Assembly: GCF_002025255.2 (NCBI RefSeq)
Contig: NZ_CP054589.1
Span: 62,001 to 126,000, forward strand
Reading direction: 5' to 3'
Origin: Halolamina sp. CBA1230
GTDB lineage: Archaea > Halobacteriota > Halobacteria > Halobacteriales > Haloferacaceae
DNA length: 64,000 nucleotides
The position numbers were made by a program, and so were the translations under genes. Shown here piece by piece: positions 1-64,000 of the stretch (within the stretch, counting starts at the first letter, position 1; each line of letters starts with the position of its first letter). The notes beneath the pieces were generated by a model that had not been told where the DNA came from, made no database searches, and was given only the letters and a program-made list of their open reading frames with translations.

Positions 1-97
1 ATAACCAAGAGTACGTTGCGAGCGAGAACGTCCGGACGTTGAAATGCGATACCGACAGAAGCTATGAGCCAACCGATGCACAACCGATATACTGACT

Positions 98-406
98 TAG
101 CAGAACTGCGGCCAACCGGCGAGGCGTCCCACATTCCGGACACGAGGCTGGACGAGCCAGACGTGTCCGGAGTGCGGAGAGCAGGACGGGACGGTTCGGC
201 ATCGAGAGACACTGACCTGTCCCTGCGGGTTCGAGGGACACGCCGATCTCACAGCCGCAGAGACGTTCCTCCGGCGGAACACCGAGCAGCAAGTCAGGCC
301 GATGGCGCGGCCCGTGCGGTTCCAGTGGGACAATCACGAGTGGCGTTCGACCACAGACGCCCCTGAACTCGGGACAAATCCCAAAGAACAGCGCACAAAC
401 CCGTAA
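98..406 (+). pseudogene. decayed 3' end of an IS1341-type tnpB
   Basis: In the frame ending at the TAA at 404-406, the reading gives a TSQTCPECG zinc-binding knuckle, a second knuckle [13 protein letters not shown] and a tail with RPMARPV, which is the typical C-terminus of haloarchaeal TnpB proteins. Upstream of about position 150 the matching residues (SHIP...) lie in a different frame and stops interrupt them, so the copy is frameshifted and has lost its RuvC core. A short imperfect hairpin (GAGCCTC...GGTGGA, about 437-464) downstream may be the old right end. This is a remnant, not an active element. Confidence 0.65.
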
Positions 407-580
407 GTCACTCCCGTGGACCATCGTCCAGCGTGGAGGAGCCTCACTTCAAGGTGGACGTCAATACGTTACATTCGACGAGGACGAGAGAATTGACGCA
501 ATCAGGGATATTGGTCCTATTTGATTAAGAGGAGTACGCAGTGTTGTATTCAGGCGTCTGGATTCCGAACGGGCCCGGTT

Positions 581-805
581 CTACTCCGTTAGGGGGAGTA
601 CGATTCCGAACAGAATGGGGCTCGTGGCGAACAGTAGTAGCCCTACCCCGGCAAGCAAGAGGAATAACGTCTCCTCCCAGCCCGGCACCGAGATGTAGTT
701 CTCTGCGAGGTATCCTCCGAGTTCACCCACAAACATGAGAACCAACCCGACCAGCACGCCCCGCTTGACGAACGACGGATAGTCAATATTTCCGTATCTC
801 CCCAT
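581..805 (-). CDS. small two-helix membrane protein
   Basis: This 74-residue protein begins MGRYGNIDYPSF, followed by two hydrophobic segments (about residues 15-35 and 45-70) separated by a short polar loop with GWEE. It has no enzymatic motif. Small proteins of this type, often opposite another small membrane protein as here (886-1128, divergent), are common in haloarchaea with no known function. The start is the only ATG giving a sensible N-terminus. Confidence 0.6.
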   Translation of the reverse strand: MGRYGNIDYPSFVKRGVLVGLVLMFVGELGGYLAENYISVPGWEETLFLLLAGVGLLLFATSPILFGIVLPLTE

Positions 806-885
806 ATCGCGTCGGGAAACGGAATGCTGACGTTTACCTCTTTCGAGGTCGAAAGCGATTTTACCGATAGCACGAACGTTAGTAC

Positions 886-1128
886 ATGACTTCGGGAGTA
901 TGGGAGATTGGGATTGAAGTCGTCACACTATTCGCTTACGCACTCGTTTCCGGGATACTGACCTATGTGGGTGTCCTCTCCGAACAGTTGGCCGTTGAGA
1001 CGTTCACCACCGGCCCAACACCGTTGGCGATTTGGTTTCTAATGCTGGGCACGGTCGCTCTATACGGTGGCGTGGTCGCAGTAGGCCGAGATCTGTTGCT
1101 TTCGCAGTTATTTGCCCTGATGAGTTGA
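886..1128 (+). CDS. small membrane protein, unknown function
   Basis: The gene encodes 80 residues with two or three hydrophobic stretches (about 10-30, 46-64 and 66-78) and no charged catalytic motif. It is divergent from the membrane-protein gene at 581-805, with 80 nt between the starts, so the two could share a promoter region. The family is not recognised and no function is assigned. Confidence 0.55.
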   Translation: MTSGVWEIGIEVVTLFAYALVSGILTYVGVLSEQLAVETFTTGPTPLAIWFLMLGTVALYGGVVAVGRDLLLSQLFALMS

Positions 1129-1287
1129 ACCGGCTGAGGTCTTGCTATATCTGGCTCTGTCGGAAGTCTCAGAGTGACTGAATCACTGTGGGCCGGTAAG
1201 GACATTTTCTGTACTGAGCGAATCTATCCTTCTGAGTGAGGCCTGTTCCGTACTGCCTCTGAATCATCGTCTTCTCCGGTAGCTGTC

Positions 1288-1313
1288 TATTCGCGCCAGC
1301 AAGAGAATGGCGC
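1288..1313 (+). promoter_or_regulatory. leader hairpin, possible divergent member of the repeated family
   Basis: CGCGCCA pairs with TGGCGCG around a 9-nt loop (GCAAGAGAA), about 40 nt upstream of the ATG at 1353. Its position and GC stem resemble the repeated leaders at 3.86-26.9 kb, but there is no T-run in front and the GGGTG loop core is missing, so membership is doubtful. Confidence 0.25.
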
Positions 1314-1352
1314 GCTTCGGTGACTGTACCGACGGGCGTTGGAGTGGTTCAG

Positions 1353-1844
1353 ATGCATATGGTCATCTACGCGCTCGTAGAGGCATCGACAGAAAACGAA
1401 GCATTGGCTACAGGGAAAACGGTGTTCAATCGGTTAGTCGGCTCTGAGCCGCATTCCTGCGCAGTATTCGACTATTTCGTGACCTTCAACGAGGAGGACA
1501 CGTCCGTTGCGGGGAAGGCGCGATGGGGTGAGCTCCCGACTGCAGCCCCCGTCGCCTCTGATGACGGCCAAGACCTGCTCGAGCGTGGCTGGAAGGCGAC
1601 GAAGGAGGAATTCAAGCGTAATCTCGACCGGGTGAAGGAGGCCGTCGACGAGCTCTCCGACGAGGAGATCATGCGCGACGAGGACCTCGTCCGGCACGCC
1701 TTCCACCAGGTCGGTGCGTACGACGGCCCGACGATCTTCCTGTACACCGAACACGGAACCGGCATTCGCCACCGAGGACAGCTGGATCGACTCCTCGAGG
1801 AGAGTGAAGAGCTCTGGATCGTGCCCGCTGACGTCCACTTCTGA
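1353..1844 (+). CDS. conserved haloarchaeal plasmid protein, unknown
   Basis: The 163-residue soluble acidic protein begins MHMVIYALVEAST and has a hydrophobic beta-strand start, a central helical segment rich in charged residues (KEEFKRNLDRVKEAVDEL) and a C-terminal alpha/beta stretch. A longer reading from 1320 is possible, but the 1353 start gives the better N-terminus. It is followed 3 nt downstream by a zinc-ribbon gene, so the two form an operon. Its context among plasmid accessory genes suggests a mobile-element role, but none can be named. Confidence 0.6.
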   Translation: MHMVIYALVEASTENEALATGKTVFNRLVGSEPHSCAVFDYFVTFNEEDTSVAGKARWGELPTAAPVASDDGQDLLERGWKATKEEFKRNLDRVKEAVDELSDEEIMRDEDLVRHAFHQVGAYDGPTIFLYTEHGTGIRHRGQLDRLLEESEELWIVPADVHF

Positions 1845-1847
1845 ATA

Positions 1848-2216
1848 ATGCCCAGGATCACCAACTGGCGACGCGAGAGCCGCTCGCCGACGCTTGCGTA
1901 TCGGAACACCGAGACCGGTGCGCGAGCCGTCCTGCATCGAGCCCCGGATTCCTACCGGTACAAGTGGCGCGGAGCAATCCTCATCGACGGCTACCCGGTG
2001 TGGTCGCGGGGGTACGAGACGAAGGACGCGACGTCGTTCCGTGACGAACTCCGGGAGCGGCCGGTCCCGGACCTCAGCTGCCCGGAGTGTCCGAACGACG
2101 ACGTTCGCGTCGGCGAGAAGGCAGCAGACGGGGCGAAAGTCCAGCGATGGTACGACTGCCCCGACTGTGGGTACGAAGCCCCCTCACGCATCGTCTACAG
2201 ACGGATTACGCCGTGA
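1848..2216 (+). CDS. zinc-ribbon protein
   Basis: The gene encodes 122 residues. The C-terminal half holds two CxxC knuckles (CPECPNDDV and CPDCGYEAP) about 30 residues apart, a treble-clef/zinc-ribbon arrangement, while the N-terminal half is basic and beta-rich. It starts 3 nt after the stop of the preceding gene and is probably translationally coupled to it. Proteins of this size with one ribbon usually bind nucleic acid or a protein partner; that role is inferred. Confidence 0.6.
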   Translation: MPRITNWRRESRSPTLAYRNTETGARAVLHRAPDSYRYKWRGAILIDGYPVWSRGYETKDATSFRDELRERPVPDLSCPECPNDDVRVGEKAADGAKVQRWYDCPDCGYEAPSRIVYRRITP

Positions 2217-2349
2217 CTCAGGGCTTAGCTTCGAGAGTGATGGCCGTACGTTCCGCTAAGGAACAGGTGTGCGTGGTTCGTTCGCTTCTCGCTTATATGG
2301 AGGATCAGCCACCGATCCAATTAAGTATATCCAAAGGATATACACCGAT

Positions 2350-2505
2350 ATGGCGAATCGGTTTCAAATCGACGGCGAGGAAGTTCTCGACGGCCAAGTC
2401 AAGGAGTTCGGGAACAGCGCCCACGTCACCGTCCCCAAACGCTGGCGTGGGGCTGACGTGAAAGTCGTCCGTACCTCAGAACCAACCGAACAAGACGAAG
2501 AATGA
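2350..2505 (+). CDS. DUF2080-like transposon-associated protein
   Basis: The short protein (51 residues) begins MANRFQIDGEEVLDGQVKEF and contains VTVPKRWRG, the signature of the small AbrB-like proteins often encoded directly upstream of haloarchaeal TnpB. It overlaps the tnpB start in an ATGA junction, so the two are translationally coupled. The family is presumed to bind DNA and to regulate or accompany the transposon. A reading from 2269 is possible but would add an atypical N-terminus. Confidence 0.75.
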   Translation: MANRFQIDGEEVLDGQVKEFGNSAHVTVPKRWRGADVKVVRTSEPTEQDEE

Positions 2506-3779
2506 CTGATTCACAGGCTCTCATCAAGACGCTGGACTTCCAGCTCGACATCCAGAGCGACAATGAGAGCCTGCTGTACGACGCCACCCTCGAAGCGAGG
2601 TCGGTATACAACCAATCTATCCGACTCGCCAAGGAAGGTGTGGATTGGGACGCCATTCCCGACCGCGTGGCCAGGGACGCCAGCCTCGTGAAAAACACGA
2701 TGCAGCGCGTCGTCGCCAAAGCACTCGGTGCGATGGAGAACTACTACGAGTATGACGACTACAACAAACCCAGCCACACCAAAGACGGAATGTACCCGCT
2801 CCGGGCGAATTACGAGGAGGGGTACAACCTGTCACTCACCGACGACGGCGACGTGGCGTTCCGGATCAGCGCGAAGCCCTACAAGCACGTCAAGGGCGTC
2901 CTCGATGGTGATGACGCTCATCTCGACATTCTCAAGACCGCACTCGAAAGCGATGCGTGGACGATTGGGACGGCGGAAGCCCTGTTCCGGAACGGCAACG
3001 CCGAGCTGCACATCAACGTTACCAGCTCCGAGGGGACCGTTCGAGACAAGGGAAATTCACGGACAGTCGTTGGCGTGGATGTCAACGAGGATAATGTGGC
3101 GCTGACTGCACTCTCCGAGGGCAGTGTCGAGGACACAGTCGTTATCGAATTTCCGGACATCAAGTTCAAGCGCCACCGCTATTTCACGATGCGGAAGCGC
3201 GTGCAGAACGCGAGGAAGGACAGCATCCACGACACGTTGGAAGGACGTGAGGAACGGTTTGTCCGCGACCGACTCCACAAAGTGAGTCGTCATATCGTCG
3301 AGTGGAGCCGTCAGTTCGAGAAGCCGTGCATCGTCTTTGAAGACCTCAAAGAGATGCGCGACGGCCTCGACTACGGCACGCGGATGAACCGACGCTTGCA
3401 CCGCCTCCCGTTCCGCGCGCTTCAGCACTACACGTCCTACAAGGCAGCATTCGCGAGTATTCCGACGGCTTGGATCAATCCCGAATACACGAGTCAATGC
3501 TGTCCGATGTGCGGCCATACGGAACGATCGAACCGTCACAAGAAGCGGTTCAAGTGCCAGTCCTGTTCGCATCAAGATCACGCCGACCGGAGTGCAAGCG
3601 TGAATATCGCCGTGAAAGGTATCGAAGAGCATCAAGAGTGGACTGTGCCTGCTCTCAACAGCCTTCCCACTGTGCGGACGGTGCGACGGCAGGCATCGGG
3701 GGCCGTGGACGCCCCGACCGTGACCCACGATGCCGTTCGAGGCTATCAGACCGATGGCGTCGTGGGAGTGTCCGACTAA
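2502..3779 (+). CDS. tnpB: TnpB RNA-guided nuclease (IS1341-type)
   Basis: This is a complete 425-residue TnpB. RuvC-I is visible at VVGVDVNEDNVALT (Asp), RuvC-II at CIVFEDLKEM (Glu) and RuvC-III at DHADRSASVNIA (Asp). The zinc finger is CCPMCG...CQSC between RuvC-II and III. TnpB is an omega-RNA-guided DNA nuclease that promotes retention of IS200/IS605 elements, and it is not itself the transposase. No tnpA is in the window, so mobility would need a TnpA in trans. All three catalytic acids are present, so it is probably active. The omega-RNA would be expected from the 3' end of the gene and the adjoining 100-200 nt. Confidence 0.9.
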   Translation: MTDSQALIKTLDFQLDIQSDNESLLYDATLEARSVYNQSIRLAKEGVDWDAIPDRVARDASLVKNTMQRVVAKALGAMENYYEYDDYNKPSHTKDGMYPLRANYEEGYNLSLTDDGDVAFRISAKPYKHVKGVLDGDDAHLDILKTALESDAWTIGTAEALFRNGNAELHINVTSSEGTVRDKGNSRTVVGVDVNEDNVALTALSEGSVEDTVVIEFPDIKFKRHRYFTMRKRVQNARKDSIHDTLEGREERFVRDRLHKVSRHIVEWSRQFEKPCIVFEDLKEMRDGLDYGTRMNRRLHRLPFRALQHYTSYKAAFASIPTAWINPEYTSQCCPMCGHTERSNRHKKRFKCQSCSHQDHADRSASVNIAVKGIEEHQEWTVPALNSLPTVRTVRRQASGAVDAPTVTHDAVRGYQTDGVVGVSD

Positions 3780-3859
3780 TCCACGGGAAGTTTCGAGGAC
3801 CGATCTCGAGACAGTTCACGGCGCCGAACGGTGAGCGGGTGGATCCCCGCTGGCCGCTG

Positions 3860-3890
3860 TTTTTCGGCCGGGCACGAGGTGGTGGCCCGG
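3860..3890 (+). promoter_or_regulatory. hairpin leader, copy 1
   Basis: A T-run (3860-3864) is followed by the stem CCGGGC (3868-3873) and GCCCGG (3885-3890) around a loop with ACGAGGTGGTG. The gene starts at 3912 behind a GGGTGA ribosome-binding-like sequence. This is one of eleven related leaders in the window. Confidence 0.6.
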
Positions 3891-3911
3891 TACGACCGGG
3901 TGAGTCAACCA

Positions 3912-4307
3912 ATGAGTCTCGAAGTACTTGACCGACACAGCGAGGCACTGTTCGAGTTCCTCTGGTGTCCCGTCTGCGGGCAGGAGGTCTTCACTCACAT
4001 CCCGTTCGAGGGGGTGTTCTGCAAGAACTGCAACACCCAGGTCGAACTCCAGGAATCCCGAGAGACACGCGGCTACGAGGAGGCCGTGCTCGCCTGCTTC
4101 GATACAACCACGACCTGGAACCTTCACATCGACGATAAACTGCGCCGCGACCTGCCTGGTGGGTCGGCGCGCGTGAAGATCCTCGGCGCACCGGGCGCCT
4201 ACGAGGTCGACTGGTGGAGTCCAGAGTCGGGTGAAGACTGGGAACCTGTAGAGCGCGGGGAGTTCGACGACGTCGAGCCGCCAGACGAAGTCTCCCATCT
4301 TGCGTAG
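3912..4307 (+). CDS. zinc-ribbon protein of the plasmid early-gene type
   Basis: The gene encodes 131 residues. An N-terminal zinc ribbon is visible as CPVCGQEV and CKNCNTQV about 20 residues apart, followed by an acidic, beta-rich domain with two tryptophan-rich patches (VDWWSPESGEDWEPV). The start at 3912 is preferred because it follows the repeated T-run/hairpin leader and a GGGTGA motif. No function is known. Sharing the leader with the ArdC-like and DUF932-like genes suggests the same expression programme. Confidence 0.65.
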   Translation: MSLEVLDRHSEALFEFLWCPVCGQEVFTHIPFEGVFCKNCNTQVELQESRETRGYEEAVLACFDTTTTWNLHIDDKLRRDLPGGSARVKILGAPGAYEVDWWSPESGEDWEPVERGEFDDVEPPDEVSHLA

Positions 4308-4439
4308 TCGACTCGGCCAATTGCTGAAATGTCCATAAGTAAGGACTGACGAAGCCTTCCCCCTAACTTGTGACCATTCTTTAGTTTATGGTTTGGGAAG
4401 TCCGCCAAGTTAATGAGAAATCGTTGTTACAGAGAGCCC

Positions 4440-5678
4440 ATGAATGAAAAGTGGGATAATATTTTTCTCTATCAGCATGCAGGAGATGATACTAATAAGC
4501 AACTAGAGAATAACATCACAAAGAATCTACTAAAGGTTGTTCAAGATACCGACAGTCAGTTGTTACGGTGGCTTCTTTCAAGGGGGTTCCCGGACGAGCA
4601 ATGGACAGACTACAAACTGTCAAGTGTTGACTCTCAAGTCTCCCTTCATACTGGTTCAGTACAGGAAAAATTAGAAGCGGGAGGGGAAGGATATCTCCTT
4701 GGAATTTCTCGTTACGGAGAGGAAGTCGCAACAGAAACCGATCCAGACCAGACCGCCGACAGCACAATAGACGGGTATCTTGAACTTGTTGGACCAGACA
4801 ACCGGTCTCGTCTTATCGGAATCGAAGTGAAAACTTACAGTGATCAGCTTCGCGCTGGCCAGATGTCTAAATACCGTCATTGGTTAGGAATTCCCCGAAA
4901 CCCGGAATCACCACGTTTGGGGACCGTTACTTGGGGCGCGATCTATGCGGCGCTAAATGATGCGGTCAAAGCGCAAAATAGTGCTAATACACCTCGCCCA
5001 GAGATGGGGAAAGATCCGTATCTGTGGAAGGAGTTTGGACAAGCTCTTCTCTACGATCAGCTTGAGGTAATAGTCGCTGAAAACAATGAAGCCCCGCATA
5101 AGCGTATGTGGATGCGGCCTTCTCCAGACTCCTCAGACACGAACTCTAGCTATGAAATCACAATCACCTGGGAGGATTCTAACAATGCCACAAAATCTCG
5201 ACTTGGATGGATGTCCACGACTGAATTTGAGGAATTACTGAACCAGGTACCATTATCGGTTCGGAAAGCGGCTTTCGGCGATCCTTCAGTATCCTACCCG
5301 CGATTTCTTGATGCGCTCTATGAAGTTGACGAGTATTCAAATATACAGAATCAGACGACTAAGAATATTGCTCGGACAGCCCTGACAGACGGTTCTGAGA
5401 GGGCATTCCGGATGAAATGGCTTACTAACGATGAAACTGGCGAAGTTGTCAGTGAAGTACCTCATTTTCGGATTGTCAAATACTACAAATCAGGGAACTA
5501 CGCACAAGGATCGGCTCCTAATTTAGATCCAGATGCGTTCGAATCTCTTTTCGAAAGTATCCCGATGGATATCCGACGACAGGCCCTTGTCGGGAATCCA
5601 GAACCAGATGTATCGGTACTTTGGGAGATGACAGTTGAAGATACGACCAATCTTACTGATCCTCGGATTTCAGATTGA
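4440..5678 (+). CDS. PD-(D/E)XK-type nuclease-like orphan, AT-rich
   Basis: The gene encodes 412 residues. Around residues 105-130 the pattern STIDGYLEL...RLIGIEVKT gives an Asp followed by E-x-K at the end of a beta strand, the core of PD-(D/E)XK nucleases, and the following RAGQMSKYRHW would fit its helix. Two later repeats resemble each other (LLNQVPLSVRKAAFGDP and LFESIPMDIRRQALVGNP). The base composition is clearly more AT-rich than in its neighbours, pointing to recent acquisition. It has no methylase neighbour. A defence nuclease is the likely role, as an inference from fold and context. An in-frame ATG at 4413 is an alternative start. Confidence 0.55.
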   Translation: MNEKWDNIFLYQHAGDDTNKQLENNITKNLLKVVQDTDSQLLRWLLSRGFPDEQWTDYKLSSVDSQVSLHTGSVQEKLEAGGEGYLLGISRYGEEVATETDPDQTADSTIDGYLELVGPDNRSRLIGIEVKTYSDQLRAGQMSKYRHWLGIPRNPESPRLGTVTWGAIYAALNDAVKAQNSANTPRPEMGKDPYLWKEFGQALLYDQLEVIVAENNEAPHKRMWMRPSPDSSDTNSSYEITITWEDSNNATKSRLGWMSTTEFEELLNQVPLSVRKAAFGDPSVSYPRFLDALYEVDEYSNIQNQTTKNIARTALTDGSERAFRMKWLTNDETGEVVSEVPHFRIVKYYKSGNYAQGSAPNLDPDAFESLFESIPMDIRRQALVGNPEPDVSVLWEMTVEDTTNLTDPRISD

Positions 5679-5788
5679 AAATATGAGCAGTAATTTACTG
5701 ACGAGGACATCTGAATGTTAAATATCCCGATATGACTTGAAGGTTCCGTAGCTCGTTGCAAGTTGACGTCTACAGATATGTGATCTTG

Positions 5789-5817
5789 TTTCTGCGCCGG
5801 CGATGGGTGCCGGCGCA
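5789..5817 (+). promoter_or_regulatory. hairpin leader, copy 2
   Basis: A short T-run (5789-5791) is followed by a perfect 9-bp stem, TGCGCCGGC (5793-5801) and GCCGGCGCA (5809-5817), around GATGGGT. A GGTGA motif follows just before the start at 5837. It has the longest stem of the family. Confidence 0.6.
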
Positions 5818-5836
5818 CACGCGTCGGCGGTGATCG

Positions 5837-6409
5837 ATGTCGACACGAAGTCAACTCCGATTCATCCAACGGATCGAGCCCGCAATCGAACAGTCCGAAA
5901 CCGACCGCATCGCACAGATCTACCGTCACTCGGATGGCTATCCCGACAGCGTCCTCCGTGACCTTGTCCAGCTAAAGGAGCTGCTCGACGAGACACGAAC
6001 AGAGCGCGGGCCTGCGTACGCCGCTGCCCAGTTCCTGTTTCTCGACACGCTCTCGACGATGACCCTCTACGTGGACGAAGGGCGTGACCGGAGCATCCAC
6101 GCTGACCACCCCTCGGATCTCCTCGAGCCGGACAATATGGAGCACCTCGACCGGCCGATGTTCCTGCTCGGACACGGCGTCGAGAACCCAGCCGACGGCA
6201 TTCACGGCGACGAGGAGTACCTCTACGTCGTCGAGCTCCCGACCCGGAACCCGTTCGAGGAGCCGTCCGAGTGGACCGTCAAGGTGAGTGGTCACTCCGC
6301 CTTCCCGCGCTGGGATGGTCCGACCGAGGAAGCCTTCGAGCGGGCCAGCTGGCAGTTCCACGGCCCGCTTGAGCAGGCGCTCGAAGAGATCGTCGCTGAG
6401 CCGGCGTGA
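5837..6409 (+). CDS. conserved plasmid/virus-type protein, unknown
   Basis: The gene encodes 190 residues. The N-terminal half has IAQIYRHSDGYPDSVLRDL, a motif seen in many uncharacterised plasmid and phage proteins (Y-[RK]-H-x-DGYP). The rest is acidic and alpha/beta with no catalytic signature I recognise. It sits alone behind a copy of the repeated hairpin leader, 19 nt from the end of the hairpin, which links it to the early-type genes at 19-27 kb. The function is unknown. Confidence 0.65.
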   Translation: MSTRSQLRFIQRIEPAIEQSETDRIAQIYRHSDGYPDSVLRDLVQLKELLDETRTERGPAYAAAQFLFLDTLSTMTLYVDEGRDRSIHADHPSDLLEPDNMEHLDRPMFLLGHGVENPADGIHGDEEYLYVVELPTRNPFEEPSEWTVKVSGHSAFPRWDGPTEEAFERASWQFHGPLEQALEEIVAEPA

Positions 6410-6422
6410 ACGCTTAGCCCGC

Positions 6423-7787
6423 TCAGATGATGCCGCCGATGACGAGTAGTCCGACGACGATCAGCAGCGTCGCGACAACGCTTCCCCCGGCCAGCCACTT
6501 GTTCTCCATCGCCTTCTCGTGAAGCGGCATCGCGGCGTACTCCTCGCGGAACGCTTCGAGGTTCTCCTCGTTGTAGAAGTACTTCGTCTTCAGCGCGAAC
6601 CGTTCCGTCCTCGCACAGCCCGTACAGACCGGCTCGCCTTCCAGCCGCTCCGTTTTGATGTGACTGGAGCAGGCGATGGCCCCGCAGTTCGGACAGTAGG
6701 TGTACGTCTCGTCGGTGCCGCTCGTGTCACAATGGACGCAGCGGTGGATGCCATCCTCGGCTGTCACTCGTGACGGGCCTGCCGCGTAGTACTCGTAGGG
6801 GTAGGTGTACTCCTGGATGTCGGTCGTGTGCAGAACCTCGGGGAGGTACACCGGCTCAATCGACTGGACCGAGATGTCCGAGCGGTTCGGCTCGCAGGTC
6901 TTGTTGTACGTGACGTTGTTGTCGCCGGTGTAGGTCACCGTCGTCGTGTGGTGTTGCTGGAGCCGCTCGACGGCCCATTCCTTGTACTCCGTTTGGGTCT
7001 GGCCGAACCGGCGCTCCTCAACGTCGTCGAATACTTCTCCGAACTGCTCGGTGTCGAGGTCGACCGTCGCGTGGAGGTTCTCGGTGACCAGCGTCGCGAA
7101 GTCTTCGTCGACGACCTGTGGCTGCCCGCGCTCGGCGTGGGCGACGAATCGAGTCCGGTCGTTGATCCGGTGGATGACGCCCACCGACGTCTCGAAGACA
7201 GCGTTCGTGTCCGCGGTGACAGCGACCACCGGGCGGAACGTCACCGATGAGTGTGGGTCTGGGAGGTCGGCGGCCTCGATGTTCTCGATGTCGCGGAACG
7301 CCTCCGTGACTGGCGCGTCGACGTCGGCGGCCGGATCGTACGGGCGGAGCGTCTCGTCGCAGAGAATCTCGATGCGACCGTTGTAGAGGTCGAGGCCGAT
7401 CTCGTCGGCGATCTCCCGGAGATCCTCGCCATCGAGCAACTCGATTGGATGTGGGTCGTCGTTCTGCTGGAGGCGGTCGGCGTACTCCTGAGCAGGGTTC
7501 GTAAACCGGCCGGTCGTGACGACCATTCCGCGTTTCGGGCCGTCGAAGTCGAACGTCGCGATCGCCGAGTGGAGCTTCTGGACGACCGGCCGCCCGACCG
7601 TCCCCGTGTGCTTGCACTCGACGATGATCGCGCGCCGCCTGCCGTCGACGACTTCCTCCATGATGACGTCGCGCCCCTCGTCAGCCGTACGATCGGCCTG
7701 GCGGACGTTCTCGTAGCCGAGGTTCCGGAACACGTCCTCCATCACGTCCTCGAACTCGAACCCCGAGAGATCGTCCAGTACAGCCAT
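6423..7787 (-). CDS. Mrr-like membrane-anchored restriction endonuclease
   Basis: The N-terminal 130 residues are an Mrr_cat-type PD-(D/E)XK domain: GFEFEDVMEDVFRNLGYENV is the first helix, DEGRDV carries the catalytic Asp, and IIVECKHTG carries E-x-K, followed by VGRPVVQKLHSA. After a long middle region, two CxxC pairs form zinc ribbons (CVHC, CPNC, CSSH, CTGC, about residues 350-400), and the C-terminus ends in a single hydrophobic segment of about 22 residues. Mrr enzymes usually cut modified DNA, but the membrane anchor is unusual and suggests surveillance of entering DNA. The start at 7787 (MAVLDDL) is preferred over 7793. Confidence 0.75.
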   Translation of the reverse strand: MAVLDDLSGFEFEDVMEDVFRNLGYENVRQADRTADEGRDVIMEEVVDGRRRAIIVECKHTGTVGRPVVQKLHSAIATFDFDGPKRGMVVTTGRFTNPAQEYADRLQQNDDPHPIELLDGEDLREIADEIGLDLYNGRIEILCDETLRPYDPAADVDAPVTEAFRDIENIEAADLPDPHSSVTFRPVVAVTADTNAVFETSVGVIHRINDRTRFVAHAERGQPQVVDEDFATLVTENLHATVDLDTEQFGEVFDDVEERRFGQTQTEYKEWAVERLQQHHTTTVTYTGDNNVTYNKTCEPNRSDISVQSIEPVYLPEVLHTTDIQEYTYPYEYYAAGPSRVTAEDGIHRCVHCDTSGTDETYTYCPNCGAIACSSHIKTERLEGEPVCTGCARTERFALKTKYFYNEENLEAFREEYAAMPLHEKAMENKWLAGGSVVATLLIVVGLLVIGGII

Positions 7788-7844
7788 CCTCAATTATGTG
7801 GATAGTGTGAGGGGAATAACCATCTCTTTTGCGATAGGATAAAC

Positions 7845-9325
7845 CGACACAGCGAGCGGTAATTCACCGCCGATATAAGCCCGAAGATTCCACCGTTGTC
7901 AAACATTACCTTTACAATTCAGACAAGTATAACCTGTTATAGAGACATTCCGGGGATGTTGGAAATCCACCGTACCCACCGAGCGCGGATCCGCAACCAT
8001 TCACAGGCGGTAGAGCCACTCGACCGGCACGGGTGGAGTGCCAGCAAACTCTGGAATGTCGCCAACTACTACTCCCGCCAAAAATGGAAGGACACCGGGG
8101 AAATCCCTGGTCACGAGGAACTCAAAAGCGAGCTGAAGGATCACGACAAGTACCGAGGGCTGCACAGTCAGTCCAGTCAGCGGGTTCTGGAGGAACTCGC
8201 TGAAGCCTTCAACTCGTGGTACTCCTCAGACGATGACCGGGACAACCCGCCTGGATACCGCAAACGCAGCTACTACGACGACCAAGGCCGCCGCGTCCAC
8301 GAAGAACACCCGCGCAGCACGGTCACGTGGAAGCAGAAGGGCATCCGACACGACCCGAAACACAATCGCGTCCGCCTCAGCAAAGGCGCGAATCACAAAG
8401 ACCACCCACGGGACCGCGATTACATCATCGTCGAATACGAGACGCGACCCGGCATCTCGGTCGAGAACCTGCAACAGGTTCGTGCCGTCTACGACAACGC
8501 GAAGGAACGCTGGGAACTCCACCTCGTCTGCAAAGACGAGATTGAGACGCCGGACGCACCCGGAGGGGAGACCGCTGGCATCGACCTCGGTATCTCGAAT
8601 TTCGCCGCTGTCGCCTACAGCACGGAAGAGGCCGACTTATACCCGGGTAATCGGTTGAAACAGGACGGCTACTACTTCCCAAAGGAAATTGCCAAGTGTG
8701 ACGACAGTGGTGGCGAGCGGGCGACACGGCTGCACCGGAAGTGGTCTGAGCGCCGCCGGCATTTCTTCCACGCCCTCGCCAAGCACATCGTCCAACGGTG
8801 TGTGGAGAAGGGCGTTGGCCGGGTCAACGTCGGAGATTTGAGTGGGTTGCGTGAGGATGAGAGCGGTGAGGCGAAGAACTGGGGACAGCACGGCAACCTT
8901 GACCTGCACGGGTGGGCGTTCGACCGGTTCACCTCGATTCTCGAATATAAGGCGAAGGCCGAGGGGATCGAGGTCGTGGAAGTGGACGAGGGTAGCACAT
9001 CGAGGACGTGTTCTGTGTGCGGGAAAGAAGACGATGGGCAGCGTATTGAGCGTGGCTTGTACGTCTGTGAGGAGTGTGACGCAGCGTTCAACGCGGACGT
9101 AAATGGGGCGGAGAACATCCGTCTCGACATCAACGACAGCGCAAGTAACTCCGAGTCCCCGTCTGGGGATAGGAGTACCGGCTGGTTGGCCCAGCCCGGA
9201 GTCTACCTGTACGACCTCTCCTGCGGATTCGAACCGCAGGCCGAGGTGGTGGACTCTAAACCGTAATATCCCAACGCTCGGGAATCCCATCTCTTCAGGG
9301 GGTGGGAGGAGGTCAAGTGGACAGT
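7845..9325 (+). mobile_element. TnpB-only IS200/IS605-family element
   Basis: The element holds the tnpB at 7956-9266. A left-end hairpin GCGGT-AATTC-ACCGC lies near 7855-7870. A right-end hairpin, TCCCA (9285-9289) with TGGGA (9303-9307) enclosing CTCTTCAGG, lies just beyond the stop codon. IS605-family ends are subterminal palindromes, so the exact cleavage sites are uncertain. No tnpA is present. Confidence 0.6.
7956..9266 (+). CDS. tnpB: TnpB-family protein with altered RuvC-II
   Basis: The 436-residue protein belongs to a TnpB lineage distinct from the two other kinds here. RuvC-I is AGIDLGISNFAAV and RuvC-III is AFNADVNGAENI, both with the catalytic Asp. The zinc knuckles are CSVCG and CEECD. 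At RuvC-II, where most TnpBs have V-x-E-D-L, it reads RVNVGDLSGL, so glycine stands in place of the catalytic glutamate. It could be nuclease-deficient or use a displaced glutamate, as reported for some TnpB branches. The start at 7956 (MLEIHRTHRARI) is preferred to the longer 7896 reading. Confidence 0.85.
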   Translation: MLEIHRTHRARIRNHSQAVEPLDRHGWSASKLWNVANYYSRQKWKDTGEIPGHEELKSELKDHDKYRGLHSQSSQRVLEELAEAFNSWYSSDDDRDNPPGYRKRSYYDDQGRRVHEEHPRSTVTWKQKGIRHDPKHNRVRLSKGANHKDHPRDRDYIIVEYETRPGISVENLQQVRAVYDNAKERWELHLVCKDEIETPDAPGGETAGIDLGISNFAAVAYSTEEADLYPGNRLKQDGYYFPKEIAKCDDSGGERATRLHRKWSERRRHFFHALAKHIVQRCVEKGVGRVNVGDLSGLREDESGEAKNWGQHGNLDLHGWAFDRFTSILEYKAKAEGIEVVEVDEGSTSRTCSVCGKEDDGQRIERGLYVCEECDAAFNADVNGAENIRLDINDSASNSESPSGDRSTGWLAQPGVYLYDLSCGFEPQAEVVDSKP

Positions 9326-9351
9326 ACGTTGCCGAACGCTACGCCATCCTG

Positions 9352-9384
9352 TTTGTTGAACCCCTGAGAGGGGTGCGGGGGTCA
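9352..9384 (+). promoter_or_regulatory. hairpin leader, copy 3 (weak)
   Basis: A short T-run (9352-9354) is followed by GAACCCCTGAGAGGGG and TGCGGGGG. CCCC can pair with GGGG on either side of a TGAGAGGGGTGC loop that keeps the family core. It precedes the small gene at 9406. Confidence 0.5.
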
Positions 9385-9405
9385 CCGAACCGCCCGCGAG
9401 CAACG

Positions 9406-9615
9406 ATGAACGGGAATGTTCCTATGGCCAGTTCGGACTCGGTTCCAGTCGCATCGCCCGCACAGTTTCACCGAGACACAGTCGAATACGTCGGCTTCCG
9501 CGTCGACGGCCAAGCCGTCGTCCTGAACTTCTCGGAGCATCGGCGACTCTCCCTCGAGCGCAGTCTGGACCTCGTCAACCACAGTCTATCTGGCCGCCTA
9601 AAGAGACTTACGTGA
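9406..9615 (+). CDS. small unknown protein behind a family leader
   Basis: The gene encodes 69 residues, or 63 if the ATG at 9424 is used. A beta-rich stretch (VEYVGFRVDGQAVVLNF) is followed by a charged helix (RRLSLERSLDLVNH). It starts about 20 nt after a degenerate copy of the T-run/hairpin leader. It begins about 80 nt after the right end of the TnpB element, so it may have lost a native promoter or gained one from the insertion. No function is recognised. Confidence 0.45.
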   Translation: MNGNVPMASSDSVPVASPAQFHRDTVEYVGFRVDGQAVVLNFSEHRRLSLERSLDLVNHSLSGRLKRLT

Positions 9616-9823
9616 GACGCGGTTGCACAACAGTTCCCGCGCTGGAGCCGGTAAATTAGTCAATATAGAAGGATCAGGGACAGTCTGGGAAATGATCTGG
9701 TCAGCATCTGTCAGAAGAGAGTTGCTGACTATAGAGTGTGTTCAGCACTTGACAACGTGCTCGGGTCGTTCGGCTACGGACGCTACGAGGGAGACGGAAC
9801 GTACAGGAATCGTTGACGGAAGA

Positions 9824-10297
9824 TCAGCTGTCCTCTGGCCAAGTACCATTCGTATCCGTACCCACGGAAGCCGCTATCGGGACGATGAGCGGAAGCGTGA
9901 AGAGTGCCCCCCATACAACGATCACGGCGACGAACGAGATGGATTCGAAAACCGTCCCGTCTGGGGGTGCGCCAGCGGGAGACTCGATTAGGGTGGCTGT
10001 GATACCTATCAGAGTCGTGAATACGAATACAGAGACAACCCCCGAGAAAGCGCCGGCTATGGGACCGTAGCGTGGGTTCGGTTCGTCCGGCATCGTCACA
10101 CGCCAGACGACAGTCGCGACGGTCAGCGCGACAACGAGGGTGACGATCATTCCGAGGGTGGGGATGGGGCCTCCCCGGGACCCCGAACCAGAAAGGAGGT
10201 TCAAGAGGGCAAATAGAGCGGCAGCGACGTACGCCGACCCGGCGGTGGCGAGGCCCGCCCCAACATCTCGTCGAGACAGACCTAGATAGTCATTCAT
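9824..10297 (-). CDS. four-helix membrane protein, unknown
   Basis: The gene encodes 157 residues. It begins MNDYLGLSRRDVGAG and has four hydrophobic segments (about residues 12-34, 45-65, 75-97 and 118-140) with short loops and an acidic tail (TDTNGTWPEDS). Small four-helix proteins of this type are frequent in haloarchaeal chromosomes. The start is set at 10297 because a longer frame to 10423 would add a polar, unrelated N-terminus. No function is assigned. Confidence 0.5.
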   Translation of the reverse strand: MNDYLGLSRRDVGAGLATAGSAYVAAALFALLNLLSGSGSRGGPIPTLGMIVTLVVALTVATVVWRVTMPDEPNPRYGPIAGAFSGVVSVFVFTTLIGITATLIESPAGAPPDGTVFESISFVAVIVVWGALFTLPLIVPIAASVGTDTNGTWPEDS

Positions 10298-10470
10298 CTT
10301 CCAATCGGCGAACGTTTGCGGCCAATCAGTTATAAACGTTCGACGAACGACCGTCTCAACCGACACCGCTGACTCGTGACCGACTCGCGCTCTGTATTCA
10401 GCAGGACTGCTGAAACCTATCACCGATTGAGGGTTTCAACAAGGCCAATCGATTCAAAGCGGGGGAGGTG

Positions 10471-11031
10471 ATGGACGAAAACCCGGCCACGATCGATCCG
10501 GCGGTGACCGTCGCCCAGTTAGCTGCGGCTATCGCAGCTACTGACGGAGCGACGTCGCAGTCGTCCCTAGCTAACGGCGGACTCGAGGAGCTCGCCGAGG
10601 AGTCCGAGTCGGTCGGAGACGCTGATCCAATCGAACTCGCCGAAAACCACGAGCGGACGATCCACGACGGCTTCCCGCTCGTCGATTCTGACGGGGACTT
10701 AACGGGGATTGTCACCTACGGCGACCTCATAAGAGCGATCGCGCGGGACCAAGAGGACCGACCGGTCGGAGGGTTCGGGACGCGTGACTTCGTCGTGGGA
10801 TATCCGGACGAACGGCTGTTCGACGCCGTCGTCCGGATGGCCGAACACGACATCGAGCAGGTCCCAATCGTTAACAGGGACGATGAGGAAGACCTGGTCG
10901 GCTGGCTCGATGCACAGGACCTGATGACCTCCGCACTTCAGAAGCTGGAAGAAGAGCAGGTCCGGGAAGAAGGCCGGCTCAGTGGATATCTACGGTCGGA
11001 TACCGACGGAGAGAGCTGGTCATGGCTGTAG
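10471..11031 (+). pseudogene. CBS-domain fragment, probably the C-terminus of a channel/transporter
   Basis: Two CBS domains are visible: residues about 1-85 (VMDENPATIDPAVTV ... HDGFPLVDSDGDLTGIVTYGDL) and 95-170 (FVVGYPDERLFDAVVRMAEHDIEQVPIV ... GWLDAQDL). The open frame continues upstream to 10414 with residues (KANRFKAGEVMDENP) that look like the linker before the CBS pair of a ClC-type chloride channel, and then hits a stop. So this is most likely the 3' end of a larger transporter gene. A free-standing CBS protein started at GTG 10468 is the alternative. Its end overlaps the permease fragment that follows. Confidence 0.55.
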
Positions 11032-11615
11032 CGCCGAGATTAGCCATCGCGGCCGAACCGTTCCTCGGTTCGATCGGGTTCATGCTGATTTCGGCAGCAG
11101 CGCTGTTCTCCACTGGAAGCGCCATCAACGCAACCTTGTTCAGCACGGCACGATTCACCAGTAGACTAGCGCAGAACGATCTCATTCCGGATCATTTGAG
11201 CGAGGACTCCGACGGGGACGAACCAATCCGGGGACTGCTGACAGTCGGCATTCTCGCCGCCGGATTCACCGTCGTCGGGTCGCTACAGGGGATCACTTCG
11301 TTCGCATCGCTCACTTTCATCGTCATCATGGGCGGCATGAACTACCTCGCGATTTCACACCGAACGAAGACAGAGATACGAAGTCTCGTTCCAGCTGTTG
11401 GGTTCGCAGGGACCGTAATCACGATTCCGCTGCTGCTGTGGCACCTCTACAGCAAGAAATTCGGCGTCTTTCTGTCCGTCATCGGTATTGTAATCATCGT
11501 AATTACCGTCGAGATACTCTATTTTGAGCGGGACTGGATCGTCTCGGAGGCAGACGAACTGAGTGACGGGGCTGGATCCCTCGACGCTGAGATAGAGTCT
11601 CAGACAGAAGACTAA
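11022..11615 (+). pseudogene. C-terminal half of an amino-acid permease (APC family)
   Basis: The 197-residue reading has about five membrane segments and the APC-type loop GSAINATLFSTARFTSRLAQNDLIPDHL (split here as GSAINATLFSTARF and TSRLAQNDLIP). APC permeases have about twelve helices in 420-500 residues, so at least the first half is missing. It is joined directly, in another frame, to the CBS fragment before it, an arrangement that suggests a deletion joining two unrelated 3' ends. Transport function is unlikely. Confidence 0.65.
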
Positions 11616-11686
11616 TTCAGCAGCAAATTCGGTGGCTGCAGCGGTCCAGAGTCACGATCCATCCGAACCGATCTCGGGGTGGTGGA

Positions 11687-12265
11687 TCAGTCAGAGAAGT
11701 CGTTGAATGCGACTGATCCCTGGTCGACAATCGTCCCGCTCTCCGGTACGTCACCATCCGGCGGCATGCTCCCCTCGGCGGGACCGCCCGGTTCGCCGAC
11801 AACGATGCGACCGACCATCCCGAGGCTCTTGTGCGGGGTACAGAAGTAGTCGTACGTGCCGGTCGTCTCGAACGTATGTTCGAACGTTGCACCCTCCTCG
11901 CTGAGGATGCCGCTGTCAAACACCGACGCCCCTTCGGGAATGCGCGTGGTCGACGCGGAGTCGATCGACTCATCGTATGCTGTTGCCGAGTGACTCCCAC
12001 TGGCGTTCTCGAACGTGACGGTTGTGCCGGACTCGACGAAGAGCCCGATCGGATCGAAATAGTACTCCCCGTTCTCGGTGTGCATTTCAACCGTCGTCGT
12101 CGTCCCGCCGTTTGCCGAGCTATCCGTCCCTTCATCCGACGGCGTCTCAGTTCCGTCGTTTGAGGGCGATTCCGTCTCGGACGACGGACTGCTACAGCCG
12201 GCGAGCCCGGTCAGTCCAGCTGTCGCGGCGAACCCAGCAGTCTTCAGTACCTTTCGGCGTTCCAT
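11687..12265 (-). CDS. halocyanin-type blue-copper lipoprotein
   Basis: The gene encodes 192 residues. The N-terminus MERRKVLKTAGF has the twin-arginine motif, followed by a hydrophobic stretch and the lipobox GLAGC, so export by Tat and lipid anchoring on the outer face of the membrane are expected. A Ser/Thr/Glu/Asp-rich linker leads to a plastocyanin domain with the type-1 copper ligands: His in GSHSAT, Cys in YFCTPH, His in that same motif and Met in LGMVG. Halocyanins carry electrons to terminal or nitrogen-oxide reductases. The NarK-type transporter and multicopper oxidase nearby fit such a respiratory role. Confidence 0.88.
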   Translation of the reverse strand: MERRKVLKTAGFAATAGLTGLAGCSSPSSETESPSNDGTETPSDEGTDSSANGGTTTTVEMHTENGEYYFDPIGLFVESGTTVTFENASGSHSATAYDESIDSASTTRIPEGASVFDSGILSEEGATFEHTFETTGTYDYFCTPHKSLGMVGRIVVGEPGGPAEGSMPPDGDVPESGTIVDQGSVAFNDFSD

Positions 12266-12876
12266 ATTTCCCATTCATCACCCATACGGAGGACACTTTG
12301 CCGGATTCCCGCTGTCTGGGAATCCGCGTTCCGTTGACCTCGATTGTCACCGTAGTGGCTGTTTGGTCACTCCGCTTTCGTGAGTGCCGTCGAGATAGCG
12401 ACGATAACCGCCGTCGGCGGTGGGTGAATTAGTGATCCTCGGAAGCCGGTTACAGCTATTTTCTACGGTTGGGGCCTCCAGAATTCTGAACATCGAGCGG
12501 ATCAGTGCGCCACGACAGATGCAGCTATTCGAGGAACGGGGGGATACGTAACATGGGCGCTTCCGAAGGGCGACGAGGTGAGACGAACAATGGTTACGCC
12601 CTTTCAGTAGCAATCATCCGATTACTGATAGTACATCAATCTACAGCAGTTAATCACTACCGACAAGGAACTGAAGTTGTAGAATTCTGGCCCCCCAAAA
12701 TTGACACTGATAAAATGATTCGACAGAAACAAGGGCCCATTGCGACGAAGCGAACGTTAGGAAGATGTCAACGACCAGAATCCCAGATGACCACCAGCAT
12801 CGATATACAGGTTCTCACCGTGCCGGGGGGAACCAGACTATAGCACCAAGACTGGGGCAGATTGATCCAGGTGAAG
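12266..12876. other. non-coding stretch between halocyanin and transporter
   Basis: About 600 nt lie between the divergent halocyanin and NarK-type genes. Frames in all directions are short, rich in Arg, Ser and Cys, and show no family signature. The stretch is more AT-rich after 12600. It must hold both promoters, but I see no convincing conserved element in it; it may also include eroded coding sequence. Confidence 0.4.
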
Positions 12877-14214
12877 ATGACTGACCAACGCCAAGCTGCA
12901 GAAGCGAACGGTGTCGTAGGGACTCCGAGACGTGGGCTGTTTATGGCGACGTTTGGGTTTTTCGCGGGCTTGACCACGATCGTTTTCTACGGTGCCGCAG
13001 GTCCCATCTTCGAAGAGCATCTAGCTCTCACCGGCGTCTTCCACGGGTTGTTGTTGGGGTCGCCACACCTCAGCAAAGCAGTGCTGCGAATCCCTTTCGG
13101 TGCCTGGGTTGACGAGGCCGGTGGGAAGAAACCGATGCTCATTCTGTTAGCGTCGACAATCGTCGGCATCGCAGGTCTCGTCGTCACGCTGTTCCTGACG
13201 TATCCCGACGATTTCGGGATGCATCTGTACCCGCTGCTCGTGCTGTTCGGCCTTCTGGCGGGCGCCGGCGGGGCGACGTTCTCCGTCGGGATTAGCCAGA
13301 CCTCCTACTGGTACCCCAGCGACAAACAGGGGTTCGCGATGGGCGCATTCGCCGGCGCCGGCAACATCGGGCCCGGACTGGTCGTCTATATCCTCCCCGT
13401 CCTGATCGGGCTGACGGGCCTCGCGATGGCATACGGAATCTGGCTCGCGTTCGTCGTCGCCGTCACCATCGTCTACGCCATCTACGCCGTCGACCCATAC
13501 TACTTCCAGTTGCTCCGCCAGGGGAACGACCAGGAGGAAGCGAAGGAGACGGCGGACGAACTCGGCCAGGACATCTTCCCGTCGGGCAACACCTGGGAGT
13601 CACTGCGTGAATCCGCCTCGATCCGAAGAACGTGGGTCCTGGTGTTCCTCTACACGGTTTCCTTCGGCGGCGGCTTCACGTCGCTGTCGGCCTGGTTCCC
13701 CACCTACTGGGACCTCTTCCACGGGTTCGACCTGTCGATTGCTGGCCTCCTTGCGGGTATCTTCATCGTCTACGGCTCGCTGATCAGGATTCCCGGCGGC
13801 AGCATCAGTGACCGATTCGGCGGCGAGAACGTCGCCATCGCGAGCTTCAGCGTCATGGCCATCGGCGCCGTCGTCATGACCTTTGCGAGCGGATTCTGGC
13901 CTGCGTTCGTCGGGATGATGATCCTCGGCACAGGGATGGGTATCGCGAATGCTGCCATCTTCGAGTTGGTGCCGAAGTTCGTCCCCGAAGCTGTCGGCGG
14001 CGCCTCCGGCTGGATCAGCGGCGTTGGCGGCGGCGGGACGCTCATCATCCTCCCGGCGCTGGGCTACTACACTGACGTCTTTGGGCAAATCGGCTACGCA
14101 CGCGGGTTCTCCCTGTTCGTCGTCCTGAGTGTGGTCTGTGCCCTGGTCTCGTGGGGGCTGAAGCGATACGAGCCTGACGTCGATGCGGAGGTTGACGAAA
14201 CTCCTGTTCACTGA
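12877..14214 (+). CDS. narK: NarK-type nitrate/nitrite transporter (MFS)
   Basis: The gene encodes 445 residues with twelve predicted membrane segments. Nitrate-porter features are visible: the N-terminal segment RGLFMATFGFFAGLTTIVFYGAAGP, read as two parts (RGLFMATFGFF, AGLTTIVFYGAAGP), the MFS loop RIPFGAWVDEAGGKKP, the glycine-rich motif GAGGATFSVG, and a second GTGMGIANAAIFELVPKF motif (GTGMGIANAAIFEL). Substrates would be nitrate in and nitrite out. The ATG at 12877 follows GGTGA and is preferred to the TTG at 12862. No nitrate reductase gene lies in the window. Confidence 0.85.
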   Translation: MTDQRQAAEANGVVGTPRRGLFMATFGFFAGLTTIVFYGAAGPIFEEHLALTGVFHGLLLGSPHLSKAVLRIPFGAWVDEAGGKKPMLILLASTIVGIAGLVVTLFLTYPDDFGMHLYPLLVLFGLLAGAGGATFSVGISQTSYWYPSDKQGFAMGAFAGAGNIGPGLVVYILPVLIGLTGLAMAYGIWLAFVVAVTIVYAIYAVDPYYFQLLRQGNDQEEAKETADELGQDIFPSGNTWESLRESASIRRTWVLVFLYTVSFGGGFTSLSAWFPTYWDLFHGFDLSIAGLLAGIFIVYGSLIRIPGGSISDRFGGENVAIASFSVMAIGAVVMTFASGFWPAFVGMMILGTGMGIANAAIFELVPKFVPEAVGGASGWISGVGGGGTLIILPALGYYTDVFGQIGYARGFSLFVVLSVVCALVSWGLKRYEPDVDAEVDETPVH

Positions 14215-14280
14215 GGTGGTAATCCTAGGACGTCACTGGCAGTCCCAGATTTTGGGCGGCGACAATTCACTACGGAGCTG

Positions 14281-14900
14281 TCAGCGACCCACCGCTGAAG
14301 CGGTGGGCTTGTCGGTGGACTCCCGTTCGAACTCTAAACTGGAGTGGACGTTGGACACGTCGCTCACGTTCAACGTCCCCGACTTCAGGGCAAGCTGACC
14401 GTTGCCCAACCCAGAGGGGCGTTTGCCCTCCGGTAAAGCTATCAATCTGAGGCCGACGTTCTTCGCGGCGTTGTAGTCGCCGTCAACCTCGTACCCACAC
14501 TCGTTGCATGCGAACCAGCTGTCCGAGTCACGGTTCGTGCTGGATTGATGGCCGCATTTCGAGCAGGTCTGCGAGGAGAAGGCCGGGTTGACCGACTCGA
14601 CGCGGATACCGTACTCGGCGGCCTTGTACGCGATTTGCTCTTGGAGTTCGCGGAACGCCCAGTTGTGCATCTGCCGTTTCAGGCGGTCGTCGTGGGCGTC
14701 CATCCGCTCGCGGATGTGGGTCAGGTCTTCGACGGCGATGTACGCGCAGTCGTGTCGCAGGGCTTCCTCCACGATTCCGCGAGAAATGTTGTGCAGGCGG
14801 TTCAGGACGAAGCGGTTTTCACGCCCCGACAGTCGCTCTAACGCCTGCCGAGCGGAGCGTGTGCCTTTGTCCTGAAGGCCTCGCCGTACGCGGAAGTAGT
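14281..14900 (-). pseudogene. tnpB: 3' fragment of an IS1341-type tnpB with its right end
   Basis: The reading from YFRVRRGLQDKG to the C-terminus is nearly identical to the last 205 residues of the complete TnpB at 60272-61525. It keeps RuvC-II (YIAVEDLTHI), the zinc finger (CSKCG...CNECG) and RuvC-III (VDGDYNAAKNV) but lacks RuvC-I and the N-terminus. The right-end hairpin is intact: CCCACCGC (14288-14295) and GCGGTGGG (14300-14307) around TGAA. It is fused in frame to the start of a universal-stress gene. Confidence 0.85.
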
Positions 14901-15114
14901 CTTTCGTTGCCTGTTGTCCCCGTTCTTCGAGCGCGTTCAGAAGGTCATCGAAACTGGAGAATCCCTCACCCATACCGGAAACAGAAGGTGGCTGATCAAC
15001 GATATAGAGTACGTGGAGGGTTGCATCATGGGTTTCAGCGAGGTCGAGTGCCATATCCACCGCTGGCTTGACCTGGTCACTACCGTCCGTCGGGATGAGT
15101 ATTCGGTTGAACAT
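14901..15114 (-). pseudogene. 5' fragment of a universal stress protein gene
   Basis: The first ~70 residues of a UspA-type protein are present: MFNRILIPTDGSDQVKPAVD, then LAETHDATLHVLYIVDQP and a helix ending ERGQQATKD. The nucleotide-binding C-terminal half (G-2x-G-9x-G-S/T) is absent because the frame runs straight into the TnpB fragment. The hybrid frame is open, so a Usp-TnpB chimera of about 277 residues could be made. It is divergent from an intact Usp gene at 15263. Confidence 0.75.
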
Positions 15115-15262
15115 ACGTTGATGCGTGCCCCTCGGTACTAATTGGATTGCAATACGGATCAAGCGGCCGGTTACAGGCAAGGAGAAAGAGGAGGCGATGA
15201 GTTGCCGACGCCGAATGTTCGGCACCACAACTGTTACGGTGGTTGGGATGCTACCAATGCAC

Positions 15263-15721
15263 ATGTTTGATTCGCTCCTTCTCGCAACGGACGGGAGCGG
15301 AAATCGCCGGGCGATACAGCACGTGCTTGATCTCGCCACCCAGCATAATGCGACAGTACACGCACTCTACGTGATCGATATTGTCCGAAGTGGGCCTGGA
15401 ATCATGGGACGGTCAAACACCGAATCAAGTCTTCATGACGAAGGGCGTGACGCCCTGGAATCTATCAGCCTCGCCGCACAGGACCGCGACATATCGATCG
15501 TCACCGAGATACGGGAGGGGAGGCCAGCCCGAGAAATCTGTACCTATGCGAACGAAGCGGACGTCGATTTACTCATTCTCAGCCCACACGGCCGGTCCGG
15601 TTTTGCCCGACTCCTCCGTGGGAGCGTCACGGAGCAGACGCTCCGCCAGGCAGAACAGCCAGTCCTGACAATACGAAAGGAGCCGGTCGGGGAGGGAATT
15701 GAGGTTCCGGCACAGAACTGA
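15263..15721 (+). CDS. universal stress protein (UspA family)
   Basis: The gene encodes 152 residues starting MFDSLLLATDGSGNRRAIQ. The UspA fold is visible: an N-terminal strand with DGS, HALYVIDIV, and the C-terminal nucleotide-binding signature SPHGRSGFARLLRGSVTEQTL (SPHGRSGF plus LLRGSVTE), which is the G-2x-G-9x-G-S/T pattern. It probably binds ATP and acts in stress physiology; its target is unknown. ATG codons at 15248 and 15257 are alternative starts. The divergent partner is a broken Usp gene. Confidence 0.8.
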   Translation: MFDSLLLATDGSGNRRAIQHVLDLATQHNATVHALYVIDIVRSGPGIMGRSNTESSLHDEGRDALESISLAAQDRDISIVTEIREGRPAREICTYANEADVDLLILSPHGRSGFARLLRGSVTEQTLRQAEQPVLTIRKEPVGEGIEVPAQN

Positions 15722-15791
15722 GATTCGACCACTTCGCCCTCGTACACCACTTGCTCGTAGGAGGATCGAACGGTACTGTCGGGTGTTTCGA

Positions 15792-16100
15792 TCACGTGGG
15801 TCGGTCGCCACATACCGTCCAGGTCATACTCTGCCCCACGTTCCCAAGGAAATACCCGACGAGTGCCCACAGGAAACCACCCTCTAAGCCGTAAACCATG
15901 AATCCGACGACGGCACCGAGCACCCCGAGGCCGAATGCGAGATTCCGTATCACGAAGGACGGTGAGAGCACATTTTCTCTACAGGTGGTGACGAGGAGAG
16001 TATTGCTCCGAACATCTTCGCCTTGGCTCACGAACCGAACGGAGAGAAGTTTGAGCAATCTTCGATGGAGGCGATCGGATTCGTCGTGTCCGACTAGCAC
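15792..16100 (-). CDS. small two-helix membrane protein or remnant
   Basis: The reading gives 102 residues with a polar N-terminal half (MLVGHDESDRLHRRLLKLLS) and two hydrophobic segments (about 53-72 and 74-93). The beginning looks like the C-terminal part of a larger cytoplasmic domain, so it may be the 3' end of a lost gene. It lies between the Usp and multicopper oxidase genes. Whether it is expressed cannot be judged. Confidence 0.35.
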   Translation of the reverse strand: MLVGHDESDRLHRRLLKLLSVRFVSQGEDVRSNTLLVTTCRENVLSPSFVIRNLAFGLGVLGAVVGFMVYGLEGGFLWALVGYFLGNVGQSMTWTVCGDRPT

Positions 16101-16166
16101 AGCGATCTGGATCCCTCTCTACGCTCGGTGCCGCCCCCCAGCCCGATTCCCACTTCGTGTTCGCTT

Positions 16167-17975
16167 TCAGGACCCGCCATCGTCGTCAGACTTCGGCAGG
16201 ACTCTGAAGGGGCGCATCATGTCGTGGTCTTCGTGTTCGAGCATGTGGCAGTGCCACATGTACCAGCCAATCTGATCGTTGAATAGCCCCTCAAACTCCC
16301 CGAAGTAAACGATCACGTGGGTCACCTCGCCTGGGTTTACATTGATGACGTCGTTCCAGCCCGTTTCTTCCGGTGCCGGAGGTTCGAGCGCCTCGACATC
16401 GATCATCTCCGCCTCAGGGTCATATTCACTGTACGGCTGTCGCCCAAGCATCTGGAAATGTACGAGATGCATATGCATCGGGTGTGACATTCCCGTCAGA
16501 TTCGCGAAGCTCCAGATTTCCGTATCGTTGAGGGCCGGTTCTTCGGTAACCGGATCGTACAGTTTGTGCGGTGAGGACTCCGCATCCGACCCGAGGAGAT
16601 GTAAGGGTCGTCCGTAATCGTCAGAACTCATGGTCATCGGAAGGTACCGTTCCTTGTCGACCGAGTCGACGGGAATTTCTGGCACATTCGCCAACGTACT
16701 CGGGACCTGGCTCCGATCGTCGACGCCATCGGAGGCGACGTCGAGAAGCATCACGTCGGGGAGCGGCTGCTGATTTCCGGTATTTATGTCCGGGCCACGG
16801 TAAGGCGCCCTGGCGTCGTTGTGAACTAGAAGCGTCTGCCCGGCGTAGTCCGAGAAATCAACGACGACATCGGCACGCTTGCCGGTGCCTATCTCGAGAC
16901 GATCCTCGATCGGAGCTGGTGCAGGTAGCAGCCCCCCGTCGTTTCCAATAAGGGTGAACGGAGGTCCGCTCGTTTCGGTCGTTTCGGTCGACTCGTCGTA
17001 CTCGAACAGCTTCAGGTTGTAGTATCGACAGTTCGAACCGTTGAGGATCCGAAATCGGTACTTCCTCGGCTCTACCGACAGCCTGGGCCAGGCCTTCCCG
17101 TTGACGACGGATGTGTCACCGAAGAACTGCGGAACGATGCTCGGGGTTGGCTTCGACGAGTCGCTGTTCGTCCCCGAGCGGGCAGTCGGGTAGTATAACG
17201 AACCGTCGTCGTTGAAGCTGCGGTCCTGGAGCACGAGTGGAATTTCGTACTCCCCCGACGGCAGGCCAAGTGACTCTTCTCGGTCGTTTCGGAGGAGATA
17301 GAGCCCGGCCAGACCAGCGTAGACGTTCAGTCGAGTGATTCCGAGCGAGTGGTCGTGATACCAGAGCGTGGCCGGGGGCTGATCGTTCACGTAGTAGTAG
17401 TCTTTGTTCTCGAACTTCGGGCCAGTTTGCTCGAAGTCCTTCGTGAACCACGCTGTCGGCTTGCCGTCGCTCTGGTGTTCGATGTTCCCACCGTGAAGGT
17501 GGGTCACGACCCGCACGCCGGTACTGTCGTAAGGGATCTTGCTGCTGTGTATTGTCTCATCCACTGGCAGCAGATGCTCGTCTGGTAATTTGTTCTTCCA
17601 GCGTACTTGAACGGGTTCCCCCTGCCGTGCCTCTATTGTCGGCCCAGGGTACTGGCCGTCGTATCCCCAGACTGTTGTAGGTGGGAGGTTGGGATGAATT
17701 TTCTGCTCAACCTCGCGCATTTCCACCTCGTAATAGGGTGTCCCATCTTTCTCCCCAACTGGTTCAATGACACCTGGCCGGGGGACCTCAACGAGCCACT
17801 TTTCCAAATCAGGCGACGAATGCTCGGTTGCGACTGGTTGCGACTGAGTCTCTGTATTTCCAGAAGGTGCTGTACACCCTGCGAGACCCAGCGCGCCAGC
17901 ACTGCCTGTAGCCGCTAAAAATTCACGCCGGGATAGGCCAGTTCCACGCGCTCCAAGATACTCACTCGTTCTCAT
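16167..17975 (-). CDS. multicopper oxidase (laccase/CotA-like), Tat-exported
   Basis: The gene encodes 602 residues. The N-terminus carries a Tat motif (LSRREFLAATG) and lipobox (LAGC). All four copper-binding motifs are present: THLHGGNIEH (about 155), WYHDHSLGIT (about 205), HPMHMHLVHF (about 500) and WHCHMLEHEDHDMM (about 575). The last includes the type-1 Cys and an axial Met. The length and Ser/Thr-poor core fit CotA/bilirubin-oxidase-like laccases such as the known Haloferax enzyme. It oxidises phenols or metals outside the cell. The halocyanin gene 4 kb away adds to a copper theme. Confidence 0.9.
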   Translation of the reverse strand: MRTSEYLGARGTGLSRREFLAATGSAGALGLAGCTAPSGNTETQSQPVATEHSSPDLEKWLVEVPRPGVIEPVGEKDGTPYYEVEMREVEQKIHPNLPPTTVWGYDGQYPGPTIEARQGEPVQVRWKNKLPDEHLLPVDETIHSSKIPYDSTGVRVVTHLHGGNIEHQSDGKPTAWFTKDFEQTGPKFENKDYYYVNDQPPATLWYHDHSLGITRLNVYAGLAGLYLLRNDREESLGLPSGEYEIPLVLQDRSFNDDGSLYYPTARSGTNSDSSKPTPSIVPQFFGDTSVVNGKAWPRLSVEPRKYRFRILNGSNCRYYNLKLFEYDESTETTETSGPPFTLIGNDGGLLPAPAPIEDRLEIGTGKRADVVVDFSDYAGQTLLVHNDARAPYRGPDINTGNQQPLPDVMLLDVASDGVDDRSQVPSTLANVPEIPVDSVDKERYLPMTMSSDDYGRPLHLLGSDAESSPHKLYDPVTEEPALNDTEIWSFANLTGMSHPMHMHLVHFQMLGRQPYSEYDPEAEMIDVEALEPPAPEETGWNDVINVNPGEVTHVIVYFGEFEGLFNDQIGWYMWHCHMLEHEDHDMMRPFRVLPKSDDDGGS

Positions 17976-18415
17976 GAGTAGACCCTTGTGGGCAGTGACA
18001 GTCAGTCAACGGCGGAATCCCGAACGGTGGGAATTCGCCGAAGTGGTCTATCGGTAGCGTTCCGATAGTTACGAATGGACCTCGATATGTCCTGAACGCT
18101 AGTGACCCGTTGCAACCGCGGGTCAGGTCACGACCAGGAAATCCTTGCAATCTGGTCGCCCAATGCAGGGACATGGTCAACAACGTAAATTGCGACAGAT
18201 CACGGACAATCAACCCCTGTGCCCGACTTGACAATACAGACAGACCCATCCCGTGATTGCGGACTCTCCGGCGTCACTGTGGATGGTAACCCCCGAATCA
18301 TGGATAGGATCGGGGCGTAACCCTATGTGTGACAGGGATCCTAGACTGGGGCAACTCCCGACATTAATGAATCATAATCGGATAACATATCCCGGATACA
18401 GTCCAACAACAGGTA
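17976..18415. promoter_or_regulatory. intergenic region with an imperfect palindrome
   Basis: 440 nt separate the divergent multicopper oxidase and winged-helix genes. At 18011-18039 GGCGGAATCCC and GGGAATTCGCC form an imperfect inverted repeat (9 of 11 pairs) about 40 nt from the oxidase start, which could be an operator or a hairpin in its leader. I see nothing else recognisable in the remainder. Confidence 0.4.
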
Positions 18416-18793
18416 ATGGTGCGCGATTCAGTGTCATTCGAGGATTCCCCATCGTTGCGGACTGTCCTTGATGCGCTGGACGACGCCGATTGCCGGACCA
18501 TCCTCCGTGAAATATCTGAACCCATGACCGCAACCCAACTAATCGAGACGTGTGACATTCCCAAATCAACGGTGTACCGAAAACTCGAACTTCTCAGTAA
18601 GGCCTCACTGGTTCGCGAGAGAGACACGATAAATCCCGGCGGCGGTCGAACTACGACATACGAGCGGGATTTCAACGATGTGATCTTCTCCATTGACGAT
18701 TCCGGCGACTTATCGGTCACAGTCGAACGGCCACCGCGGAGCGCCGACGAACGACTCGAAGATATCTGGTCGAGAATGGGGGAGGAGCTATGA
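18416..18793 (+). CDS. winged-helix transcription regulator (ArsR-like)
   Basis: The gene encodes 125 residues. A winged helix spans about residues 10-80: LRTVLDALDDADCRTILREI, then TATQLIETCDIPKSTVYRKLELL as recognition helix region (TATQLIETCDIP, KSTVYRKLELL), and a wing with NPGGGRTTTYER. The stop overlaps the start of the following membrane-protein gene (ATGA), so they form an operon. Such HTH/membrane pairs are common in haloarchaea. Its divergent position next to the multicopper oxidase makes that gene a plausible target. Confidence 0.75.
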   Translation: MVRDSVSFEDSPSLRTVLDALDDADCRTILREISEPMTATQLIETCDIPKSTVYRKLELLSKASLVRERDTINPGGGRTTTYERDFNDVIFSIDDSGDLSVTVERPPRSADERLEDIWSRMGEEL

Positions 18794-19071
18794 TATGGGT
18801 CACAACAGCTATCGTCGTGGTGAAAACAGTGATATTGCTGTTAGGGAGCGGGATCACGTATATCGCATTTCGAGCCTATCGTCGAACCGGAACGCCTTCG
18901 CTCCGGGCGCTTGGCATCGGGTTTGGAATCATCACGCTCGGCGCGTTGCTCGCTGGTATCGCTCATCAAGTTCTCTCTGTGTCTCTGGAGATGGGAATCC
19001 TGATCAACAGCATCCTCGTAGCGGTCGGACTAGGCATCATTCTGTACTCGCTGTATCTCGAACGCGGATGA
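18790..19071 (+). CDS. three-helix membrane protein paired with an HTH regulator
   Basis: The gene encodes 93 residues with three hydrophobic segments (about 3-24, 41-62 and 68-88) and a basic loop (YRRTGTPSLRALG). It overlaps the upstream regulator by 4 nt. The family (HTH-associated haloarchaeal membrane proteins) has no proven function; sensing a membrane signal for the regulator is a reasonable guess. Confidence 0.65.
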   Translation: MIWVTTAIVVVKTVILLLGSGITYIAFRAYRRTGTPSLRALGIGFGIITLGALLAGIAHQVLSVSLEMGILINSILVAVGLGIILYSLYLERG

Positions 19072-19112
19072 GCGACACGAACGCCGCTGAGCGATAGCCC
19101 GGTTTTGTGCGC

Positions 19113-19140
19113 CGTGAAGGGGTGCGGCGCGTCCTGACTG
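19113..19140 (+). promoter_or_regulatory. hairpin leader, copy 4
   Basis: T-run 19113-19116, stem GCGCCG (19119-19124) with CGGCGC (19135-19140), loop TGAAGGGGTG. A GGTGA motif precedes the start at 19174. It is nearly the same leader as at 24389 in front of the full ardC-like gene. Confidence 0.6.
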
Positions 19141-19173
19141 TCGGACAGGCCGAACTTGATTCGGTGATTTTCT

Positions 19174-19344
19174 ATGACTACCACCAATGCATCGGTCTCT
19201 TTCGACGAGATCGACACACGACTAGACGAGATGCACAGTATGATTGAAGTCTACCCGTTTTGGCATAGGAGATTCTCCCTTTCTACCGAGAAGAACAAAA
19301 TCACAATGACAGGAGCGTACCGACGGAGACAGCTGAGGATGTGA
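19174..19344 (+). pseudogene. 5' fragment of an ArdC-like gene
   Basis: The reading MTTTNASVSFDEIDTRLDEMHSMI matches the start of the ArdC-like protein at 24464 (MATTSDSSVSFDETDTRDDEMNSTI) and then diverges into 30 unrelated residues before a stop. The leader in front is also a copy. So a segment covering the leader and first ~25 codons was duplicated, or a second full gene was lost by deletion. The 56-residue product is unlikely to act as a peptidase. Confidence 0.65.
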
Positions 19345-19383
19345 GGACACTCTCCAGGTCGAATGGTAGTTCGTGAGACGTTG

Positions 19384-19414
19384 TTTTTGCGCCCGGGAGA
19401 GGGGCGCAGGGCGC
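19384..19414 (+). promoter_or_regulatory. hairpin leader, copy 5
   Basis: T-run 19384-19388, stem GCGCCC (19389-19394) with GGGCGC (19409-19414), loop GGGAGAGGGGCGCA. A GAGGTGA motif precedes the ATG at 19466. Confidence 0.6.
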
Positions 19415-19465
19415 GAGACGATGCAGTCGCACGTCGACGAGGATTCCTGAAGTGAGGTGACTGAG

Positions 19466-19660
19466 ATGAAAGATCCAGAGTCCAGAACCATCTTCGCTGG
19501 CGTCGATGGGCGTACCGACACCGAACTACCAGAGTGGTACCGAGAGTGGCATGGAGATGCAGACCCCGTGACCTTCGCCGAAGCGATTCGCGATCTTCCG
19601 CAGTCGCTCAGCGGGTCGAGAGTTTATAACGCATTACGGGGGAACCGCGGAGGGAGGTGA
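19466..19660 (+). pseudogene. 5' fragment of the DUF932-like gene
   Basis: MKDPESRTIFAGVDGRTDTE matches the start of the protein at 20818 (MKDPEEATVFAGLDGRTNTE) for about 50 residues, through IRDLPQ, and then ends after a few residues, against about 385 residues for the full gene. It may still be translated: its last codons form the GGAGGTGA that precedes the TTG start of the HNH gene at 19668, so it could serve as a coupled leader ORF for that gene. Confidence 0.6.
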
Positions 19661-19667
19661 CGGAGCT

Positions 19668-20492
19668 TTGACCGACCATATCTGTGACTACTGTGGCGAG
19701 TCATTTGCGACCTCCCACGAGTTGGGTGGCCACGTAACCGCGGTCCATCGTCGCGACCAGATCGTAACAGACGCGGACGTAATTCTCGACGATATTCGAC
19801 GTGTCGCAGACAAATTAGGAAAACCGCCGACAGCAAAGGAGATGAGCGAGCACGGAGAATACTCCCAGCGCGTCTGCCAGAACAAATTCGGGAGCTGGAA
19901 CGAGGCCCTGCGTGAGGCTGGCTACGCTCCGAATCGGAAATTCCGACTCACCGATCAGGACCTGGTGGACGAGATTGACCGGCTTGCGGAGCAGATCGGT
20001 CGCCCGCCATCGAGCGGGGAGATGGATCGGATTGGGGAGTATCATAGATGGACATATGACCACCGATTTGGGGGGTGGGAAGAGGCACTCACCGAAGCTG
20101 GCTTCTCACAACCACGGTCCTATCAAGAACGTTCAGAGATTCCGTACGGGCCAAATTGGCCGGAGAAACGGCGGCAAGCACTGGAACGTGATGACTTCCA
20201 GTGCCAAACGCCGTGGTGTGGGATTACCCAAGCGGATCATCAAGAGCAAGTTGGGAAGGACATCTCTGTCCACCATTTGGTCCCGCGGAAGTTCTTTGTC
20301 ACCCCCGATGGGCAGTTTGACCACGAACAGGCGAATCGAGTCTCGAATCTCGTGACGGTCTGTTCGAAGCATCATCTCATCTGGGAAGCCGTCGCCCCGC
20401 AGCGATTGGATACGATTGTCGACGCCACACAGCCACCAAATCGAGGTGGGCCGGAGGGTGTTGCTCTCCCTCTACGAGGGGATGAGAGGTAG
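19668..20492 (+). CDS. HNH endonuclease with zinc finger and homing-endonuclease-associated repeats
   Basis: The gene encodes 274 residues. A C2H2 finger opens the protein (CDYCGESFATSHELGGHVTAVH). Two homing-endonuclease-associated repeats follow (about residues 38-90 and 92-145), each ending in a FGSWNEAL or FGGWEEAL motif. The HNH domain is at about 165-240: CQTPWCG, SVHHLVPRKFF and VTVCSKHHLIWE. The start is TTG, chosen because a strong GGAGGTGA (19652-19659) lies just before it and no in-frame ATG precedes the finger. Such enzymes nick or cut DNA; the repeats probably read sequence. Confidence 0.8.
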   Translation: MTDHICDYCGESFATSHELGGHVTAVHRRDQIVTDADVILDDIRRVADKLGKPPTAKEMSEHGEYSQRVCQNKFGSWNEALREAGYAPNRKFRLTDQDLVDEIDRLAEQIGRPPSSGEMDRIGEYHRWTYDHRFGGWEEALTEAGFSQPRSYQERSEIPYGPNWPEKRRQALERDDFQCQTPWCGITQADHQEQVGKDISVHHLVPRKFFVTPDGQFDHEQANRVSNLVTVCSKHHLIWEAVAPQRLDTIVDATQPPNRGGPEGVALPLRGDER

Positions 20493-20508
20493 CCCCCTCG
20501 TGATTCAA

Positions 20509-20751
20509 ATGAGACAGACAGATGAGCCTCTCCCGACACCCAATCCAGGCGATCTCACGAACAGAGAACGACTCCGGAGGCACCTCACCAATGCCCTCGA
20601 AAGCGCCGAGTCGGCAGAGACGAAAGTCCATCTCCGGGGAGCCCTTGCTGCCTGGCAGGATCTTCCGCCGACACCACTCGTCGAGTGTCCGCTCTGTGGA
20701 AAAGTCGGGCTTCCAGAGCGAATCCAAGCTCACGAGTGTCGGCAGTCGTAG
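20509..20751 (+). CDS. small zinc-finger protein
   Basis: The gene encodes 80 residues: a Pro-rich polar start, a helical middle (ERLRRHLTNALESAES) and a C-terminal C2H2-like knuckle (CPLCGKVGLPERIQAHEC). It follows the HNH gene by 17 nt and is probably cotranscribed with it. A small nucleic-acid-binding or adaptor protein is the most one can infer. Confidence 0.55.
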   Translation: MRQTDEPLPTPNPGDLTNRERLRRHLTNALESAESAETKVHLRGALAAWQDLPPTPLVECPLCGKVGLPERIQAHECRQS

Positions 20752-20756
20752 CGTCG

Positions 20757-20785
20757 TTTTTTGCGCCTCGATGGGTGGAGGCGCA
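20757..20785 (+). promoter_or_regulatory. hairpin leader, copy 6
   Basis: T-run 20757-20762, stem TGCGCCTC (20762-20769) with GAGGCGCA (20778-20785), loop GATGGGTG. A GGAGG motif lies nine bases before the ATG at 20818. Confidence 0.65.
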
Positions 20786-20817
20786 GATCAGAACGCTTCG
20801 CGCCTTCGGAGGATGCT

Positions 20818-21974
20818 ATGAAAGACCCAGAGGAAGCTACGGTCTTCGCAGGCCTTGATGGGCGAACCAACACCGAACTACCCGAGTGGTACGCCGAGCA
20901 ATACGGAGGTCCCGAACCAATCAGCTTCAGTGCGGCGATTCGAGAGCTTCCCCAAGCAGTCGACACAGCAGTCGCATATCGCAACCCGTACGCCGACGAT
21001 TGGGTCGAAACAGAGCGATTCAACGCCATCGTCGAGCCGTCGCGATTGCAAGCAGAAGCGGACGGTGACGCCGAGACGGAGTCGCTATTCCATATCCCGA
21101 CCGACTCGTACGCGATCATCAATCCGGTCGACGTCTACGGCCCGCTGGAGGAGGTCCTCCGCGAGGAGACCATCGACGGGACGCCGCTGGGTGAGGTGAT
21201 GTTCGGCGAGATTCGGCGCTACCGGGGAGGCGGCAAGGTCCACATGGACATCATGTTCGACGGCCTCGAGGTGCGCCTTCCCGGTCGGTCGGACCCGATT
21301 ACGATGGGCGTCACGTCGGGCTACGACTTCTTCGGCGAGCACGCCGTCTACGTGGAGGGGTTCGCTCAGGATGGCTACTGCTCGAACACGATGCGCTCGC
21401 TCACCGACAAGGAGGTCATCAAACACGTCGGCGACGTGCGGAACTTCCGGACCTGGTGGGAGGAACTCCTCGCACAGGTCGAACTCGTCGCCGATGACCT
21501 CTTCGAGTTCATCCGGGACGCTCAGGATATCGACCTCGACTTCTCGGAACTCCCGTTTACCGTCACGGAGTTCTACACCCTGCTGGGCTTCCCGGACTAC
21601 CTAGCCGAGCGCGCTGCGAGCGATGCCGAGGCCAACGCGGCCTCACCCGTCGAGATCGATATGTGGACGCTCCATTCCGGCGCGACGTACGCGCTCACTC
21701 ATTCTTCCAGGGGAAAGAGGGGGCATCCCTCGATCAATACGTCCGGATCGCCAACGATATTCTGTTCAACCCGGAAGGCAGCATCGAGCGCGTCGAGCAG
21801 GCGTACGAGCAGCAGTTAGAGGCGGACGGCGACGACGGATCGCAAGCCTCGCTGGAGGGTGAACGAGCGCTGGCGAGCATCGAGCGGGTCAGCGACGACC
21901 TGCAAGAGAAAGTCGAGCAGTTCGAAGAGCGAGAGGACGCGCTTCGTGAGCGGTTCCAAGAGGCGATGGCCTGA
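20818..21974 (+). pseudogene. DUF932-like plasmid protein with a frameshift
   Basis: The first 300 residues read cleanly from MKDPEEATVFAGLDGRT, with a central part (VMFGEIRRYRGGGKVHMDIMF, seen as EIRRYRGGGKVHMDIMF, then TSGYDFFGEHAVYVEGFAQD) that recalls DUF932 'phage/plasmid-related' proteins. At about 21705-21715 the frame shifts: the expected continuation (FFQGKEGASLDQYVRIANDI ... EEREDALRERFQEAMA) is in the next frame, up to the TGA at 21972-21974. One base inserted or lost explains it. A sequencing error or true inactivation are both possible. DUF932 proteins are typical of conjugative leading regions and phages. Confidence 0.6.
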
Positions 21975-22005
21975 CGCCGGGTCGGGGATGTAGTCGTCTG
22001 TTCTG

Positions 22006-22034
22006 TTTTTTCTCGCCCTGGAGGGGTGGAGGGC
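22006..22034 (+). promoter_or_regulatory. hairpin leader, copy 7
   Basis: T-run 22006-22011, stem GCCCT (22015-22019) with AGGGC (22030-22034), loop GGAGGGGTGG. The ATG at 22042 is only 7 nt beyond the hairpin, so the structure itself would lie over the ribosome-binding region. Confidence 0.6.
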
Positions 22035-22041
22035 TACAGAG

Positions 22042-22263
22042 ATGGAACAGTCCACGATTAGCGACGGGGGTGACGGCGAATTCCCACCTGAGAAGCGTCT
22101 CGAAGCACCGAATTACCGATTGGTCAAGGCCGGTATCGCGACGATCCCGGATATGGAGACTCTAAAAGAGTGTGTTGCCTACGAAAATACCCACCAGAAT
22201 CGGACGCAGATCCTGCGCCGGCTTAAGTGGAAGGCTGAAGAGCTACGTGAGGACGAAGAGTAA
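22042..22263 (+). CDS. small unknown protein behind a family leader
   Basis: The gene encodes 73 residues, highly charged, with a central YRLVKAGIATIPDMETLKECVAYEN segment (seen as YRLVKAGIATIPDM and ETLKECVAYE) and a basic/acidic helical tail (RTQILRRLKWKAEELREDEE). No family is recognised. It starts immediately after a leader hairpin and is followed by an inverted repeat (22273-22314). Confidence 0.55.
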   Translation: MEQSTISDGGDGEFPPEKRLEAPNYRLVKAGIATIPDMETLKECVAYENTHQNRTQILRRLKWKAEELREDEE

Positions 22264-22272
22264 GCTCTATTC

Positions 22273-22314
22273 TTAACCAACACACTCTGCGTGAGTTCCC
22301 CTATTGTTGGTTAA
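22273..22314. repeat. TTAACCAACA inverted repeat, copy 1
   Basis: TTAACCAACA (22273-22282) and TGTTGGTTAA (22305-22314) are a perfect 10-bp inverted repeat with a 22-nt spacer. It lies between a small gene and the leader of the HNH gene at 22455. The same arms occur at three other places in the window. Confidence 0.75.
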
Positions 22315-22329
22315 TCCGCTGTACTTCGG

Positions 22330-22358
22330 TTTTTCCGGCCCCTGAAAGGGTGCGGGGC
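22330..22358 (+). promoter_or_regulatory. hairpin leader, copy 8
   Basis: T-run 22330-22334, stem GCCCC (22338-22342) with GGGGC (22354-22358), loop TGAAAGGGTGC. It lies 97 nt from the likely ATG at 22455, farther than in the other copies. Confidence 0.6.
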
Positions 22359-22454
22359 AGCCAGAATCGATAGGATGACGCATCACAGACGCCAGAGCGG
22401 ACATTCAAATACCGAGACGGGACCAATCTGAGTGATTCAATCCCCTCAGAAATC

Positions 22455-23672
22455 ATGGGCAAGAAGCTGTATTCAGACGATAAACTACTAAATCGGCTCC
22501 AGAAGTTCGCTGAGGAACTCGGTCGTCCACCCTCACAAAGTGAGATGGACGATTCAGGGCCTCATGCTTCGAAGACGTACGGGAATCGGTTCGGGTCGTG
22601 GAATAACGCACTCGAGGCTGCCGGACTTCAAACCGGAACAAACGACCCAAACGGACGATCACCGACGCCCGAAGAGGACCTCCTTACTGATCTCAAATCA
22701 GTTGCCGACATCGTAGGGGGAACTCCGTCAGAGCGCGAATACAGTAATCACGGCGAGTATTCGGTGAAGACATACTGTAAGCGATTCGGAGGGTGGAATG
22801 CAGCACTACGAGCGGCCGGTTTTGAACCGAATGTCGATATGAACCTCTCCGAGGAGACACTCATTACTGCCTTACAGGGGTTCGCTGAGAAACTAGGTCG
22901 AACACCCACGTCAGATATAATGGACCAGAGTGGTCCCTATACCGCGAATTCGTACAAGCGGGCTTTTGGAACCTGGAATTGTGCTCTTCGACAGGCTGGG
23001 TTGGAAGTCCAATCCGTGTGGGATGTGAGCGAAGAGGATCTGATATCCGGACTCAACAGTCTCGCCGAAGAGCTAGGCCATGTCCCTCGAAAGGATGAGA
23101 TGCGAGAACAGGGGAAATGGAGCGCGGCAGTCTATCAGGAGCGATTCGGTTCGTGGAATGAAGCTCTACGAATTGCCGGTTTCGAGCCGAATGAGCGGTG
23201 GCGAATTCCACGGGAGGAGTTATTAGCCGAATTGAGGACAGTCGCGGATGATCTGGGCCACCCACCGACAACAACGGAAATGAACGAACACGGGGAGTTC
23301 ACCATCGATCCGTATCAGCGTGAGTTCGGAGCGTGGCGAACAGCCCTTCAAGCGGCCGACCCGGACTATCTAGAAAACTACCGCCAGTCAGATGTTGAGA
23401 CAGTTCCGTTTGGCTCGAACTGGCCACAGATTCGTGAGGAGATCATAGTCCGTGATAACGAGTCCTGTCTGCGCTGCGGTATGGGCCGCAAAGCTCACCG
23501 CGAGAAATTCGGACGTGATCTTCCGGTTCACCATCGGATTCCTCGACGCCGGTTCTACGACGACCCAGACCGATCGGTCGACGATGCAGATGTCCCGAGT
23601 AACCTGCTGACTCTCTGTATCCCGTGCCATCGCCGACTCGAACGGCTGCCAGTCCAACCAGTAGTTGACTAA
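22455..23672 (+). CDS. HNH endonuclease with five homing-endonuclease-associated repeats
   Basis: The gene encodes 405 residues. Five to six tandem repeats of about 55 residues fill residues 5-315. Each has a helix with [FV]A[ED][EK]LG[RH]xPxxxEM and ends in FGSWNNAL, FGGWNAAL, FGTWNCAL, FGSWNEAL or FGAWRTAL. A C-terminal HNH domain follows (CLRCGMGRKAH, PVHHRIPRRRF, LLTLCIPCHRRLE). It is a larger relative of the enzyme at 19668, without the zinc finger. Repeat number probably sets the length of DNA contacted. No intron or intein context is visible, so it is a free-standing endonuclease. Confidence 0.8.
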   Translation: MGKKLYSDDKLLNRLQKFAEELGRPPSQSEMDDSGPHASKTYGNRFGSWNNALEAAGLQTGTNDPNGRSPTPEEDLLTDLKSVADIVGGTPSEREYSNHGEYSVKTYCKRFGGWNAALRAAGFEPNVDMNLSEETLITALQGFAEKLGRTPTSDIMDQSGPYTANSYKRAFGTWNCALRQAGLEVQSVWDVSEEDLISGLNSLAEELGHVPRKDEMREQGKWSAAVYQERFGSWNEALRIAGFEPNERWRIPREELLAELRTVADDLGHPPTTTEMNEHGEFTIDPYQREFGAWRTALQAADPDYLENYRQSDVETVPFGSNWPQIREEIIVRDNESCLRCGMGRKAHREKFGRDLPVHHRIPRRRFYDDPDRSVDDADVPSNLLTLCIPCHRRLERLPVQPVVD

Positions 23673-23754
23673 CAAGCGAAGTCCCACGTTCAGCACAAAG
23701 GTATCTGCCGGCGAGCAAAGCGTCTACCTCCCGCCGGCGTGACTTTGCGACCTG

Positions 23755-23783
23755 TTTTTCGTGCCCCCAGAGAGGGCGAGGGC
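23755..23783 (+). promoter_or_regulatory. hairpin leader, copy 9
   Basis: T-run 23755-23759, short stem GCCC (23763-23766) with GGGC (23780-23783), loop CCAGAGAGGGCGA. The start at 23804 is GTG. A long GC inverted repeat (GCCGGCG/CGCCGGC, about 23707-23738) just before the T-run may end the upstream HNH transcript. Confidence 0.55.
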
Positions 23784-23803
23784 TCCATCGAGGGTCCTCA
23801 GAG

Positions 23804-24160
23804 GTGACTTCAGTGAGTCAACAACAGAATGCCGACAACGTCTCAATCGACGACATCCCAGTCGATATCGACAGCACACAATCAGGTGAGGTCAATCCCA
23901 CCGACGTCCCCGATGAAATCGAGTCGATCAGCCGGGGGCTTGCCGGTGAACACCCGCCGACGAATCCGCTGGTCGTACTGAAAGCGGCTCGCTGGTGGTA
24001 TCTACACGGCAAGGGCGGCACGGATCCTGCCTTCCAGTGGGCCATCGAGTGGGCGCGTCACCTTGCGACCGACACGCCCAGCGACGTCGAGCGGTTCGAC
24101 GCGTACCTCGAGTACCTCGTCACGGTCGGCTTCGCTGATGAGAAGGAAGCGCTTCGCTGA
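23804..24160 (+). CDS. small acidic plasmid protein, unknown
   Basis: The gene encodes 118 residues. The N-terminal 55 residues are polar and acidic and look disordered. The C-terminal half is helical (NPLVVLKAARWWYLHGKGG, FQWAIEWARHLATDTP). The start is GTG at 23804 or 23813, and no ATG lies near. It is one of the genes behind the repeated leader and sits just before the convergent small zinc-ribbon gene. No function can be named. Confidence 0.55.
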   Translation: MTSVSQQQNADNVSIDDIPVDIDSTQSGEVNPTDVPDEIESISRGLAGEHPPTNPLVVLKAARWWYLHGKGGTDPAFQWAIEWARHLATDTPSDVERFDAYLEYLVTVGFADEKEALR

Positions 24161-24307
24161 TCAGAGCTCGTAGCAGACGACATCCTCAGCCCCACAGCTT
24201 GGACACTCTTCGGCGTTCTCTGAGAGTGTCTCTCCACAGTTTCGGCACTCCCACAGGGTCGATGACTCCCCTTCGACGGCCCTGCGGAGTGTACTCAAGA
24301 GACCCAT
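24161..24307 (-). CDS. 48-residue zinc-ribbon microprotein
   Basis: The minus strand reads MGLLSTLRRAVEGESSTLWE, then CRNCGETL and CPSCGAEDVVCYEL to a TGA. Two CxxC knuckles 14 residues apart make one zinc ribbon. Such very short ribbons are numerous in haloarchaea and some influence stress responses. It is convergent with the 118-residue gene, with no intergenic gap (24160/24161). Confidence 0.65.
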   Translation of the reverse strand: MGLLSTLRRAVEGESSTLWECRNCGETLSENAEECPSCGAEDVVCYEL

Positions 24308-24388
24308 TCTGGCTTATCTGATGTACTTGCGGTTGTTAACACCATCCCCTGTCAGCCACCCCGACTTGAACGAAGTCGCGGAGGCGTG

Positions 24389-24418
24389 TTTTTTATGCGC
24401 CCCTGAGGGGTGCGGCGC
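24389..24418 (+). promoter_or_regulatory. hairpin leader, copy 10
   Basis: T-run 24389-24394, stem GCGCC (24397-24401) with GGCGC (24414-24418), loop CCTGAGGGGTGC. A GGTGA motif lies before the ATG at 24464 of the ArdC-like gene. Confidence 0.65.
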
Positions 24419-24463
24419 GGTCTGAACTGACGCAGTCGCCGTGAACTCAATTCGGTGAACACA

Positions 24464-25390
24464 ATGGCTACGACCAGTGATTCGTCGGTTTCCTTCGATG
24501 AGACCGACACGCGAGACGACGAGATGAACAGCACCATCGATCAGTGGATCGACGACCTCGTCGCCGGCGTCGACGACGCGCAGGCTAGCGAGGAGTTCCA
24601 GGAGTGGCTCGACGTCCAGAGTCGCTTCCACGACTACTCCTACCGGAACACGCTCCTCATCAAGCGGCAGTGTCCCGAGGCGAGCCGGGTGGCGGGCTAC
24701 CGGACGTGGCAGGAGGAGTTCGACCGCCACGTCACGGAGGGTGAGTCGGCCATCTGGATCTGGGCACCGATCATCACCAAGCAGTGCCCGGAATGCGAGA
24801 ACTCGCCGAGCTATCACGAGGATAGCGACTGTGACTACGACGAGACGTCGCCCGAGGAGTGGTCCGAGGGCCTGGTCGGGTTCAAGCCCGCGCCGGTGTT
24901 CGATGTCTCCCAGACCGAGGGCGAGCCGCTTCCCGACCTGGACACAGAAGCAACCGGGGACGCCGGCGACCTCGTCGAACAGCTGACTGACGCCGCTGAT
25001 GACCTCGGCGTGACGGTGCGGATCGTTCCAGCCGAGGAGTGGACCCACGGCGATGCGAAGGGCATCTGCGAGCAGCTGAGCCTCGTCGACGTTCAGCCGC
25101 TCGTCGAGGTGCGTGATCGGGAGAACGAGGCCGACCTCGCGCGGACGCTAATTCACGAGTACGCCCACGCTCTGCTCCACTTCGACGTCGACGACGACAC
25201 CGAACGGGCGAAACGCGAGGTCGAGGCCGAAGCCGTCGCATATGTCGTCGGGCGGTACTGTGGGTTGGACACCAGCGGCTCGGCATTCTACCTCGCTGCG
25301 TGGGAGTCGGACGATCCCGAGGTCGTTCGCGAGCGGCTCGGACGGATCAGTTCTACAGCAGAAGAGCTCATCGACGTGCTAGATAGCTAA
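24464..25390 (+). CDS. ArdC-like antirestriction metallopeptidase
   Basis: The gene encodes 308 residues. An ArdC N-terminal-like ssDNA-binding domain spans about residues 25-110 (FQEWLDVQSRFHDYSYRNTL, then VAGYRTWQEEFDRHVTEGES and IWIWAPI). A Cys-containing insert follows (CPECENSPSYHEDSDC). The C-terminal zincin domain has LIHEYAHALLH (HExxH, about 231) and VEAEAVAYVVGRYCG with the third ligand. ArdC on bacterial conjugative plasmids protects entering single-stranded DNA from restriction. A similar entry-phase role on this plasmid is inferred. The start at 24464 follows the leader and a GGTGA motif. Confidence 0.8.
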   Translation: MATTSDSSVSFDETDTRDDEMNSTIDQWIDDLVAGVDDAQASEEFQEWLDVQSRFHDYSYRNTLLIKRQCPEASRVAGYRTWQEEFDRHVTEGESAIWIWAPIITKQCPECENSPSYHEDSDCDYDETSPEEWSEGLVGFKPAPVFDVSQTEGEPLPDLDTEATGDAGDLVEQLTDAADDLGVTVRIVPAEEWTHGDAKGICEQLSLVDVQPLVEVRDRENEADLARTLIHEYAHALLHFDVDDDTERAKREVEAEAVAYVVGRYCGLDTSGSAFYLAAWESDDPEVVRERLGRISSTAEELIDVLDS

Positions 25391-25409
25391 CTCTACTCGG
25401 CGGTTTGGC

Positions 25410-26708
25410 CTATTTCAGCAGACCAGACAGGAAGGATGAGGAGCCACCAAGAACCCGATCCAGCCGCCAGGTAAACAGTCCACGTGCAGCCGAAACAAGT
25501 AGGATAGTTCCAATAATCCAGAGTATTACGCTTCCGAAAATATAGCTACCAATCAAGATACCGACTTGGCCAATTGCTACGACTACAAGGAGTCGTTTCT
25601 TTTCTCGTTCGTATATTTCTGAGAGCCTGTTGAACTCGTCCAAATCATCTGGTAAGGAGTAACCCCTGTTGGCCCCGCGTTTCCAGACAGTCGGGGCCAT
25701 TGATACGCCCACCAAATCTTCCGGACCACTAGAGACGGTGAGATCTTGCAGATCTATGGTCCACTCAGTATCGCATTCCGTACAACGCAGCAACGAGTAA
25801 GAATGGTTAGTTTCCTCAATAGAACGCCGGACGACGGTCGTGTCTCCAGTACAAACCGGACAGCTGTCCGGAGTAATCGGTGTTATAGAAGTCGTATTTG
25901 AGTCAATTCGATCTAGTTCACTTGAGATCTCACCATAGAGCCGGTTAATCAGCCTCTCCGAGGCCTCTGAGTATTCTTCAAGTGCGGCATCGAGATCATC
26001 TGCGAGTAGTTTTAAGTCTACGAGTGTGCCACGAAGATCCTCGTCCTTTGCTCCAGTCGATAGGTTCTCAAGGGTATTACGATACTCTTCAACCACTACT
26101 TGTAGTTCTACGGCAGCCTGGTGGAAATCATCATATCTGGAGACCGTACTCTTTGAGTCGCTCCACGAAATTTCTTCATCAAATGTATTAAGTTCAGAAT
26201 AGAGGCTTTGAAGCTGGTCATCAAGTTCGTTAACCGTTTCGTCTATTCTACGTGAAAGCCGGTTGGATCGTTCGTCTGAAGGAAGTGACTGAGCGGTCTC
26301 AAATAGCTCGTTCAATTCCTCGATGGCCTCAATAATCGCGTTCACTAAGTCATAGGTGTTAGCTATCTGGTTCCCACACGAGAGTTCAGCGGCGACAGAA
26401 TAGGGGAATTTACTCTCGTTCAGTGGGAATTTTAGCTGTGCTTCAGACGAGGCCTCGTTGGGTCGAGAGGCATCCGCTGTCGGGGCTACAGAATTCCCAT
26501 GAATAGCATCGTGACAATCCTTACAGAGTGTTTTTAGATTGCTGGTGTTATGGGTTCCTCCCTTACTCTTCGGTACAATATGATGGGCATGAAGCTCTGC
26601 ATCACCATGAGGACCACCTAGTGCACCGCAGTTCTGACAGGTGTAATCATCTCGGCGATAGACCTCTTTGCGGCGTGATCCCCAATCGCTGGGATACCCC
26701 TCGCTCAT
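25410..26708 (-). CDS. membrane-anchored HNH nuclease with coiled coil and zinc ribbon
   Basis: The gene encodes 432 residues, AT-rich relative to its neighbours. An N-terminal HNH domain (about 5-75) shows CQNCGALGG, HAHHIVPKSKGG and LKTLCKDCHDAIHG. A long helical, coiled-coil-like region follows (about 110-270). A zinc ribbon (CPVCTGDTTV ... CTECDTEW) is at about 285-325, and two closely spaced membrane segments are near the C-terminus (about 375-415). This is the build of a membrane-associated effector nuclease that may sense a signal through the helical region. A defence role is inferred. Confidence 0.65.
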   Translation of the reverse strand: MSEGYPSDWGSRRKEVYRRDDYTCQNCGALGGPHGDAELHAHHIVPKSKGGTHNTSNLKTLCKDCHDAIHGNSVAPTADASRPNEASSEAQLKFPLNESKFPYSVAAELSCGNQIANTYDLVNAIIEAIEELNELFETAQSLPSDERSNRLSRRIDETVNELDDQLQSLYSELNTFDEEISWSDSKSTVSRYDDFHQAAVELQVVVEEYRNTLENLSTGAKDEDLRGTLVDLKLLADDLDAALEEYSEASERLINRLYGEISSELDRIDSNTTSITPITPDSCPVCTGDTTVVRRSIEETNHSYSLLRCTECDTEWTIDLQDLTVSSGPEDLVGVSMAPTVWKRGANRGYSLPDDLDEFNRLSEIYEREKKRLLVVVAIGQVGILIGSYIFGSVILWIIGTILLVSAARGLFTWRLDRVLGGSSSFLSGLLK

Positions 26709-26844
26709 TATCAAAATAAATCCTAGAGGTGCCGAATAGTGGTTTTGGTGTGATATTGGCTAAGACCAGCAGTTTCTGATCTGAAGATCTTTGATTTCTA
26801 CTGGTATCTGGCGTTCACACGAATATCTGCGGAGAATGAGCTTG

Positions 26845-26873
26845 TTAACCAACATCCCACTATTGTTGGTTAA
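26845..26873. repeat. TTAACCAACA inverted repeat, copy 2
   Basis: TTAACCAACA (26845-26854) and TGTTGGTTAA (26864-26873) have a 9-nt spacer, shorter than in the other three copies. It abuts the T-run of the leader for the SWIM gene, so both signals act on the same promoter region. Confidence 0.75.
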
Positions 26874-26874
26874 G

Positions 26875-26905
26875 TTTTTCAGCGCCCGCCGAGGGGCGGA
26901 GGCGC
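26875..26905 (+). promoter_or_regulatory. hairpin leader, copy 11
   Basis: T-run 26875-26879, stem GCGCC (26882-26886) with GGCGC (26901-26905), loop CGCCGAGGGGCGGA. The start codon of the SWIM gene is at 26926. Confidence 0.65.
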
Positions 26906-26925
26906 ATTCAGACCTCCGCCGAACG

Positions 26926-27744
26926 ATGACTGAACCCTATCTCACGACGGTCCTCGAGGAAGCCGAGCACGTTGCCGAGCAGCACGACCAGGTCGCCCAA
27001 ACGACAGACAATCAAGCTCACGAGTACCTCCGATACGCCGTTCTTCGAGTGCTTGAAGGCGAGTCGGACCACCTCCCAGCAGACTGGACGCCGATCGACG
27101 GCGTGACTGTCGGCTACGGGAGCGACGAGGCGATGTTCGACAGCTGGGGGGCCAGCGAAGACTGGTGGGAGACCGTCCCGCCGCAGGAGGCGTGTACCCG
27201 CTTCCGGGTGTTCTTCCCGGACGACCACCAGATGGTTCCCCGCGACATCGTCGACGTGATGGCCGCGCTCGGTGCCTGGCGCGTCTGGACTGGGTGCGCA
27301 GCCGCGTGCGGCTCCTACGACCATCGCGAGCGCCGCGAGGTCCATTACCTGTGGCCGGAAGGCCATCCGGTGGAGGAAGTGTTCCACGAGCGGCTCAGGG
27401 GGCCTGCGGAAGCCGTCGCTCCCGACGGTGGCCGAACGGGCGACGTTCGCGACCGACTGGTCGTCGACGAGAACGCACAGTCGGAGGACGATCTTGAGCC
27501 CCGCACGAAGCGTGCCGTCGCCGAAGCGATGGACGTCTCGCTCCTCTCGAAAGGTGGCCGCTACGAGGTGCAGTCCGCGTCCGGCAACAGGTACGAAGTC
27601 GATATCATCGACGAATCGTGTACCTGTCCCGACTGGCAGCAGCGCTCACCCGAAGGCGGTTGCAAGCACCTGCGTCGCGTCGATCACGAGATCAAACGGG
27701 GCCGGGTTCCCCGACCAGACGGCCGCCTTCCTTCAAATAGGTAG
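26926..27744 (+). CDS. SWIM zinc-finger protein
   Basis: The gene encodes 272 residues. The C-terminal part (about 220-258) has the SWIM pattern CxCxnCxH as SCTCPDWQQRSPEGGCKHL, preceded by the usual beta strands (GRYEVQSASGNRYEVDI). The N-terminal 180 residues are acidic with many tryptophans and no recognised fold. SWIM domains bind DNA or protein and occur in recombination and transposon proteins. It carries both a TTAACCAACA repeat and a hairpin leader upstream. Confidence 0.7.
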   Translation: MTEPYLTTVLEEAEHVAEQHDQVAQTTDNQAHEYLRYAVLRVLEGESDHLPADWTPIDGVTVGYGSDEAMFDSWGASEDWWETVPPQEACTRFRVFFPDDHQMVPRDIVDVMAALGAWRVWTGCAAACGSYDHRERREVHYLWPEGHPVEEVFHERLRGPAEAVAPDGGRTGDVRDRLVVDENAQSEDDLEPRTKRAVAEAMDVSLLSKGGRYEVQSASGNRYEVDIIDESCTCPDWQQRSPEGGCKHLRRVDHEIKRGRVPRPDGRLPSNR

Positions 27745-27751
27745 AGGACAG

Positions 27752-28825
27752 CTAAGATCCGGAGTCAGAACCTTCGAACGCTACGTATTCGTACTCGACA
27801 GATGAAGTTTCGACCTTCGAGTCTACGCGGCTATCTAATAGGTATTCCATCAGGCGTACGGTTTCACTCTCGAGTGCTCGTATCTGATCTTCAATTTCAA
27901 CCCTCTCACCATCACTCAATTCATCGATATCATCGGGGACAGATACCTTCCAACCGTGGATCTCTTGATCGAGTACGATTGTAGTGTGAACAATCGACTC
28001 GGACGAGTAGATATCCTGTAGTGGTGCAGGAAGGTGAGACACTATCTGAACTCTAAATACAAACTCAGAATCGTACTCCTGAGTCTGAGGCTCCAAGATA
28101 TGGTTTACTAAAAATCTAGGCCATGGGTCTTGATTGTCCGCTTCTGGCAGTGTTAGGAAGTAGATAGGGTGATCTTCGTGAGGAACAATATTGTGAATCC
28201 GTCCCGGGTAGTCCCTGAAGAGTTGTATTGACTCCTCCAAGTTAGGGAGGTCTACGAACTCCTCTATGGAGGTGTCTGACCACTCTCGAAGGGAGGTTGC
28301 TACTATTTCTGGGAGACCAAACGGACGTTTGGATACTTGTTCTGCAATTCGGTGGAGCGATTCGTCGGGGTCGCCGGAAGAGAAATCAACGCATGCTCGC
28401 CAGTTCCGGTCGTAATCCGTGCTGGAGGACAGTCTTGCAGTTTCAGGAATTGGCTCACCGGTGTCGATGTTTTCTGCTAAACTCTGGACAAGTTCCCGCC
28501 GAGGACCATCGTACTCACGGAGAAATCCCAAAAGCCGCTGACACTGTTCCTCACTTAGTTCTGCAGAGACAGAATCAAACGACGAGGTCCAGTTGATATC
28601 CTCCATTGGAGAGCCATCACTTTTGGTATATAATAAGTTTGAGTCAAGAAGTGAGGTTACCAGTTCATCAGGTATTTTATCTCCTTCTTGAAAATTAAGC
28701 CAGTCGAAGAGGAGCTTACAGGGATAGTGGACTTGAAGTGTTGTATTCCCTGAGTGTTTTGTCCATCCTTTTAGATGGTACCCACTACGAGGGGAATCAG
28801 GACCGTATTCGTGGAGGCGTGCCAT
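27752..28825 (-). CDS. unknown AT-rich cargo protein
   Basis: The 357-residue acidic protein starts MARLHEYGPDSPRSGYHLKG. It is rich in aromatic and charged residues, with no membrane segment and no catalytic motif I can identify. Its C-terminal third has a likely helix (DGERVEIEDQIRALESETVR). Base composition is more AT-rich than in the flanking genes, like the HNH gene at 25.4 kb, pointing to recent transfer. It ends 8 nt from the convergent SWIM gene. Confidence 0.5.
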   Translation of the reverse strand: MARLHEYGPDSPRSGYHLKGWTKHSGNTTLQVHYPCKLLFDWLNFQEGDKIPDELVTSLLDSNLLYTKSDGSPMEDINWTSSFDSVSAELSEEQCQRLLGFLREYDGPRRELVQSLAENIDTGEPIPETARLSSSTDYDRNWRACVDFSSGDPDESLHRIAEQVSKRPFGLPEIVATSLREWSDTSIEEFVDLPNLEESIQLFRDYPGRIHNIVPHEDHPIYFLTLPEADNQDPWPRFLVNHILEPQTQEYDSEFVFRVQIVSHLPAPLQDIYSSESIVHTTIVLDQEIHGWKVSVPDDIDELSDGERVEIEDQIRALESETVRLMEYLLDSRVDSKVETSSVEYEYVAFEGSDSGS

Positions 28826-28960
28826 TCCGTATCAGCTCAATTCTAACATCTCTTCAATAAATATCCGGTTTCCGCTACTGTTTCGGCTTCGATTCCTACC
28901 GTCACTATCTCAGTGCTGATTATAGCATAGTCCCGTGGAGAGTGAAAGGCCCAAATTCGT

Positions 28961-29764
28961 CTACTCTGCCAAGTATACTGACTCCTCTTCCTGGTGTATC
29001 CGTTCGAACTTCGCGAGATACATAATCCGTTCACGAATTTCGTCGGTATCCAGATCCAGTTCGGCGGCCAGTTCGTCGACGGTCATCGGTTCATCGAGTG
29101 CCTGAAGGACTTCGAGCCCCCGGTAGTACCTGTTCGTGAGGTCCTGGACGCGGGCCTCGATTGGCGTGGTCACCCCGTACCGCTCCTCGAGTTCGACCAG
29201 CGCCTCGTTCGCGAACGTGGCGAACTGATCGTCCCCCAGACGTTCGATCTGGGCTTCGAGTTCAGCCCGGACGACGTCGTAATCGAGACCGGCCTGCACG
29301 AGCATATTCATATCCTCGATGTCGTCGTCGCGGCCTGCGATCGCCTTGAACAGGAAGATATCTTCGTTGCTGACCAGCCGGACCGTCAGTCGATCCGTGT
29401 CGAGGAACGGCTCGCTACGCTCTTGCATCCCGTCGGTGAGCACGAGCTTGTTCGCGACTTGCTGGTTGAAGATGTCAAGGCGACATCCATCGTCGTTCTC
29501 GACGCAGCTCGTCGCCCCAAGCGCCCGGTAATCTGGGTCCAGCGACTGGACCTCCGCGTACCCGAGGTCCATCAGGACGGCCCACAGCTGGCCGTACGCG
29601 TCGCCATCCGGGACGACCAGGTCGATGTCTTTCGTCGCCCCCTTGAGGTCGCGCAGCGACATCGCGCCACCACCGATCAGGTAGACCGCGAGCGGGGCTG
29701 AGAGGCCATCCGCGATCCGCTGGAATTCGTTCTCGATGTACTCGCGTCCGAATGTTGGTCTCAT
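28961..29764 (-). CDS. MNT-fold nucleotidyltransferase, putative toxin of an HTH/NTase pair
   Basis: The gene encodes 267 residues. The nucleotidyltransferase signature is at about 30-55: VYLIGGGAMSLRDL, then TKDIDLVVP, with the two metal-binding Asp residues (G-G-x-A..D-x-D). The C-terminus resembles a winged helix (PMTVDELAAELDLDTDEIRE). It overlaps the upstream HTH gene by 4 nt. In AbiE- and MNT-HEPN-type systems such enzymes modify tRNA or partner proteins, with the HTH protein as repressor-antitoxin. That pairing is inferred from fold and gene order. Confidence 0.7.
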   Translation of the reverse strand: MRPTFGREYIENEFQRIADGLSAPLAVYLIGGGAMSLRDLKGATKDIDLVVPDGDAYGQLWAVLMDLGYAEVQSLDPDYRALGATSCVENDDGCRLDIFNQQVANKLVLTDGMQERSEPFLDTDRLTVRLVSNEDIFLFKAIAGRDDDIEDMNMLVQAGLDYDVVRAELEAQIERLGDDQFATFANEALVELEERYGVTTPIEARVQDLTNRYYRGLEVLQALDEPMTVDELAAELDLDTDEIRERIMYLAKFERIHQEEESVYLAE

Positions 29765-30687
29765 TTTGGTAGTGGCACCTCGTAGTCAGCCGCCAGCTCC
29801 TGGAACTCGTCCCACTCCGGGAGCCGGTCGTCGTCGACCTCGCCGTGCGTCTCGAGGTAGCGGAGCAGGGCGTCGATTTCGTCTTCGAGACCATACTTCG
29901 CCGCCTGCTCTCGGAGGTCCGCCTCGTCGACGTCGACGTGGCTGAGCAGGAGGAGACAGTACGAGCGGTGGCGGCTGCCGTCGTCGATCAAGAGGGTGTG
30001 ACAGCAGAGCTCCGCCGGCGAGACTACGTCGAGGTCCTCAGAGTAGACGTAGTAGCGGTGGCCGGTGAGCAGGAACTGGAGGTCGAAGGCCGCGAATCGA
30101 GCGAGGCCGGTTTCGTGGAACGCCTCCGCGTCGATTTCCGTCTCGGCCTGGGCGAGGAATTCGTCGTAGTCCTCCCAGAGAATCGTGCCCTTCGGGGCAA
30201 CGGCTTCGAGGCGTTGACGATGCAGATGGTGTGCGAGTTCACGGGCGAACTCGTGGAGGCGGTCGAAATCGGCATTGAAGTCATAGCGGCCGTCGGTCGT
30301 CCCGACGAGCCCACGGTCGCGAAACCGCTTGAGGACGCGGTTGACCGTGTTGCGGTAGTTATCGCTCCGGTCGGCGATCTCGGAGACGGTTCGCGGCTGG
30401 TCAAGGTAGTACAGCACCTCGAGTGCCTTCCCGGTCAGCAACTCGGGGAACTCGATGTGGGAGTGCTGGCGGACGAGGTCCCGATAGAGTTCGACGACGC
30501 GGGCATCCGACGGGACGACTCGTTTTCGCCGGCCATCGCGTTCCGTGTAGACGAGCCCTCTCTCAACGAGGTCAGCGACGGCACGAGAGAGGTAGCTCTC
30601 GCTGTGGTCGAGTTTCGTCGCGAGTTCGGAGATCGTGTCGCCGCGGTCGACCGTGGCGAGGACCTCGAGTTCGATGCGCCGGAGCAC
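29761..30687 (-). CDS. two-winged-helix repressor/antitoxin of the NTase pair
   Basis: The gene encodes 308 residues. Two HTH domains are seen, at about 15-60 (TISELATKLDHSESYLSRAV) and 90-140 (PRTVSEIADRSDNYRNTVNR). The C-terminal 150 residues form an alpha/beta domain without a clear signature (FLLTGHRYYVYSEDLDVVSP). The gene begins 4 nt from a 19-bp-arm inverted repeat that surrounds its TATA box, so autorepression is very likely. The stop overlaps the nucleotidyltransferase start. Confidence 0.7.
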   Translation of the reverse strand: MLRRIELEVLATVDRGDTISELATKLDHSESYLSRAVADLVERGLVYTERDGRRKRVVPSDARVVELYRDLVRQHSHIEFPELLTGKALEVLYYLDQPRTVSEIADRSDNYRNTVNRVLKRFRDRGLVGTTDGRYDFNADFDRLHEFARELAHHLHRQRLEAVAPKGTILWEDYDEFLAQAETEIDAEAFHETGLARFAAFDLQFLLTGHRYYVYSEDLDVVSPAELCCHTLLIDDGSRHRSYCLLLLSHVDVDEADLREQAAKYGLEDEIDALLRYLETHGEVDDDRLPEWDEFQELAADYEVPLPK

Positions 30688-30690
30688 GGT

Positions 30691-30738
30691 GTAACATAGT
30701 ACGAAACTTGTATATAAAGAAGTTTCGAGTAGTGTTAC
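30691..30738 (-). promoter_or_regulatory. operator-promoter of the HTH/NTase pair
   Basis: Arms 30691-30709 and 30720-30738 form a long imperfect inverted repeat whose inner 8 bp (CGAAACTT/AAGTTTCG) and outer 6 bp (GTAACA/TGTTAC) match perfectly. The 10-nt centre, with its adjoining bases, contains TATATAAA, which is a TATA box read on either strand and sits about 25-30 nt from the ATG at 30687. A leaderless, autorepressed transcript is expected. Confidence 0.7.
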
Positions 30739-30770
30739 AGCCAGCGGTCGCGAGAACTGTCTCCATCGAC

Positions 30771-30811
30771 TTAACCAACAAAACTATGGATTCGTGGGGC
30801 GTGTTGGTTAA
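30771..30811. repeat. TTAACCAACA inverted repeat, copy 3
   Basis: TTAACCAACA (30771-30780) and TGTTGGTTAA (30802-30811) have a 21-nt spacer and lie directly upstream of the gene at 30826. Arms are identical to the copies at 22.3, 26.8 and 37.1 kb. Confidence 0.75.
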
Positions 30812-30825
30812 CACGAGAAGAGCCG

Positions 30826-31149
30826 ATGTCCTACGAACCCTCGACCCCACCGGCGAACCTTCCGACGGAGATCGTCAACACGCTCAACGAGTCGGACCCG
30901 GAGCAGCTCCGAGACGTTGCGACGTACGCTGAGGCGCTCGCCGAGTACAAGGCACGTGAGGACCGCCTCGAGGAGTCGGATGACCAGGAAGAAGTGGAGG
31001 AGCGACCAGACGACCTCCCGGACGACGTCCCTGCCAAAGCGACGATCACGATAAAGGAAATCAACGACAACCGCTATTACTACTGGCAGTGGCGGGAAGG
31101 CGAGAAGGTGTGCTCGCAGTACAAAAGACCGGTCAGTCCAGACGATTAG
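30826..31149 (+). CDS. small plasmid protein with a C-terminal beta domain
   Basis: The gene encodes 107 residues. A helical, acidic N-terminal part (LRDVATYAEALAEYKAREDR) leads to a compact beta domain (ATITIKEINDNRYYYWQWRE, ending YKRPVSPDD), a module also found in short mobile-element proteins. It is downstream of TTAACCAACA copy 3 and just before the origin repeats. It may be a replication-associated or partition-accessory protein; this is only a guess from position. Confidence 0.55.
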   Translation: MSYEPSTPPANLPTEIVNTLNESDPEQLRDVATYAEALAEYKAREDRLEESDDQEEVEERPDDLPDDVPAKATITIKEINDNRYYYWQWREGEKVCSQYKRPVSPDD

Positions 31150-31172
31150 CTAATCTGGTTCTCTCGAGAACA

Positions 31173-31241
31173 ACCCCCCTGATTCGAAGTGAGCTTGTTC
31201 ACTTCTCAGAATATTTGACACCCCTGATTCGGAATGAGCTT
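31173..31241 (-). repeat. two ORB-like repeats downstream of orc1
   Basis: Two copies of CCTGATTCGGAATGAG with a 5' C-run lie at 31173-31196 (one base changed, TTCGAAGTGAG) and 31218-31241. Read on the minus strand each is a dyad (ATTCCGAAT) followed by a G-string, the architecture of archaeal origin recognition boxes. Confidence 0.7.
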
Positions 31242-31284
31242 CAGTAGAAGGGTTCTAGGTAGAACGAACCCTCATGATGATTGA

Positions 31285-32679
31285 TTAAATTTCGTAGGTT
31301 CCGTTGTGAAGTTCTGAAAGCCGTTCATCGCTCTCTACAACTGCCTTCATCACTACATCTTTGTCCTTGATAAGCTGGTGTTCCAGATAGACACCCTGCT
31401 TGTGTCCGCCACCGATCTGGTGAGACTCAGAGATTCCCATTAGCGCGAGCGTGCTGAGAATCTGACTCACTCGATCATACGAGAGGGGATCAGCGCCGAC
31501 GTCACCGCAGGTCGTCTCGTATTGGCTGTAGATACCAGAGGTACGGAAACGGCGGTTGTTCGAGCCAGTCAAGCGACCGAGAGTGTAGAGGACGAGTTTG
31601 GATTGCGGTGAGGTACTTTCAATCGTCTCCTTGACTCGATTGATCTCTGCACGCTTGACGGCTTTATCGACGTGGTCCGCACTAACGACCTCTGCATCGT
31701 TGTCGTCAGCGATGTCACCAGCAATCCGCAGAACGTCGACTGCCTTCCTCGCATCACCATGTTCATCCGCCGACCGGTCAGCAGTCTCGGTTATGACGCC
31801 GTCTTGTACGACACCGTCTTGGAATGCATCTCGTCGATACTCGAGGATCTGCTCGATTTGGTCGCTCTGGTATGGTTCAAAGATGAAGTCCGTCGTCCGC
31901 ATCGAGCTCTGAACGCGTGCATTGAGTTTCTGTCCGAAGTCGATGTCGTTGCTGATAGCGATGATTCCGATATAGGCATCAGTATGGCCAGCTTCTCGGG
32001 CTCGCGAGAGTTCATGGAGGAGCCCCTCAGCATCATCAACCATGTCGATCTCATCAAGGATGACAATGAGCCCATCGTAGTACTCGTCGATGATGTCGTA
32101 GGCGTAATCGTAGTATTCGGCAGACCCTAAACCGACGCGAGGGATTTCTATGCCAGAACCGGATTTGTCGCTTAGGGCACGAGCGATTGTTCGGGCGACT
32201 CGCGTTTCGGTATTATTCTTCTTGCACTCAACGTAGATGCTTGCAGCAGGGACGTTACGGGCAGTGGCAGTATCAACAAGACGGTCGGAGACGTGCCGGC
32301 TGACAAGTGATTTGCCAGTTCCGGTTTCGCCGTAAATAACGACGTGGTTAGGTTGGGATTCGTGGACGAGGTGACGGATTTCTCCAGCAACCGACTTGAT
32401 TTCGGTGTCTCGACCGACGATGCGGTCCGGCCCAGGAACGGTTCCAATTGAAAGTAGATCGCGATCCGCCCAGATTGGAGTTGAGGAGCCGTCTTCATCG
32501 CCCTCCCGAATGAACAGTGGGTCATTTGCCGGGTCGTTCGGTTCTGATCGCTGGATTTCTTTCGTGGCCGACGAAATTTCAGAAGCTGAACTGTCCCCCC
32601 TATTTGTATCGAAATCATCCAGCTGTTGGTCCGTGATAGACGAGTCACCTCCTCCGTCTGATTCCTCGTTGTCTGCCAT
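31285..32679 (-). CDS. orc1: Orc1/Cdc6 replication initiator
   Basis: The gene encodes 464 residues. The AAA+ core shows Walker A (IYGETGTGKSLVSRH, about 110) and Walker B (LIVILDEIDMVDD, about 205). A sensor region and a C-terminal winged helix (about 350-430: LYTLGRLTGSNNRRFRTSGI, YDRVSQILSTLALMGISES) follow. The acidic N-terminal tail of about 60 residues is probably disordered. It initiates replication by binding ORBs and loading MCM. The repeats on both sides of the gene make this the initiator of the adjacent origin. Confidence 0.9.
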   Translation of the reverse strand: MADNEESDGGGDSSITDQQLDDFDTNRGDSSASEISSATKEIQRSEPNDPANDPLFIREGDEDGSSTPIWADRDLLSIGTVPGPDRIVGRDTEIKSVAGEIRHLVHESQPNHVVIYGETGTGKSLVSRHVSDRLVDTATARNVPAASIYVECKKNNTETRVARTIARALSDKSGSGIEIPRVGLGSAEYYDYAYDIIDEYYDGLIVILDEIDMVDDAEGLLHELSRAREAGHTDAYIGIIAISNDIDFGQKLNARVQSSMRTTDFIFEPYQSDQIEQILEYRRDAFQDGVVQDGVITETADRSADEHGDARKAVDVLRIAGDIADDNDAEVVSADHVDKAVKRAEINRVKETIESTSPQSKLVLYTLGRLTGSNNRRFRTSGIYSQYETTCGDVGADPLSYDRVSQILSTLALMGISESHQIGGGHKQGVYLEHQLIKDKDVVMKAVVESDERLSELHNGTYEI

Positions 32680-32710
32680 GGATTCATCCTGGGAAGGAAC
32701 CTACTTAGTC

Positions 32711-33107
32711 GTTACCCCCCTGATTCGGAATGAGATTCATTGGATATCGGTTCTAAACTTCGGAAAATCGATAGATGACGCCGTCATACAGGAGGATACC
32801 CGATTCAGAGTGAGCTATCTTCAAATCCGTGTTCTGTGGAGACTTCACTCCCCTAGTTCGGAATGAGCTACATCGCAGAACGAGTGGATTGCCAGTAGCT
32901 CGAATAATCAGCGAGTCCAGATCAACGCCCCCGTTCGGAATGAGGTAGGATGAGTTGGTCCATCAGCCAAGAATCGAGAACGCTACAGAGACCCCCCTGA
33001 TTCGGAATGAGTTGTCCACCGAACTAATAGGCGATGTTGATGCCAGCCCAATTAGGATAGATTCAGATTGGAGCTAGAGGGACACACCCCCCTGATTCGG
33101 AATGAGA
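32711..33107 (-). repeat. cluster of five ORB-like repeats
   Basis: Repeats at 32714-32736, 32847-32869, 32925-32946, 32991-33012 and 33085-33107 share TTCGGAATGAG preceded by a C-run (CCCCCCTGA, or shortened to CCCTAG or CCCCCG). All have the same orientation. They start 35 nt upstream of the orc1 start codon. Spacing is irregular (55-135 nt), which argues against CRISPR and for initiator-binding sites. Confidence 0.75.
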
Positions 33108-33454
33108 TACCGTAAAACTGGCCGTATGGACGAGATCTTCCAACAATCTACTAGGCGTACCCTAACTAGGACAAGATAATTCCCCAAATCGCAAGACTGC
33201 GTAGACTTTCGCGGATCACTTGTCTAGTTACAACCCTAGCTTTATTACCTAGTTGCGCTAAAAGCTCTCCAAGTAGAATACACCACTAGTTAGAAGTATT
33301 CGTGAATACATCTAACAATGGAAGTACAGCTATTCTATCCTTCGAATTGAAGCAGTAGACCATACGTCGAGCGCGTATACTCAATGAATCCATTACTACA
33401 ACCTTCTCATCGGGTGGAACCACGGCCTCTAATCAGGTGGTATGGTGGGTATAA
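33108..33454. other. AT-rich presumed duplex-unwinding element of the origin
   Basis: This 350-nt stretch has no gene on either strand and is visibly AT-rich, especially 33160-33370. It lies between the last forward ORB-like repeat (ends 33107) and an inverted copy (33455-33478). An AT-rich element flanked by inverted ORBs next to orc1 is the standard layout of an archaeal origin. The function is inferred from this layout. Confidence 0.65.
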
Positions 33455-33478
33455 TCTCATTCCGAACGAGGGGGGTGT
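33455..33478 (+). repeat. inverted ORB-like repeat closing the origin
   Basis: CTCATTCCGAACGAGGGGGG is the reverse complement form of the other seven repeats with two changed bases. It is the only copy in this orientation and marks the far side of the AT-rich element. Confidence 0.7.
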
Positions 33479-33512
33479 GTGGTCCTCCTCATATCTTGTT
33501 GTAATCGAAGTG

Positions 33513-35660
33513 TCAGAAGGAGGTAGTCTTAGTCGTTGGTGTCTTTGCCAACCTTCGTCGAATATCCGACCGATCCCATCCCAGAGGTGAGATAATACTC
33601 TCGACAGCTCGTACCAGCTGCGTCTCGTAGTACGATGGATCATACTGGTCCGTCTCTTCGTGAGCAAGGGCGACACGCTCTCGTGATGCTTTCTCGTCGT
33701 CGACGACCACGTACTCGACATCTTGTCCGGGATGGACAGCGAGGTCCTGGTCGCGAGCACGCTCAAGTGCCGCCACGTTCTGGGTGTACTGCGTGTACGC
33801 CTCGACGGGCTTGGAAACACGGTTCCGTTCGACAAGTCGGTCAGGATCGACGTCGCCAGCGTGAAGCTCCGAAATCGCCCGTTTCAACCGATTGATAACC
33901 GCATCCGGAGAGTACGTTCGTCCGATAATCTCGAGACAGTCGCGCTGGACGTCTTCGATGAACTCGGGCGTCGACCGTTGTCGGGCTTCGATGCCGCGTA
34001 TCTTGAACTCATCCTCGCCCGCAACCTTCCCGAAATATTTCGTCAACGCGCCGGCGTCGCTCTCGCGCTGGGGCACGAACGCTACCCACTCGTACTCGGC
34101 TTCATATTCGAGACGGATCTCGACGGTGTCAGTAATTTCAGCGGCCAACGACTCCAGTGATTCTCGTTCGCCGTCGGCAACGTCTGGATCTGGCGTCACC
34201 CAGATGGAGTCGACGATGCCGTGGACGACACGCCAGCCGCCAGCTTCCAGTCGCTGCTTCGCCGTCAAAAGGATTTCGCGCGCGAACGCATTGATTGCCT
34301 CGTGGCACTCGATACGCCCGTATTTGGCGTTGTTAAAGCCTTGATATCCAAAGCAGGCGACGAGGATCCACTTCAGCGCCCCCGACCGCCCTTCGAGTTC
34401 TTCGAGACGTTCCTTGTCGGGATCGTCGCGTTCTTGTTCGCGACGGATGGCGGCTTTGATCTCGTCGCGCGCATCGATGATCGGCTGGAGGACGTCGACG
34501 AGGTAGCCCCGGTCGTCACAGATCGAATAGCCGAGTCCGGGGACGTCCTCGCGGTCGCGATGGCACTCGCAGCGAATCACGTCCGGCGAGACGTTGTGCG
34601 TGCAGATGATGTTCGGATAAAGGCTCGAGAAATCGAGTTCGTGGACATCCTCGTGGAGTCCGACTTCGGGTGCGAAAATGAAGCCGCCACGGTCGGCGTC
34701 GTGGAGCCTCCCTATCGATTTGAATTTCTCGTGGCGCCAGGAGTGCCACGGGACGAGGACGCCGCGTTCGTGGGCTTCACAGATCTGGATGGCTGTGAGG
34801 ATGTTGCCGATCGACGCCCAGGCTGCCTCCTGTATCGGCTTGCGCGACCGCGAGACGAGGTCGAGGATGCCGTCGATGTTGGTCTCGCCAAAGAAGAACG
34901 TGTTCGATCGGTCGATGATCGCTCTTCCGGGCACGTTGTAGCGCGCCGGCGAGTGCCCGACGCGGCCGTAGCTCGCGTAGGTCGAGCGGCTCGCGAGCTG
35001 CTGGAAATCGCCCTCTGGGGTCCGGCTCAGCGAGAAATTGTCGGCGCCAGTGCTGGCAGCCATCTCGTACAGGGTCGGGACGATCTCGCTCATTGAGCAG
35101 ACGAGGACGTCCGGATCGTGGTTGTCAAGCGCAGCTTGGACTGTCGTCAGAATGTCTACTGGCGGGCCCGTGACCGTCTCGCCGCCGACGGCAAGTTCGG
35201 TATACGCATCGCCGGTCGTCTCTGTGAGTGGGACGTCGAGTCGCAGCGTCGAGAGATCGCTCGTTGGCGTCGGATCCACATCGTTCTCGAGATAGTACCG
35301 AAACTCCCGCGAGAGATCGACATTGAAGCAGGCGAGATCCCCCACAGGGTACTCGGACAGCTGGCGTGCCTGTCGAGCCAGCGAGGTGATCCGATCGATG
35401 TGGGCAACGTCGACGGCAAGGACGTTCTCGTCGTCGCGACGGAAGCCTGGCCGCCGGGCGACGATATCGGTCGCGACGACGTCCGGGTGCCGGTCGTACA
35501 CGCTGCGGAGTCTCGTGAGGTCGATATCGGCATCTGGTGCGCGGGATGCGACGTAGAAGCGCGGTGAGTAGTCTTCGCGTTCGGTCGCGACGGCGCCGTC
35601 GGGGGTTGCCTCCCACCCTATGACGCGCCCGTCGTCCCGAAAATCGATACTGAACGGCAT
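33513..35660 (-). CDS. PolB2-type family B DNA polymerase
   Basis: The gene encodes 715 residues. Motif A is intact as ELDFSSLYPNII (about 350), and a motif B-like segment reads LKWILVACFGYQGFNNAKYG (about 430). Motif C reads VHGIVDSIWV (about 485), so the first Asp of the usual YxDTDS is replaced and only the second remains. The 3'-5' exonuclease acids are not evident. This pattern and the length fit archaeal PolB2, linked to damage tolerance and possibly partly inactivated, rather than the replicative PolB. It is the last gene of a three-gene operon; its ATG follows the preceding stop by 2 nt. Confidence 0.8.
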   Translation of the reverse strand: MPFSIDFRDDGRVIGWEATPDGAVATEREDYSPRFYVASRAPDADIDLTRLRSVYDRHPDVVATDIVARRPGFRRDDENVLAVDVAHIDRITSLARQARQLSEYPVGDLACFNVDLSREFRYYLENDVDPTPTSDLSTLRLDVPLTETTGDAYTELAVGGETVTGPPVDILTTVQAALDNHDPDVLVCSMSEIVPTLYEMAASTGADNFSLSRTPEGDFQQLASRSTYASYGRVGHSPARYNVPGRAIIDRSNTFFFGETNIDGILDLVSRSRKPIQEAAWASIGNILTAIQICEAHERGVLVPWHSWRHEKFKSIGRLHDADRGGFIFAPEVGLHEDVHELDFSSLYPNIICTHNVSPDVIRCECHRDREDVPGLGYSICDDRGYLVDVLQPIIDARDEIKAAIRREQERDDPDKERLEELEGRSGALKWILVACFGYQGFNNAKYGRIECHEAINAFAREILLTAKQRLEAGGWRVVHGIVDSIWVTPDPDVADGERESLESLAAEITDTVEIRLEYEAEYEWVAFVPQRESDAGALTKYFGKVAGEDEFKIRGIEARQRSTPEFIEDVQRDCLEIIGRTYSPDAVINRLKRAISELHAGDVDPDRLVERNRVSKPVEAYTQYTQNVAALERARDQDLAVHPGQDVEYVVVDDEKASRERVALAHEETDQYDPSYYETQLVRAVESIISPLGWDRSDIRRRLAKTPTTKTTSF

Positions 35661-35662
35661 CG

Positions 35663-35968
35663 TCACGGGTTCGAGTCCGGTGGGGCACTCTCTTGATCAT
35701 CGCGTGCTGCGACCGCGGCTTCGAGCTCCTCGAGGCGTTCCTCGTGGTCGTCGAGGCGGGCCTCCTGTTCGAGATCGATGCTGAGCAGCGCCGGCAGCAA
35801 CGGGTTCTGGTGGTTCAACAGCCCACTCGCGTCGGCGTGCTTGCGGGCGTACTCGAACAGCCGGTCGAAGCGCGGCTGGTCGCGATGCCGCAGTGCCCGG
35901 CGGAACTCCGCCCAGCGCTCTTCGATGGCCCGGAGCGCATCTCGGTAGGTTGGGTTCGTACGCCCCAT
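35663..35968 (-). CDS. small helical protein between RadA-like and PolB2 genes
   Basis: The gene encodes 101 residues, starting MGRTNPTYRDALRAIEERWA. It is helical throughout, with a conserved-looking basic stretch (RRALRHRDQPRFDRLFEYA) and a C-terminal coiled-coil-like helix (LDDHEERLEELEAAVAARDD). It starts 2 nt after the stop of the RadA-like gene and ends next to the PolB2 start, so the three are one transcript. A bridging role between the ATPase-like protein and the polymerase is a reasonable hypothesis. Confidence 0.6.
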   Translation of the reverse strand: MGRTNPTYRDALRAIEERWAEFRRALRHRDQPRFDRLFEYARKHADASGLLNHQNPLLPALLSIDLEQEARLDDHEERLEELEAAVAARDDQESAPPDSNP

Positions 35969-35970
35969 CG

Positions 35971-36915
35971 CTATCGGCCTCCTGTACCACTCGCCGTCCA
36001 CGCATCGAGCAGGGGATCCGCGGTGGCCGCCACCGTCTCACCGTCAGCGGTGACCCCTGTCCCGACACCCTCCGGGGTCTGCGTCGACGGCGTCGGCGTT
36101 GTCGGTTCCACGCCGACTTGCGTGGCGCGTGCCGCGAGCAGCTGCCGCCAGTACGCGAACGTCGTCTGGTAGTACGCGCCGTCGTCGACGGGATAGACGA
36201 GCGTCTCGAAGTCTTTGCCGACGACCCGTGGCCCCATCCGGGTTTGCTCGCACTCCAGGTGGTGGTCGGCGACCGTCGCGACTGGCTCGGTGAATTCGTT
36301 TCGTTCGTTTCGCGTAACGAGCACCGGGATGTCGTACCCCTCGGCGTAGGTCGCCAACCGGGCGAGAGTTCGGGCCTGAAGGGTTTTCGCGTGGGTCTCG
36401 CCGAGGGTATCGTCGGCGCGGTACTGGGCGTCGACGGCCGGCACGACGATGAGGGCAGGTGTGTGGGGCGACGTGTCCTCGTCACGACTCGGTTCCCCTC
36501 GACCGGCCCTCCCGGCGTCAGTGGTGGACATCTGGATCGACTTGTTCACTGCCGTCGGGAGATCACAGACGGCGCCGTAGTGCTGGTAGGCGGTAAATCC
36601 GCGTGCCACGTGGATTCGGTTGAGCAGCCGTTGATTGGGGGCTATCTGAGCGAGTGTGGTCGTCGTCGCGTGTCCGTTTGCGTCGACCCAAAAGGCGGGC
36701 CCGTCGTGTAGGAGGAGGTGGTCGAGCACGAGCGACTGTAGAATCGGGACGCCGCGGCCTCCCTCGACGTCGAGCAGCGTGATGCCGTCGTCGAGCTGTG
36801 GCAGCAGCATCTTGTTCGTAGCCGGGTCGGCCTGGTCAGCGAGGGACTGATTGCGGTCAGCGCCCCGAGTTGGCTGGTCCACCGCCAATCGGTTCGACGT
36901 TGAATGTTCTCCCAT
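35971..36915 (-). CDS. RadA/RecA-like protein without a Walker lysine
   Basis: The gene encodes 314 residues. The region GITLLDVEGGRGVPILQSLV aligns in position with a RecA-type Walker A but has no lysine. The following strand (PAFWVDANGHATTTTLAQIA) and helix (RVHVARGFTAYQH-like: IHVARGFTAYQHYGAV) follow the RadA/RadB fold. ALIVVPAVDAQYR stands at the Walker B place. A polar C-terminal tail follows. ATP hydrolysis is doubtful. Its operon with PolB2 recalls the bacterial ImuA-ImuB-DnaE2 mutasome, where ImuA is an inactive RecA relative. Confidence 0.6.
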   Translation of the reverse strand: MGEHSTSNRLAVDQPTRGADRNQSLADQADPATNKMLLPQLDDGITLLDVEGGRGVPILQSLVLDHLLLHDGPAFWVDANGHATTTTLAQIAPNQRLLNRIHVARGFTAYQHYGAVCDLPTAVNKSIQMSTTDAGRAGRGEPSRDEDTSPHTPALIVVPAVDAQYRADDTLGETHAKTLQARTLARLATYAEGYDIPVLVTRNERNEFTEPVATVADHHLECEQTRMGPRVVGKDFETLVYPVDDGAYYQTTFAYWRQLLAARATQVGVEPTTPTPSTQTPEGVGTGVTADGETVAATADPLLDAWTASGTGGR

Positions 36916-37259
36916 ACCCGACTAGAGGTCTACGTTCCCGATAAGCCGCGGCGTGGTGCTTCCGCGTTTCAAGGAAACCATGGGCCACGGGATGACCTAT
37001 GCGCACTGCCTGGGTTTCCGCGAATATTGGACTGCTTCCGGGAACGTTTCCAGAATCACGCTCAACCTGGGATAGCTATTTAACCAACAAAATGATTTAT
37101 CGTGGGATTTGTTGGTTAACAGTAGTTGCTAGCGCGGTTTCTTTATTCAGAACAGCGCTGAAACTGAGGCGGCTGAATCGGTAAGTGAGGTTGCGAAAAT
37201 ACCAACGCCACCGCCGAGTTCAATATCTCGTGATACAAAGTATTGTCAGATAATGGAAT
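36916..37259. promoter_or_regulatory. intergenic region with TTAACCAACA inverted repeat, copy 4
   Basis: The 344-nt region separates divergent genes. TTAACCAACA (37080-37089) and TGTTGGTTAA (37110-37119) have a 20-nt spacer and lie roughly midway. The promoter of the RadA-like/PolB2 operon must lie at its left end, so the repeat could serve either side. Nothing else is recognised. Confidence 0.65.
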
Positions 37260-38075
37260 ATGAGTGACTGGAGTGACCGTCTGGACGCTGGGACGAAGCT
37301 CTTGCACCAACAGGCAGTTCGAATTTCGCTGCCAGACGTGCAAGCAGAACGCTCCCTCCACAAGAATATGGAGAGAATTGCAGCCGCTGGCGAGCGAAAA
37401 AGCAAGTTACTCGACGACCCAGATGTCCCGTTAACGGAGGTATACGAGGACGAACTGGCCGATATGAGACAGAGCTTCAAGCATCGATTACAACAGATTG
37501 CTGGCGAAGACTACTACGACGTCGCAACCGCGTACCTCGACGGTGAGCGCGACGACTGGATCGGCGCACTCGCAGCGTACTATCTGGAGTGCTACTATCG
37601 GCTCCAGGAACGCTACACGGTCGACGAACAGATCTTCTGCTTGGTGATTCTTCGATATCCAGACTGTTTCACGGTGAATCTCAGCTTTCTCACCGGCGAC
37701 ATCAGCTCTGATGCAGTCCGGTACGAGTCCGCCAAACACGTGGAGGCAGATTTCGACGATCACCACCGAGAACAGTACTACGCAGACTGCCAGTACTCCC
37801 AGCACAAGGCTTCAGAATACCTTCGTGAGCGCGTCACCTGTATTCGAGACGCGTTCCCGGACCCGGAAACCACTCCGCGTGAGCAACGCCAATATGGCGG
37901 ATTCGTACACATTACTGGGCGGGATGGTACAACCTTCGCAGAGGTTCTGGATTCACTCACTCCAAATCCAGACCGGTTCGATGACGAGACCTCGTCTCCG
38001 GGCCTCGTTGCAGAAGGACCAGAGACTAGCCGAGCGAAGGAGAACTATGTTCCGAACCATGACGTCGCACTCTAG
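37260..38075 (+). CDS. unknown soluble protein
   Basis: The 271-residue acidic protein is predicted mostly helical in its first two thirds (MSDWSDRLDAGTKLLHQQAV; DWIGALAAYYLECYYRLQER), with several His/Tyr-rich stretches (FDDHHREQYYADCQYSQHKA). The last 60 residues are polar. It has no membrane segment and no known signature. It follows TTAACCAACA copy 4 by 140 nt. The function is unknown. Confidence 0.55.
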   Translation: MSDWSDRLDAGTKLLHQQAVRISLPDVQAERSLHKNMERIAAAGERKSKLLDDPDVPLTEVYEDELADMRQSFKHRLQQIAGEDYYDVATAYLDGERDDWIGALAAYYLECYYRLQERYTVDEQIFCLVILRYPDCFTVNLSFLTGDISSDAVRYESAKHVEADFDDHHREQYYADCQYSQHKASEYLRERVTCIRDAFPDPETTPREQRQYGGFVHITGRDGTTFAEVLDSLTPNPDRFDDETSSPGLVAEGPETSRAKENYVPNHDVAL

Positions 38076-38181
38076 TATCCGACTTCGTCACGTGTAGCAG
38101 TCAGTCGTTCGGCTGTACTGACCGCGCGTTTCACCTTATCCACTGAATAAAGAAACCGTATTGGAAACTACTGTTAATATT

Positions 38182-38868
38182 TCACAGCCGATTTCGCTGC
38201 TCAGACAGGAACGAAGCCAGGTCGTCCACAGCGTCTGCTGGCAGTTCCTCTTGCCGAAAGACACCCTTGAATGAGTCTTCGAACCCATCCTCTTCGAGTC
38301 GATTCAGGACCATCTCGATCTGTCTATCGAGCTTCTCTGGGTCGCCACGGTGGACGTGTCGCTCGATGCGGTCGAAATCCGCACGCAAGCTAATCACGAC
38401 GAGGTCACGGGTATCGGCCTTTCGCCCGCTGTGGAGTTTCATCGCGAACAGCAGGGCCGGTTCCGGGATTCGCCCGTTGAGGCCTTCGGCGACGTCGAGT
38501 GCTTCGATCGTACTGTGTTCATGGAGATAGCGGTATGACCACTCTGCGTCTGTCTGTCGACATCCCATCGCATCCACAAGTGCCTCGAACTTGACGGCGT
38601 TCGCTCCGACCTCCTTTGTGTACTGAATCATTCGCCCGTCGTACTCGTTCGAGACGTCCTGCTCGAACTGTTTCTCGTATCCGAGGTCACGAAGGAGGAT
38701 ATCGTAGTCGTCGAGTGCAGTGTCCGGAATCACGGTGTCGATATCCGTCGTGAACCGTGTTTGGAACGCGGACACTGCCCAACCGCCAACGAGAACATAT
38801 GGTAGTTCGGCATCCTGGACCGCGCGATGCGTGTCAATCAGCTCAGATTGTCGCTCGGGAAGACTCAT
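38182..38868 (-). CDS. MNT-fold nucleotidyltransferase, second putative toxin
   Basis: The gene encodes 228 residues. The signature LVGGWAVSAFQTRFTTDIDT (about 25-45) gives the GG...D-x-D active site. The C-terminal half is helical (RKADTRDLVVISLRADFDRI) and ends in SEQRNRL. It resembles AbiEii/MenA-type proteins in outline. It begins 4 nt after the stop of the HTH gene, so the pair is an operon. A longer start at 38892 would overlap that gene by 20 nt. Confidence 0.7.
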   Translation of the reverse strand: MSLPERQSELIDTHRAVQDAELPYVLVGGWAVSAFQTRFTTDIDTVIPDTALDDYDILLRDLGYEKQFEQDVSNEYDGRMIQYTKEVGANAVKFEALVDAMGCRQTDAEWSYRYLHEHSTIEALDVAEGLNGRIPEPALLFAMKLHSGRKADTRDLVVISLRADFDRIERHVHRGDPEKLDRQIEMVLNRLEEDGFEDSFKGVFRQEELPADAVDDLASFLSEQRNRL

Positions 38869-38872
38869 TCCA

Positions 38873-39559
38873 TCATCTCTGTTCGTTCGCACTCATCGTA
38901 CTGTGATGTGATGCATCGATGTCCCTGTCGTACTCGTTGGCGATGATCTCCAAGGCGGGCTCGTACGCTGGCCGATTCTCCATCATCTGGCTGACGGTCT
39001 CGTCCAACGGGATGACGGGGTTGCCGTCGACCCACTCGGCGTCGATATCGCCGGTCTTGGGGAACAACACGTAGTGAACGTTCCCGTCGATGTCGCTGGC
39101 GTTCGGGCGCTCGTTGATTGTCGTGTCGACGCCAAACTGCTGGAAGAACGCAATCCACCGTTCGACGTCACGGTCATGCACGTCGATGAACACCGGATAG
39201 TCGTCGTGGCTCCGCGCAATCTGGAAGCCGCCGTGTGTCCAGACGTATGCCGCGTCAATTTCTGTGTACGCGAACTCCATTCCGGCGAAGTGTGGAATGA
39301 CGTACGCATCTTTCTGAGAGACGGTATCGCGGCTGTACAACGCAGCCATCATCTCGGCGTACTGCTGGCGCATCTCGTGATCAACGATCTGAATTCCATT
39401 ATCGGTATTAGCGATAACTTCTGCGTCATCTAACCGCTCAATCCAGTCGTACACCCATGAGTACGAGACGTCGATCTTGCTCGCGATACGGTTGATAGAA
39501 TCGCCACGCTGGACTGCTAACACAATTTTCGCAGCGGTGGCGTCCATTAACTCGTTCAT
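38873..39559 (-). CDS. HTH antitoxin of the second NTase pair
   Basis: The gene encodes 228 residues. The N-terminal HTH reads AAKIVLAVQRGDSINRIASK and IDVSYSWVYDWIERLDDAEV. The rest is an alpha/beta domain with AYVIPHFAGMEFAYTEIDAA, YVWTHGGFQIARSHDDYPVF and a C-terminal NPVIPLDETVSQMMENRPAY. It is clearly homologous to the orphan at 61.5-62.2 kb. By operon logic it represses its own promoter and neutralises the nucleotidyltransferase downstream. Confidence 0.7.
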   Translation of the reverse strand: MNELMDATAAKIVLAVQRGDSINRIASKIDVSYSWVYDWIERLDDAEVIANTDNGIQIVDHEMRQQYAEMMAALYSRDTVSQKDAYVIPHFAGMEFAYTEIDAAYVWTHGGFQIARSHDDYPVFIDVHDRDVERWIAFFQQFGVDTTINERPNASDIDGNVHYVLFPKTGDIDAEWVDGNPVIPLDETVSQMMENRPAYEPALEIIANEYDRDIDASHHSTMSANEQR

Positions 39560-39602
39560 TATTGAAATCGCCTCCTGATCGCGCTGTCGCTTTCCGCTTC
39601 TA

Positions 39603-39622
39603 GATATCTCTATCGAGATACC
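39603..39622. promoter_or_regulatory. palindrome upstream of the HTH/NTase operon
   Basis: TATCTC (39605-39610) and GAGATA (39615-39620) flank TATC, with partial extension outward. It lies about 50 nt upstream of the start at 39559 and is a candidate binding site for the HTH protein. Confidence 0.45.
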
Positions 39623-39684
39623 AATACATAGAACTTCCGCCTAAATCGGCTACCTGCGGGACGTGCGTACGCGACCCTTCCCGA

Positions 39685-40713
39685 TTACTGCATCGGCGAT
39701 GCAGCTGCCGAGTCAACGAGCGAGTACTCTCGGTCTCGACTTGTTCCCTCCGCCTCGACGAGGTTGTATTGCTCCATTTTCGAGAGGTACGTCCGGACGG
39801 TCCGTTTCGTCCGGGGATCATCGACCTCCTCTGTGTAGCGGTCGTGAATCTCGCTTGGTCCGAGCGGACCGTGCTCACGAACGATGTCGTAGACAGCCCG
39901 CTGATGGGGCGTGAGCGAATCGAGACTTCGCTGTTTAATCTGAGCACGGGCGTCGTCAGCCGAGTCGCGGAGGATGTCGTCAGTAATCTGTTCTTGATTT
40001 TCGCGGTCGGCCGTGCTGGCTGCCGTCCGGAGGATGCCGATTGCGAGACGGGCGTCGCCGGCGGCCGCGTCGGCGATTCGGTAAAGCTGGTCGTCGGTGA
40101 TGACGTCCTCGTCAAGGCCCCACTTTGCCCGAGCACGCAGAATGTCGTACAGCTGCTCGTCGTGGTACTTGTCCATCCGGACGTGTTCGCTGGAGCGCAG
40201 CCGGCTCACGAGGCGGTCGTCGACGCGGCTGAACAGCTCCTCTTCCTTGTTCGCGATGCAGATGATCGCGAACTGCGGGAGGCTGTGGAGGTCGTAAATG
40301 ACGCTGGGGTCCTCCAGCTGGTCGACCTCGTCGAGAATGACGACGGTCCGCGGGCCGTCATGCTGCTGGAGGCGGTCGACGAGTTCGTCATGCGGCGTCG
40401 ACTGCCGGTGGATGTCGATGGTCGCGCCGAGGTCGTCGAGGATCTGGTAGAGCGTGCGGAACCGCGTGTAGTTGCGCCAGCAGTTGACGTAGGTAGTCTC
40501 GACATCGAGGACCTCTTCCCGGAGTCGTTCGGTGACGAACTTCGAGATGCAGGTCTTGCCGGCGCCGCTGGGTCCAGTGACGATGGCCGTGTCGGCGGGT
40601 TCACCGTTCGTGATGGGCTCGAGAACGCTAGAGAGGTGGTTGACTTCGGCGTCGCGATGCTCAACTTCCCGAGGAACGAACCCGGCACGGAGAACACGAG
40701 CATCGCGGATCAT
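39685..40713 (-). CDS. orc1: second Orc1/Cdc6 initiator-like protein
   Basis: The gene encodes 342 residues. Walker A is GPSGAGKTCISKFV (about 48) and Walker B is TVVILDEVDQLEDP (about 125), followed by sensor-1 region FAIICIANKEE. The winged helix is near the C-terminus (AVYDIVREHGPLGPSEIHDR, TVRTYLSKMEQYNLVEAEGT). It is shorter than the first initiator and lacks its acidic tail. Its start faces an intergenic region with a different repeat, so it may serve another origin or act as a regulator. Confidence 0.85.
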   Translation of the reverse strand: MIRDARVLRAGFVPREVEHRDAEVNHLSSVLEPITNGEPADTAIVTGPSGAGKTCISKFVTERLREEVLDVETTYVNCWRNYTRFRTLYQILDDLGATIDIHRQSTPHDELVDRLQQHDGPRTVVILDEVDQLEDPSVIYDLHSLPQFAIICIANKEEELFSRVDDRLVSRLRSSEHVRMDKYHDEQLYDILRARAKWGLDEDVITDDQLYRIADAAAGDARLAIGILRTAASTADRENQEQITDDILRDSADDARAQIKQRSLDSLTPHQRAVYDIVREHGPLGPSEIHDRYTEEVDDPRTKRTVRTYLSKMEQYNLVEAEGTSRDREYSLVDSAAASPMQ

Positions 40714-40765
40714 CTGTCTCTATCAGACTGATTTCGGGTCAGGTTACAAAAGCCTGACCGGGTTA

Positions 40766-40867
40766 TTTCCGGAAACTTCTCTGAAAGTCCCATCTTGAGT
40801 ATCCAAAACCTACGCTGTATCCCGATTTGTGTTTGCGGAAAGTCGAGGTTTCCGGAAACTTCCGGGG
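40766..40867. repeat. two ORB-like repeats of the second orc1
   Basis: TTTCCGGAAACTTC occurs at 40766-40779 and again at 40849-40862, the latter followed by CCGGGG. TTTCCGGAAA is a perfect palindrome and the second copy has a short G-string, as in ORBs. They lie 50-155 nt upstream of the second orc1 start and differ from the first origin's repeats. Confidence 0.5.
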
Positions 40868-40994
40868 AACTCATCTCCCACTACTGGTTTGACACTATGT
40901 AGGTGATTTCCCTTCGATCCCCGAACGACAGGAAGCCGAAGAAATGGTCATTATGATCGAGTGACAACGAAGTTCAATACACACATCGACTCCG

Positions 40995-42143
40995 ATGCCA
41001 TATCTTGGAGTTCTAAACGGAACACGGGTAATCCCACCACAAGTAGCCGACGGCACGACCGTTACTTGTCCTGCGTGTGACCAACCGATGGCCGTTGTAC
41101 GGTCTCATGAACGAGGTTCTGCTTTCATCTCTCGTCATTTTCGGCACCACGAACAGGAGGGTCGTTCTGAGATGGGCCAAACTGCAGGTCAGGCAACCTT
41201 TGCTGATCTTGTAGATGTTGGCGAGTGCCCTGGTGAATCGGACGAGCATATGAAAATGAAGTCGATTGCGTATGCTCGACTGGAACACGATTTCCCGGAT
41301 GCGACAGTTGAGCTGGAATCCGGTATCGACGGCCGAATTACGGATGTCTTGCTCACATTCGACACTCCCCGAGAGCCCTATGGAAAAGGTATCGCGATTG
41401 AGGCTCAGTATCGGAATCAGGGCAAAGATATTGAGGCAGTTACTGACCACTATCTACAGCGTGACTATAGCGTTGCGTGGCTCGATGAGGACGATTTCTC
41501 AGAGTACGATGTTGATCTCTCCGGAATACTGTCCGTCTGGCCCTATGCGCTTCCGTCGCGGTCTAATATGGAGGGGTACCCGGAAGTTATCAGATGGCTC
41601 TGGCAAGAGAAATCGCCCTCTGTTTCGGTAGAGATCCCTATACCCGGAGAGTATTGGGCTTCGTTCGATAAGTCGGATGAATGGGTGACTGTCGGTCAAC
41701 AAGATCTCCGCCGGAAGGGACGCGCTTGGGCGACTGTTTCTCGCTCACCAACGGGTCAGCTTACTCTTCAGCTCGGAAAGAAGGACTGGGGCTGGGATAG
41801 CGATACCCACCGTGTCACCGTTCAACTTGAAGATTCGGATACCCAGGAACTCCGATCATTCACTGATAACTTGGAACGGCTAGCGTTTGGACCAGATCGC
41901 CCGAGTGAGGAAGATCGTGAACGCCCTTGGCATGATTTGACGACCGCTTGGTTCGCTGGCTCTCCTCGTGTTACCTCTTGGCTCTCAGCTTCCCTCTCCC
42001 CCGATGACGACGTAGTCCTCTCGTTAGGAAAGAAACATCCCAAGGAGACTGACCGAGTTAGTGTCCAGATCGACGAAACTGCGACTCAGGCTCTAAATGA
42101 CCTCACTGATCTCCTTGAGAGGGCTTTCGAATTGGAAGCTTGA
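40995..42143 (+). CDS. CoiA-like nuclease-domain protein
   Basis: The gene encodes 382 residues. A Cys pair at the N-terminus (CPACDQPM) is followed by HFRHHEQ. The CoiA-like PD-(D/E)XK core then reads SDEHMKMKSIAYARLEHDF, ELESGIDGRITDVLLTF (Asp) and KGIAIEAQYRNQGKDIEAVT, where E-x-Q replaces E-x-K as in the CoiA family. The chain ends with two similar segments (RAWATVSRSPTGQLTLQLGK; TSWLSASLSPDDDVVLSLGK). CoiA relatives act in DNA uptake or defence. At the edge of this island a defence role is likely. Confidence 0.7.
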   Translation: MPYLGVLNGTRVIPPQVADGTTVTCPACDQPMAVVRSHERGSAFISRHFRHHEQEGRSEMGQTAGQATFADLVDVGECPGESDEHMKMKSIAYARLEHDFPDATVELESGIDGRITDVLLTFDTPREPYGKGIAIEAQYRNQGKDIEAVTDHYLQRDYSVAWLDEDDFSEYDVDLSGILSVWPYALPSRSNMEGYPEVIRWLWQEKSPSVSVEIPIPGEYWASFDKSDEWVTVGQQDLRRKGRAWATVSRSPTGQLTLQLGKKDWGWDSDTHRVTVQLEDSDTQELRSFTDNLERLAFGPDRPSEEDRERPWHDLTTAWFAGSPRVTSWLSASLSPDDDVVLSLGKKHPKETDRVSVQIDETATQALNDLTDLLERAFELEA

Positions 42144-42149
42144 TTGCGG

Positions 42150-43916
42150 TCAGAACGGTTGGTTCTCGAGGATGTGTTCCATAATGAGTTGCTCCCGAGC
42201 ATCAACGAATTCCTCAAAGGTCATTTCCTTGGCGCCCTCTGGGATATGGTGAGTCTGCTTGTAGTCGTCCGTTCGGGAGTTCATCCAGTCCTCGAAGTCG
42301 TCATCGGATTTCATCTTGTTCGTCTTGTCAATCAGCAGCTGGAGGTTCCCTACTCGGTCGGCGTCTGCCTCCTCCGGGAGGACCGATTTCGGGATAATGT
42401 GGTCGATATCGTAGTCCTTGCCCCGGGCCGGTTCATCGGGATAGTGCGACAGCTGGAGGAGGAACTCGATGTCGCGTTTGCCGTATTGGAGTTCCTCGAA
42501 CAGCGTGGTCAGCTTTTCTTCGGTGAAACGGAGAGAGGTCCCGTAACTGGACGCCACTTCATCACTGATCCGCTCAAGTGGGAACTCCGAGCTCTCTTCT
42601 TCGCGGATAACGTCCCGGACGAGTTCGGCGATCTGGTTCGATGATTGGCTCGTGAACCCGTTGAGTCGAGCCGCACAGATGTAGTAGAGAATGTCTCGGC
42701 GCCGGCCGCGACCCTTGATGGAAGTCGAATCGAGTGAGGGGTTCTCGTTCTGGTAGAGGTAGTAGGCGATCGGCGTGTAGAGGGCGGGACTGAGGATGTA
42801 GGTCACCGTTGGATAGTAGCTGTTCAGGAGTTCCGCGAGTTGCTCCATCGTGTTCGGGAACGTATCTGAAAGCCAGATCTCCTTTAGATTCCGCAGCAAG
42901 TCAAGTGTGTAGTTGTCGAACCGATACTGGATCTCGTTGCCGTTGATCGCGAGCAGTACCTTCTGGACGTGCTTTGTAGCAAAAGGAGCGTTCCCACCGT
43001 CGATGATCCCGTTCAGTTCGTCGACCATCGAGTGAACCTCGTCACGGGCGTTGATTTCCGGCGGCTCCTGTTGCCAGCTACTGGTCATCAAGGAGAGGAG
43101 GATTTCGGCCCGATTCGGCGTCACACCTCCTTGATTGATCCGAACGAAGACGTCGCGGACACGGGTGATGTCGTTCTCGTCTTCGGTGAAGAAGTGGAGC
43201 TTCTCGTCCTTGTGGACCGCTCGATAGAGGTCCTCGAAATTACGCTGAGCGTTGAGAATCAGACTATCTGAATTCTCTACCTCGGGGTGTTCTCCGATTA
43301 GCTCTTGAATTTCGCTCTCGATCTCTTGGCGTTCTGCATAGAAATCGTCGTTGTCCGAGATGGACATAATCCGGTTGACCGGATACCAATAGGCATTCGC
43401 AGTCGCCGACTGCTCGGATCGGAAGGAGAAATCGTACTTATTGCCGAGTTCCGAGTCCGCTGTCTGCGGGTCCGAGAGGAGGTTGAGATAGAGGCGTTTC
43501 TGGACCCACGAGCTGGCCTTGTTTCGGGGATGATTGTGTTTCCGCTCGTAGAAGGAGCCGGTGAGGCCGATATTGAGCGCGGTTAGCCGCTGCTGGCCGT
43601 CGAGAACCAGCTTTACTGGTGAAGGGAGTGGATCTTCGGAATTGTGCGGGGGGTTGCGATGGGTCGGGGTTGTGAGTGATTGCGGAAAGTTTGGTTCGTC
43701 GACGTAGTGGGTGACGAAGCGATATTTGGGCTGAGCTTGGGCTTCCTCCGCGGAGAGATTCCACTGGAGGAGCGCTCCGATTGGATAGTCTCTCAGGAGT
43801 GAATCGAATAGATCGACGATATCGCTGGTTTCCCAGACGAATTCGCGCTGAATCGCAGGCAAGAGATATGAGTAATTGATATTTTCTACGACCTCAGCGA
43901 TCCGCTTGGTTTCCAT
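42150..43916 (-). CDS. GmrSD-like DUF262/DUF1524 nuclease
   Basis: The gene encodes 588 residues. An N-terminal DUF262 (ParB-like) domain shows FVWETSDIVDLFDSLLRDYP and the signature LVLDGQQRLTALNI (about 110). The C-terminal DUF1524 HNH domain reads KDYDIDHIIPKSVLPEEADA and NLQLLIDKTNKMKSDDDFED. The fused order matches single-chain GmrSD (type IV restriction against glucosylated or otherwise modified cytosine) and BrxU-type enzymes. The NTP-dependent cleavage of modified phage DNA is family knowledge. The gene is convergent with the CoiA-like gene, 6 nt apart. Confidence 0.8.
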   Translation of the reverse strand: METKRIAEVVENINYSYLLPAIQREFVWETSDIVDLFDSLLRDYPIGALLQWNLSAEEAQAQPKYRFVTHYVDEPNFPQSLTTPTHRNPPHNSEDPLPSPVKLVLDGQQRLTALNIGLTGSFYERKHNHPRNKASSWVQKRLYLNLLSDPQTADSELGNKYDFSFRSEQSATANAYWYPVNRIMSISDNDDFYAERQEIESEIQELIGEHPEVENSDSLILNAQRNFEDLYRAVHKDEKLHFFTEDENDITRVRDVFVRINQGGVTPNRAEILLSLMTSSWQQEPPEINARDEVHSMVDELNGIIDGGNAPFATKHVQKVLLAINGNEIQYRFDNYTLDLLRNLKEIWLSDTFPNTMEQLAELLNSYYPTVTYILSPALYTPIAYYLYQNENPSLDSTSIKGRGRRRDILYYICAARLNGFTSQSSNQIAELVRDVIREEESSEFPLERISDEVASSYGTSLRFTEEKLTTLFEELQYGKRDIEFLLQLSHYPDEPARGKDYDIDHIIPKSVLPEEADADRVGNLQLLIDKTNKMKSDDDFEDWMNSRTDDYKQTHHIPEGAKEMTFEEFVDAREQLIMEHILENQPF

Positions 43917-44018
43917 ATCCGATTTTGTTGCGTGCTTGTTTTATATAAGTCTGCTATCCCCTCACCGGCCCATTTATGAATCTATACTCATTTCTTGTAC
44001 ACAACCTTCGGAGTCCTG

Positions 44019-44243
44019 ATGACGAAACGATTCGATACTGGGGACCGCGTTCGAATCGATATTCCGGATGAGACTGATCCGGACCATGATCGTCTTCACG
44101 GCTGTCGTGGCACTGTCGTCAATATCATCTCAGACGATGCGGGAGCTGTGACCGATGATGAACGGGAGGGGTATCTCTTTCGCGTTGAATTGGAAGATGG
44201 CGAAACTGTCGACGTGCGCTGGCGTGATCTCCGGCCTGTTTGA
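44019..44243 (+). CDS. small SH3/KOW-like protein
   Basis: The gene encodes 74 residues, MTKRFDTGDRVRIDIPDETD, then LHGCRGTVVNIISDDAG and YLFRVELEDGETVDVRWRDL. This is a small beta-barrel of the KOW/L21e-like kind: a basic start, GxxGxV and a C-terminal strand. It precedes the restriction-like operon by 90 nt but has its own spacing. It probably binds nucleic acid or protein; the role is unknown. The ATG at 43995 is an alternative start. Confidence 0.55.
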   Translation: MTKRFDTGDRVRIDIPDETDPDHDRLHGCRGTVVNIISDDAGAVTDDEREGYLFRVELEDGETVDVRWRDLRPV

Positions 44244-44283
44244 CGTGACTTCGATGCTGCTAATCGTATCAGCCGAGACGGGA

Positions 44284-44306
44284 TAGTCTAAGTAAAGACT
44301 ATATAA
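44284..44306 (+). promoter_or_regulatory. promoter and operator of the four-gene defence operon
   Basis: The inverted repeat TAGTCT-AAGTAA-AGACTA (44284-44301) runs straight into TATATAA (44300-44306), a TATA box about 30 nt upstream of the ATG at 44335. That fits a leaderless transcript. The repeat overlaps the place where BRE and TATA are bound, so a repressor there, perhaps the AbrB-like first gene product, would block transcription. Confidence 0.6.
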
Positions 44307-44334
44307 TGGCGGTCAGTTGAGCAAAGCATCGCGA

Positions 44335-44526
44335 ATGACTCGAAAGACAATCGCCCGGAATTCAGGCAATTCCGGGCGGGTGAACATCTCGGGTTCTGAG
44401 CTCGATATGCTCGAAGCCGGGATCGGCGACGATGTCGACGTCGACGTTGCCGATACGAAGGAAGTCGCTCACGCTATCATCGACAGCAAGGACACGGATC
44501 AGTTCCTCATCGTCACTCCACTATAA
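44335..44526 (+). CDS. AbrB/SpoVT-like DNA-binding protein
   Basis: The gene encodes 63 residues starting MTRKTIARNSGNSGRVNISG, then SELDMLEAGIGDDVDVDVAD and a C-terminal strand DQFLIVTPL. The swapped-hairpin AbrB fold is suggested by the GRVNIS...AGIGDDV pattern. It stands 3 nt before the large methyltransferase gene, so it is the first gene of the operon and a likely autoregulator. A TTG start at 44317 would add six residues. Similar AbrB-like proteins occur as antitoxins and in front of TnpB genes. Confidence 0.65.
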   Translation: MTRKTIARNSGNSGRVNISGSELDMLEAGIGDDVDVDVADTKEVAHAIIDSKDTDQFLIVTPL

Positions 44527-44529
44527 CGT

Positions 44530-47500
44530 ATGCAAACGGCACTCACCTACCGGACGAATCGCGACCTGTTCTCGAACTACTACCTGGATGAGCACCTCCC
44601 CGAGACCGAGGCGTGGGACGAGCTTAGCGACGACGAACTCCGCGAGGCGAAAGCGGACATCATGGACCTATGGGAGCGCGAAAAGGGCACGGCTCCCAAG
44701 CGTAACGAGTCCCAGCTCGAGGAGAAGTTTATCCGGCCGATGTTCCGGAAGCTGGGCATTCCCTTCGAGGTTGAGGAGAGCACCAGCCGGACCCAACGGC
44801 GGCCCGACTACGGCTTCTTCGAGTCCGAGGACGCTGCACGCGGCGCGTTCGAGCGCCGCGAGGAAGGAGGCGATTTCTACAAGGACGCCGTCGCCGTCGC
44901 GGACGCCAAGCGCTGGGGTCGTCCGCTCGACACCCGTGGGAGTGGGGAACACGAGCGGGACTTCGAGAACCCGAGCTACCAGATTCACGTCTATCTGCAG
45001 GAGACGCCGGCGCGGTGGGCCGTCCTCACTGACGGGAAGAAGTGGCGGCTCTACTACGGCCCGACGAGCCACCGCCTCGACTCCTACTACGAGATCGACT
45101 TGCCGACCGTTCTCGAAAAGGGCGATCTTGAGGATTTCAAATACTTCTACCTCTTCTTCAGGCACGGCGCATTCCTCGAGGACTCCAGCGGCGAGTGCTT
45201 CCTCGACGAAGTCTACGATGAGTCCAACGTCTTCGCCCAGGAGTTGGGAGAAGACCTCCAGGACAACATCTACGAGGCGATCAAGGTGCTCTCGGAGGGA
45301 TTCATGCAGTACCCGGACAACGACCTCTCCGAAGAGGATCTCGACCTCATTCACGACAGTTCGCTCATCTACCTCTACCGGCTCATCTTCGTGCTTTACG
45401 CAGAGAGTGAGGGTCGTGACCTGCTCGACACGAACAACGAGATCTACGAGGAATCCTACAGTCTGAATACACTCAAGCAGGACGTCGCTGAAGAACTCGA
45501 CAGCCCGAATCCGAAGTATCGCGATTGGCAGGACAACCTCTGGGACCGACTGGACGAGCTGTTCAAACTCATCGACCAGGGTAGCAAGTCCCGCGGTATC
45601 CCGGAGGAGGATCTCTACATCCCGGCGTACAACGGCGGGCTGTTCAGAACTGATCCGGACGAGGACGATAGCGTCGAAGCCCGGTTCCTCGCGAACCACC
45701 AGGTCGGGGACGCCTATCTCGCGGAGGTCATCGAACTGCTCACTCGGAGTCAGAACGGCAACGGCGGCGGGAAGATATTTGTCGACTACTCGTCGCTGGA
45801 CGTCCGCCACCTCGGGAGCATCTACGAGGGGCTTCTCGAGTATCAGCTCGACGTCGCCGACGAACCACTCGGGCTGGAGGACGGTGAGTACGTCCCCGCC
45901 GGCGAGGGTGATGAGGTGATCGTTGAGGAGGGCGAGGTCCACCTTACGACTGGCTCTGGCGAGCGGAAATCTACGGGATCGTACTACACGCCGGAATACG
46001 TCGTTGAATATATCGTGGAGGAGACGTTGGAGCCGCTGGTCGAAGACATCAGAGAGGATCTCGCAGGGCAGACTGCACATGGCGAGGGGGGCTTTGCCGA
46101 AGAGTTCGCCGACCGGATCTTCGAACTCAAGATTCTTGATCCGGCAATGGGGAGTGGTCACTTCCTGACAAGTGCGATCGACTATCTTGCCCGTGAAATA
46201 ATCGACGCTCAGGAGAAGCAGGCCGCACAGGAAGGCATCGAGACGGTCGATGAGCAGCGGGACATTAATTGGGCGCGCCGGCAGGTCGCCCAGCGGTGTA
46301 TCTACGGCGTGGATCTGAATCCGCTGGCGGTCGAACTGGCGAAGGTGTCGCTGTGGCTTCGGACACTCGCCGCCGAGCAACCGCTGGCATTCCTCGACCA
46401 CCATCTCAAGACGGGAAACTCGCTGGTTGGCAGCGACATCGAGACGGTCCTTGACAACGGCGACCCCGACAACGGAACTGAAGAAGGTCAGCTAACCCTG
46501 CAAGAATCGTTCGACCGCACGCGCCGGCAGGCCTTAGAGCACGTCACGGACCAGTTCGAGGACCTGCTCGCTATCGACAACGAAACACTAGACGACATCA
46601 AGGAGATGGAGGCCGTCTACGATGAAGTGCGCAAAGATCCGCTGTACCAGCACCTCATCGCTATGGCGAACGTCCACACCGCCGGGCAGTTTGGACTAGA
46701 CGTGCCCGAAGACGCATACGAACGCATGGCCGAGGCCCTTCGGGACGACTCTTGGGCGGACATCGAAGGGCAGGACTGGTACAAGTCGGCGCAGGCGATG
46801 GCCGAGGACCAGCGATTCTTCCATTGGGAACTTGAGTTCCCGATTGCGTTCTATGAGCAGGACGGCGAGCGGAAGGAAGACAGTGGGTTCGATGCAGTAA
46901 TTGGAAATCCACCGTATGTGCGGATGGAAGAATTCAAAGAATTAAAGAACTATCTAAGCCAGGAGTACACGACTCACGCAGCCCGTACTGACCTGTATAT
47001 TTATTTCATCGAGCGGTCAACTTCGGACCTCCTTCGTGAAGACGGGGAATATGGAGCAATTATTTCCAACAAGTTCCTTCGAGCAAACTACGGTGCTTCT
47101 GTCCGCTCGCTGCTTGCGAATGGGACGAACATCCGCGAGATCACGGACTTCGGCGGACTCCCCGTATTCCCAGACGCAACCGTGCGCTCGGCAATCTTGC
47201 TAGCCAGAAATACAGAACCAGATGGGACCCCACCTCGCTATGTTCCCGTTGAGTCTCTCGACTTCGACTCGCTGCCTGCTGAGGTGGAACGATCCGGGTT
47301 TGAGGCGGACCCTGACGGCGTTCAGGGGGAAGAATGGCGATTAGTGAATAGAAAAGTCTCTGATGTAATTGGTAAATTGGAGAGCAAGGGTAAACCTCTA
47401 AAACAAGTCCTCCAAAGTGAGGACATTTGTCGCGGTGTTGTCACTGGTCGTAATGCTGCTTTCTTTATCAACGAGGAGAAACGAGACGAACTAGTCAACC

Positions 47501-48696
47501 AAGATCCGCAGAGTAGGGAGGTGATTAAGCCGATGATCAGAGGAGAGGATATTGGTCAATATCACATTCAGAAGCAAGGCCGTTATATGCTATATATGCC
47601 TCACGGCGTCGATATTGATAGATACCCTGCTGTCGAGGAGCATCTCCGCCAGTACAAGGAGGAACTGGAGGGAAGGGCTACAGAGCAGGCATGGTACGAG
47701 TTGCAGCAGCCTCAAGAGGAGTATGTCGAATATTTTGATGGTCCAAAGATACTTTATCCTGAGATAGCGCCAGAGATGCGATTCGCGTACGATGAGGGTC
47801 CACTCTACCCGAATAATAAGTGCTTCTTCCTGCCGACAGAACGGTTCTCACTGATGGCTCTCCTCAATAGCACCCTGTCTGCCTTCTATCTACGGCAGAT
47901 ACTCGCCAAGTTAGAGGGTGTCTCTGGCGATGATGTCTACTATGAGTTTAGGCGCCAGTACATGAAGCGACTCCCCGTCTGTGAAGGGATAGACGAGGTT
48001 CACGAAGAGACAGGCAAGTCGCTGTCGGAACTGGCTGATAAGATGATGCAACTACGCGACGAGCGACAATCTCTCAATCTCTCGCTCTTGGACTACCTCG
48101 GGATCTCGAGCGGTGACCTGCCGAATTCAAAGGCGGGCGAGTCACTGGAGGGTCTGCAGATGCCAGTTGCGGGCGTCGCGGATACGCCGCTGACCGAAAC
48201 CACAGTGGAGTACGACAGCCTGCGAATCGAGGGCGTATCCTTCAAGGACGATGGCGGGCGTGTGGTGCTGTCGGTAAGCATCAGCTACAAGCCCGACAAG
48301 GACGACCCGCGAGAGACCGACAGCTACGGACGACTCGCCGAGTCAGAGTTCGAGCGCTACGATGCGATGGCCTTTGTCGGCTTCTCGGAGGCCGAGGAGA
48401 CGCTCCTTCGTGAGTTTGTCCCCGTTGCCGTTGAGGAGGGTGGCGGCTTCGCGGGCTTCCGGCAGGGTGCGACTAAGACGAACTCACCGTTAGATCGACT
48501 GAAAAACCTGACGCTCCCTGACTTCGACGAGGTTCAAACTGGGCTGGAGCAGTATATTGAGGTGCGTGAGCGTGCCGACGAGCTGGAGGAGAAAATCGAG
48601 AAGACCAACCAGCTCATCGATAAAATCGTCTACGACCTCTACGGACTGACCGACGAGGAAATCGAAATCGTCGAATCGGCAGTCCAGGATGACTGA
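44530..48696 (+). CDS. nuclease-N6-adenine methyltransferase (type IIG/DrmMI/PglX-like)
   Basis: The gene encodes 1388 residues. The N-terminal part (about 50-180) has RRPDYGFF and VAVADAKRWGRPLD, a possible D...DxK nuclease-like core as in Eco57I-type enzymes. The methyltransferase domain has motif I LDPAMGSGHFL (about 536), a later GVDLNPLAVELAKVSLWL (about 590) and motif IV VIGNPPYVRMEE (about 793), typical of adenine methylases. The remainder (about 820-1250) should hold target recognition and a C-terminal coiled coil (DELEEKIEKTNQLIDKIVYD). Base composition drops within about 46880-47960. Overlap with the helicase gene (8 nt) shows coupling. Confidence 0.85.
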   Translation: MQTALTYRTNRDLFSNYYLDEHLPETEAWDELSDDELREAKADIMDLWEREKGTAPKRNESQLEEKFIRPMFRKLGIPFEVEESTSRTQRRPDYGFFESEDAARGAFERREEGGDFYKDAVAVADAKRWGRPLDTRGSGEHERDFENPSYQIHVYLQETPARWAVLTDGKKWRLYYGPTSHRLDSYYEIDLPTVLEKGDLEDFKYFYLFFRHGAFLEDSSGECFLDEVYDESNVFAQELGEDLQDNIYEAIKVLSEGFMQYPDNDLSEEDLDLIHDSSLIYLYRLIFVLYAESEGRDLLDTNNEIYEESYSLNTLKQDVAEELDSPNPKYRDWQDNLWDRLDELFKLIDQGSKSRGIPEEDLYIPAYNGGLFRTDPDEDDSVEARFLANHQVGDAYLAEVIELLTRSQNGNGGGKIFVDYSSLDVRHLGSIYEGLLEYQLDVADEPLGLEDGEYVPAGEGDEVIVEEGEVHLTTGSGERKSTGSYYTPEYVVEYIVEETLEPLVEDIREDLAGQTAHGEGGFAEEFADRIFELKILDPAMGSGHFLTSAIDYLAREIIDAQEKQAAQEGIETVDEQRDINWARRQVAQRCIYGVDLNPLAVELAKVSLWLRTLAAEQPLAFLDHHLKTGNSLVGSDIETVLDNGDPDNGTEEGQLTLQESFDRTRRQALEHVTDQFEDLLAIDNETLDDIKEMEAVYDEVRKDPLYQHLIAMANVHTAGQFGLDVPEDAYERMAEALRDDSWADIEGQDWYKSAQAMAEDQRFFHWELEFPIAFYEQDGERKEDSGFDAVIGNPPYVRMEEFKELKNYLSQEYTTHAARTDLYIYFIERSTSDLLREDGEYGAIISNKFLRANYGASVRSLLANGTNIREITDFGGLPVFPDATVRSAILLARNTEPDGTPPRYVPVESLDFDSLPAEVERSGFEADPDGVQGEEWRLVNRKVSDVIGKLESKGKPLKQVLQSEDICRGVVTGRNAAFFINEEKRDELVNQDPQSREVIKPMIRGEDIGQYHIQKQGRYMLYMPHGVDIDRYPAVEEHLRQYKEELEGRATEQAWYELQQPQEEYVEYFDGPKILYPEIAPEMRFAYDEGPLYPNNKCFFLPTERFSLMALLNSTLSAFYLRQILAKLEGVSGDDVYYEFRRQYMKRLPVCEGIDEVHEETGKSLSELADKMMQLRDERQSLNLSLLDYLGISSGDLPNSKAGESLEGLQMPVAGVADTPLTETTVEYDSLRIEGVSFKDDGGRVVLSVSISYKPDKDDPRETDSYGRLAESEFERYDAMAFVGFSEAEETLLREFVPVAVEEGGGFAGFRQGATKTNSPLDRLKNLTLPDFDEVQTGLEQYIEVRERADELEEKIEKTNQLIDKIVYDLYGLTDEEIEIVESAVQDD

Positions 48697-51655
48697 CTTC
48701 GAGGTCGGCGACCACGTTAAGTTCGCCGGCGGGCGTGGAGAAATCACAAAAATCGAGGAACGGCCCAACGGCGGCCACCTGCTCCACGTCTACACCTCCG
48801 AGGGGCAGCTCCGCAAACTCCCTAGTGGCCTCCCTCACATCGAGAAACTCGATTCGCTCGTCGACCGCCTCACAGCAGGCCAGTCCGACGCCCCGCTCCA
48901 TTACGACCTTCGAGAGCGGGCGATTCGGCTCGATCTCGCCTACAAGTACGACCGATTCCTCTCGCTGACCAGCAACCGCATCGAGATCGAACCGTACCAG
49001 GTGCAGGCCGCCTACGAGATCCTCAACTCCTACGACCACCGCTACCTCATCGGCGACGAGGTCGGCCTCGGGAAGACCATCGAAGCCGGCATCGTCATCG
49101 AAGAGCTCATCGCTCGCGACCGCGCCGACCGGGTGCTCATCGTCGCGCCGGCGCCGCTGACTATCCAGTGGCAGCAGGAAATGCGCGAGAAGTTCGACCG
49201 CAACTTCGTCATCTACGACCGCGAGACGGTCCGTACACACCGGAAGTCCCACCCCAACCAGAACGTCTGGAAGCAAGAGGACCTCATCATCACCTCCATC
49301 GACTTCGCGAAGCAGACCACCGACGACCCCGAGTCGGACCGCGTCTCTGTCCTTGATGCCCTCCAGAATCTCGACGAGGAGTGGGACGTCGCGGTCTTCG
49401 ACGAGGCTCATCACCTTACGGCCAGACGGTCGAGCGACGACTCAATCGAGCGGACACAGCGGTATCAGGTCGGTGAGGCCGTCGCCGACAACTCCGATGC
49501 GCTGCTGCTGCTCACCGGGACCCCGCACAAGGGGAAATCAGACCAGTTCTACTTCCTCGTGAGCCTGCTCGACCCGTATCGCTTCAGCCACGAGTCGCAG
49601 ATCAGTCCTGAGGCGCTTGAGGACCTGATGATCCGCCGGCTGAAGGACGATATGTACGAGACCGACGGGACCCGAATGTTCCCCGAGAAGAACATCGAGG
49701 CGCTCCCGGTCGAGATGACTCGCGAGGAACGGAAGCTGTACGACGACGTCACCGAGTACATCCGCGAGTACTACAACCTCGCCCAGCAGGAGGAGAACCA
49801 GGCGGCGGGGTTCACGATGGTCATCTACCAGAAGCGGCTGGTCTCGAGTATCTACGCGATCCGGAAGTCCCTCGAAAACCGGATGCGGGCGATTCAGAAC
49901 GACGCCGTCGCAGAAGACCTCCCTGACGAGGTTCAGGACCTCATTCCGCGGTATAGTACCGAACCCGAGACGCTCACCGACGCAGAACGCGCTCGGGTCG
50001 AGGAGGCGCTCGAGACGGTCACGATTACGCTCAACCAGTCGCAAGTCCAGCAGGAACTGGACCGCGTGAAACAGCTCTGGCAGCAGGCCAAGAACATCGA
50101 GACGGACTCGAAGGCCCGATTGCTTCGGCAGTTCGTCGACCGCATACTCTCAGAGGACCCCGACGAGAAAATCCTGATTTTCACCGAGTACACGGACACG
50201 CTGGAGTATCTACGTGACGAGGTCTTCGCTGACCACGACGTCGCCCAGGTGTACGGCGACCTCGAGCAGTCCCGTCGACGGGAAGAGATGAGCAAATTCG
50301 AGGAGGAAGCCAACCTGATGCTCGCGACCGACGCCGCCCAGGAGGGGCTCAACCTCCAGTTCGCCCACATCATGGTGAACTACGACCTCCCGTGGAATCC
50401 CATCCGCATCGACCAGCGGATGGGGCGGCTCCACCGCTACGGCCAGGAGCACACGGTCGAAATTCGGAATCTCTTCTTCGCCGATACCCGCGAGAGCGAG
50501 ATCCTCAACCTGCTCATCGAGAAGACGAACCAGATCGAGTCGGACCTCGGGATGCGCTCTGATGTCCTCGGTCGCGTCCTCGAGGACGTCGACTTGGACG
50601 AGACGATTATGGCGGCCATCGCTGAAGGCGAGCCGACCGAACGTGTCGTCGCCGATATCGAGGCGACCATCGAGGAGAAACGCGAAGCGATTCAGACCGT
50701 CGAAAACGAGTTCCTGATTCGCGACCGCTTCGACCTCTCCGGCGAGGACGATGAGATTCTCGATGTGATCGAACGCAGTCAACACGGCGAGGTGTCGGAG
50801 GACGACATCGAGACGCTTGTGCGAGTGTTCTTCGACGAATTCGGCGGCTCTATCAAAGGTGTTCGACCGGGGCCAGCCCGGATGGAAGGGGACGTGTTCC
50901 AGTTGGATGTCCCTGAGGTCCTGAGTGGAAACCAGGTGGCACGACAGTATCCACGCGCCACGTTCACCAAGGATATCGCGATGGAGGAGGATGATGTCGA
51001 GTTCATCTCGCTTGACCATCCTCTCGTCGAGTCGCTCATCGAATTCTGCCTGGACAGCGACCGCATCCAGGGCGAAATTGCGACGAAGGTCGCTGCGACG
51101 GCGTCTCGAACCCCTGGCATCCTGTTCAATTACCGCCTTGGCTACGTCTCCGGTGCCGGCGACGTGGTGACTGAGAAGTTCGTTCGCCTCTATGCTCGCC
51201 CAGATGGCAGTGTAACGACGGATGTTCCTGAACTCTCGAAGACGGTCGCTCCCAGTGACGTCTCGTTGTCGCACGAGGTTGATCGGCTTTCGAGTATGGC
51301 GGAGGACCTCTACGAGGCTGCAGAGATGGAAGCATGGACGCACGTTGAGTCGTTCGCCGAGGAGGCCCGAACCGAGCGAGAACGGGAGATCGAAATCAAA
51401 CGCGAGCACGCCGAGCGATACTTCGAAGAACAAATCGAAGAGTGGGAAGAGCGGCTAGAGCAGTACCAACAGCGGGCTGAGCAGGGTGCGGATATGTCCG
51501 CGCCGATTGGAAACGCGAAGCAGAAGCTCGAAAGTCTGCGACGAGAGCGTGAAGAAGAGCTGTCCCGGCTTGAGGAAGAGAAGCACGTCACGCCACAGGA
51601 ACCAGACCTTGTGACGGCAGCGTTCGTTGTGTCACCGCCGTCCGGAGGGGACTGA
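48689..51655 (+). CDS. SNF2-family helicase (DrmD-like)
   Basis: The gene encodes 988 residues. A small N-terminal barrel (VGDHVKFAGGRGEITKIEE) is followed by an SNF2 motor: motif I LIGDEVGLGKTIEAG (about 122), motif II FDEAHHL (about 237), motif III LTGTPHKG, and in the second RecA domain ILIFTEYTDTLEYL, TDAAQEGLNLQF and RIDQRMGRLHRYGQ (about 490-590). The last 120 residues form a strongly charged coiled coil. The closest analogue in known systems is DrmD of class 1 DISARM, which pairs with an adenine methylase. Here drmA, drmB and drmC are absent. Confidence 0.85.
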   Translation: MTDFEVGDHVKFAGGRGEITKIEERPNGGHLLHVYTSEGQLRKLPSGLPHIEKLDSLVDRLTAGQSDAPLHYDLRERAIRLDLAYKYDRFLSLTSNRIEIEPYQVQAAYEILNSYDHRYLIGDEVGLGKTIEAGIVIEELIARDRADRVLIVAPAPLTIQWQQEMREKFDRNFVIYDRETVRTHRKSHPNQNVWKQEDLIITSIDFAKQTTDDPESDRVSVLDALQNLDEEWDVAVFDEAHHLTARRSSDDSIERTQRYQVGEAVADNSDALLLLTGTPHKGKSDQFYFLVSLLDPYRFSHESQISPEALEDLMIRRLKDDMYETDGTRMFPEKNIEALPVEMTREERKLYDDVTEYIREYYNLAQQEENQAAGFTMVIYQKRLVSSIYAIRKSLENRMRAIQNDAVAEDLPDEVQDLIPRYSTEPETLTDAERARVEEALETVTITLNQSQVQQELDRVKQLWQQAKNIETDSKARLLRQFVDRILSEDPDEKILIFTEYTDTLEYLRDEVFADHDVAQVYGDLEQSRRREEMSKFEEEANLMLATDAAQEGLNLQFAHIMVNYDLPWNPIRIDQRMGRLHRYGQEHTVEIRNLFFADTRESEILNLLIEKTNQIESDLGMRSDVLGRVLEDVDLDETIMAAIAEGEPTERVVADIEATIEEKREAIQTVENEFLIRDRFDLSGEDDEILDVIERSQHGEVSEDDIETLVRVFFDEFGGSIKGVRPGPARMEGDVFQLDVPEVLSGNQVARQYPRATFTKDIAMEEDDVEFISLDHPLVESLIEFCLDSDRIQGEIATKVAATASRTPGILFNYRLGYVSGAGDVVTEKFVRLYARPDGSVTTDVPELSKTVAPSDVSLSHEVDRLSSMAEDLYEAAEMEAWTHVESFAEEARTEREREIEIKREHAERYFEEQIEEWEERLEQYQQRAEQGADMSAPIGNAKQKLESLRREREEELSRLEEEKHVTPQEPDLVTAAFVVSPPSGGD

Positions 51656-52204
51656 ATGGTCGAGATCGCGAACACCGTTGGCTCGGGCGACGTCGGTGTC
51701 GAACTGGACATTGCGGAAGTCGAGGGAGATCTCCCGGTTCCGTACACTGAATACGATCCCGAGAACTACCACGGTCTCTACGTACGGCTTGTCGAGAATG
51801 GGCCACTCATCACCCTCTACCGGAGCGGCAAGTACATCATCAGCGGCTGTTCCAACTTCGAGGAATTACACGAGACAAACCGTGCGTTCCTGCAGACCCT
51901 CGCCGGGCTGGACATCATCGATTCATCCATCGAGACCGGGTTTACCGTCCAGAACGTCGTCTGTACGGGAGAGTTGCAGCGATCGGTGAACCTCAATGCG
52001 TTGTCGATCGGGCTGGGACTAGAAGCAGTCGAGTACGAACCCGAGCAGTTCCCTGGCCTCATCTATCGGCCGCCGGATTTCCCAGCCGTGCTGTTAGTCT
52101 TCGCGAATGGTAACGTCGTCATCACTGGCGCAGCAGATGTAGAAACTGCAGAGGAGGCATTCAATCACCTTCAGACGAAGGTGGAGAGGCTTCTCGACGA
52201 CTGA
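51656..52204 (+). CDS. tbp: divergent TATA-binding protein in the defence operon
   Basis: The gene encodes 182 residues, the full length of an archaeal TBP with its two direct repeats: residues 1-90 (VEIANTVGSGDVGVELDIAE ... YRSGKYIISG) and 91-182 (TVQNVVCTGELQRSVNLNAL, EPEQFPGLIYR, VITGAADVETAEEA). The second repeat is close to normal haloarchaeal TBPs. In the first repeat the usual FPG and LLF positions read YHG and TLY, so two of the DNA-kinking phenylalanines are tyrosines. The ATG directly follows the helicase stop, so it is cotranslated with that gene. Plasmid TBPs are known in haloarchaea; one in a restriction-like operon is unusual. Confidence 0.88.
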   Translation: MVEIANTVGSGDVGVELDIAEVEGDLPVPYTEYDPENYHGLYVRLVENGPLITLYRSGKYIISGCSNFEELHETNRAFLQTLAGLDIIDSSIETGFTVQNVVCTGELQRSVNLNALSIGLGLEAVEYEPEQFPGLIYRPPDFPAVLLVFANGNVVITGAADVETAEEAFNHLQTKVERLLDD

Positions 52205-52252
52205 TCTTACCAAAACCTAGCCAAGGGATACATCCGAATTGTTTGGTAAGAT
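52204..52252. repeat. 11-bp inverted repeat after the TBP gene
   Basis: ATCTTACCAAA (52204-52214) and TTTGGTAAGAT (52242-52252) are a perfect inverted repeat with a 27-nt spacer in the 97-nt gap between the convergent TBP and DUF262 genes. There is no T-run after it, so a simple terminator is not obvious. A two-way terminator or a protein-binding site are the options. Confidence 0.6.
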
Positions 52253-52301
52253 AGGACGAGTGATCTCCAGCCGACGACGTTACAAAAAGAGGTGAGACAC
52301 C

Positions 52302-54719
52302 TCAATCAGCGAGAATCGACCGAGTGATCCCGGCGAGATTCGGAGCTTCTAACGATGACCCACAGACGCACTCGTACATCTCTGTGTCATCCTCTCCATC
52401 GGAGATGCGAGTGTAGAGCGCCCCACAGGAGCACTGTGGGAGTTCGGTTACCCCATCGGCGCCGGAACTCGGCATATCCGCGTCACCCTGCCGGACGAGT
52501 TTCACTCGCGAGGGATCCACGTCGACGCCCTCCGCATACGCCCGTTGTGCATCATCACGGATGGTGAACGCGATGCCCGTCCTCGGATCTGTGGCTGCCT
52601 CCTCAGCTGCGTCGGAACTTCCCTGTGCCATCGTAACGACGGCCGCCGATTCGCCACTCCAGTGGTCGAGCGCGAAGGCCACGATATCCCGCGCTCGTGC
52701 ATCCAGCGCGTCGACGTCCCAGCCCGCTGCCGGAGCTGGAAGGTCATCACCAAGGATCTCCATCTGCGCGTCTTGGTAGATCTCCTCGTACTTCGTCGCA
52801 TAATCGTCGTTCGACGCTGACGGATTATCCTTCGGCCCGAGGAGCGCGAGATTCCCCAGCCGATTCACGTTCTCCTCGTGATTTTCAAGCTCCGCAACGC
52901 TGGTCTCCGGCGTTCGCGGCGCGATGTGCTCGATCGTAAACTCGTCGAGGTCCATCACGCTGGGGAGCATTTTCAGCGACGTATCCGTGTTCTTCTCCTG
53001 GCGAAGGTGCTTCTCGTACTCGAACAACAGAAACCGGATCGCACCCTTGTTGCAGAAGCCCGGCCACCCGCGCGTGTCGCTCCCCTGGATGATGTCCGAC
53101 CGCGTCAGGTACTCGACGAAGTCGTTGTCGGGGCAGTGCCGGCCGATGTAATTGTCGAGATACGCCGTCACCTCGTCGACGGCGACAGCTGGGTTCTCGT
53201 AGGGCGGGTCAACGACCGCTTCACCGAACAGGTCCTCGACGAAGCCGTCCTCGAACTCGGAGGCGTAGAGCCGGTGCGCTGCCTCCTTGAACTCGCGGCG
53301 TGCGGTCCGTTGCGATCGTTTGGCGACCTGGTAGACGCGAAACGAATAGACCTCACAGAGCGTAGCAATCCGCGCGAACTCCGGGCTGTCAGCATCGTAT
53401 CGCTCGATGGCTGCGATGATGAGCGGCGCGATATTGGAGAAGTTGATGTTGTGGAGGGACTTGACGCGAGCCTGAACCTGGGGCGAGACGTCGGTTTGCC
53501 GGTTGAAGACGTCGAGATAATTCGCTTGGACGTAAGATTTGGAGACGCTCGAGAGCGTGTCGACGTAGTTGTTGACCCACGTCGCGACCTCTTCTGGATC
53601 TCGTTCGAGGGGAATATGCCGGGGTGATTCCTTGATACGTCGGTGGATTGGCGTCGGGCCAGATCGGTTCTTGCGGACCTTCTTGTACTCTCCCGTAAAG
53701 AGCTCCCAGTGGAACTGAACTAGCTGGTCGATGTCGTCATCGTCGGTGGCGTACTGGGCGACCGTTTCGACGGCGTCGTTGAATCGGCGGGCGACTGCTT
53801 CTGAGTCCAACGTGTCGAATTCGCCGGAGACGTAGATCAGGTACGATTTGACCTTGTCGGCAAGGGTGATATCCCGCCCTCGGTCGTTGACAGCCTCGAA
53901 GAGCCGACCTGCCTCGTCCGTACTCTCGACCTCTTGGGAGGTGAGTTTGAATTGGGAGGTGAGAACACCCGTATACCGCTTGATGGCCGTATAGTATTCG
54001 AGGAGATCCGCTTCCGTAGCCTGCCCCAGGTCTTCATCACCGAGGAAGAGTTCCCGCTTCTCACGGATCCACTTCTGGATGATCACTTTCGCTCTGGCCA
54101 GCTTCTTCTCCGGGACAAGCCGCTCGTCATCGCCAAGGATCGTCTGTGGATCACCCTGGTCGATGATGAGTTCAGCATACGCTGCTTCAGTGAGTTCCCC
54201 GGGCTCAAGATGGCGGCCCTCCTTCCGGTCGCCAAGCTTGAGATAGTTCTCCGTGTAATTCGTGGCAAGATAGCCAGGAGCGCGAACGACACCTTCCGGG
54301 AGATCCTCCTTGCCGAGCCCCGCAGCATCGAATGCATCCGCGATCGCCTCGATCTCCTCCACGATGCAGGCGATGAAGACGTTGGTCGTCGTGAGCCGCT
54401 GTTGCCCGTCAATTATGTCGTAAACTGTCCACTCCGACCCCATCATGTCCTGCTTGCCTCTCGCGTTGAGAACCAACGTCCCGAAGTAGTGGTAGACGTC
54501 TGAATTCCCGTTCGTGTCGTTGCTGTCCGCATCAGATGAGGCAGTAGTCACGCTACGAGCGTTCGGAGAGCCGTAGCGCCGGCGATAGACGTAGTCAATA
54601 TCGTTCAGGAGGTCCTCGACCTGCTGCGGTTCCCAAGCGTAGCTTCGCTGATAGAGTGGGACTTGTAATTTTGCGTCCGAGAAGACCTGTGAGACTGTTT
54701 TTTGATCCGCCTTCGGCAT
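52302..54719 (-). CDS. large GmrSD-like DUF262/DUF1524 protein with zinc ribbon
   Basis: The gene encodes 805 residues. DUF262 at the N-terminus: VPLYQRSYAWEPQQVEDLLN (about 20) and IIDGQQRLTTTNVF (about 105). The DUF1524 HNH-type motif is at about 585-640: EFTIEHIAPRTPETSVAELE and NRLGNLALLGPKDN. A C-terminal extension ends in a zinc ribbon (CSCGALYTRI ... CVCGSSLE). Without the extension the length matches single-chain GmrSD. The ribbon may bind a partner or modified DNA. It flanks the central operon on the side opposite the other DUF262 protein. Confidence 0.8.
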   Translation of the reverse strand: MPKADQKTVSQVFSDAKLQVPLYQRSYAWEPQQVEDLLNDIDYVYRRRYGSPNARSVTTASSDADSNDTNGNSDVYHYFGTLVLNARGKQDMMGSEWTVYDIIDGQQRLTTTNVFIACIVEEIEAIADAFDAAGLGKEDLPEGVVRAPGYLATNYTENYLKLGDRKEGRHLEPGELTEAAYAELIIDQGDPQTILGDDERLVPEKKLARAKVIIQKWIREKRELFLGDEDLGQATEADLLEYYTAIKRYTGVLTSQFKLTSQEVESTDEAGRLFEAVNDRGRDITLADKVKSYLIYVSGEFDTLDSEAVARRFNDAVETVAQYATDDDDIDQLVQFHWELFTGEYKKVRKNRSGPTPIHRRIKESPRHIPLERDPEEVATWVNNYVDTLSSVSKSYVQANYLDVFNRQTDVSPQVQARVKSLHNINFSNIAPLIIAAIERYDADSPEFARIATLCEVYSFRVYQVAKRSQRTARREFKEAAHRLYASEFEDGFVEDLFGEAVVDPPYENPAVAVDEVTAYLDNYIGRHCPDNDFVEYLTRSDIIQGSDTRGWPGFCNKGAIRFLLFEYEKHLRQEKNTDTSLKMLPSVMDLDEFTIEHIAPRTPETSVAELENHEENVNRLGNLALLGPKDNPSASNDDYATKYEEIYQDAQMEILGDDLPAPAAGWDVDALDARARDIVAFALDHWSGESAAVVTMAQGSSDAAEEAATDPRTGIAFTIRDDAQRAYAEGVDVDPSRVKLVRQGDADMPSSGADGVTELPQCSCGALYTRISDGEDDTEMYECVCGSSLEAPNLAGITRSILAD

Positions 54720-54792
54720 GTTAGCAGGTGTTTAAATGCCGCCGTAATAAATTCCTGTACCGACGGAGGACCAACGCCCCACCTACGAACGT

Positions 54793-55482
54793 ATGCCAGC
54801 AGGTTTCTACGCCGCACTCGCTACTTCGGCAAGCGTCTTTATCGGGATTCTGACCGCCCTCTTAGTCAGTAACCTCTCAAATCTCAAGGCCGAACGCCAC
54901 TGGATCAACCGCCGGATCGAAGAGATCGACGCCAAGCTTCGCGGCCTCGACAGCGAACAGACCGATATCGAGGACAAGACCCACAATATTGACGAGCCTC
55001 GATATGTCGAAAAACCCCGGTTCTCACCGGAACGGGAGTTCTATCGCGAGTCAGAGGGCTCACAGGCGGCGAACGTTCAAGCCGACATCCAGAGCGCCAG
55101 ACGGCACAATCGAAACCATCGCCGCTGGCTCCAGCTTCGGAGTCGGCGGAAGGCACTCACCGACGAACGACAGCGGCTCGTGAGCCGATACGAAGCCCTT
55201 GACCCAGCGAATGTAACAGGAACTCTCAAAGCGAGTGTGATCGCGATTCTCTTGGCGGTCGTTGTGCCTTCGCTTGCGTACCTCCTTCGTGTGTTGGGGA
55301 TAGCAACCGAGCTCGGACCAGCAGGTGTACGCTCGATAGCTGTGTTCGCAGCGTGGGTATGTGGTCTTGGCTACGTATTCCTACACCTCTATCGAGAAAT
55401 TACGGAGATTACGGACGAGTCACCCAACCGGTCAGTGGATGATGACACGACGGACGCGGCGGACGAGAATCAGCCGGTCTAA
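54793..55482 (+). CDS. membrane protein with cytoplasmic coiled coil
   Basis: The gene encodes 229 residues. One hydrophobic segment at the N-terminus (about 5-28) is followed by a charged helical region (about 30-140: RRIEEIDAKLRGLDSEQTDI; RRKALTDERQRLVSRYEALD), then two membrane segments (about 150-170 and 185-205) and an acidic tail. It is divergent from the large GmrSD-like gene (73 nt between starts) and upstream of the HEPN gene by 39 nt, so it could belong to either system. A membrane effector or anchor is a guess. Confidence 0.55.
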   Translation: MPAGFYAALATSASVFIGILTALLVSNLSNLKAERHWINRRIEEIDAKLRGLDSEQTDIEDKTHNIDEPRYVEKPRFSPEREFYRESEGSQAANVQADIQSARRHNRNHRRWLQLRSRRKALTDERQRLVSRYEALDPANVTGTLKASVIAILLAVVVPSLAYLLRVLGIATELGPAGVRSIAVFAAWVCGLGYVFLHLYREITEITDESPNRSVDDDTTDAADENQPV

Positions 55483-55521
55483 CGGTGAACTAAGTGGAAG
55501 GGTAGAGTGGTCCCTGATAGA

Positions 55522-57060
55522 ATGCCACCTGAGTGGGGCGCTGATGTGCGCCCGCTAATCAAAGATGGAGTCCAAGCCGTCATCGAACGGCACTCCGACG
55601 TGGATGTCAATCCACCAACGCGGACGTTCAATCAGCTGAGTGCTGGCGGGTTTATGCAGAACACCGAGGAAGTCTCGGTTCCAGCTCCCGGTGACCTCTT
55701 CGACGACAGGGATCTCTTCGATAATCTCTATGGTGGTGAATTTGCAGAGGCGGCGCAGGTCATCTACGATCAGCTCCCGGATCCTCCCGACGACGATCAG
55801 TTATCCGAAGCCAACCGTGTCGAGTCTATCGAACGGGGACTGTTCGAGTTCGTCGGGGTCGTGTTGAACTACGCCGGCGAGTTTCAGTTCGACAAGGATG
55901 CCTTTGCAACCGCCTTCGAGGAGCAGTTCGAGCCCCGGTTCACCGATCGAGAATACTCCCGATTTCTGCTCGTTCTGAAGAACACCTCCATCGAGCCAGA
56001 TATCACGATTGACCTCGAAACGGAGATCCAAGGTAGCCCGGACTATCTGGGACCATACGCCGTTGACACCCTCCGGATTCGTCCCTTAGACCGTCTGGAG
56101 GAAGCCGGAATCGCGACGCACGAAGCCCCGGGGACGAGCGTCCTCGAACCAGTCGAGACGCTCGATGCAGGCGGCCCGAACGCAGCGCTAGAAATCGTTC
56201 TCCGACGCCGGCGCCCCTTTAGAGAGATCGCTCGCGAAATCGATGGCACCGAAATCACGCCTTGGGAACGTCCCGACTTCGACGTCACACCGGTCGACGT
56301 CTATCCCTGGCAGCAGCTGACCGAGGTGATCGAGTATCTCGCGGCGAGCGTTCGTCGGTGTCTGCGGCTTCTCTGCCCGTTGGGAACTGTTGGCTACGAG
56401 AAAGGCTACAACGTAGTTCCGGGCTGGGAAACGTACCGTGGGATTGCGGCACCGGTCACTTTCGAGCTCGAATTCGAGTGTCCGAGTTCGACGACAGGAA
56501 CGCATATCGCCGAAGATCGTGCCCTGGAGATCCCTCGGCTGTGGAGAGATCATCGACGTCGAATCGCACCCGGCCATGACAAGTTTCAGAACCCGCTGGC
56601 CCGGTTCGAGCGAATGTTCAGCCGGGAGTCCCTCGAGGATCAATTAGTCGACTGCGTCGTCGGCTGCGAAACAACCGTGCTGAAAGGTGGCTCTCCTGGC
56701 GGGAATAAATATCGGCTCGGTGTTCGGACGGCAGTGCTTCTGGGTGAGCAGAATGCTCGCGATTGGTCGTCAAAGCGGATAGGAGAGTTCTTCAGAACAC
56801 TGTATGACTACCGGAACAAGGTCGTACACGAGGATACAACACTTCCGGACGAACCGACTGGTGGAAACCTGATTTCAGTCGATGACAAGGAATTCGTTGC
56901 CAGTACGTTTCTTATCCACGCCCGCGAACTCTATGCAGATCTCATCCTGGAGTACCTTGATCTAGTTGTATCTCAGGATGCGTCCCTCGAGGATGTCAAC
57001 GAACAGATTGACGACCGGACACTTGAGTACGGCACAGAGATACGCGAACAGCTGTTCTAA
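55522..57060 (+). CDS. HEPN-domain protein (ApeA-like layout)
   Basis: The gene encodes 512 residues. Near the C-terminus (about 430) the motif FFRTLYDYRNKVVHEDT contains R-N-x-x-x-H, the catalytic signature of HEPN ribonucleases. The first 400 residues are an acidic domain without clear signature. A large N-terminal domain plus a C-terminal HEPN matches the layout of ApeA and related abortive-infection proteins, but I cannot confirm homology. The ATG at 55522 is preferred to the GTG at 55507. A 270-residue partner follows after 44 nt. Confidence 0.65.
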   Translation: MPPEWGADVRPLIKDGVQAVIERHSDVDVNPPTRTFNQLSAGGFMQNTEEVSVPAPGDLFDDRDLFDNLYGGEFAEAAQVIYDQLPDPPDDDQLSEANRVESIERGLFEFVGVVLNYAGEFQFDKDAFATAFEEQFEPRFTDREYSRFLLVLKNTSIEPDITIDLETEIQGSPDYLGPYAVDTLRIRPLDRLEEAGIATHEAPGTSVLEPVETLDAGGPNAALEIVLRRRRPFREIAREIDGTEITPWERPDFDVTPVDVYPWQQLTEVIEYLAASVRRCLRLLCPLGTVGYEKGYNVVPGWETYRGIAAPVTFELEFECPSSTTGTHIAEDRALEIPRLWRDHRRRIAPGHDKFQNPLARFERMFSRESLEDQLVDCVVGCETTVLKGGSPGGNKYRLGVRTAVLLGEQNARDWSSKRIGEFFRTLYDYRNKVVHEDTTLPDEPTGGNLISVDDKEFVASTFLIHARELYADLILEYLDLVVSQDASLEDVNEQIDDRTLEYGTEIREQLF

Positions 57061-57104
57061 ATCCGTCCAGAACCAATTTCAACGGCGGCCATATTTCTGC
57101 CACT

Positions 57105-57917
57105 ATGACAGAAACGCCGACAGAGAACACCCTTACAGTCAACGCCACGCACCACATGCTCGGAGATCTCGAAGAAAAGTTCACCGGGCCCGCAGCCCTC
57201 TCGCCTAATCGGCGGATGGAGAACATCTTGGGGTACGACACGAACCTGCCGTTGCTCAAATCTGTCGTCTTTCAATACAAGCGGCCGTACACCGTCGAAT
57301 CGGATTCAGACCGCCGGTTCTCGGTGAACCGTGATCAGTGGCGTACACTGACTTCCCTGTACGAGTACAATCAGGCCTTCTTCGTGTTTCCCGAAGTCGT
57401 CGACGCGACGAACTTGGAGCATACGCTTTCCCGATCGGTCTTCATCGACGTGTTCGGGATTCGCAAAAACACGTCACTGGTGTACGTCCCGGAGAATGCG
57501 TGTTCTGCAGGACGGCCAACCGGTATCAGAGCTAAGATCAACGGCGGTAGACGGTACCCCGTTCCGGATGCGTTGGTGTATGACTGGGAGACGCTCAAAG
57601 AATCAGTCAACGCCTGTGAGTATGGGCTGCGCTTCACATCGCAAGGGGAGCAGACGGACGCGTACAGCACGTTCAAGCAACGAGTAAACCGGCTCGTAGA
57701 AAGTGATATAGACTGGTTAGTGGACCGCGTTTCATCCGTAGTGGAGCGCCAGCACTCAGGTGACATACGAATTCCTAAGGAACAGCCGGATATCGACCGA
57801 GAAGCGCTCAAGAGCTACCTCTTAAGACTCGACGAGGAAGGGACCGATCTATCCACACACGGCATCGGTCGTTCACGACATACGATGCTCGAACGACCGG
57901 AAGAACGTACCGACTGA
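57105..57917 (+). CDS. unknown partner of the HEPN protein
   Basis: The gene encodes 270 residues, with ATHHMLGDLEEKFTGPAALS, then LLKSVVFQYKRPYTVESDSD. The strand VVFQYKRP resembles the Q/E-x-K strand of some nuclease-like domains found in defence proteins, but no matching upstream Asp is convincing. The C-terminal third is helical and charged. Its position 44 nt after the HEPN gene indicates a two-gene system; it might be the antitoxin, sensor or second effector. Confidence 0.5.
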   Translation: MTETPTENTLTVNATHHMLGDLEEKFTGPAALSPNRRMENILGYDTNLPLLKSVVFQYKRPYTVESDSDRRFSVNRDQWRTLTSLYEYNQAFFVFPEVVDATNLEHTLSRSVFIDVFGIRKNTSLVYVPENACSAGRPTGIRAKINGGRRYPVPDALVYDWETLKESVNACEYGLRFTSQGEQTDAYSTFKQRVNRLVESDIDWLVDRVSSVVERQHSGDIRIPKEQPDIDREALKSYLLRLDEEGTDLSTHGIGRSRHTMLERPEERTD

Positions 57918-58163
57918 ATGGTCCTCAACGCGGTGAGCGCTAACGGTTTGACGCGAGCTAGATGCGCTAGTCGTCGCCGGAGATGGGACTCCACTCACGA
58001 AGAGATGAAACAAGTCATCGACATCGAGCAATACTGACGGACTCTGGTTCAAGACCCCTGAAACGAGACGGGTTCTTTTGCGAGAGCCTTCTATCCAGCC
58101 AAATTCCGGATAAACAACGTTCAAGACCCGCTCGTATTCATATTCTATGTCTAAAATGCAGGG

Positions 58164-58994
58164 ATGAACGACTCACAAGACACTCAAAATATACGACAGG
58201 GGCTGTCCAACCGTGAGAGCCGCCTCCTCTCACGACTCGCCGGCGCGGGTCACCAGATCATCTCCGTCGACGACATCGAGACGACTCTAGCGGTCGCCCC
58301 GAACACCGCCCGAGAGATCGCCTCCCGGCTCACCGAGAAAGGATGGCTGGACCGACTGTTTCCCGGTCGATACCTCATCATCCCGCTTGCGGCCGGTGAA
58401 GAGGGCGTGTATACGACGCACGAGTATCTCATCGCCTCGCACGTTGCCGAGCCCATGTACGTCGGCTACTACACCGCCCTTGACCACCACGGGCTGACCG
58501 AACAAGTGCCCCGGACGGTGTACGTCGTCACCCCCTCCCGGGCACAGAGTCGGGAGATCCACGGCGTCCCCTATCGCGTCGTGACGGTCACCGAGCGCAA
58601 ATTCTTCGGGTACGAGCCGACGGCCATCGAGGGTACCGCCGTGGACGTCGCAGACATAGAGAAGACGCTCGTTGACTGTGCCGACCATCCCGAGTTTGGT
58701 GGTGGCATCCGCGAACTCGCACAGGCGATGGTCGCCGCGGACGATCGGGACTGTTCGTGGACGACGGTCGGTGAGTACCTCCAGCGACTCGACAATGGCG
58801 CTGCGACCAAGCGGATCGTCTACCTGGCAGACCAGCTGGGTATCGACCTCCCGACGCGTGAGACGATCCTCGAATCATTCACAAGCGGGTACTCGCTGCT
58901 CGACCCAACGCGAAACGAACAGGGACGCTACGACAGTGAGTATCGTCTCCGAATCAACGTCGACCGGGAGAGACTCGGTTCGATGGAATCCTGA
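58164..58994 (+). CDS. AbiEi-like antitoxin/regulator
   Basis: The gene encodes 276 residues. The N-terminal winged helix reads LLSRLAGAGHQIISVDDIET and APNTAREIASRLTEKGWLDR. It is followed by LFPGRYLIIPLA and the AbiEi core EYLIASHVAEPMYVGYYTAL, DHHGLTEQVPRTVYVVTPSR and VADIEKTLVDCADHPEFGGG. AbiEi normally represses and neutralises an AbiEii nucleotidyltransferase. No such gene follows; the next gene, 63 nt on, encodes a Doc-like Fic protein. Family membership is clear; the altered partner is the notable point. Confidence 0.8.
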   Translation: MNDSQDTQNIRQGLSNRESRLLSRLAGAGHQIISVDDIETTLAVAPNTAREIASRLTEKGWLDRLFPGRYLIIPLAAGEEGVYTTHEYLIASHVAEPMYVGYYTALDHHGLTEQVPRTVYVVTPSRAQSREIHGVPYRVVTVTERKFFGYEPTAIEGTAVDVADIEKTLVDCADHPEFGGGIRELAQAMVAADDRDCSWTTVGEYLQRLDNGAATKRIVYLADQLGIDLPTRETILESFTSGYSLLDPTRNEQGRYDSEYRLRINVDRERLGSMES

Positions 58995-59057
58995 TGCCGG
59001 GTCGATCCGAGGAGGACGTGAATTAAGATGCTCCTCCAAGTACAGCGAATCAGATAG

Positions 59058-59933
59058 ATGGGTCACGTCTATTATCATCATCCGGGCAACAATCAGTTCT
59101 CTCTTGATTTTGTCCACGAGACTCCATCGGAGATCGTTGCCAGAATGGTCGAGTACGACGATGACGTGGCGGTGAAGGTTCGCAAGTACGATCTTGACAG
59201 CGAGTTCTTCGGTATCTATACGTCTCGCGTCGGTGGTGGGGACGTCGGGGATCTCGAATTCGATCTTGGCGAGGCACTCTCAGAGATGGGTGCTGATAAC
59301 GGTACCATCGTTGCTCGGCTCCTCGAGATCTATCAAGCGCTCATAGCCCAGAACGAGGAAGAAGAAGGAGTTCCCGTTGAAGCGTACAAGAACATCGACA
59401 TCGATGCACTCCCAGACGCGCTCAACCGGGTGTCGTGGGAGGGCAACGCGACTGATGTTGCAGGCCGTCTCGCCTCAAATCTCATTCTCAAACACGCGCT
59501 TCCGAATGCGAACCATCGGACTGCTGTTGCCCTGATTCAGTTCTACCTCCGTCGGATTGCTCCCGATTTCTCGATGCCAGAGACCTCCGTGGAAATCGAC
59601 TCAGAGACATACGACTGGCGGGAGTGGGTAAACGAGTATATTAACGAGTCAAAGCGTCTCTTGACGGTTCGTCGGAAGAATGTGCTCCTCAAGCATCTCT
59701 CTGACTTCGGAGCGACAACGCTTGAGCGGAAACACGAGGTCCAGATCGACCTGACGGCATACGATCTGGATATGTATCCCGCAGAAGCGAAGACAGTCTA
59801 CGCAACAGCGCACGAGGAGCTCTGGGTCGGATTCGTCGAAGAAGCGGTTGAGCGCACCGACAACCCCGAGCTGATGGAAACCCCCGGACTATCTAAAGCG
59901 GAGTTCGCAGAGAAAATCCGGAATCTCGAGTAA
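59058..59933 (+). CDS. Fic/Doc-like protein paired with AbiEi
   Basis: The gene encodes 291 residues. The motif LKHALPNANHRTAVALIQFY (about 150) matches the Fic/Doc signature H-x-[FL]-x-[DN]-x-N-x-R, with His, Asn and Arg kept but Phe to Leu and Asp to Asn changed, nearest to Doc (HxFxDANKRTA). Helices before (IVARLLEIYQALIAQNEEEE) and after fit the Fic core. Fic enzymes AMPylate and Doc phosphorylates EF-Tu; which reaction this one does is unknown. Sixty-three nt behind the AbiEi-like gene, it is the likely toxin. Confidence 0.65.
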   Translation: MGHVYYHHPGNNQFSLDFVHETPSEIVARMVEYDDDVAVKVRKYDLDSEFFGIYTSRVGGGDVGDLEFDLGEALSEMGADNGTIVARLLEIYQALIAQNEEEEGVPVEAYKNIDIDALPDALNRVSWEGNATDVAGRLASNLILKHALPNANHRTAVALIQFYLRRIAPDFSMPETSVEIDSETYDWREWVNEYINESKRLLTVRRKNVLLKHLSDFGATTLERKHEVQIDLTAYDLDMYPAEAKTVYATAHEELWVGFVEEAVERTDNPELMETPGLSKAEFAEKIRNLE

Positions 59934-59943
59934 GCAGCGTACG

Positions 59944-60048
59944 TTAGTCCTGGAGCGTCGCGACCGTGCGGCCGGTTTCTTCGGCCTCTTCGCTCCGCGA
60001 CATCCCGTATGTTGCGAGAGCTTCTTCAACAGCGTCGTCCAGACTCAT
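59944..60048 (-). CDS. very small acidic protein or antitoxin stub
   Basis: The minus strand reads MSLDDAVEEALATYGMSRSE, then EAEETGRTVATLQD and TAA: 34 residues, helical and acidic. It could be a short antitoxin N-terminus truncated by events near the TnpB element, or a real microprotein. GAGGTATAAAGTC at about 60074-60087 has a TATA-like stretch (TTTATA on the minus strand) 25-35 nt upstream of its ATG, which favours expression. Confidence 0.4.
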   Translation of the reverse strand: MSLDDAVEEALATYGMSRSEEAEETGRTVATLQD

Positions 60049-60119
60049 TGGTCAAACAAATCTTGGCTCTGCCGAGGTATAAAGTCTCGCACGATTTGCG
60101 TATCTGCCTAGGTACGCTC

Positions 60120-61530
60120 GGTTTTACATAGCGGTAACAGCACGGAAGCACACCGCTTTATCCCTGGGAGGAAGCGCGTAAGCTCTATGAGCTAACCCAC
60201 TAGCTATGGCAAGGCCGACTCCCCAACGCTGACATAGAATATATAAACAAAGGGTACGCATGTGAAGGTCGATGGAGGTCAAACGCACCGTTCCGGTCAA
60301 ACTCAACGTACCCAAAGAGCGGCGTGACGACCTCCATCAGACCATCCAGCAGTTCAACACCGCCGCCAACTACACTATCGATCACGGCAGAGACGACGAT
60401 GGCGACCTGATTCTCAACAAATCAACCATCCACGACGAAGTATACCACGACCTGCGGGACGAAACCGACCTGCCCGCCAACCTCGTGGTACGGGCCTACT
60501 CGAAAGCCGTCGAAGCGATGAAAAGCACCGTCGCGGAGTGGGAGAAAGGCAACAACCGCCCGCTTCCCTCGTTCAATGAACCCTCTGCCGTTTACGACAA
60601 ACGCACTCTGACAATCAAAGACGAGTACGCCACACTCTCGACGGTAAACGGGCGTGTCGAGGCCGACTTCGTACTCGGTGAGTACCAGCGGTCGTACCTC
60701 GAAGACGACGACTACGAGAAACGGATGGGGACGCTCCACTACCGTCCTGACGAGGATGCGTTCTATCTCCACATCGTCATCCAGAAAGAAGTAGACAAGC
60801 GCGACGGCGACCGCGTGCTCGGTGTGGATTTGAACCTGAAGAACGTCGCCGTGACCAGCACAGGACGGTTCTTCGACGGTGGCGAACTACTGTGGGGGCA
60901 GAACCACTATTTCCGCGTGCGACGAAGCCTTCAGGACAAAGGCACCCGTTCCGCTCGGCAGGCGTTGCAGCGACTGTCGGGACGGGAAAACCGCTTCGTC
61001 CTGAATCGCCTGCACAACATATCGCGCGGAATCGTGGAAGAAGCCCTGCGGCGCGATTGCTCGTACATCGCCGTCGAAGACCTGACCCACATCCGCGAGC
61101 GGATGGACACCCACGACAACCAATTGAAGCGACAGATGCACAACTGGGCGTTCCGTGAACTGCAAGCGCAAATTGAATACAAGGCCGCCGAGTACGGGAT
61201 TCGAGTCGAGTCGGTCAACCCTGCGTTTTCTTCTCAAACCTGCTCGAAGTGCGGCCACCAGTCGAACACGAACCGCGACTCGGACGGTTGGTTCGCGTGC
61301 AACGAGTGTGGGTACGAGGTGGACGGCGACTACAACGCGGCGAAGAACGTCGGCCTCCGCCTGTTAGCTTTACCATCGGGCAAACGTCCCGATGGGTTGG
61401 GCAACGGTCAGCTTGCCCTGAAGTCGGGGACGTTGAACGTGAGCGACACGTCCAGTGTCTACTCCAGCTTGGAGTTTGAACGGGAGTCCACCGACAAGCC
61501 CACCACTTCAGCGGTGGGTAGCTGACGGTA
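60120..61530 (+). mobile_element. complete IS1341-type (TnpB-only) element
   Basis: The element carries tnpB at 60272-61525. A left-end palindrome AGCTC-TAT-GAGCT is at 60181-60193, but the true border may be upstream, near 60120-60180. The right-end hairpin is CCCACC (61499-61504) with GGTGGG (61513-61518) around ACTTCAGC, inside the last codons of tnpB. The border cuts the 3' end of the HTH gene on the other strand. A 3' fragment of the same element lies at 14.3-14.9 kb. Confidence 0.65.
60272..61525 (+). CDS. tnpB: TnpB RNA-guided nuclease (IS1341-type), complete
   Basis: The gene encodes 417 residues. RuvC-I is VLGVDLNLKNVAVTS (Asp, about 188), RuvC-II is YIAVEDLTHIRERM (Glu), the zinc finger is CSKCGHQSNTNRDSDG...CNECG, and RuvC-III is VDGDYNAAKNVGL (Asp). 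All catalytic residues are present, so it is probably active. The protein is nearly identical over its last half to the fragment at 14281-14900, showing that the element has moved within this replicon or arrived twice. Confidence 0.92.
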   Translation: MEVKRTVPVKLNVPKERRDDLHQTIQQFNTAANYTIDHGRDDDGDLILNKSTIHDEVYHDLRDETDLPANLVVRAYSKAVEAMKSTVAEWEKGNNRPLPSFNEPSAVYDKRTLTIKDEYATLSTVNGRVEADFVLGEYQRSYLEDDDYEKRMGTLHYRPDEDAFYLHIVIQKEVDKRDGDRVLGVDLNLKNVAVTSTGRFFDGGELLWGQNHYFRVRRSLQDKGTRSARQALQRLSGRENRFVLNRLHNISRGIVEEALRRDCSYIAVEDLTHIRERMDTHDNQLKRQMHNWAFRELQAQIEYKAAEYGIRVESVNPAFSSQTCSKCGHQSNTNRDSDGWFACNECGYEVDGDYNAAKNVGLRLLALPSGKRPDGLGNGQLALKSGTLNVSDTSSVYSSLEFERESTDKPTTSAVGS

Positions 61531-62175
61531 GGCAACGTCAAGATCGAGATCCTCGTACATCCGGTCGAGCATCGCCAGCCCCGACTGGAACTGGGCGTAG
61601 TTCTCGCGCATATACTCGATCGTCTCGGCTCTTGGGATCACCGGGTACCCTTCGACGTGCTCGATATCGAGTGACGCGCGTGGCTCGAGGACGATCTGCA
61701 GCGGTCCGTCCAACTCGTCTCGGGGCTGTCGCTCGAATGCGGTCGGGAGGTCGAACGATTCGAAAAACGTCTCCCAGGCGTCGACGTCCTGCTCACGAAC
61801 AGCGAGGAACAATGGATAGTCGTCGGGCTCGCGACTGACTTGGTAGCCGCCCTGCGTCCACACGTAGACGGCGTCGATCCGCGTGAACGCGAACGACCAG
61901 TCACTGAACTGTGGGATGACGTACGTTTCCTCGACGGAGGGTGGACTGACGCCGGCACTGGCAGCGGCGAGCTCGAGCGCTGCGTCGCGTACGCGCTCGT
62001 CGACGACAGCGAGGCCGTCGTCATAGCGGACATAGCCTGCGTCTTCCAGCCGATTGACGGCCTGTCGCACCGTCTCGTACGGCGTGTGGAGGTGTTGGGC
62101 GACACGGCGGATAGAGTCACCACTCTCGACGGCGAGGACGATCTGCGCCGCCGTGTCGTCGAGCACTTCGTACAT
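61530..62175 (-). pseudogene. orphan HTH antitoxin clipped by the TnpB element
   Basis: About 215 native residues are homologous to the antitoxin at 38873-39559: AAQIVLAVESGDSIRRVAQH, YVIPQFSDWSFAFTRIDAVY and VWTQGGYQVSREPDDYPLFL. The last native residues are about DLDLDVAYRQ; the frame then continues into the element (LPTAEVVGLSVDS...) to a stop at 61459. Only about ten residues seem lost, so the protein may still bind its operator. The expected nucleotidyltransferase gene downstream is missing, leaving an antitoxin without toxin. Confidence 0.7.
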
Positions 62176-62181
62176 CTGGTG

Positions 62182-62209
62182 GTTACCAATAATCCGGTAA
62201 CAGTTAAAA
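62182..62209 (-). promoter_or_regulatory. operator-promoter of the orphan antitoxin
   Basis: GTTACC (62182-62187) and GGTAAC (62196-62201) form a palindrome just upstream of the ATG at 62175. A TATA-like TTTTAA (minus strand, 62204-62209) lies about 30 nt from the start. An autorepressor at this palindrome would block transcription start. Confidence 0.55.
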
Positions 62210-62284
62210 GTCTTACTCGAATGGCCATGAAGCCACTATCTCTTCATTCGTCTCGGAGGTAGCCTTGGCCCCTGTCGAAAACAC

Positions 62285-62607
62285 GCGGAACGACTATAAC
62301 GAATTAAACGAACAAAACGAACAGAACGAGCAACACGAGGGTAATGAACGAATTCTGAGGAACGAACTGGTTGAGGATGTCCTGGTCGACCTGCCCTCGA
62401 TGATCAAACCGAGAGAAACGAACGTAACGAATAGAACGAATAGATTGATGGCAACGAGTGTGTTTGCTTCAACGAGTGAAACGAACAGTTGGTTTTAACA
62501 TCGTAGTATTCCTCTCACCGAGTGAAACACCCTCACCGAACCAAACGAACAGAACAAGCATAACGAGCAAAACGAACGAAACGAACACAACGAGGTAAAC
62601 GACGGAA
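62285..62607 (+). repeat. 9-bp-period repeat array upstream of parA (candidate centromere)
   Basis: From about 62293 to the parA start, CGA recurs at 9-nt spacing or multiples of it, with units such as CGAACAAAA, CGAACAGAA, CGAGCAACA, CGAATAGAA, CGAGTGAAA, CGAACGAAA, CGAACACAA and CGAGGTAAA. The three main blocks are at about 62293-62345, 62410-62440 and 62517-62607. The frame across it would encode only NEQNEQ-type low complexity with no likely start. Tandem short iterons before parA are typical partition sites and operators. Confidence 0.7.
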
Positions 62608-63426
62608 ATGACTGACACCAACACTGCACGAATCACCGTGGCGAATCAAAAGGGAGGCGCTGGGAAGACGACTGACGTCATTCACACAGGCGGGGCGCTA
62701 GCTGCCCGGGGCCATGACGTTCTCCTGGTCGATATCGACTATCACGGTGGGCTCACCTGCTCACTCGGCTACAACGATCTGTACTACGACACCGACCGCA
62801 CAACGCTGTTCGACGTCCTCGACTTCGACCAGATGGAGTCGGTGAACGACATTATCGTCGAGCACGAGGAATTCGACATCCTCCCTGCCAGCGAGAAGCT
62901 CGCGAACAACAAGAACATCCAGACGCTGCTTGAGGCGCCGAAGAGTCGCGAGCGTTTGGAGATGACTCTTGACGAACTCGAGAAGGACTACGACTACATC
63001 ATCGTCGACACGCCGCCATCCCTGAACGTCCTCACCGACAACGCCCTCGTCGCGACCGGCAACGTCGTCATCCCCGTCATTCCCGAGAAGCTCAACGCCA
63101 ACAGCCTCCAGATTTTCGCCAAGCAGCTGAGCTCTCTCGAACAGGCGTACGGAGACATCAACCGGCTCGCCATCGTCTGTAACCGTGTCGAGCAGAACGC
63201 TGAGCACCGCGATACCATCGAGGAGATCAAGTCGGCGTACTCCCTCCCAGTGTTCGAGATCCCGAAGCGGACCGACCTCTCTCAATCGATTGGCGAGGGT
63301 GTGTCCGTCTTCGGCTTCGGCAAGGAGAACCAGCGCGTCGAGGATGCACGCGACCTGTTCAACCAGATCGCCGACCTGTTCGACGAGACGTTTGAGAAGA
63401 CCGCACCTGAGGAGGTGGAAGCATGA
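62608..63426 (+). CDS. parA: ParA partition ATPase
   Basis: The gene encodes 272 residues. The deviant Walker A NQKGGAGKTTDVIHTGGALA (about 14), Walker A' VLLVDIDYHGGL (Asp, about 42; many homologues have DxDxQG) and Walker B YDYIIVDTPPSLN (about 130) identify a ParA/Soj ATPase without an N-terminal HTH (class Ib type). It segregates plasmid copies with a DNA-binding partner. The downstream gene overlaps by 4 nt and supplies that partner. The 9-bp repeats upstream would be the binding sites and probably also the operator. Confidence 0.9.
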   Translation: MTDTNTARITVANQKGGAGKTTDVIHTGGALAARGHDVLLVDIDYHGGLTCSLGYNDLYYDTDRTTLFDVLDFDQMESVNDIIVEHEEFDILPASEKLANNKNIQTLLEAPKSRERLEMTLDELEKDYDYIIVDTPPSLNVLTDNALVATGNVVIPVIPEKLNANSLQIFAKQLSSLEQAYGDINRLAIVCNRVEQNAEHRDTIEEIKSAYSLPVFEIPKRTDLSQSIGEGVSVFGFGKENQRVEDARDLFNQIADLFDETFEKTAPEEVEA

Positions 63427-63830
63427 CCGACGGCTGGGGCGATGCTTCCGGCATCGAGGGCAACTACGAAGAGGAGGACGAGGAGGCTGATTCCAGCGAA
63501 ACGAGTGAGGTGAGTGAAACGGAGGAAACCAGTTCATCGACCGAAACGACCGAATCGACTTCAACGAGTGAAACGAACGAAACGAGCAGAACGAAGACGA
63601 ACATCAAGGACGAGTGGAATGGGCGGACGATCTACATTCCGGACGATGTCCTCGACGAGATGGAGGACACCTACCTCGAGTCCCAGCTGAAGCTCCGCAA
63701 GGCGGGGCAGGACGAGTTCAAGAAGAACCGCCACTTCTACCCGCTACTCGTCCAGTTCGGTGTTGAGGCGCTCTCTGAGGCGGATGCCGAGGAAATCCAG
63801 TCTCGGCTTTCGGAACTCGGAGACGAATGA
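63423..63830 (+). CDS. centromere-binding partner of ParA (ribbon-helix-helix-like)
   Basis: The gene encodes 135 residues. A disordered N-terminal tail of Ser, Glu and Thr (about residues 14-60: SETSEVSETEETSSSTETTE) precedes a C-terminal domain with RTIYIPDDVLDEMEDTYLES and a helix LLVQFGVEALSEADAEEIQS, the strand-helix-helix pattern of RHH proteins. The start overlaps parA. RHH partners of class Ib ParA bind short tandem repeats. The DNA for the tail itself repeats with a 9-nt period like the array upstream of parA. Confidence 0.75.
   Translation: MTDGWGDASGIEGNYEEEDEEADSSETSEVSETEETSSSTETTESTSTSETNETSRTKTNIKDEWNGRTIYIPDDVLDEMEDTYLESQLKLRKAGQDEFKKNRHFYPLLVQFGVEALSEADAEEIQSRLSELGDE
63505..63604 (+). 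repeat. 9-bp-period repeats inside the partner gene
   Basis: CGAGTGAGG, TGAGTGAAA, CGGAGGAAA, then CGACCGAAA, CGACCGAAT, CGACTTCAA, CGAGTGAAA, CGAACGAAA and CGAGCAGAA follow one another in 9-nt steps. The units CGAGTGAAA and CGAACGAAA are identical to units in the array upstream of parA. Each step is three codons, so the array also encodes the Ser/Glu/Thr tail. Confidence 0.65.
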
Positions 63831-63937
63831 CCTCGCGCAGAACGAGGACCAAGAGAAGTTGAGACTGGTCGTCTCAATGCATATGGCATTCTGGCGCAGT
63901 TCATAAATAGTATGAAGACGTAGCCTGAGATAGAACG

Positions 63938-64000
63938 ATGGCCCGCATCACCGGTTCCTATCCAGACGATCTCGACCTCCTCATTGAGGGAGCTGTCGAG
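63938..64000 (+). CDS. start of a gene cut by the window edge
   Basis: MARITGSYPDDLDLLIEGAV is read from 63938 to the end of the window. A TATA-like CATAAATAG (63902-63910) lies about 30 nt upstream, fitting a leaderless transcript. The short acidic start does not identify the family; its place after the partition genes suggests another plasmid maintenance gene. Confidence 0.5.
   Translation, partial: MARITGSYPDDLDLLIEGAVE

What the first reader, a model, noticed from the sequence alone, without database searches (positions are those of the whole stretch)
3860..26905. Eleven copies of a T-run plus covarying hairpin leader in front of antirestriction-type genes
Seen: at 3860, 5789, 9352, 19113, 19384, 20757, 22006, 22330, 23755, 24389 and 26875 a run of 3-6 T is followed within 2-10 nt by a GC stem and then a start codon 36-125 nt from the first T, always on the + strand. 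Stems differ but keep pairing (TGCGCCGGC/GCCGGCGCA, GCGCCG/CGGCGC, TGCGCCTC/GAGGCGCA, GCCCT/AGGGC, GCCCC/GGGGC, CCGGGC/GCCCGG), while the loop keeps GA(A/G)GGGTG or a close variant. That is covariation, so a folded RNA or single-stranded DNA is selected. Most copies also have a GGTGA-like ribosome site, unlike typical leaderless haloarchaeal mRNAs. Genes served include ArdC-like, DUF932-like, HNH, SWIM and zinc-ribbon proteins. Inference: this may be an archaeal counterpart of a conjugative leading region, where hairpins on the entering single strand act as early promoters (Frpo-like), or a common riboregulator. The T-run could instead be a TATA-like element or a terminator.
Basis: partly seen in the sequence, partly recalled or inferred. 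Interest (0 to 1): 0.9.

Follow-up and report, generated by a model that had tools for sequence, protein, structure and literature searches.

The report
Hairpin signals on archaeal transfer plasmids
Salt-loving archaea carry DNA-transfer plasmids in which many genes, including some likely needed just after entry into a new cell, are preceded by the same short T-run-plus-hairpin signal, always on one strand of the plasmid; it looks like an archaeal start signal for newly arrived plasmids, but how it works is untested.

Summary
All 11 copies are real: G, a T-run, a GC stem and a GGG(T/C)G loop, each before a gene or gene remnant, all on +. They belong to a family without an Rfam match found in 63 of 116 genomes drawn from the order; in a phylum draw 15 of the 16 genomes with a match are of the order. 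The stem covaries: arms swapped between copies pair worse, also for copies found without using structure. In five whole plasmids 80 of 80 hits lie on one strand per plasmid. Of 108 elements near the conjugation channel gene TrbL/VirB6, 105 share its strand. ArdC genes have it in 71 of 78 loci by motif, and a TFB gene has it in six of six annotated plasmids examined. Best reading: cis-elements of an archaeal plasmid establishment regulon, comparable in role to bacterial Frpo and EGeRS1. Whether the hairpin acts as single-stranded DNA, RNA or beside a duplex promoter is not shown. The T-run lies outside the stem, so it is not a Frpo by anatomy. Start-site data of Halobacterium salinarum NRC-1 could decide.

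The parts
3855..3895 (+). element copy 1, before DUF7567 gene
5782..5822 (+). element copy 2, before 190-aa gene
9348..9388 (+). element copy 3, before a short ORF (63-80 aa); in pJ7-1 the same copy type precedes a DUF6166 gene
19097..19137 (+). element copy 4 (T-run at 19103), before a 56-aa ORF whose start resembles the ArdC-like protein
19379..19419 (+). element copy 5, not in the training set of R1, before a 67-aa ORF
20751..20791 (+). element copy 6, before 333-aa gene
22001..22041 (+). element copy 7, before 73-aa gene
22325..22365 (+). element copy 8, before HNH_repeat/HNH gene
23750..23790 (+). element copy 9, before 118-aa gene
24385..24425 (+). element copy 10, before ArdC-like gene
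26870..26910 (+). element copy 11, before SWIM-finger gene
3912..4307 (+). DUF7567 gene
   Evidence: Pfam E 1.9e-66
5837..6409 (+). gene, no Pfam family
20818..21819 (+). gene, no Pfam family over cut-off
22042..22263 (+). 73-aa gene, no Pfam family over cut-off
22455..23672 (+). gene with five HNH_repeat stretches and an HNH match just under cut-off
23804..24160 (+). 118-aa gene, no Pfam family
24464..25390 (+). ArdC-like gene (ArdcN over cut-off, Peptidase_M78 just under)
26926..27744 (+). gene with a weak SWIM match (under cut-off)
22273..22314 (.). TTAACCAACA...TTGTTGGTTAA inverted repeat upstream of copy 8 (possible operator)
   Evidence: read; recurrence of its half-site
26845..26873 (.). 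same inverted repeat, abutting copy 11
   Evidence: read; recurrence of its half-site

Best explanation
The copies form one family of about 40-nt cis-elements that mark an establishment regulon on haloarchaeal conjugation-type plasmids and integrated relatives. Each of a set of genes (ArdC-like, a TFB, several unknown families) carries its own element shortly before the start codon; the minus-strand genes examined lack it. Most likely the element is the expression signal of the gene and works while the region is single-stranded after entry: the hairpin forms on the incoming strand, recruits host or plasmid transcription machinery, and the gene is expressed early and transiently. Shown: the family, its covarying stem, its strand rule, its gene-start position and its link to a transfer gene. 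Inferred: that these are establishment genes (from ArdC and the bacterial parallels), that the hairpin acts in single-stranded DNA, and that it starts transcription.
For: Covariation: own arms 16.0 against swapped 13.0 (z 7.4, n 53); z 4.9 at n 20 with less than 55% identity; z 6.6, n 30, with copies found by sequence motif alone. Strand: 80 of 80 in five whole plasmids; the 300 listed of 386 matches at 80 ArdC loci are all on the ArdC strand; 69 of 69 neighbour pairs alike and 105 of 108 concordant with TrbL. Co-occurrence with TrbL: 46 both, 17 element only, 8 TrbL only, 45 neither, p 2.5e-10. Position: 57 of 63 hits lie within 150 nt of the next + start, 51 of 63 end 13-49 nt before it, none wholly inside a CDS; ArdC 71 of 78 by motif against 0 to 8 of 77-80 in shifted windows. 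T rather than A/T in the T-run. Stem predicted more often as minus-strand DNA than plus-strand DNA (p 0.04 short, 0.0007 long). Plasmids carry genes for ssDNA handling: PolB, ExoVII, SRAP, and weaker matches to primase and Ssb-like OB fold.
Against: No oriT or relaxase was found, so the transferred strand is unknown; in pLS20 it is the non-template strand (PMC8708921, section 20). The T-run is mostly unpaired in folded DNA (mean pairing 0.10-0.16 in the core, 0.28-0.35 in 110 nt), so no duplex TATA is mimicked. The wobble test favours neither strand (G.T 69, A.C 77). The stem probability is modest even as DNA (means 0.36-0.49), computed at ordinary salt, and the minus-DNA preference may follow from the G+T-rich plus strand alone. 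For a median copy 17 of 52 foreign arms pair as well as its own. 17 of 63 element genomes have no TrbL match. 6 of 63 hits have no annotated + start within 150 nt.
Confidence: 0.42

Rival explanations
1. RNA leader: transcription starts upstream and the T-run plus hairpin in the mRNA binds a plasmid or host protein that controls translation or stability of the regulon.
For: Covarying stem; separate ribosome-site-like sequence in 33 of 57 against 33 of 150 controls.
Against: No aligned AT peak upstream of the element. Few TATA-like motifs before the 15 element genes whose upstream neighbour is on the other strand (1 of 15 against 35 of 65 controls; but the controls do not exceed their own shuffles, so the test is weak). 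Stem probability lowest as RNA, though stretches and energy sets differ. No G.T excess.
Confidence: 0.23
2. Double-stranded promoter read by the plasmid's own TFB, the T-run acting as an atypical TATA box.
For: A TFB gene preceded by the element 23-32 nt before its start in six of six annotated plasmids examined, which fits self-activation; the T-run is the only AT-rich part.
Against: Stem covariation has no evident role in a duplex; A is rare in the T-run where the anchor allowed it; no BRE-like conservation.
Confidence: 0.17
3. Priming sites for second-strand synthesis on the entering strand (ssi-like).
For: One strand; plasmid PolB and a primase gene.
Against: Tight coupling to gene starts.
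Confidence: 0.08
4. Insulator: the T-run ends upstream transcription so that the gene is silent in the donor, as EGeRS1 blocks read-through in pLS20.
For: T-runs can end archaeal transcription (recalled); EGeRS1 precedent (PMC8708921, section 13).
Against: Many T-runs are interrupted; the hairpin follows the T-run.
Confidence: 0.08
5. Recombination site of gene cassettes.
For: Repeated hairpins in one direction; short remnants behind copies 4 and 5.
Against: Gene order looks largely kept between the plasmids read (by eye, not counted); the element stays with the downstream gene.
Confidence: 0.02

Closest known systems
Frpo/ssi single-strand promoters of bacterial plasmid leading regions (PMC11541004, passages)
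   Same: hairpin-forming sequences before anti-restriction and other early genes of conjugative plasmids, one strand
   Different: Frpo folds into a duplex carrying -35/-10; here a short stem (about 4-9 bp) beside an unpaired T-run, 13-18 hits per plasmid, archaea; transferred strand unknown
EGeRS1 of the pLS20 plasmid family (PMC8708921, outline, passages, sections 13 and 20)
   Same: repeated structured sequence before ardC and other establishment genes, no promoter found in it
   Different: 400-600 bp with multiple inverted repeats, five copies in pLS20, Bacillus; mechanism unknown
EGeRS2 of p576 (PMC8708921, passages and section 20)
   Same: repeated upstream regulatory sequence of establishment genes; a subset of haloarchaeal copies also has an upstream palindrome half-site
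   Different: EGeRS2 contains a strong promoter with Reg operators; no such promoter recognised here

Membership tests
Frpo single-strand promoter | hairpin-forming inverted repeats on one strand just upstream of early or anti-restriction genes | tested here: met
   that the genes are early was not tested
Frpo single-strand promoter | core promoter elements lie in the folded duplex | tested here: not met
   T-run mostly unpaired; no other TATA/BRE-like part
Frpo single-strand promoter | transferred strand is the template | not testable with these tools
   no oriT or relaxase identified among the proteins scanned
Frpo single-strand promoter | transcription from ssDNA by RNA polymerase | not testable with these tools
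   needs experiment
Establishment-gene regulatory sequence (EGeRS-like, by role) | repeated conserved sequence upstream of ardC and other plasmid genes | tested here: met
EGeRS1 | 400-600 bp region with multiple inverted repeats | tested here: not met
   about 40 nt with one hairpin
Known RNA families | match to an Rfam model at its gathering score | tested here: not met
   0 matches in the window
Archaeal promoter | BRE and A/T-rich TATA box | tested here: inconclusive
   none seen aligned to the element, but the control genes gave no signal over shuffles either

The most novel reading that the evidence does not exclude
Archaea use single-stranded DNA promoters: a short hairpin family on the entering strand of haloarchaeal conjugative plasmids switches on a whole establishment regulon, one element per gene, with a self-reinforcing step because the plasmid TFB gene carries the element itself.
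Probability: 0.33. Interest if true: 0.92.

Novelty: new variant of a known kind. Interest (0 to 1): 0.76.

Why it matters
How archaeal conjugative plasmids enter and survive in a new cell is little known (my judgement). This element gives a one-line search signal for candidate haloarchaeal establishment genes, many of unknown function and perhaps including new counter-defence proteins, and makes testable whether archaeal RNA polymerase can start on folded single-stranded DNA.

Tried and rejected
Upstream TATA/BRE search: flat profile, but the divergent-gene controls did not exceed shuffles either, so absence of a promoter is not proven. Wobble test for the folding strand: no asymmetry; a first version on regex hits was contaminated by background (588 plus-strand and 149 minus-strand hits). 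Integron-like cassettes: rejected because gene order looks kept. Viral origin: no ArdC relative in viral contigs and no match to one exact pattern. A relaxase or the Rep-Arvir family (PMC13107129, passages): none seen in the pJ7-1 proteins scanned, which is not all of them. The count of structure pairs: covariation score above all shuffles in both alignments, but the counts of pairs with double changes and of pair types are not above shuffles, and in A5 one slid version scores higher; stems shift register between copies, hence the arm-swap test. Folding of cores gave only mild z-scores (-0.9 RNA, -1.5 and -2.0 DNA, mononucleotide shuffles).

Limits of the counts: I used the 150 matches that one search listed, not all; 108 of them had a TrbL within 120 kb. 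Its three discordant rows (two G018, one G011) lie 39 kb or more from the TrbL used. In one search, 6 of 96 hits had no anchor and were dropped; 53 of the 90 kept were non-redundant. The anchors fix G and T and limit column 2 and column 5, so A-scarcity is read only from columns 3-5. R2 was built from hits that include those in the five plasmids, so their being hits is partly by construction; their strand is not. One search listed 300 of 386. In one search the 11 window genes were entered because they have a copy; without them it is 54 of 207 + genes.

In print: searches listed no paper on such an element in archaea (judged from titles and starts of abstracts, apart from the papers named as read in part), and most subscription papers are not held. 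The word archaea does not occur in the main text of PMC11541004.

Change on checking: the TFB rival went from 0.15 to 0.17 and the RNA rival from 0.25 to 0.23 because a recount showed a TFB gene behind the element in six of six annotated plasmids.
Full report
What is there. All 11 reported copies are present on +. The common plan is G, a T-run, a short spacer, a 5' arm, a purine-rich stretch ending in GGG(T/C)G, and a 3' arm. In 53 non-redundant copies the T-run columns 3, 4 and 5 hold T 51, 33 and 49 and A 2, 9 and 0 (G and T before them are fixed by the anchor, and columns 2 and 3 were limited to T or C and to T or A). Nothing upstream of the G is strongly conserved (at most 0.28 bits in the eight columns before it).

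Is it more than chance. Model R1 was trained on 16 copies, ten of them from the window. It finds all 11 window copies at E 1.7e-4 or better, one of them untrained, and the next match is at E 1. Elsewhere in the genome it finds further copies on C3, C2 and C1; all on C3 are +, and the six on C1 with E below 0.01 are -. R2, built from 96 hits, matches 63 of 116 genomes drawn from the order, 28 of 44 genera, at E 0.001. In a draw of 148 genomes from the phylum 16 match, of which one, at E 7e-4, is outside the order (how many of the 148 are outside is not listed in full). Rfam gives nothing for the window at gathering scores.

Structure. Arms of different copies were swapped, keeping the loop motif as anchor. 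Own arms score 16.0, swapped 13.0, z 7.4, 0 of 5000 permutations as high (53 copies). The arms are GC-rich and alike in type, so for a median copy 17 of 52 foreign arms pair as well. With stricter redundancy limits z falls from 8.8 (n 77) to 4.9 (n 20), each time 0 of 3000. Because model hits may be selected for pairing, the test was repeated with copies found by sequence motif alone: 30 copies, z 6.6, 0 of 5000. Which molecule folds is not settled. Mean stem probability is 0.37 and 0.24 as RNA, 0.45 and 0.36 as plus-strand DNA, 0.49 and 0.43 as minus-strand DNA for the short and long stretch; the long RNA stretch is not the same as the long DNA one. Mismatches within families show no G.T over A.C excess (69 and 77).

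Genes and position. In seven annotated stretches of five plasmids 63 hits are all on +, none lies wholly inside a CDS, and 57 lie within 150 nt of the next + start codon. The other six have no annotated + start that near; one of them lies between minus-strand genes (L054:33139). By motif alone, 54 of 207 + genes and 0 of 90 - genes of these stretches have it. Upstream of ArdC, 71 of 78 loci from genome contigs have the motif within 150 nt; shifted windows give 0, 8, 1, 4, 2 and 6 of 77-80. The seven without it each have a model hit at 9922-9962. Genes served include ArdC-like, DUF6735, DUF6166, DUF7567, HNH and unknown proteins. A TFB gene has a hit 23-32 nt before its start in pSTJ002, pHAR02 (one of its two TFB genes), pHALXA02, pJ7-1, the Haloplanus plasmid and pNRC200 (hits; genes). 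Inserted genes such as a P-type ATPase, a metal ABC transporter and druA have no hit before them in the tables read, but I did not classify cargo systematically. Ribosome-site-like sequence is more frequent than in controls, 33 of 57 against 33 of 150.

Link to transfer. pJ7-1 has a TrbL/VirB6-family gene and a weak HerA-like match next to a gene annotated DNA primase; the Haloplanus record annotates VirB4. Over whole records, 16, 16, 18, 13 and 17 hits lie on one strand in each of the five plasmids. Around ArdC in 80 loci, 386 matches were found and the 300 listed are all on the ArdC strand. Of 150 listed genome hits, 108 have a TrbL within 120 kb and 105 share its strand; 39 of 41 TrbL loci are fully concordant. 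Presence of the two is associated across the 116 genomes (46 both, 17 and 8 one only, 45 neither; p 2.5e-10); genomes are related, so the p-value is optimistic.

How it may work. The pattern is that of an establishment regulon: one signal per gene, one direction, ArdC included, tied to a conjugation-type system. Bacterial parallels are Frpo, where folded single-stranded DNA is read by RNA polymerase (PMC11541004, passages), and EGeRS1 of pLS20, whose mechanism is unknown and where the transferred strand is the non-template one (PMC8708921, sections 13 and 20). The haloarchaeal element is far shorter than EGeRS1 and, unlike Frpo, leaves its only AT-rich part, the T-run, outside the stem. I therefore file it with neither, but hold that it most likely works in the same phase, on entry, and most likely through the folded strand. 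The element before TFB would allow self-amplification; this is inference and fits a duplex promoter read by that TFB as well.

Limits. The direction of transfer is unknown. Upstream promoters could not be excluded because the control genes gave no signal over shuffles. No expression data were used.

Noticed in passing
L051:11230-11815 (pJ7-1); own genome G000:C3:47269-47807, 183600-184137 and C1:1740400-1740955, outside the window: A GC-rich noncoding stretch of about 550 bp with several inverted repeats (by eye), upstream of a gene with a weak Ssb-like OB match; 94% identical over 546 bp to pHAR02 and 99% over 191 bp to the Haloplanus plasmid, with whole or partial matches in 75 of 116 genomes. 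Candidate oriT or long structured leader.
   Followed up: partly
window 22273-22314 and 26845-26873: TTAACCAACA...TTGTTGGTTAA palindrome upstream of elements; a half-site occurs within 100 nt upstream in 9 of 53 non-redundant copies. Possible operator of a repressor.
   Followed up: partly
window 19174-19344 and 19466-19660: Short ORFs whose starts resemble those of the genes at 24464 and 20818, each still behind its own element, suggesting duplication and decay.
   Followed up: no
window 7896-9266: An ORF that reads like TnpB (not scanned) sits between the minus-strand restriction endonuclease-like gene and element copy 3; in five plasmids these are 62 nt apart.
   Followed up: no
G000:C3: C3 has two TrbL genes (31667 and 141527, both +) and two element clusters (about 59-89 kb and 168-235 kb), as if two conjugative elements were joined.
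   Followed up: partly
L051:15951-16829: A protein of the element region matches NCBIfam MBSP1 'biosurfactant protein 1' (E 6e-139), an odd name for a plasmid gene.
   Followed up: no
L177 (pNRC200 303500-320500): Halobacterium salinarum NRC-1 pNRC200 carries three hits, all -, one 30 nt before a TFB gene, in a stretch with SWIM, winged-helix and OB-fold genes.
   Followed up: partly

Follow-up and report, generated by a model that had tools for sequence, protein, structure and literature searches.

The TBP gene and its operon

The window (the whole 64,000-nucleotide stretch of DNA that was analysed) contains an operon in which the genes follow in the order small ORF, Eco57I-like methyltransferase, BrxHII/DrmD-like helicase and TATA-binding protein (TBP). 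The features are listed in Table 1. The methyltransferase overlaps the helicase by 8 nt, and the last base of the helicase abuts the start codon of the TBP. No Pfam match was obtained for the window copy of the 63-residue first ORF, and its relatives give only sub-threshold matches to MazE/SymE, so that an AbrB/MazE-like identity is tentative. The adjacent helicase and methyltransferase resemble the pair of BrxHII-like helicase and PglX-like methyltransferase found in ARMADA, DISARM class I and BREX. The YprA-like (DrmA-like) helicase of ARMADA and DISARM class I is absent from the window operon genes, PglZ and BrxC of BREX are absent among those annotated, and the window pair stays below every NCBIfam equivalog cut-off for ARMADA, DISARM or BREX modules. 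Both flanking GmrSD-like genes are 98–99% identical to genes in the islands of other genomes (L033–L035 and L037), indicating, at the level of sequence identity, a recent transfer of the island.

Table 1 Features of the TBP operon and its flanks in the window.
Feature	Position	Strand	Remarks
Flanking GmrSD-like defence gene	42150..43916	-	HEC-05
Putative core-promoter element AGTCTAAGTAAAGACTATA	44285..44303	+	Inverted AGTCT/AGACT arms; conservation across operons
Small conserved first ORF	44335..44526	+	63 aa
Eco57I/TaqI_C-type N6-adenine DNA methyltransferase	44530..48696	+	1388 aa; DrmMI / type IIG-like models
SNF2/RapA-type helicase	48689..51655	+	988 aa; PADLOC models BrxHII (best), DrmD and HmaA
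TBP paralogue P0001, TbpC-type, YYFF	51656..52204	+	182 aa; last operon gene; NCBIfam NF001593 above cut-off
Tyr38 codon (yeast F99 position, first repeat)	51767..51769	+	Translation and alignment
Thr53-Leu54-Tyr55 codons (L114T and F116Y positions, first repeat)	51812..51820	+	Translation and alignment
Stirrup EYEPEQFPG of the second repeat (contact surface for TFB, with Phe132)	52031..52057	+	Alignment
Phe149 codon (yeast F207 position)	52100..52102	+	Translation and alignment
Flanking GmrSD-like defence gene	52302..54719	-	HEC-06 / Orf5

The protein (P0001) matches the Pfam TBP family (PF00352) with an E-value of 5.8e-40 in two stretches that correspond to the two TBP repeats. AlphaFold2 predicts an intact TBP saddle for it (mean pLDDT 91.4), and comparison with solved TBPs gave Z scores of about 20 (19–20), including 1mp9 and 1ais, the latter being the archaeal TBP–TFB–DNA complex. 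Alignment with yeast TBP placed Y38, Y55, F132 and F149 at the positions of the intercalating phenylalanines F99, F116, F190 and F207, respectively. The original prediction had read YHG and TLY in the first repeat and FPG and LVF in the second, and translation and the yeast alignment confirmed these readings. Since the first pair of the four intercalating phenylalanines is Tyr/Tyr, P0001 is a divergent TBP paralogue and not a canonical TBP. The same genome has two ordinary TBPs, 40% identical to P0001, on its 2.9-Mb contig, and the P0001 locus is on a 253-kb contig.

Conservation of the remodelled first repeat

Homologues were searched for in 391 haloarchaeal genomes. Among the matches listed, at least 18 further places encode proteins with 63–95% identity to P0001, followed by a broad tier at approximately 42–55% and the ordinary TBPs near 40%. 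Designated by the residues at the four intercalating positions, the collected set consists of 76 FFFF TBPs, 68 YYFF TBPs and a remainder with other combinations. In the de-duplicated YYFF TBPs, F99Y and F116Y are present in 62 of 62 proteins, accompanied by L114T (61/62) and V122I (59/62), while all 47 de-duplicated ordinary TBPs have Phe at both first-repeat positions. The alignment thus directly displays a joint change of four contact positions in the first repeat. The second repeat keeps N159, V161, F190, L205 and F207 unchanged in 62 of 62 YYFF TBPs. The identity between YYFF and ordinary TBPs is uneven, 31% in the first repeat and 50–52% in the second. The His residue of YHG is common to the 21 members of the closest clade (≥60% identity); in the wider clade YPG predominates.

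The stirrup of TBP contacts TFB, as established for TBP–TFIIB/TFB complexes. Its sequence, EYEPEQFPG, is found in 62/62 YYFF and 47/47 ordinary TBPs of the de-duplicated sets, and the YYFF proteins would therefore be expected to bind TFB. The Nei–Gojobori dN/dS ratio is 0.12 between P0001 and its nearest relative, with medians of 0.12 for the altered TBPs and 0.085 for the ordinary ones. Judged by this ratio of about 0.12, the altered TBPs are under purifying selection. The joint contact changes, the invariant second-repeat contacts, the low dN/dS and the predicted saddle together indicate that one repeat was rebuilt under selection and the TFB-facing repeat was kept. With the base-contact set of the first repeat remodelled and the second repeat and TFB stirrup untouched, a one-sided effect on the binding site, as the original prediction had proposed, is plausible.

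The closest described proteins are the TbpC-like TBPs (NF001593; PMC4230888), with which P0001 shares the YYFF pattern, the absence of the N-terminal Phe pair and the methyltransferase–helicase–TBP operon. Plasmid pNRC100 of Halobacterium carries several TBPs, and the only YYFF protein found is encoded at 111987–112532. It is 67% identical to P0001, lies behind the same helicase and keeps both repeats; the two proteins fall in a shared 11-row clade with support of 100/98. By the description in PMC4230888 it corresponds to TbpC, an identification that rests on the absent first Phe pair because the pNRC100 record has no gene name. The missing N-terminal Phe pair of TbpC-like proteins was already noted by Becker et al. 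(2014), who explained it either by non-function or by a role of a very specialised kind (PMC4230888). The present analysis adds the Tyr/Tyr/Thr pattern, the evidence of purifying selection and a systematic association with methylation-based defence.

A degenerate, non-functional TBP without DNA binding by its first repeat, one of these two readings, agrees with the loss of the Phe pair and with the laboratory record of Halobacterium: the NRC-1 tbpC knockout, which was not profiled, showed no apparent phenotype (PMC2121645), and the absence of a tbpC transcript is cited for PHH1 (PMC4230888). Nevertheless, it is hardly credible as an account of the family. The whole clade has Tyr/Tyr together with co-varying Thr and Ile, the dN/dS is low and the predicted fold is intact, so that conservation largely refutes degeneration. 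Our analysis favours a very specialised role of TbpC over non-function. In addition, the methyltransferase gene of the NRC-1 tbpC operon is split by ISH27-2 (L193:3484-9062), and its counterpart on pHS4 of strain R1 is a single intact gene of 4185 bp.

Linkage to DNA-modification systems and exchange among them

A TBP was scored as linked when a gene for a methyltransferase, HsdR, HsdS, PglZ, BrxC or a BrxHII-like helicase lay within 4 kb. This was the case for 67 of the 68 YYFF TBPs but for only 2 of the 76 FFFF TBPs; after clustering at 80% identity the numbers were 38/38 and 1/20, respectively (p = 2e-14). The median gap between a YYFF TBP and the defence gene is 9 bp. Because the loci were sampled by TBP similarity and not by neighbourhood, the linkage is not a product of how they were selected. 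The FFFF controls are mostly chromosomal, and four that are located on smaller replicons resembling plasmids (L083, L145, L189 and L190) likewise have no defence link within 4 kb. Of 82 TBPs with no detected defence gene within this distance, 74 are FFFF and a single one is Tyr/Tyr, the only unlinked YYFF protein, which sits on a 3-kb contig. Hence, the tyrosines are not common in ordinary TBPs, which have Phe at the four positions, so that the refuting condition set by the original prediction does not hold, and they are shared by the operon-linked copies in a large Tyr/Tyr clade. The sequence data support the view that selection has fixed the tyrosines in the operon-linked TBPs.

The partners of the YYFF TBPs are diverse, and the linkage is directly observed across several kinds of system and in viruses. 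They include a type I HsdM–HsdS–HsdR system (L066), BREX with BrxC and PglZ (L052, and L061 by profile), type IIG-like enzymes (L053, L067 and L074) and a type IIG enzyme together with an LmuB-like SMC protein (L071). Among the closest relatives in the matches listed, 17 of 18 lie directly 3' of the same helicase, one of these 17 (L040) as a broken copy. Conversely, the linked HsdM subfamily (≥59% identity) has a listed TBP within about 6 kb in at least 10 of 20 places, and the remoter HsdM places have none within about 6 kb among the TBP matches listed. Other non-FFFF TBPs that were unlinked in the first pass adjoin N6_N4 methylases (L168 and L181), a NotI-like endonuclease (L179) or DUF1156 and DUF499 genes (L187); no such neighbour was found for L180. 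In the tailed Halorubrum virus HRTV-9 (L195:2235-6531), a gap of 16 bp separates a type IIG gene from the YYFF TBP that comes after it. The TBP of Haloarcula virus HJTV-2 is more divergent and lies close to genes for an N4C methylase and an Eco29kI-type endonuclease. No account of this linkage was found in the literature on TBPs with restriction–modification, BREX or defence islands in haloarchaea, covered mostly outside subscription journals.

Two further arrangements were observed. The TBPs at L181:6521-7354(-) and L164:4177-5001(+), near DNA-modification genes, have an extra N-terminal segment predicted with moderate confidence as helix-helix-helix-strand-strand and winged-helix-like. In five loci a second divergent TBP lies between the methyltransferase and the helicase (L033:9721-10266(-), L037:10015-10560(-), L041:9591-10148(-), L042:2821-3369(+) and L050:9962-10492(+)); in L041 and L042 it is FFSP, with the first-repeat Phe pair kept and the second pair lost, the mirror image of P0001.

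In a tree of 98 rows, a single clade (100/99) holds all FFFF TBPs. The FFFF state changes once on this tree, as against 28 changes in the kind of neighbouring system (mean of shuffled assignments, 58.5; minimum possible, 6). The comparison indicates that the TBP stays with defence as a class and moves among its kinds. An instance of exchange is L064, where the helicase is 90% identical to that of the window but the slot of the TBP is occupied by a 53%-identical protein from a clade whose other members mostly lie beside type I systems. Chance travel of a dispensable TBP paralogue in mobile defence islands would fit the frequent location on secondary replicons or islands, the flanking GmrSD genes that move with some copies and the facultative presence of the TBP, as operons without it exist (L220–L222). 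We regard such hitch-hiking as very improbable, because the sampled plasmid-borne FFFF paralogues lack such neighbours, the gene contacts are as tight as a stop/start overlap or a few base pairs, the TBP of L064 was replaced in the same slot, and the near-complete linkage persists through the changes of neighbour type.

The recurrent adjacency to several kinds of methyltransferase, often on the same strand directly after the helicase, HsdR or methyltransferase, also raises the idea of a DNA-binding or DNA-bending subunit of a defence complex, which would recognise targets or load the helicase or methyltransferase and have no part in transcription. TBP domains have been reported in the bacterial conflict systems TOTE and TALON, the latter being largely from Chloroflexota with TPR-CSD fusions and effectors (PMC12458937). 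These systems likewise place a TBP in a defence locus, but the haloarchaeal one is a complete archaeal TBP, TFB stirrup included, in a methyltransferase/restriction–modification context. The invariant stirrup is hard to account for without TFB and disfavours the non-transcription role that the original prediction had left open. Moreover, one TBP clade serves enzymes as unrelated as type I, type IIG and BREX (with the more divergent TBP beside the N4C methylase and Eco29kI-type enzyme of HJTV-2), so that no common protein partner is evident, and many related systems have no TBP. A subunit role is therefore unlikely.

The promoter element and the proposed role of the altered TBP

The region at 44284–44306 had been proposed as the TBP's own promoter. 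Its core, AGTCTAAGTAAAGACTATA, is nearly invariant in 13 distinct operons with differing flanks. With at most one mismatch it occurs once each in 20 of the 391 genomes (reversed control, 0), and its exact sequence occurs nowhere else in the host genome. The proposed promoter is thus conserved, with the small ORF and not the TBP as its constant partner. The small ORF and the methyltransferase lie 3' of the element in 20/20 genomes, including operons with neither helicase nor TBP (L220 and L221) or with the helicase but no TBP (L222), and the element is unchanged in L064 despite the swap of the TBP. We therefore rejected it as the private site of the TBP. It is better read as the core promoter of the operon or an operator of the small protein. 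In its simplest form the dedicated-promoter idea is thereby lost, although the TBP may still act there. A shared motif was also sought by eye in the intergenic regions of loci where TBP and hsd genes diverge; each subclade has its own TATA-like stretch and nothing defensible is shared.

We consider P0001 most likely to be a general transcription factor dedicated to restriction that still recruits TFB, and put the probability of this reading at about 0.5. As a full two-repeat archaeal TBP, it would bind TFB through its unchanged second repeat, and the remodelled first repeat (Y38, T53, Y55 and I61 in place of F, L, F and V) would read the downstream half-site. The YYFF TBP would be an accessory, optional module of methylation-based defence of the type I, type IIG, BREX and methyltransferase–helicase kinds, with an altered site preference and control over the defence genes. 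It probably adjusts the timing of their transcription, similar to bacterial controller (C) proteins, or it may sustain this transcription if the housekeeping TBP is disturbed by a virus. A role as a transcription factor is supported by the two loci in which the TBP has a predicted winged-helix-like N-terminal segment. Against it stand the behaviour of the promoter element, which follows the small ORF and survives the TBP swap; the defence systems without a TBP, for which it must be dispensable; the last position of the gene in the window operon, an odd place for an early regulator; and the NRC-1 knockout without apparent phenotype, though the operon methyltransferase is interrupted in that strain.

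An antiviral effector or back-up, which would compete for TFB, occupy viral promoters or replace a housekeeping TBP disabled by a virus, draws on part of the same evidence. The TFB surface is kept and the DNA surface changed, the operon promoter is independent of the type of TBP, and some operons contain a second, differently altered TBP (L033, L037, L041, L042 and L050). The specificity of the linkage for DNA-modification systems speaks against it, and the presence of the same cassettes in viruses would be odd for an antiviral weapon; we judge it quite unlikely.

The C proteins of bacterial type II systems are small helix-turn-helix activators encoded with restriction–modification genes. The restriction-dedicated TBP would be comparable in adjoining such genes and possibly timing their expression, but it is a paralogue of a general transcription factor and also accompanies type I, type IIG, BREX and helicase systems. 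Eukaryotic TBP-related factors are likewise TBP paralogues with altered DNA contacts that serve a subset of promoters. They belong to another lineage, while the haloarchaeal paralogue is distinguished by its mobility and its attachment to defence loci. As a tentative extension, the family may be a mobile regulatory module, swapped among restriction, BREX and viral cassettes, in which the second repeat recruits TFB and the first defines a separate class of promoters.

The multiple TBP and TFB paralogues of haloarchaea are usually explained as stress-response rewiring. Our results indicate instead that a large divergent class of haloarchaeal TBPs is part of the DNA-modification systems directed against viruses and is transferred together with them, even to viruses. 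They also offer a testable role for TbpC, a protein of a model organism without an assigned function, and suggest an archaeal counterpart of the restriction controller proteins, made from a basal transcription factor.
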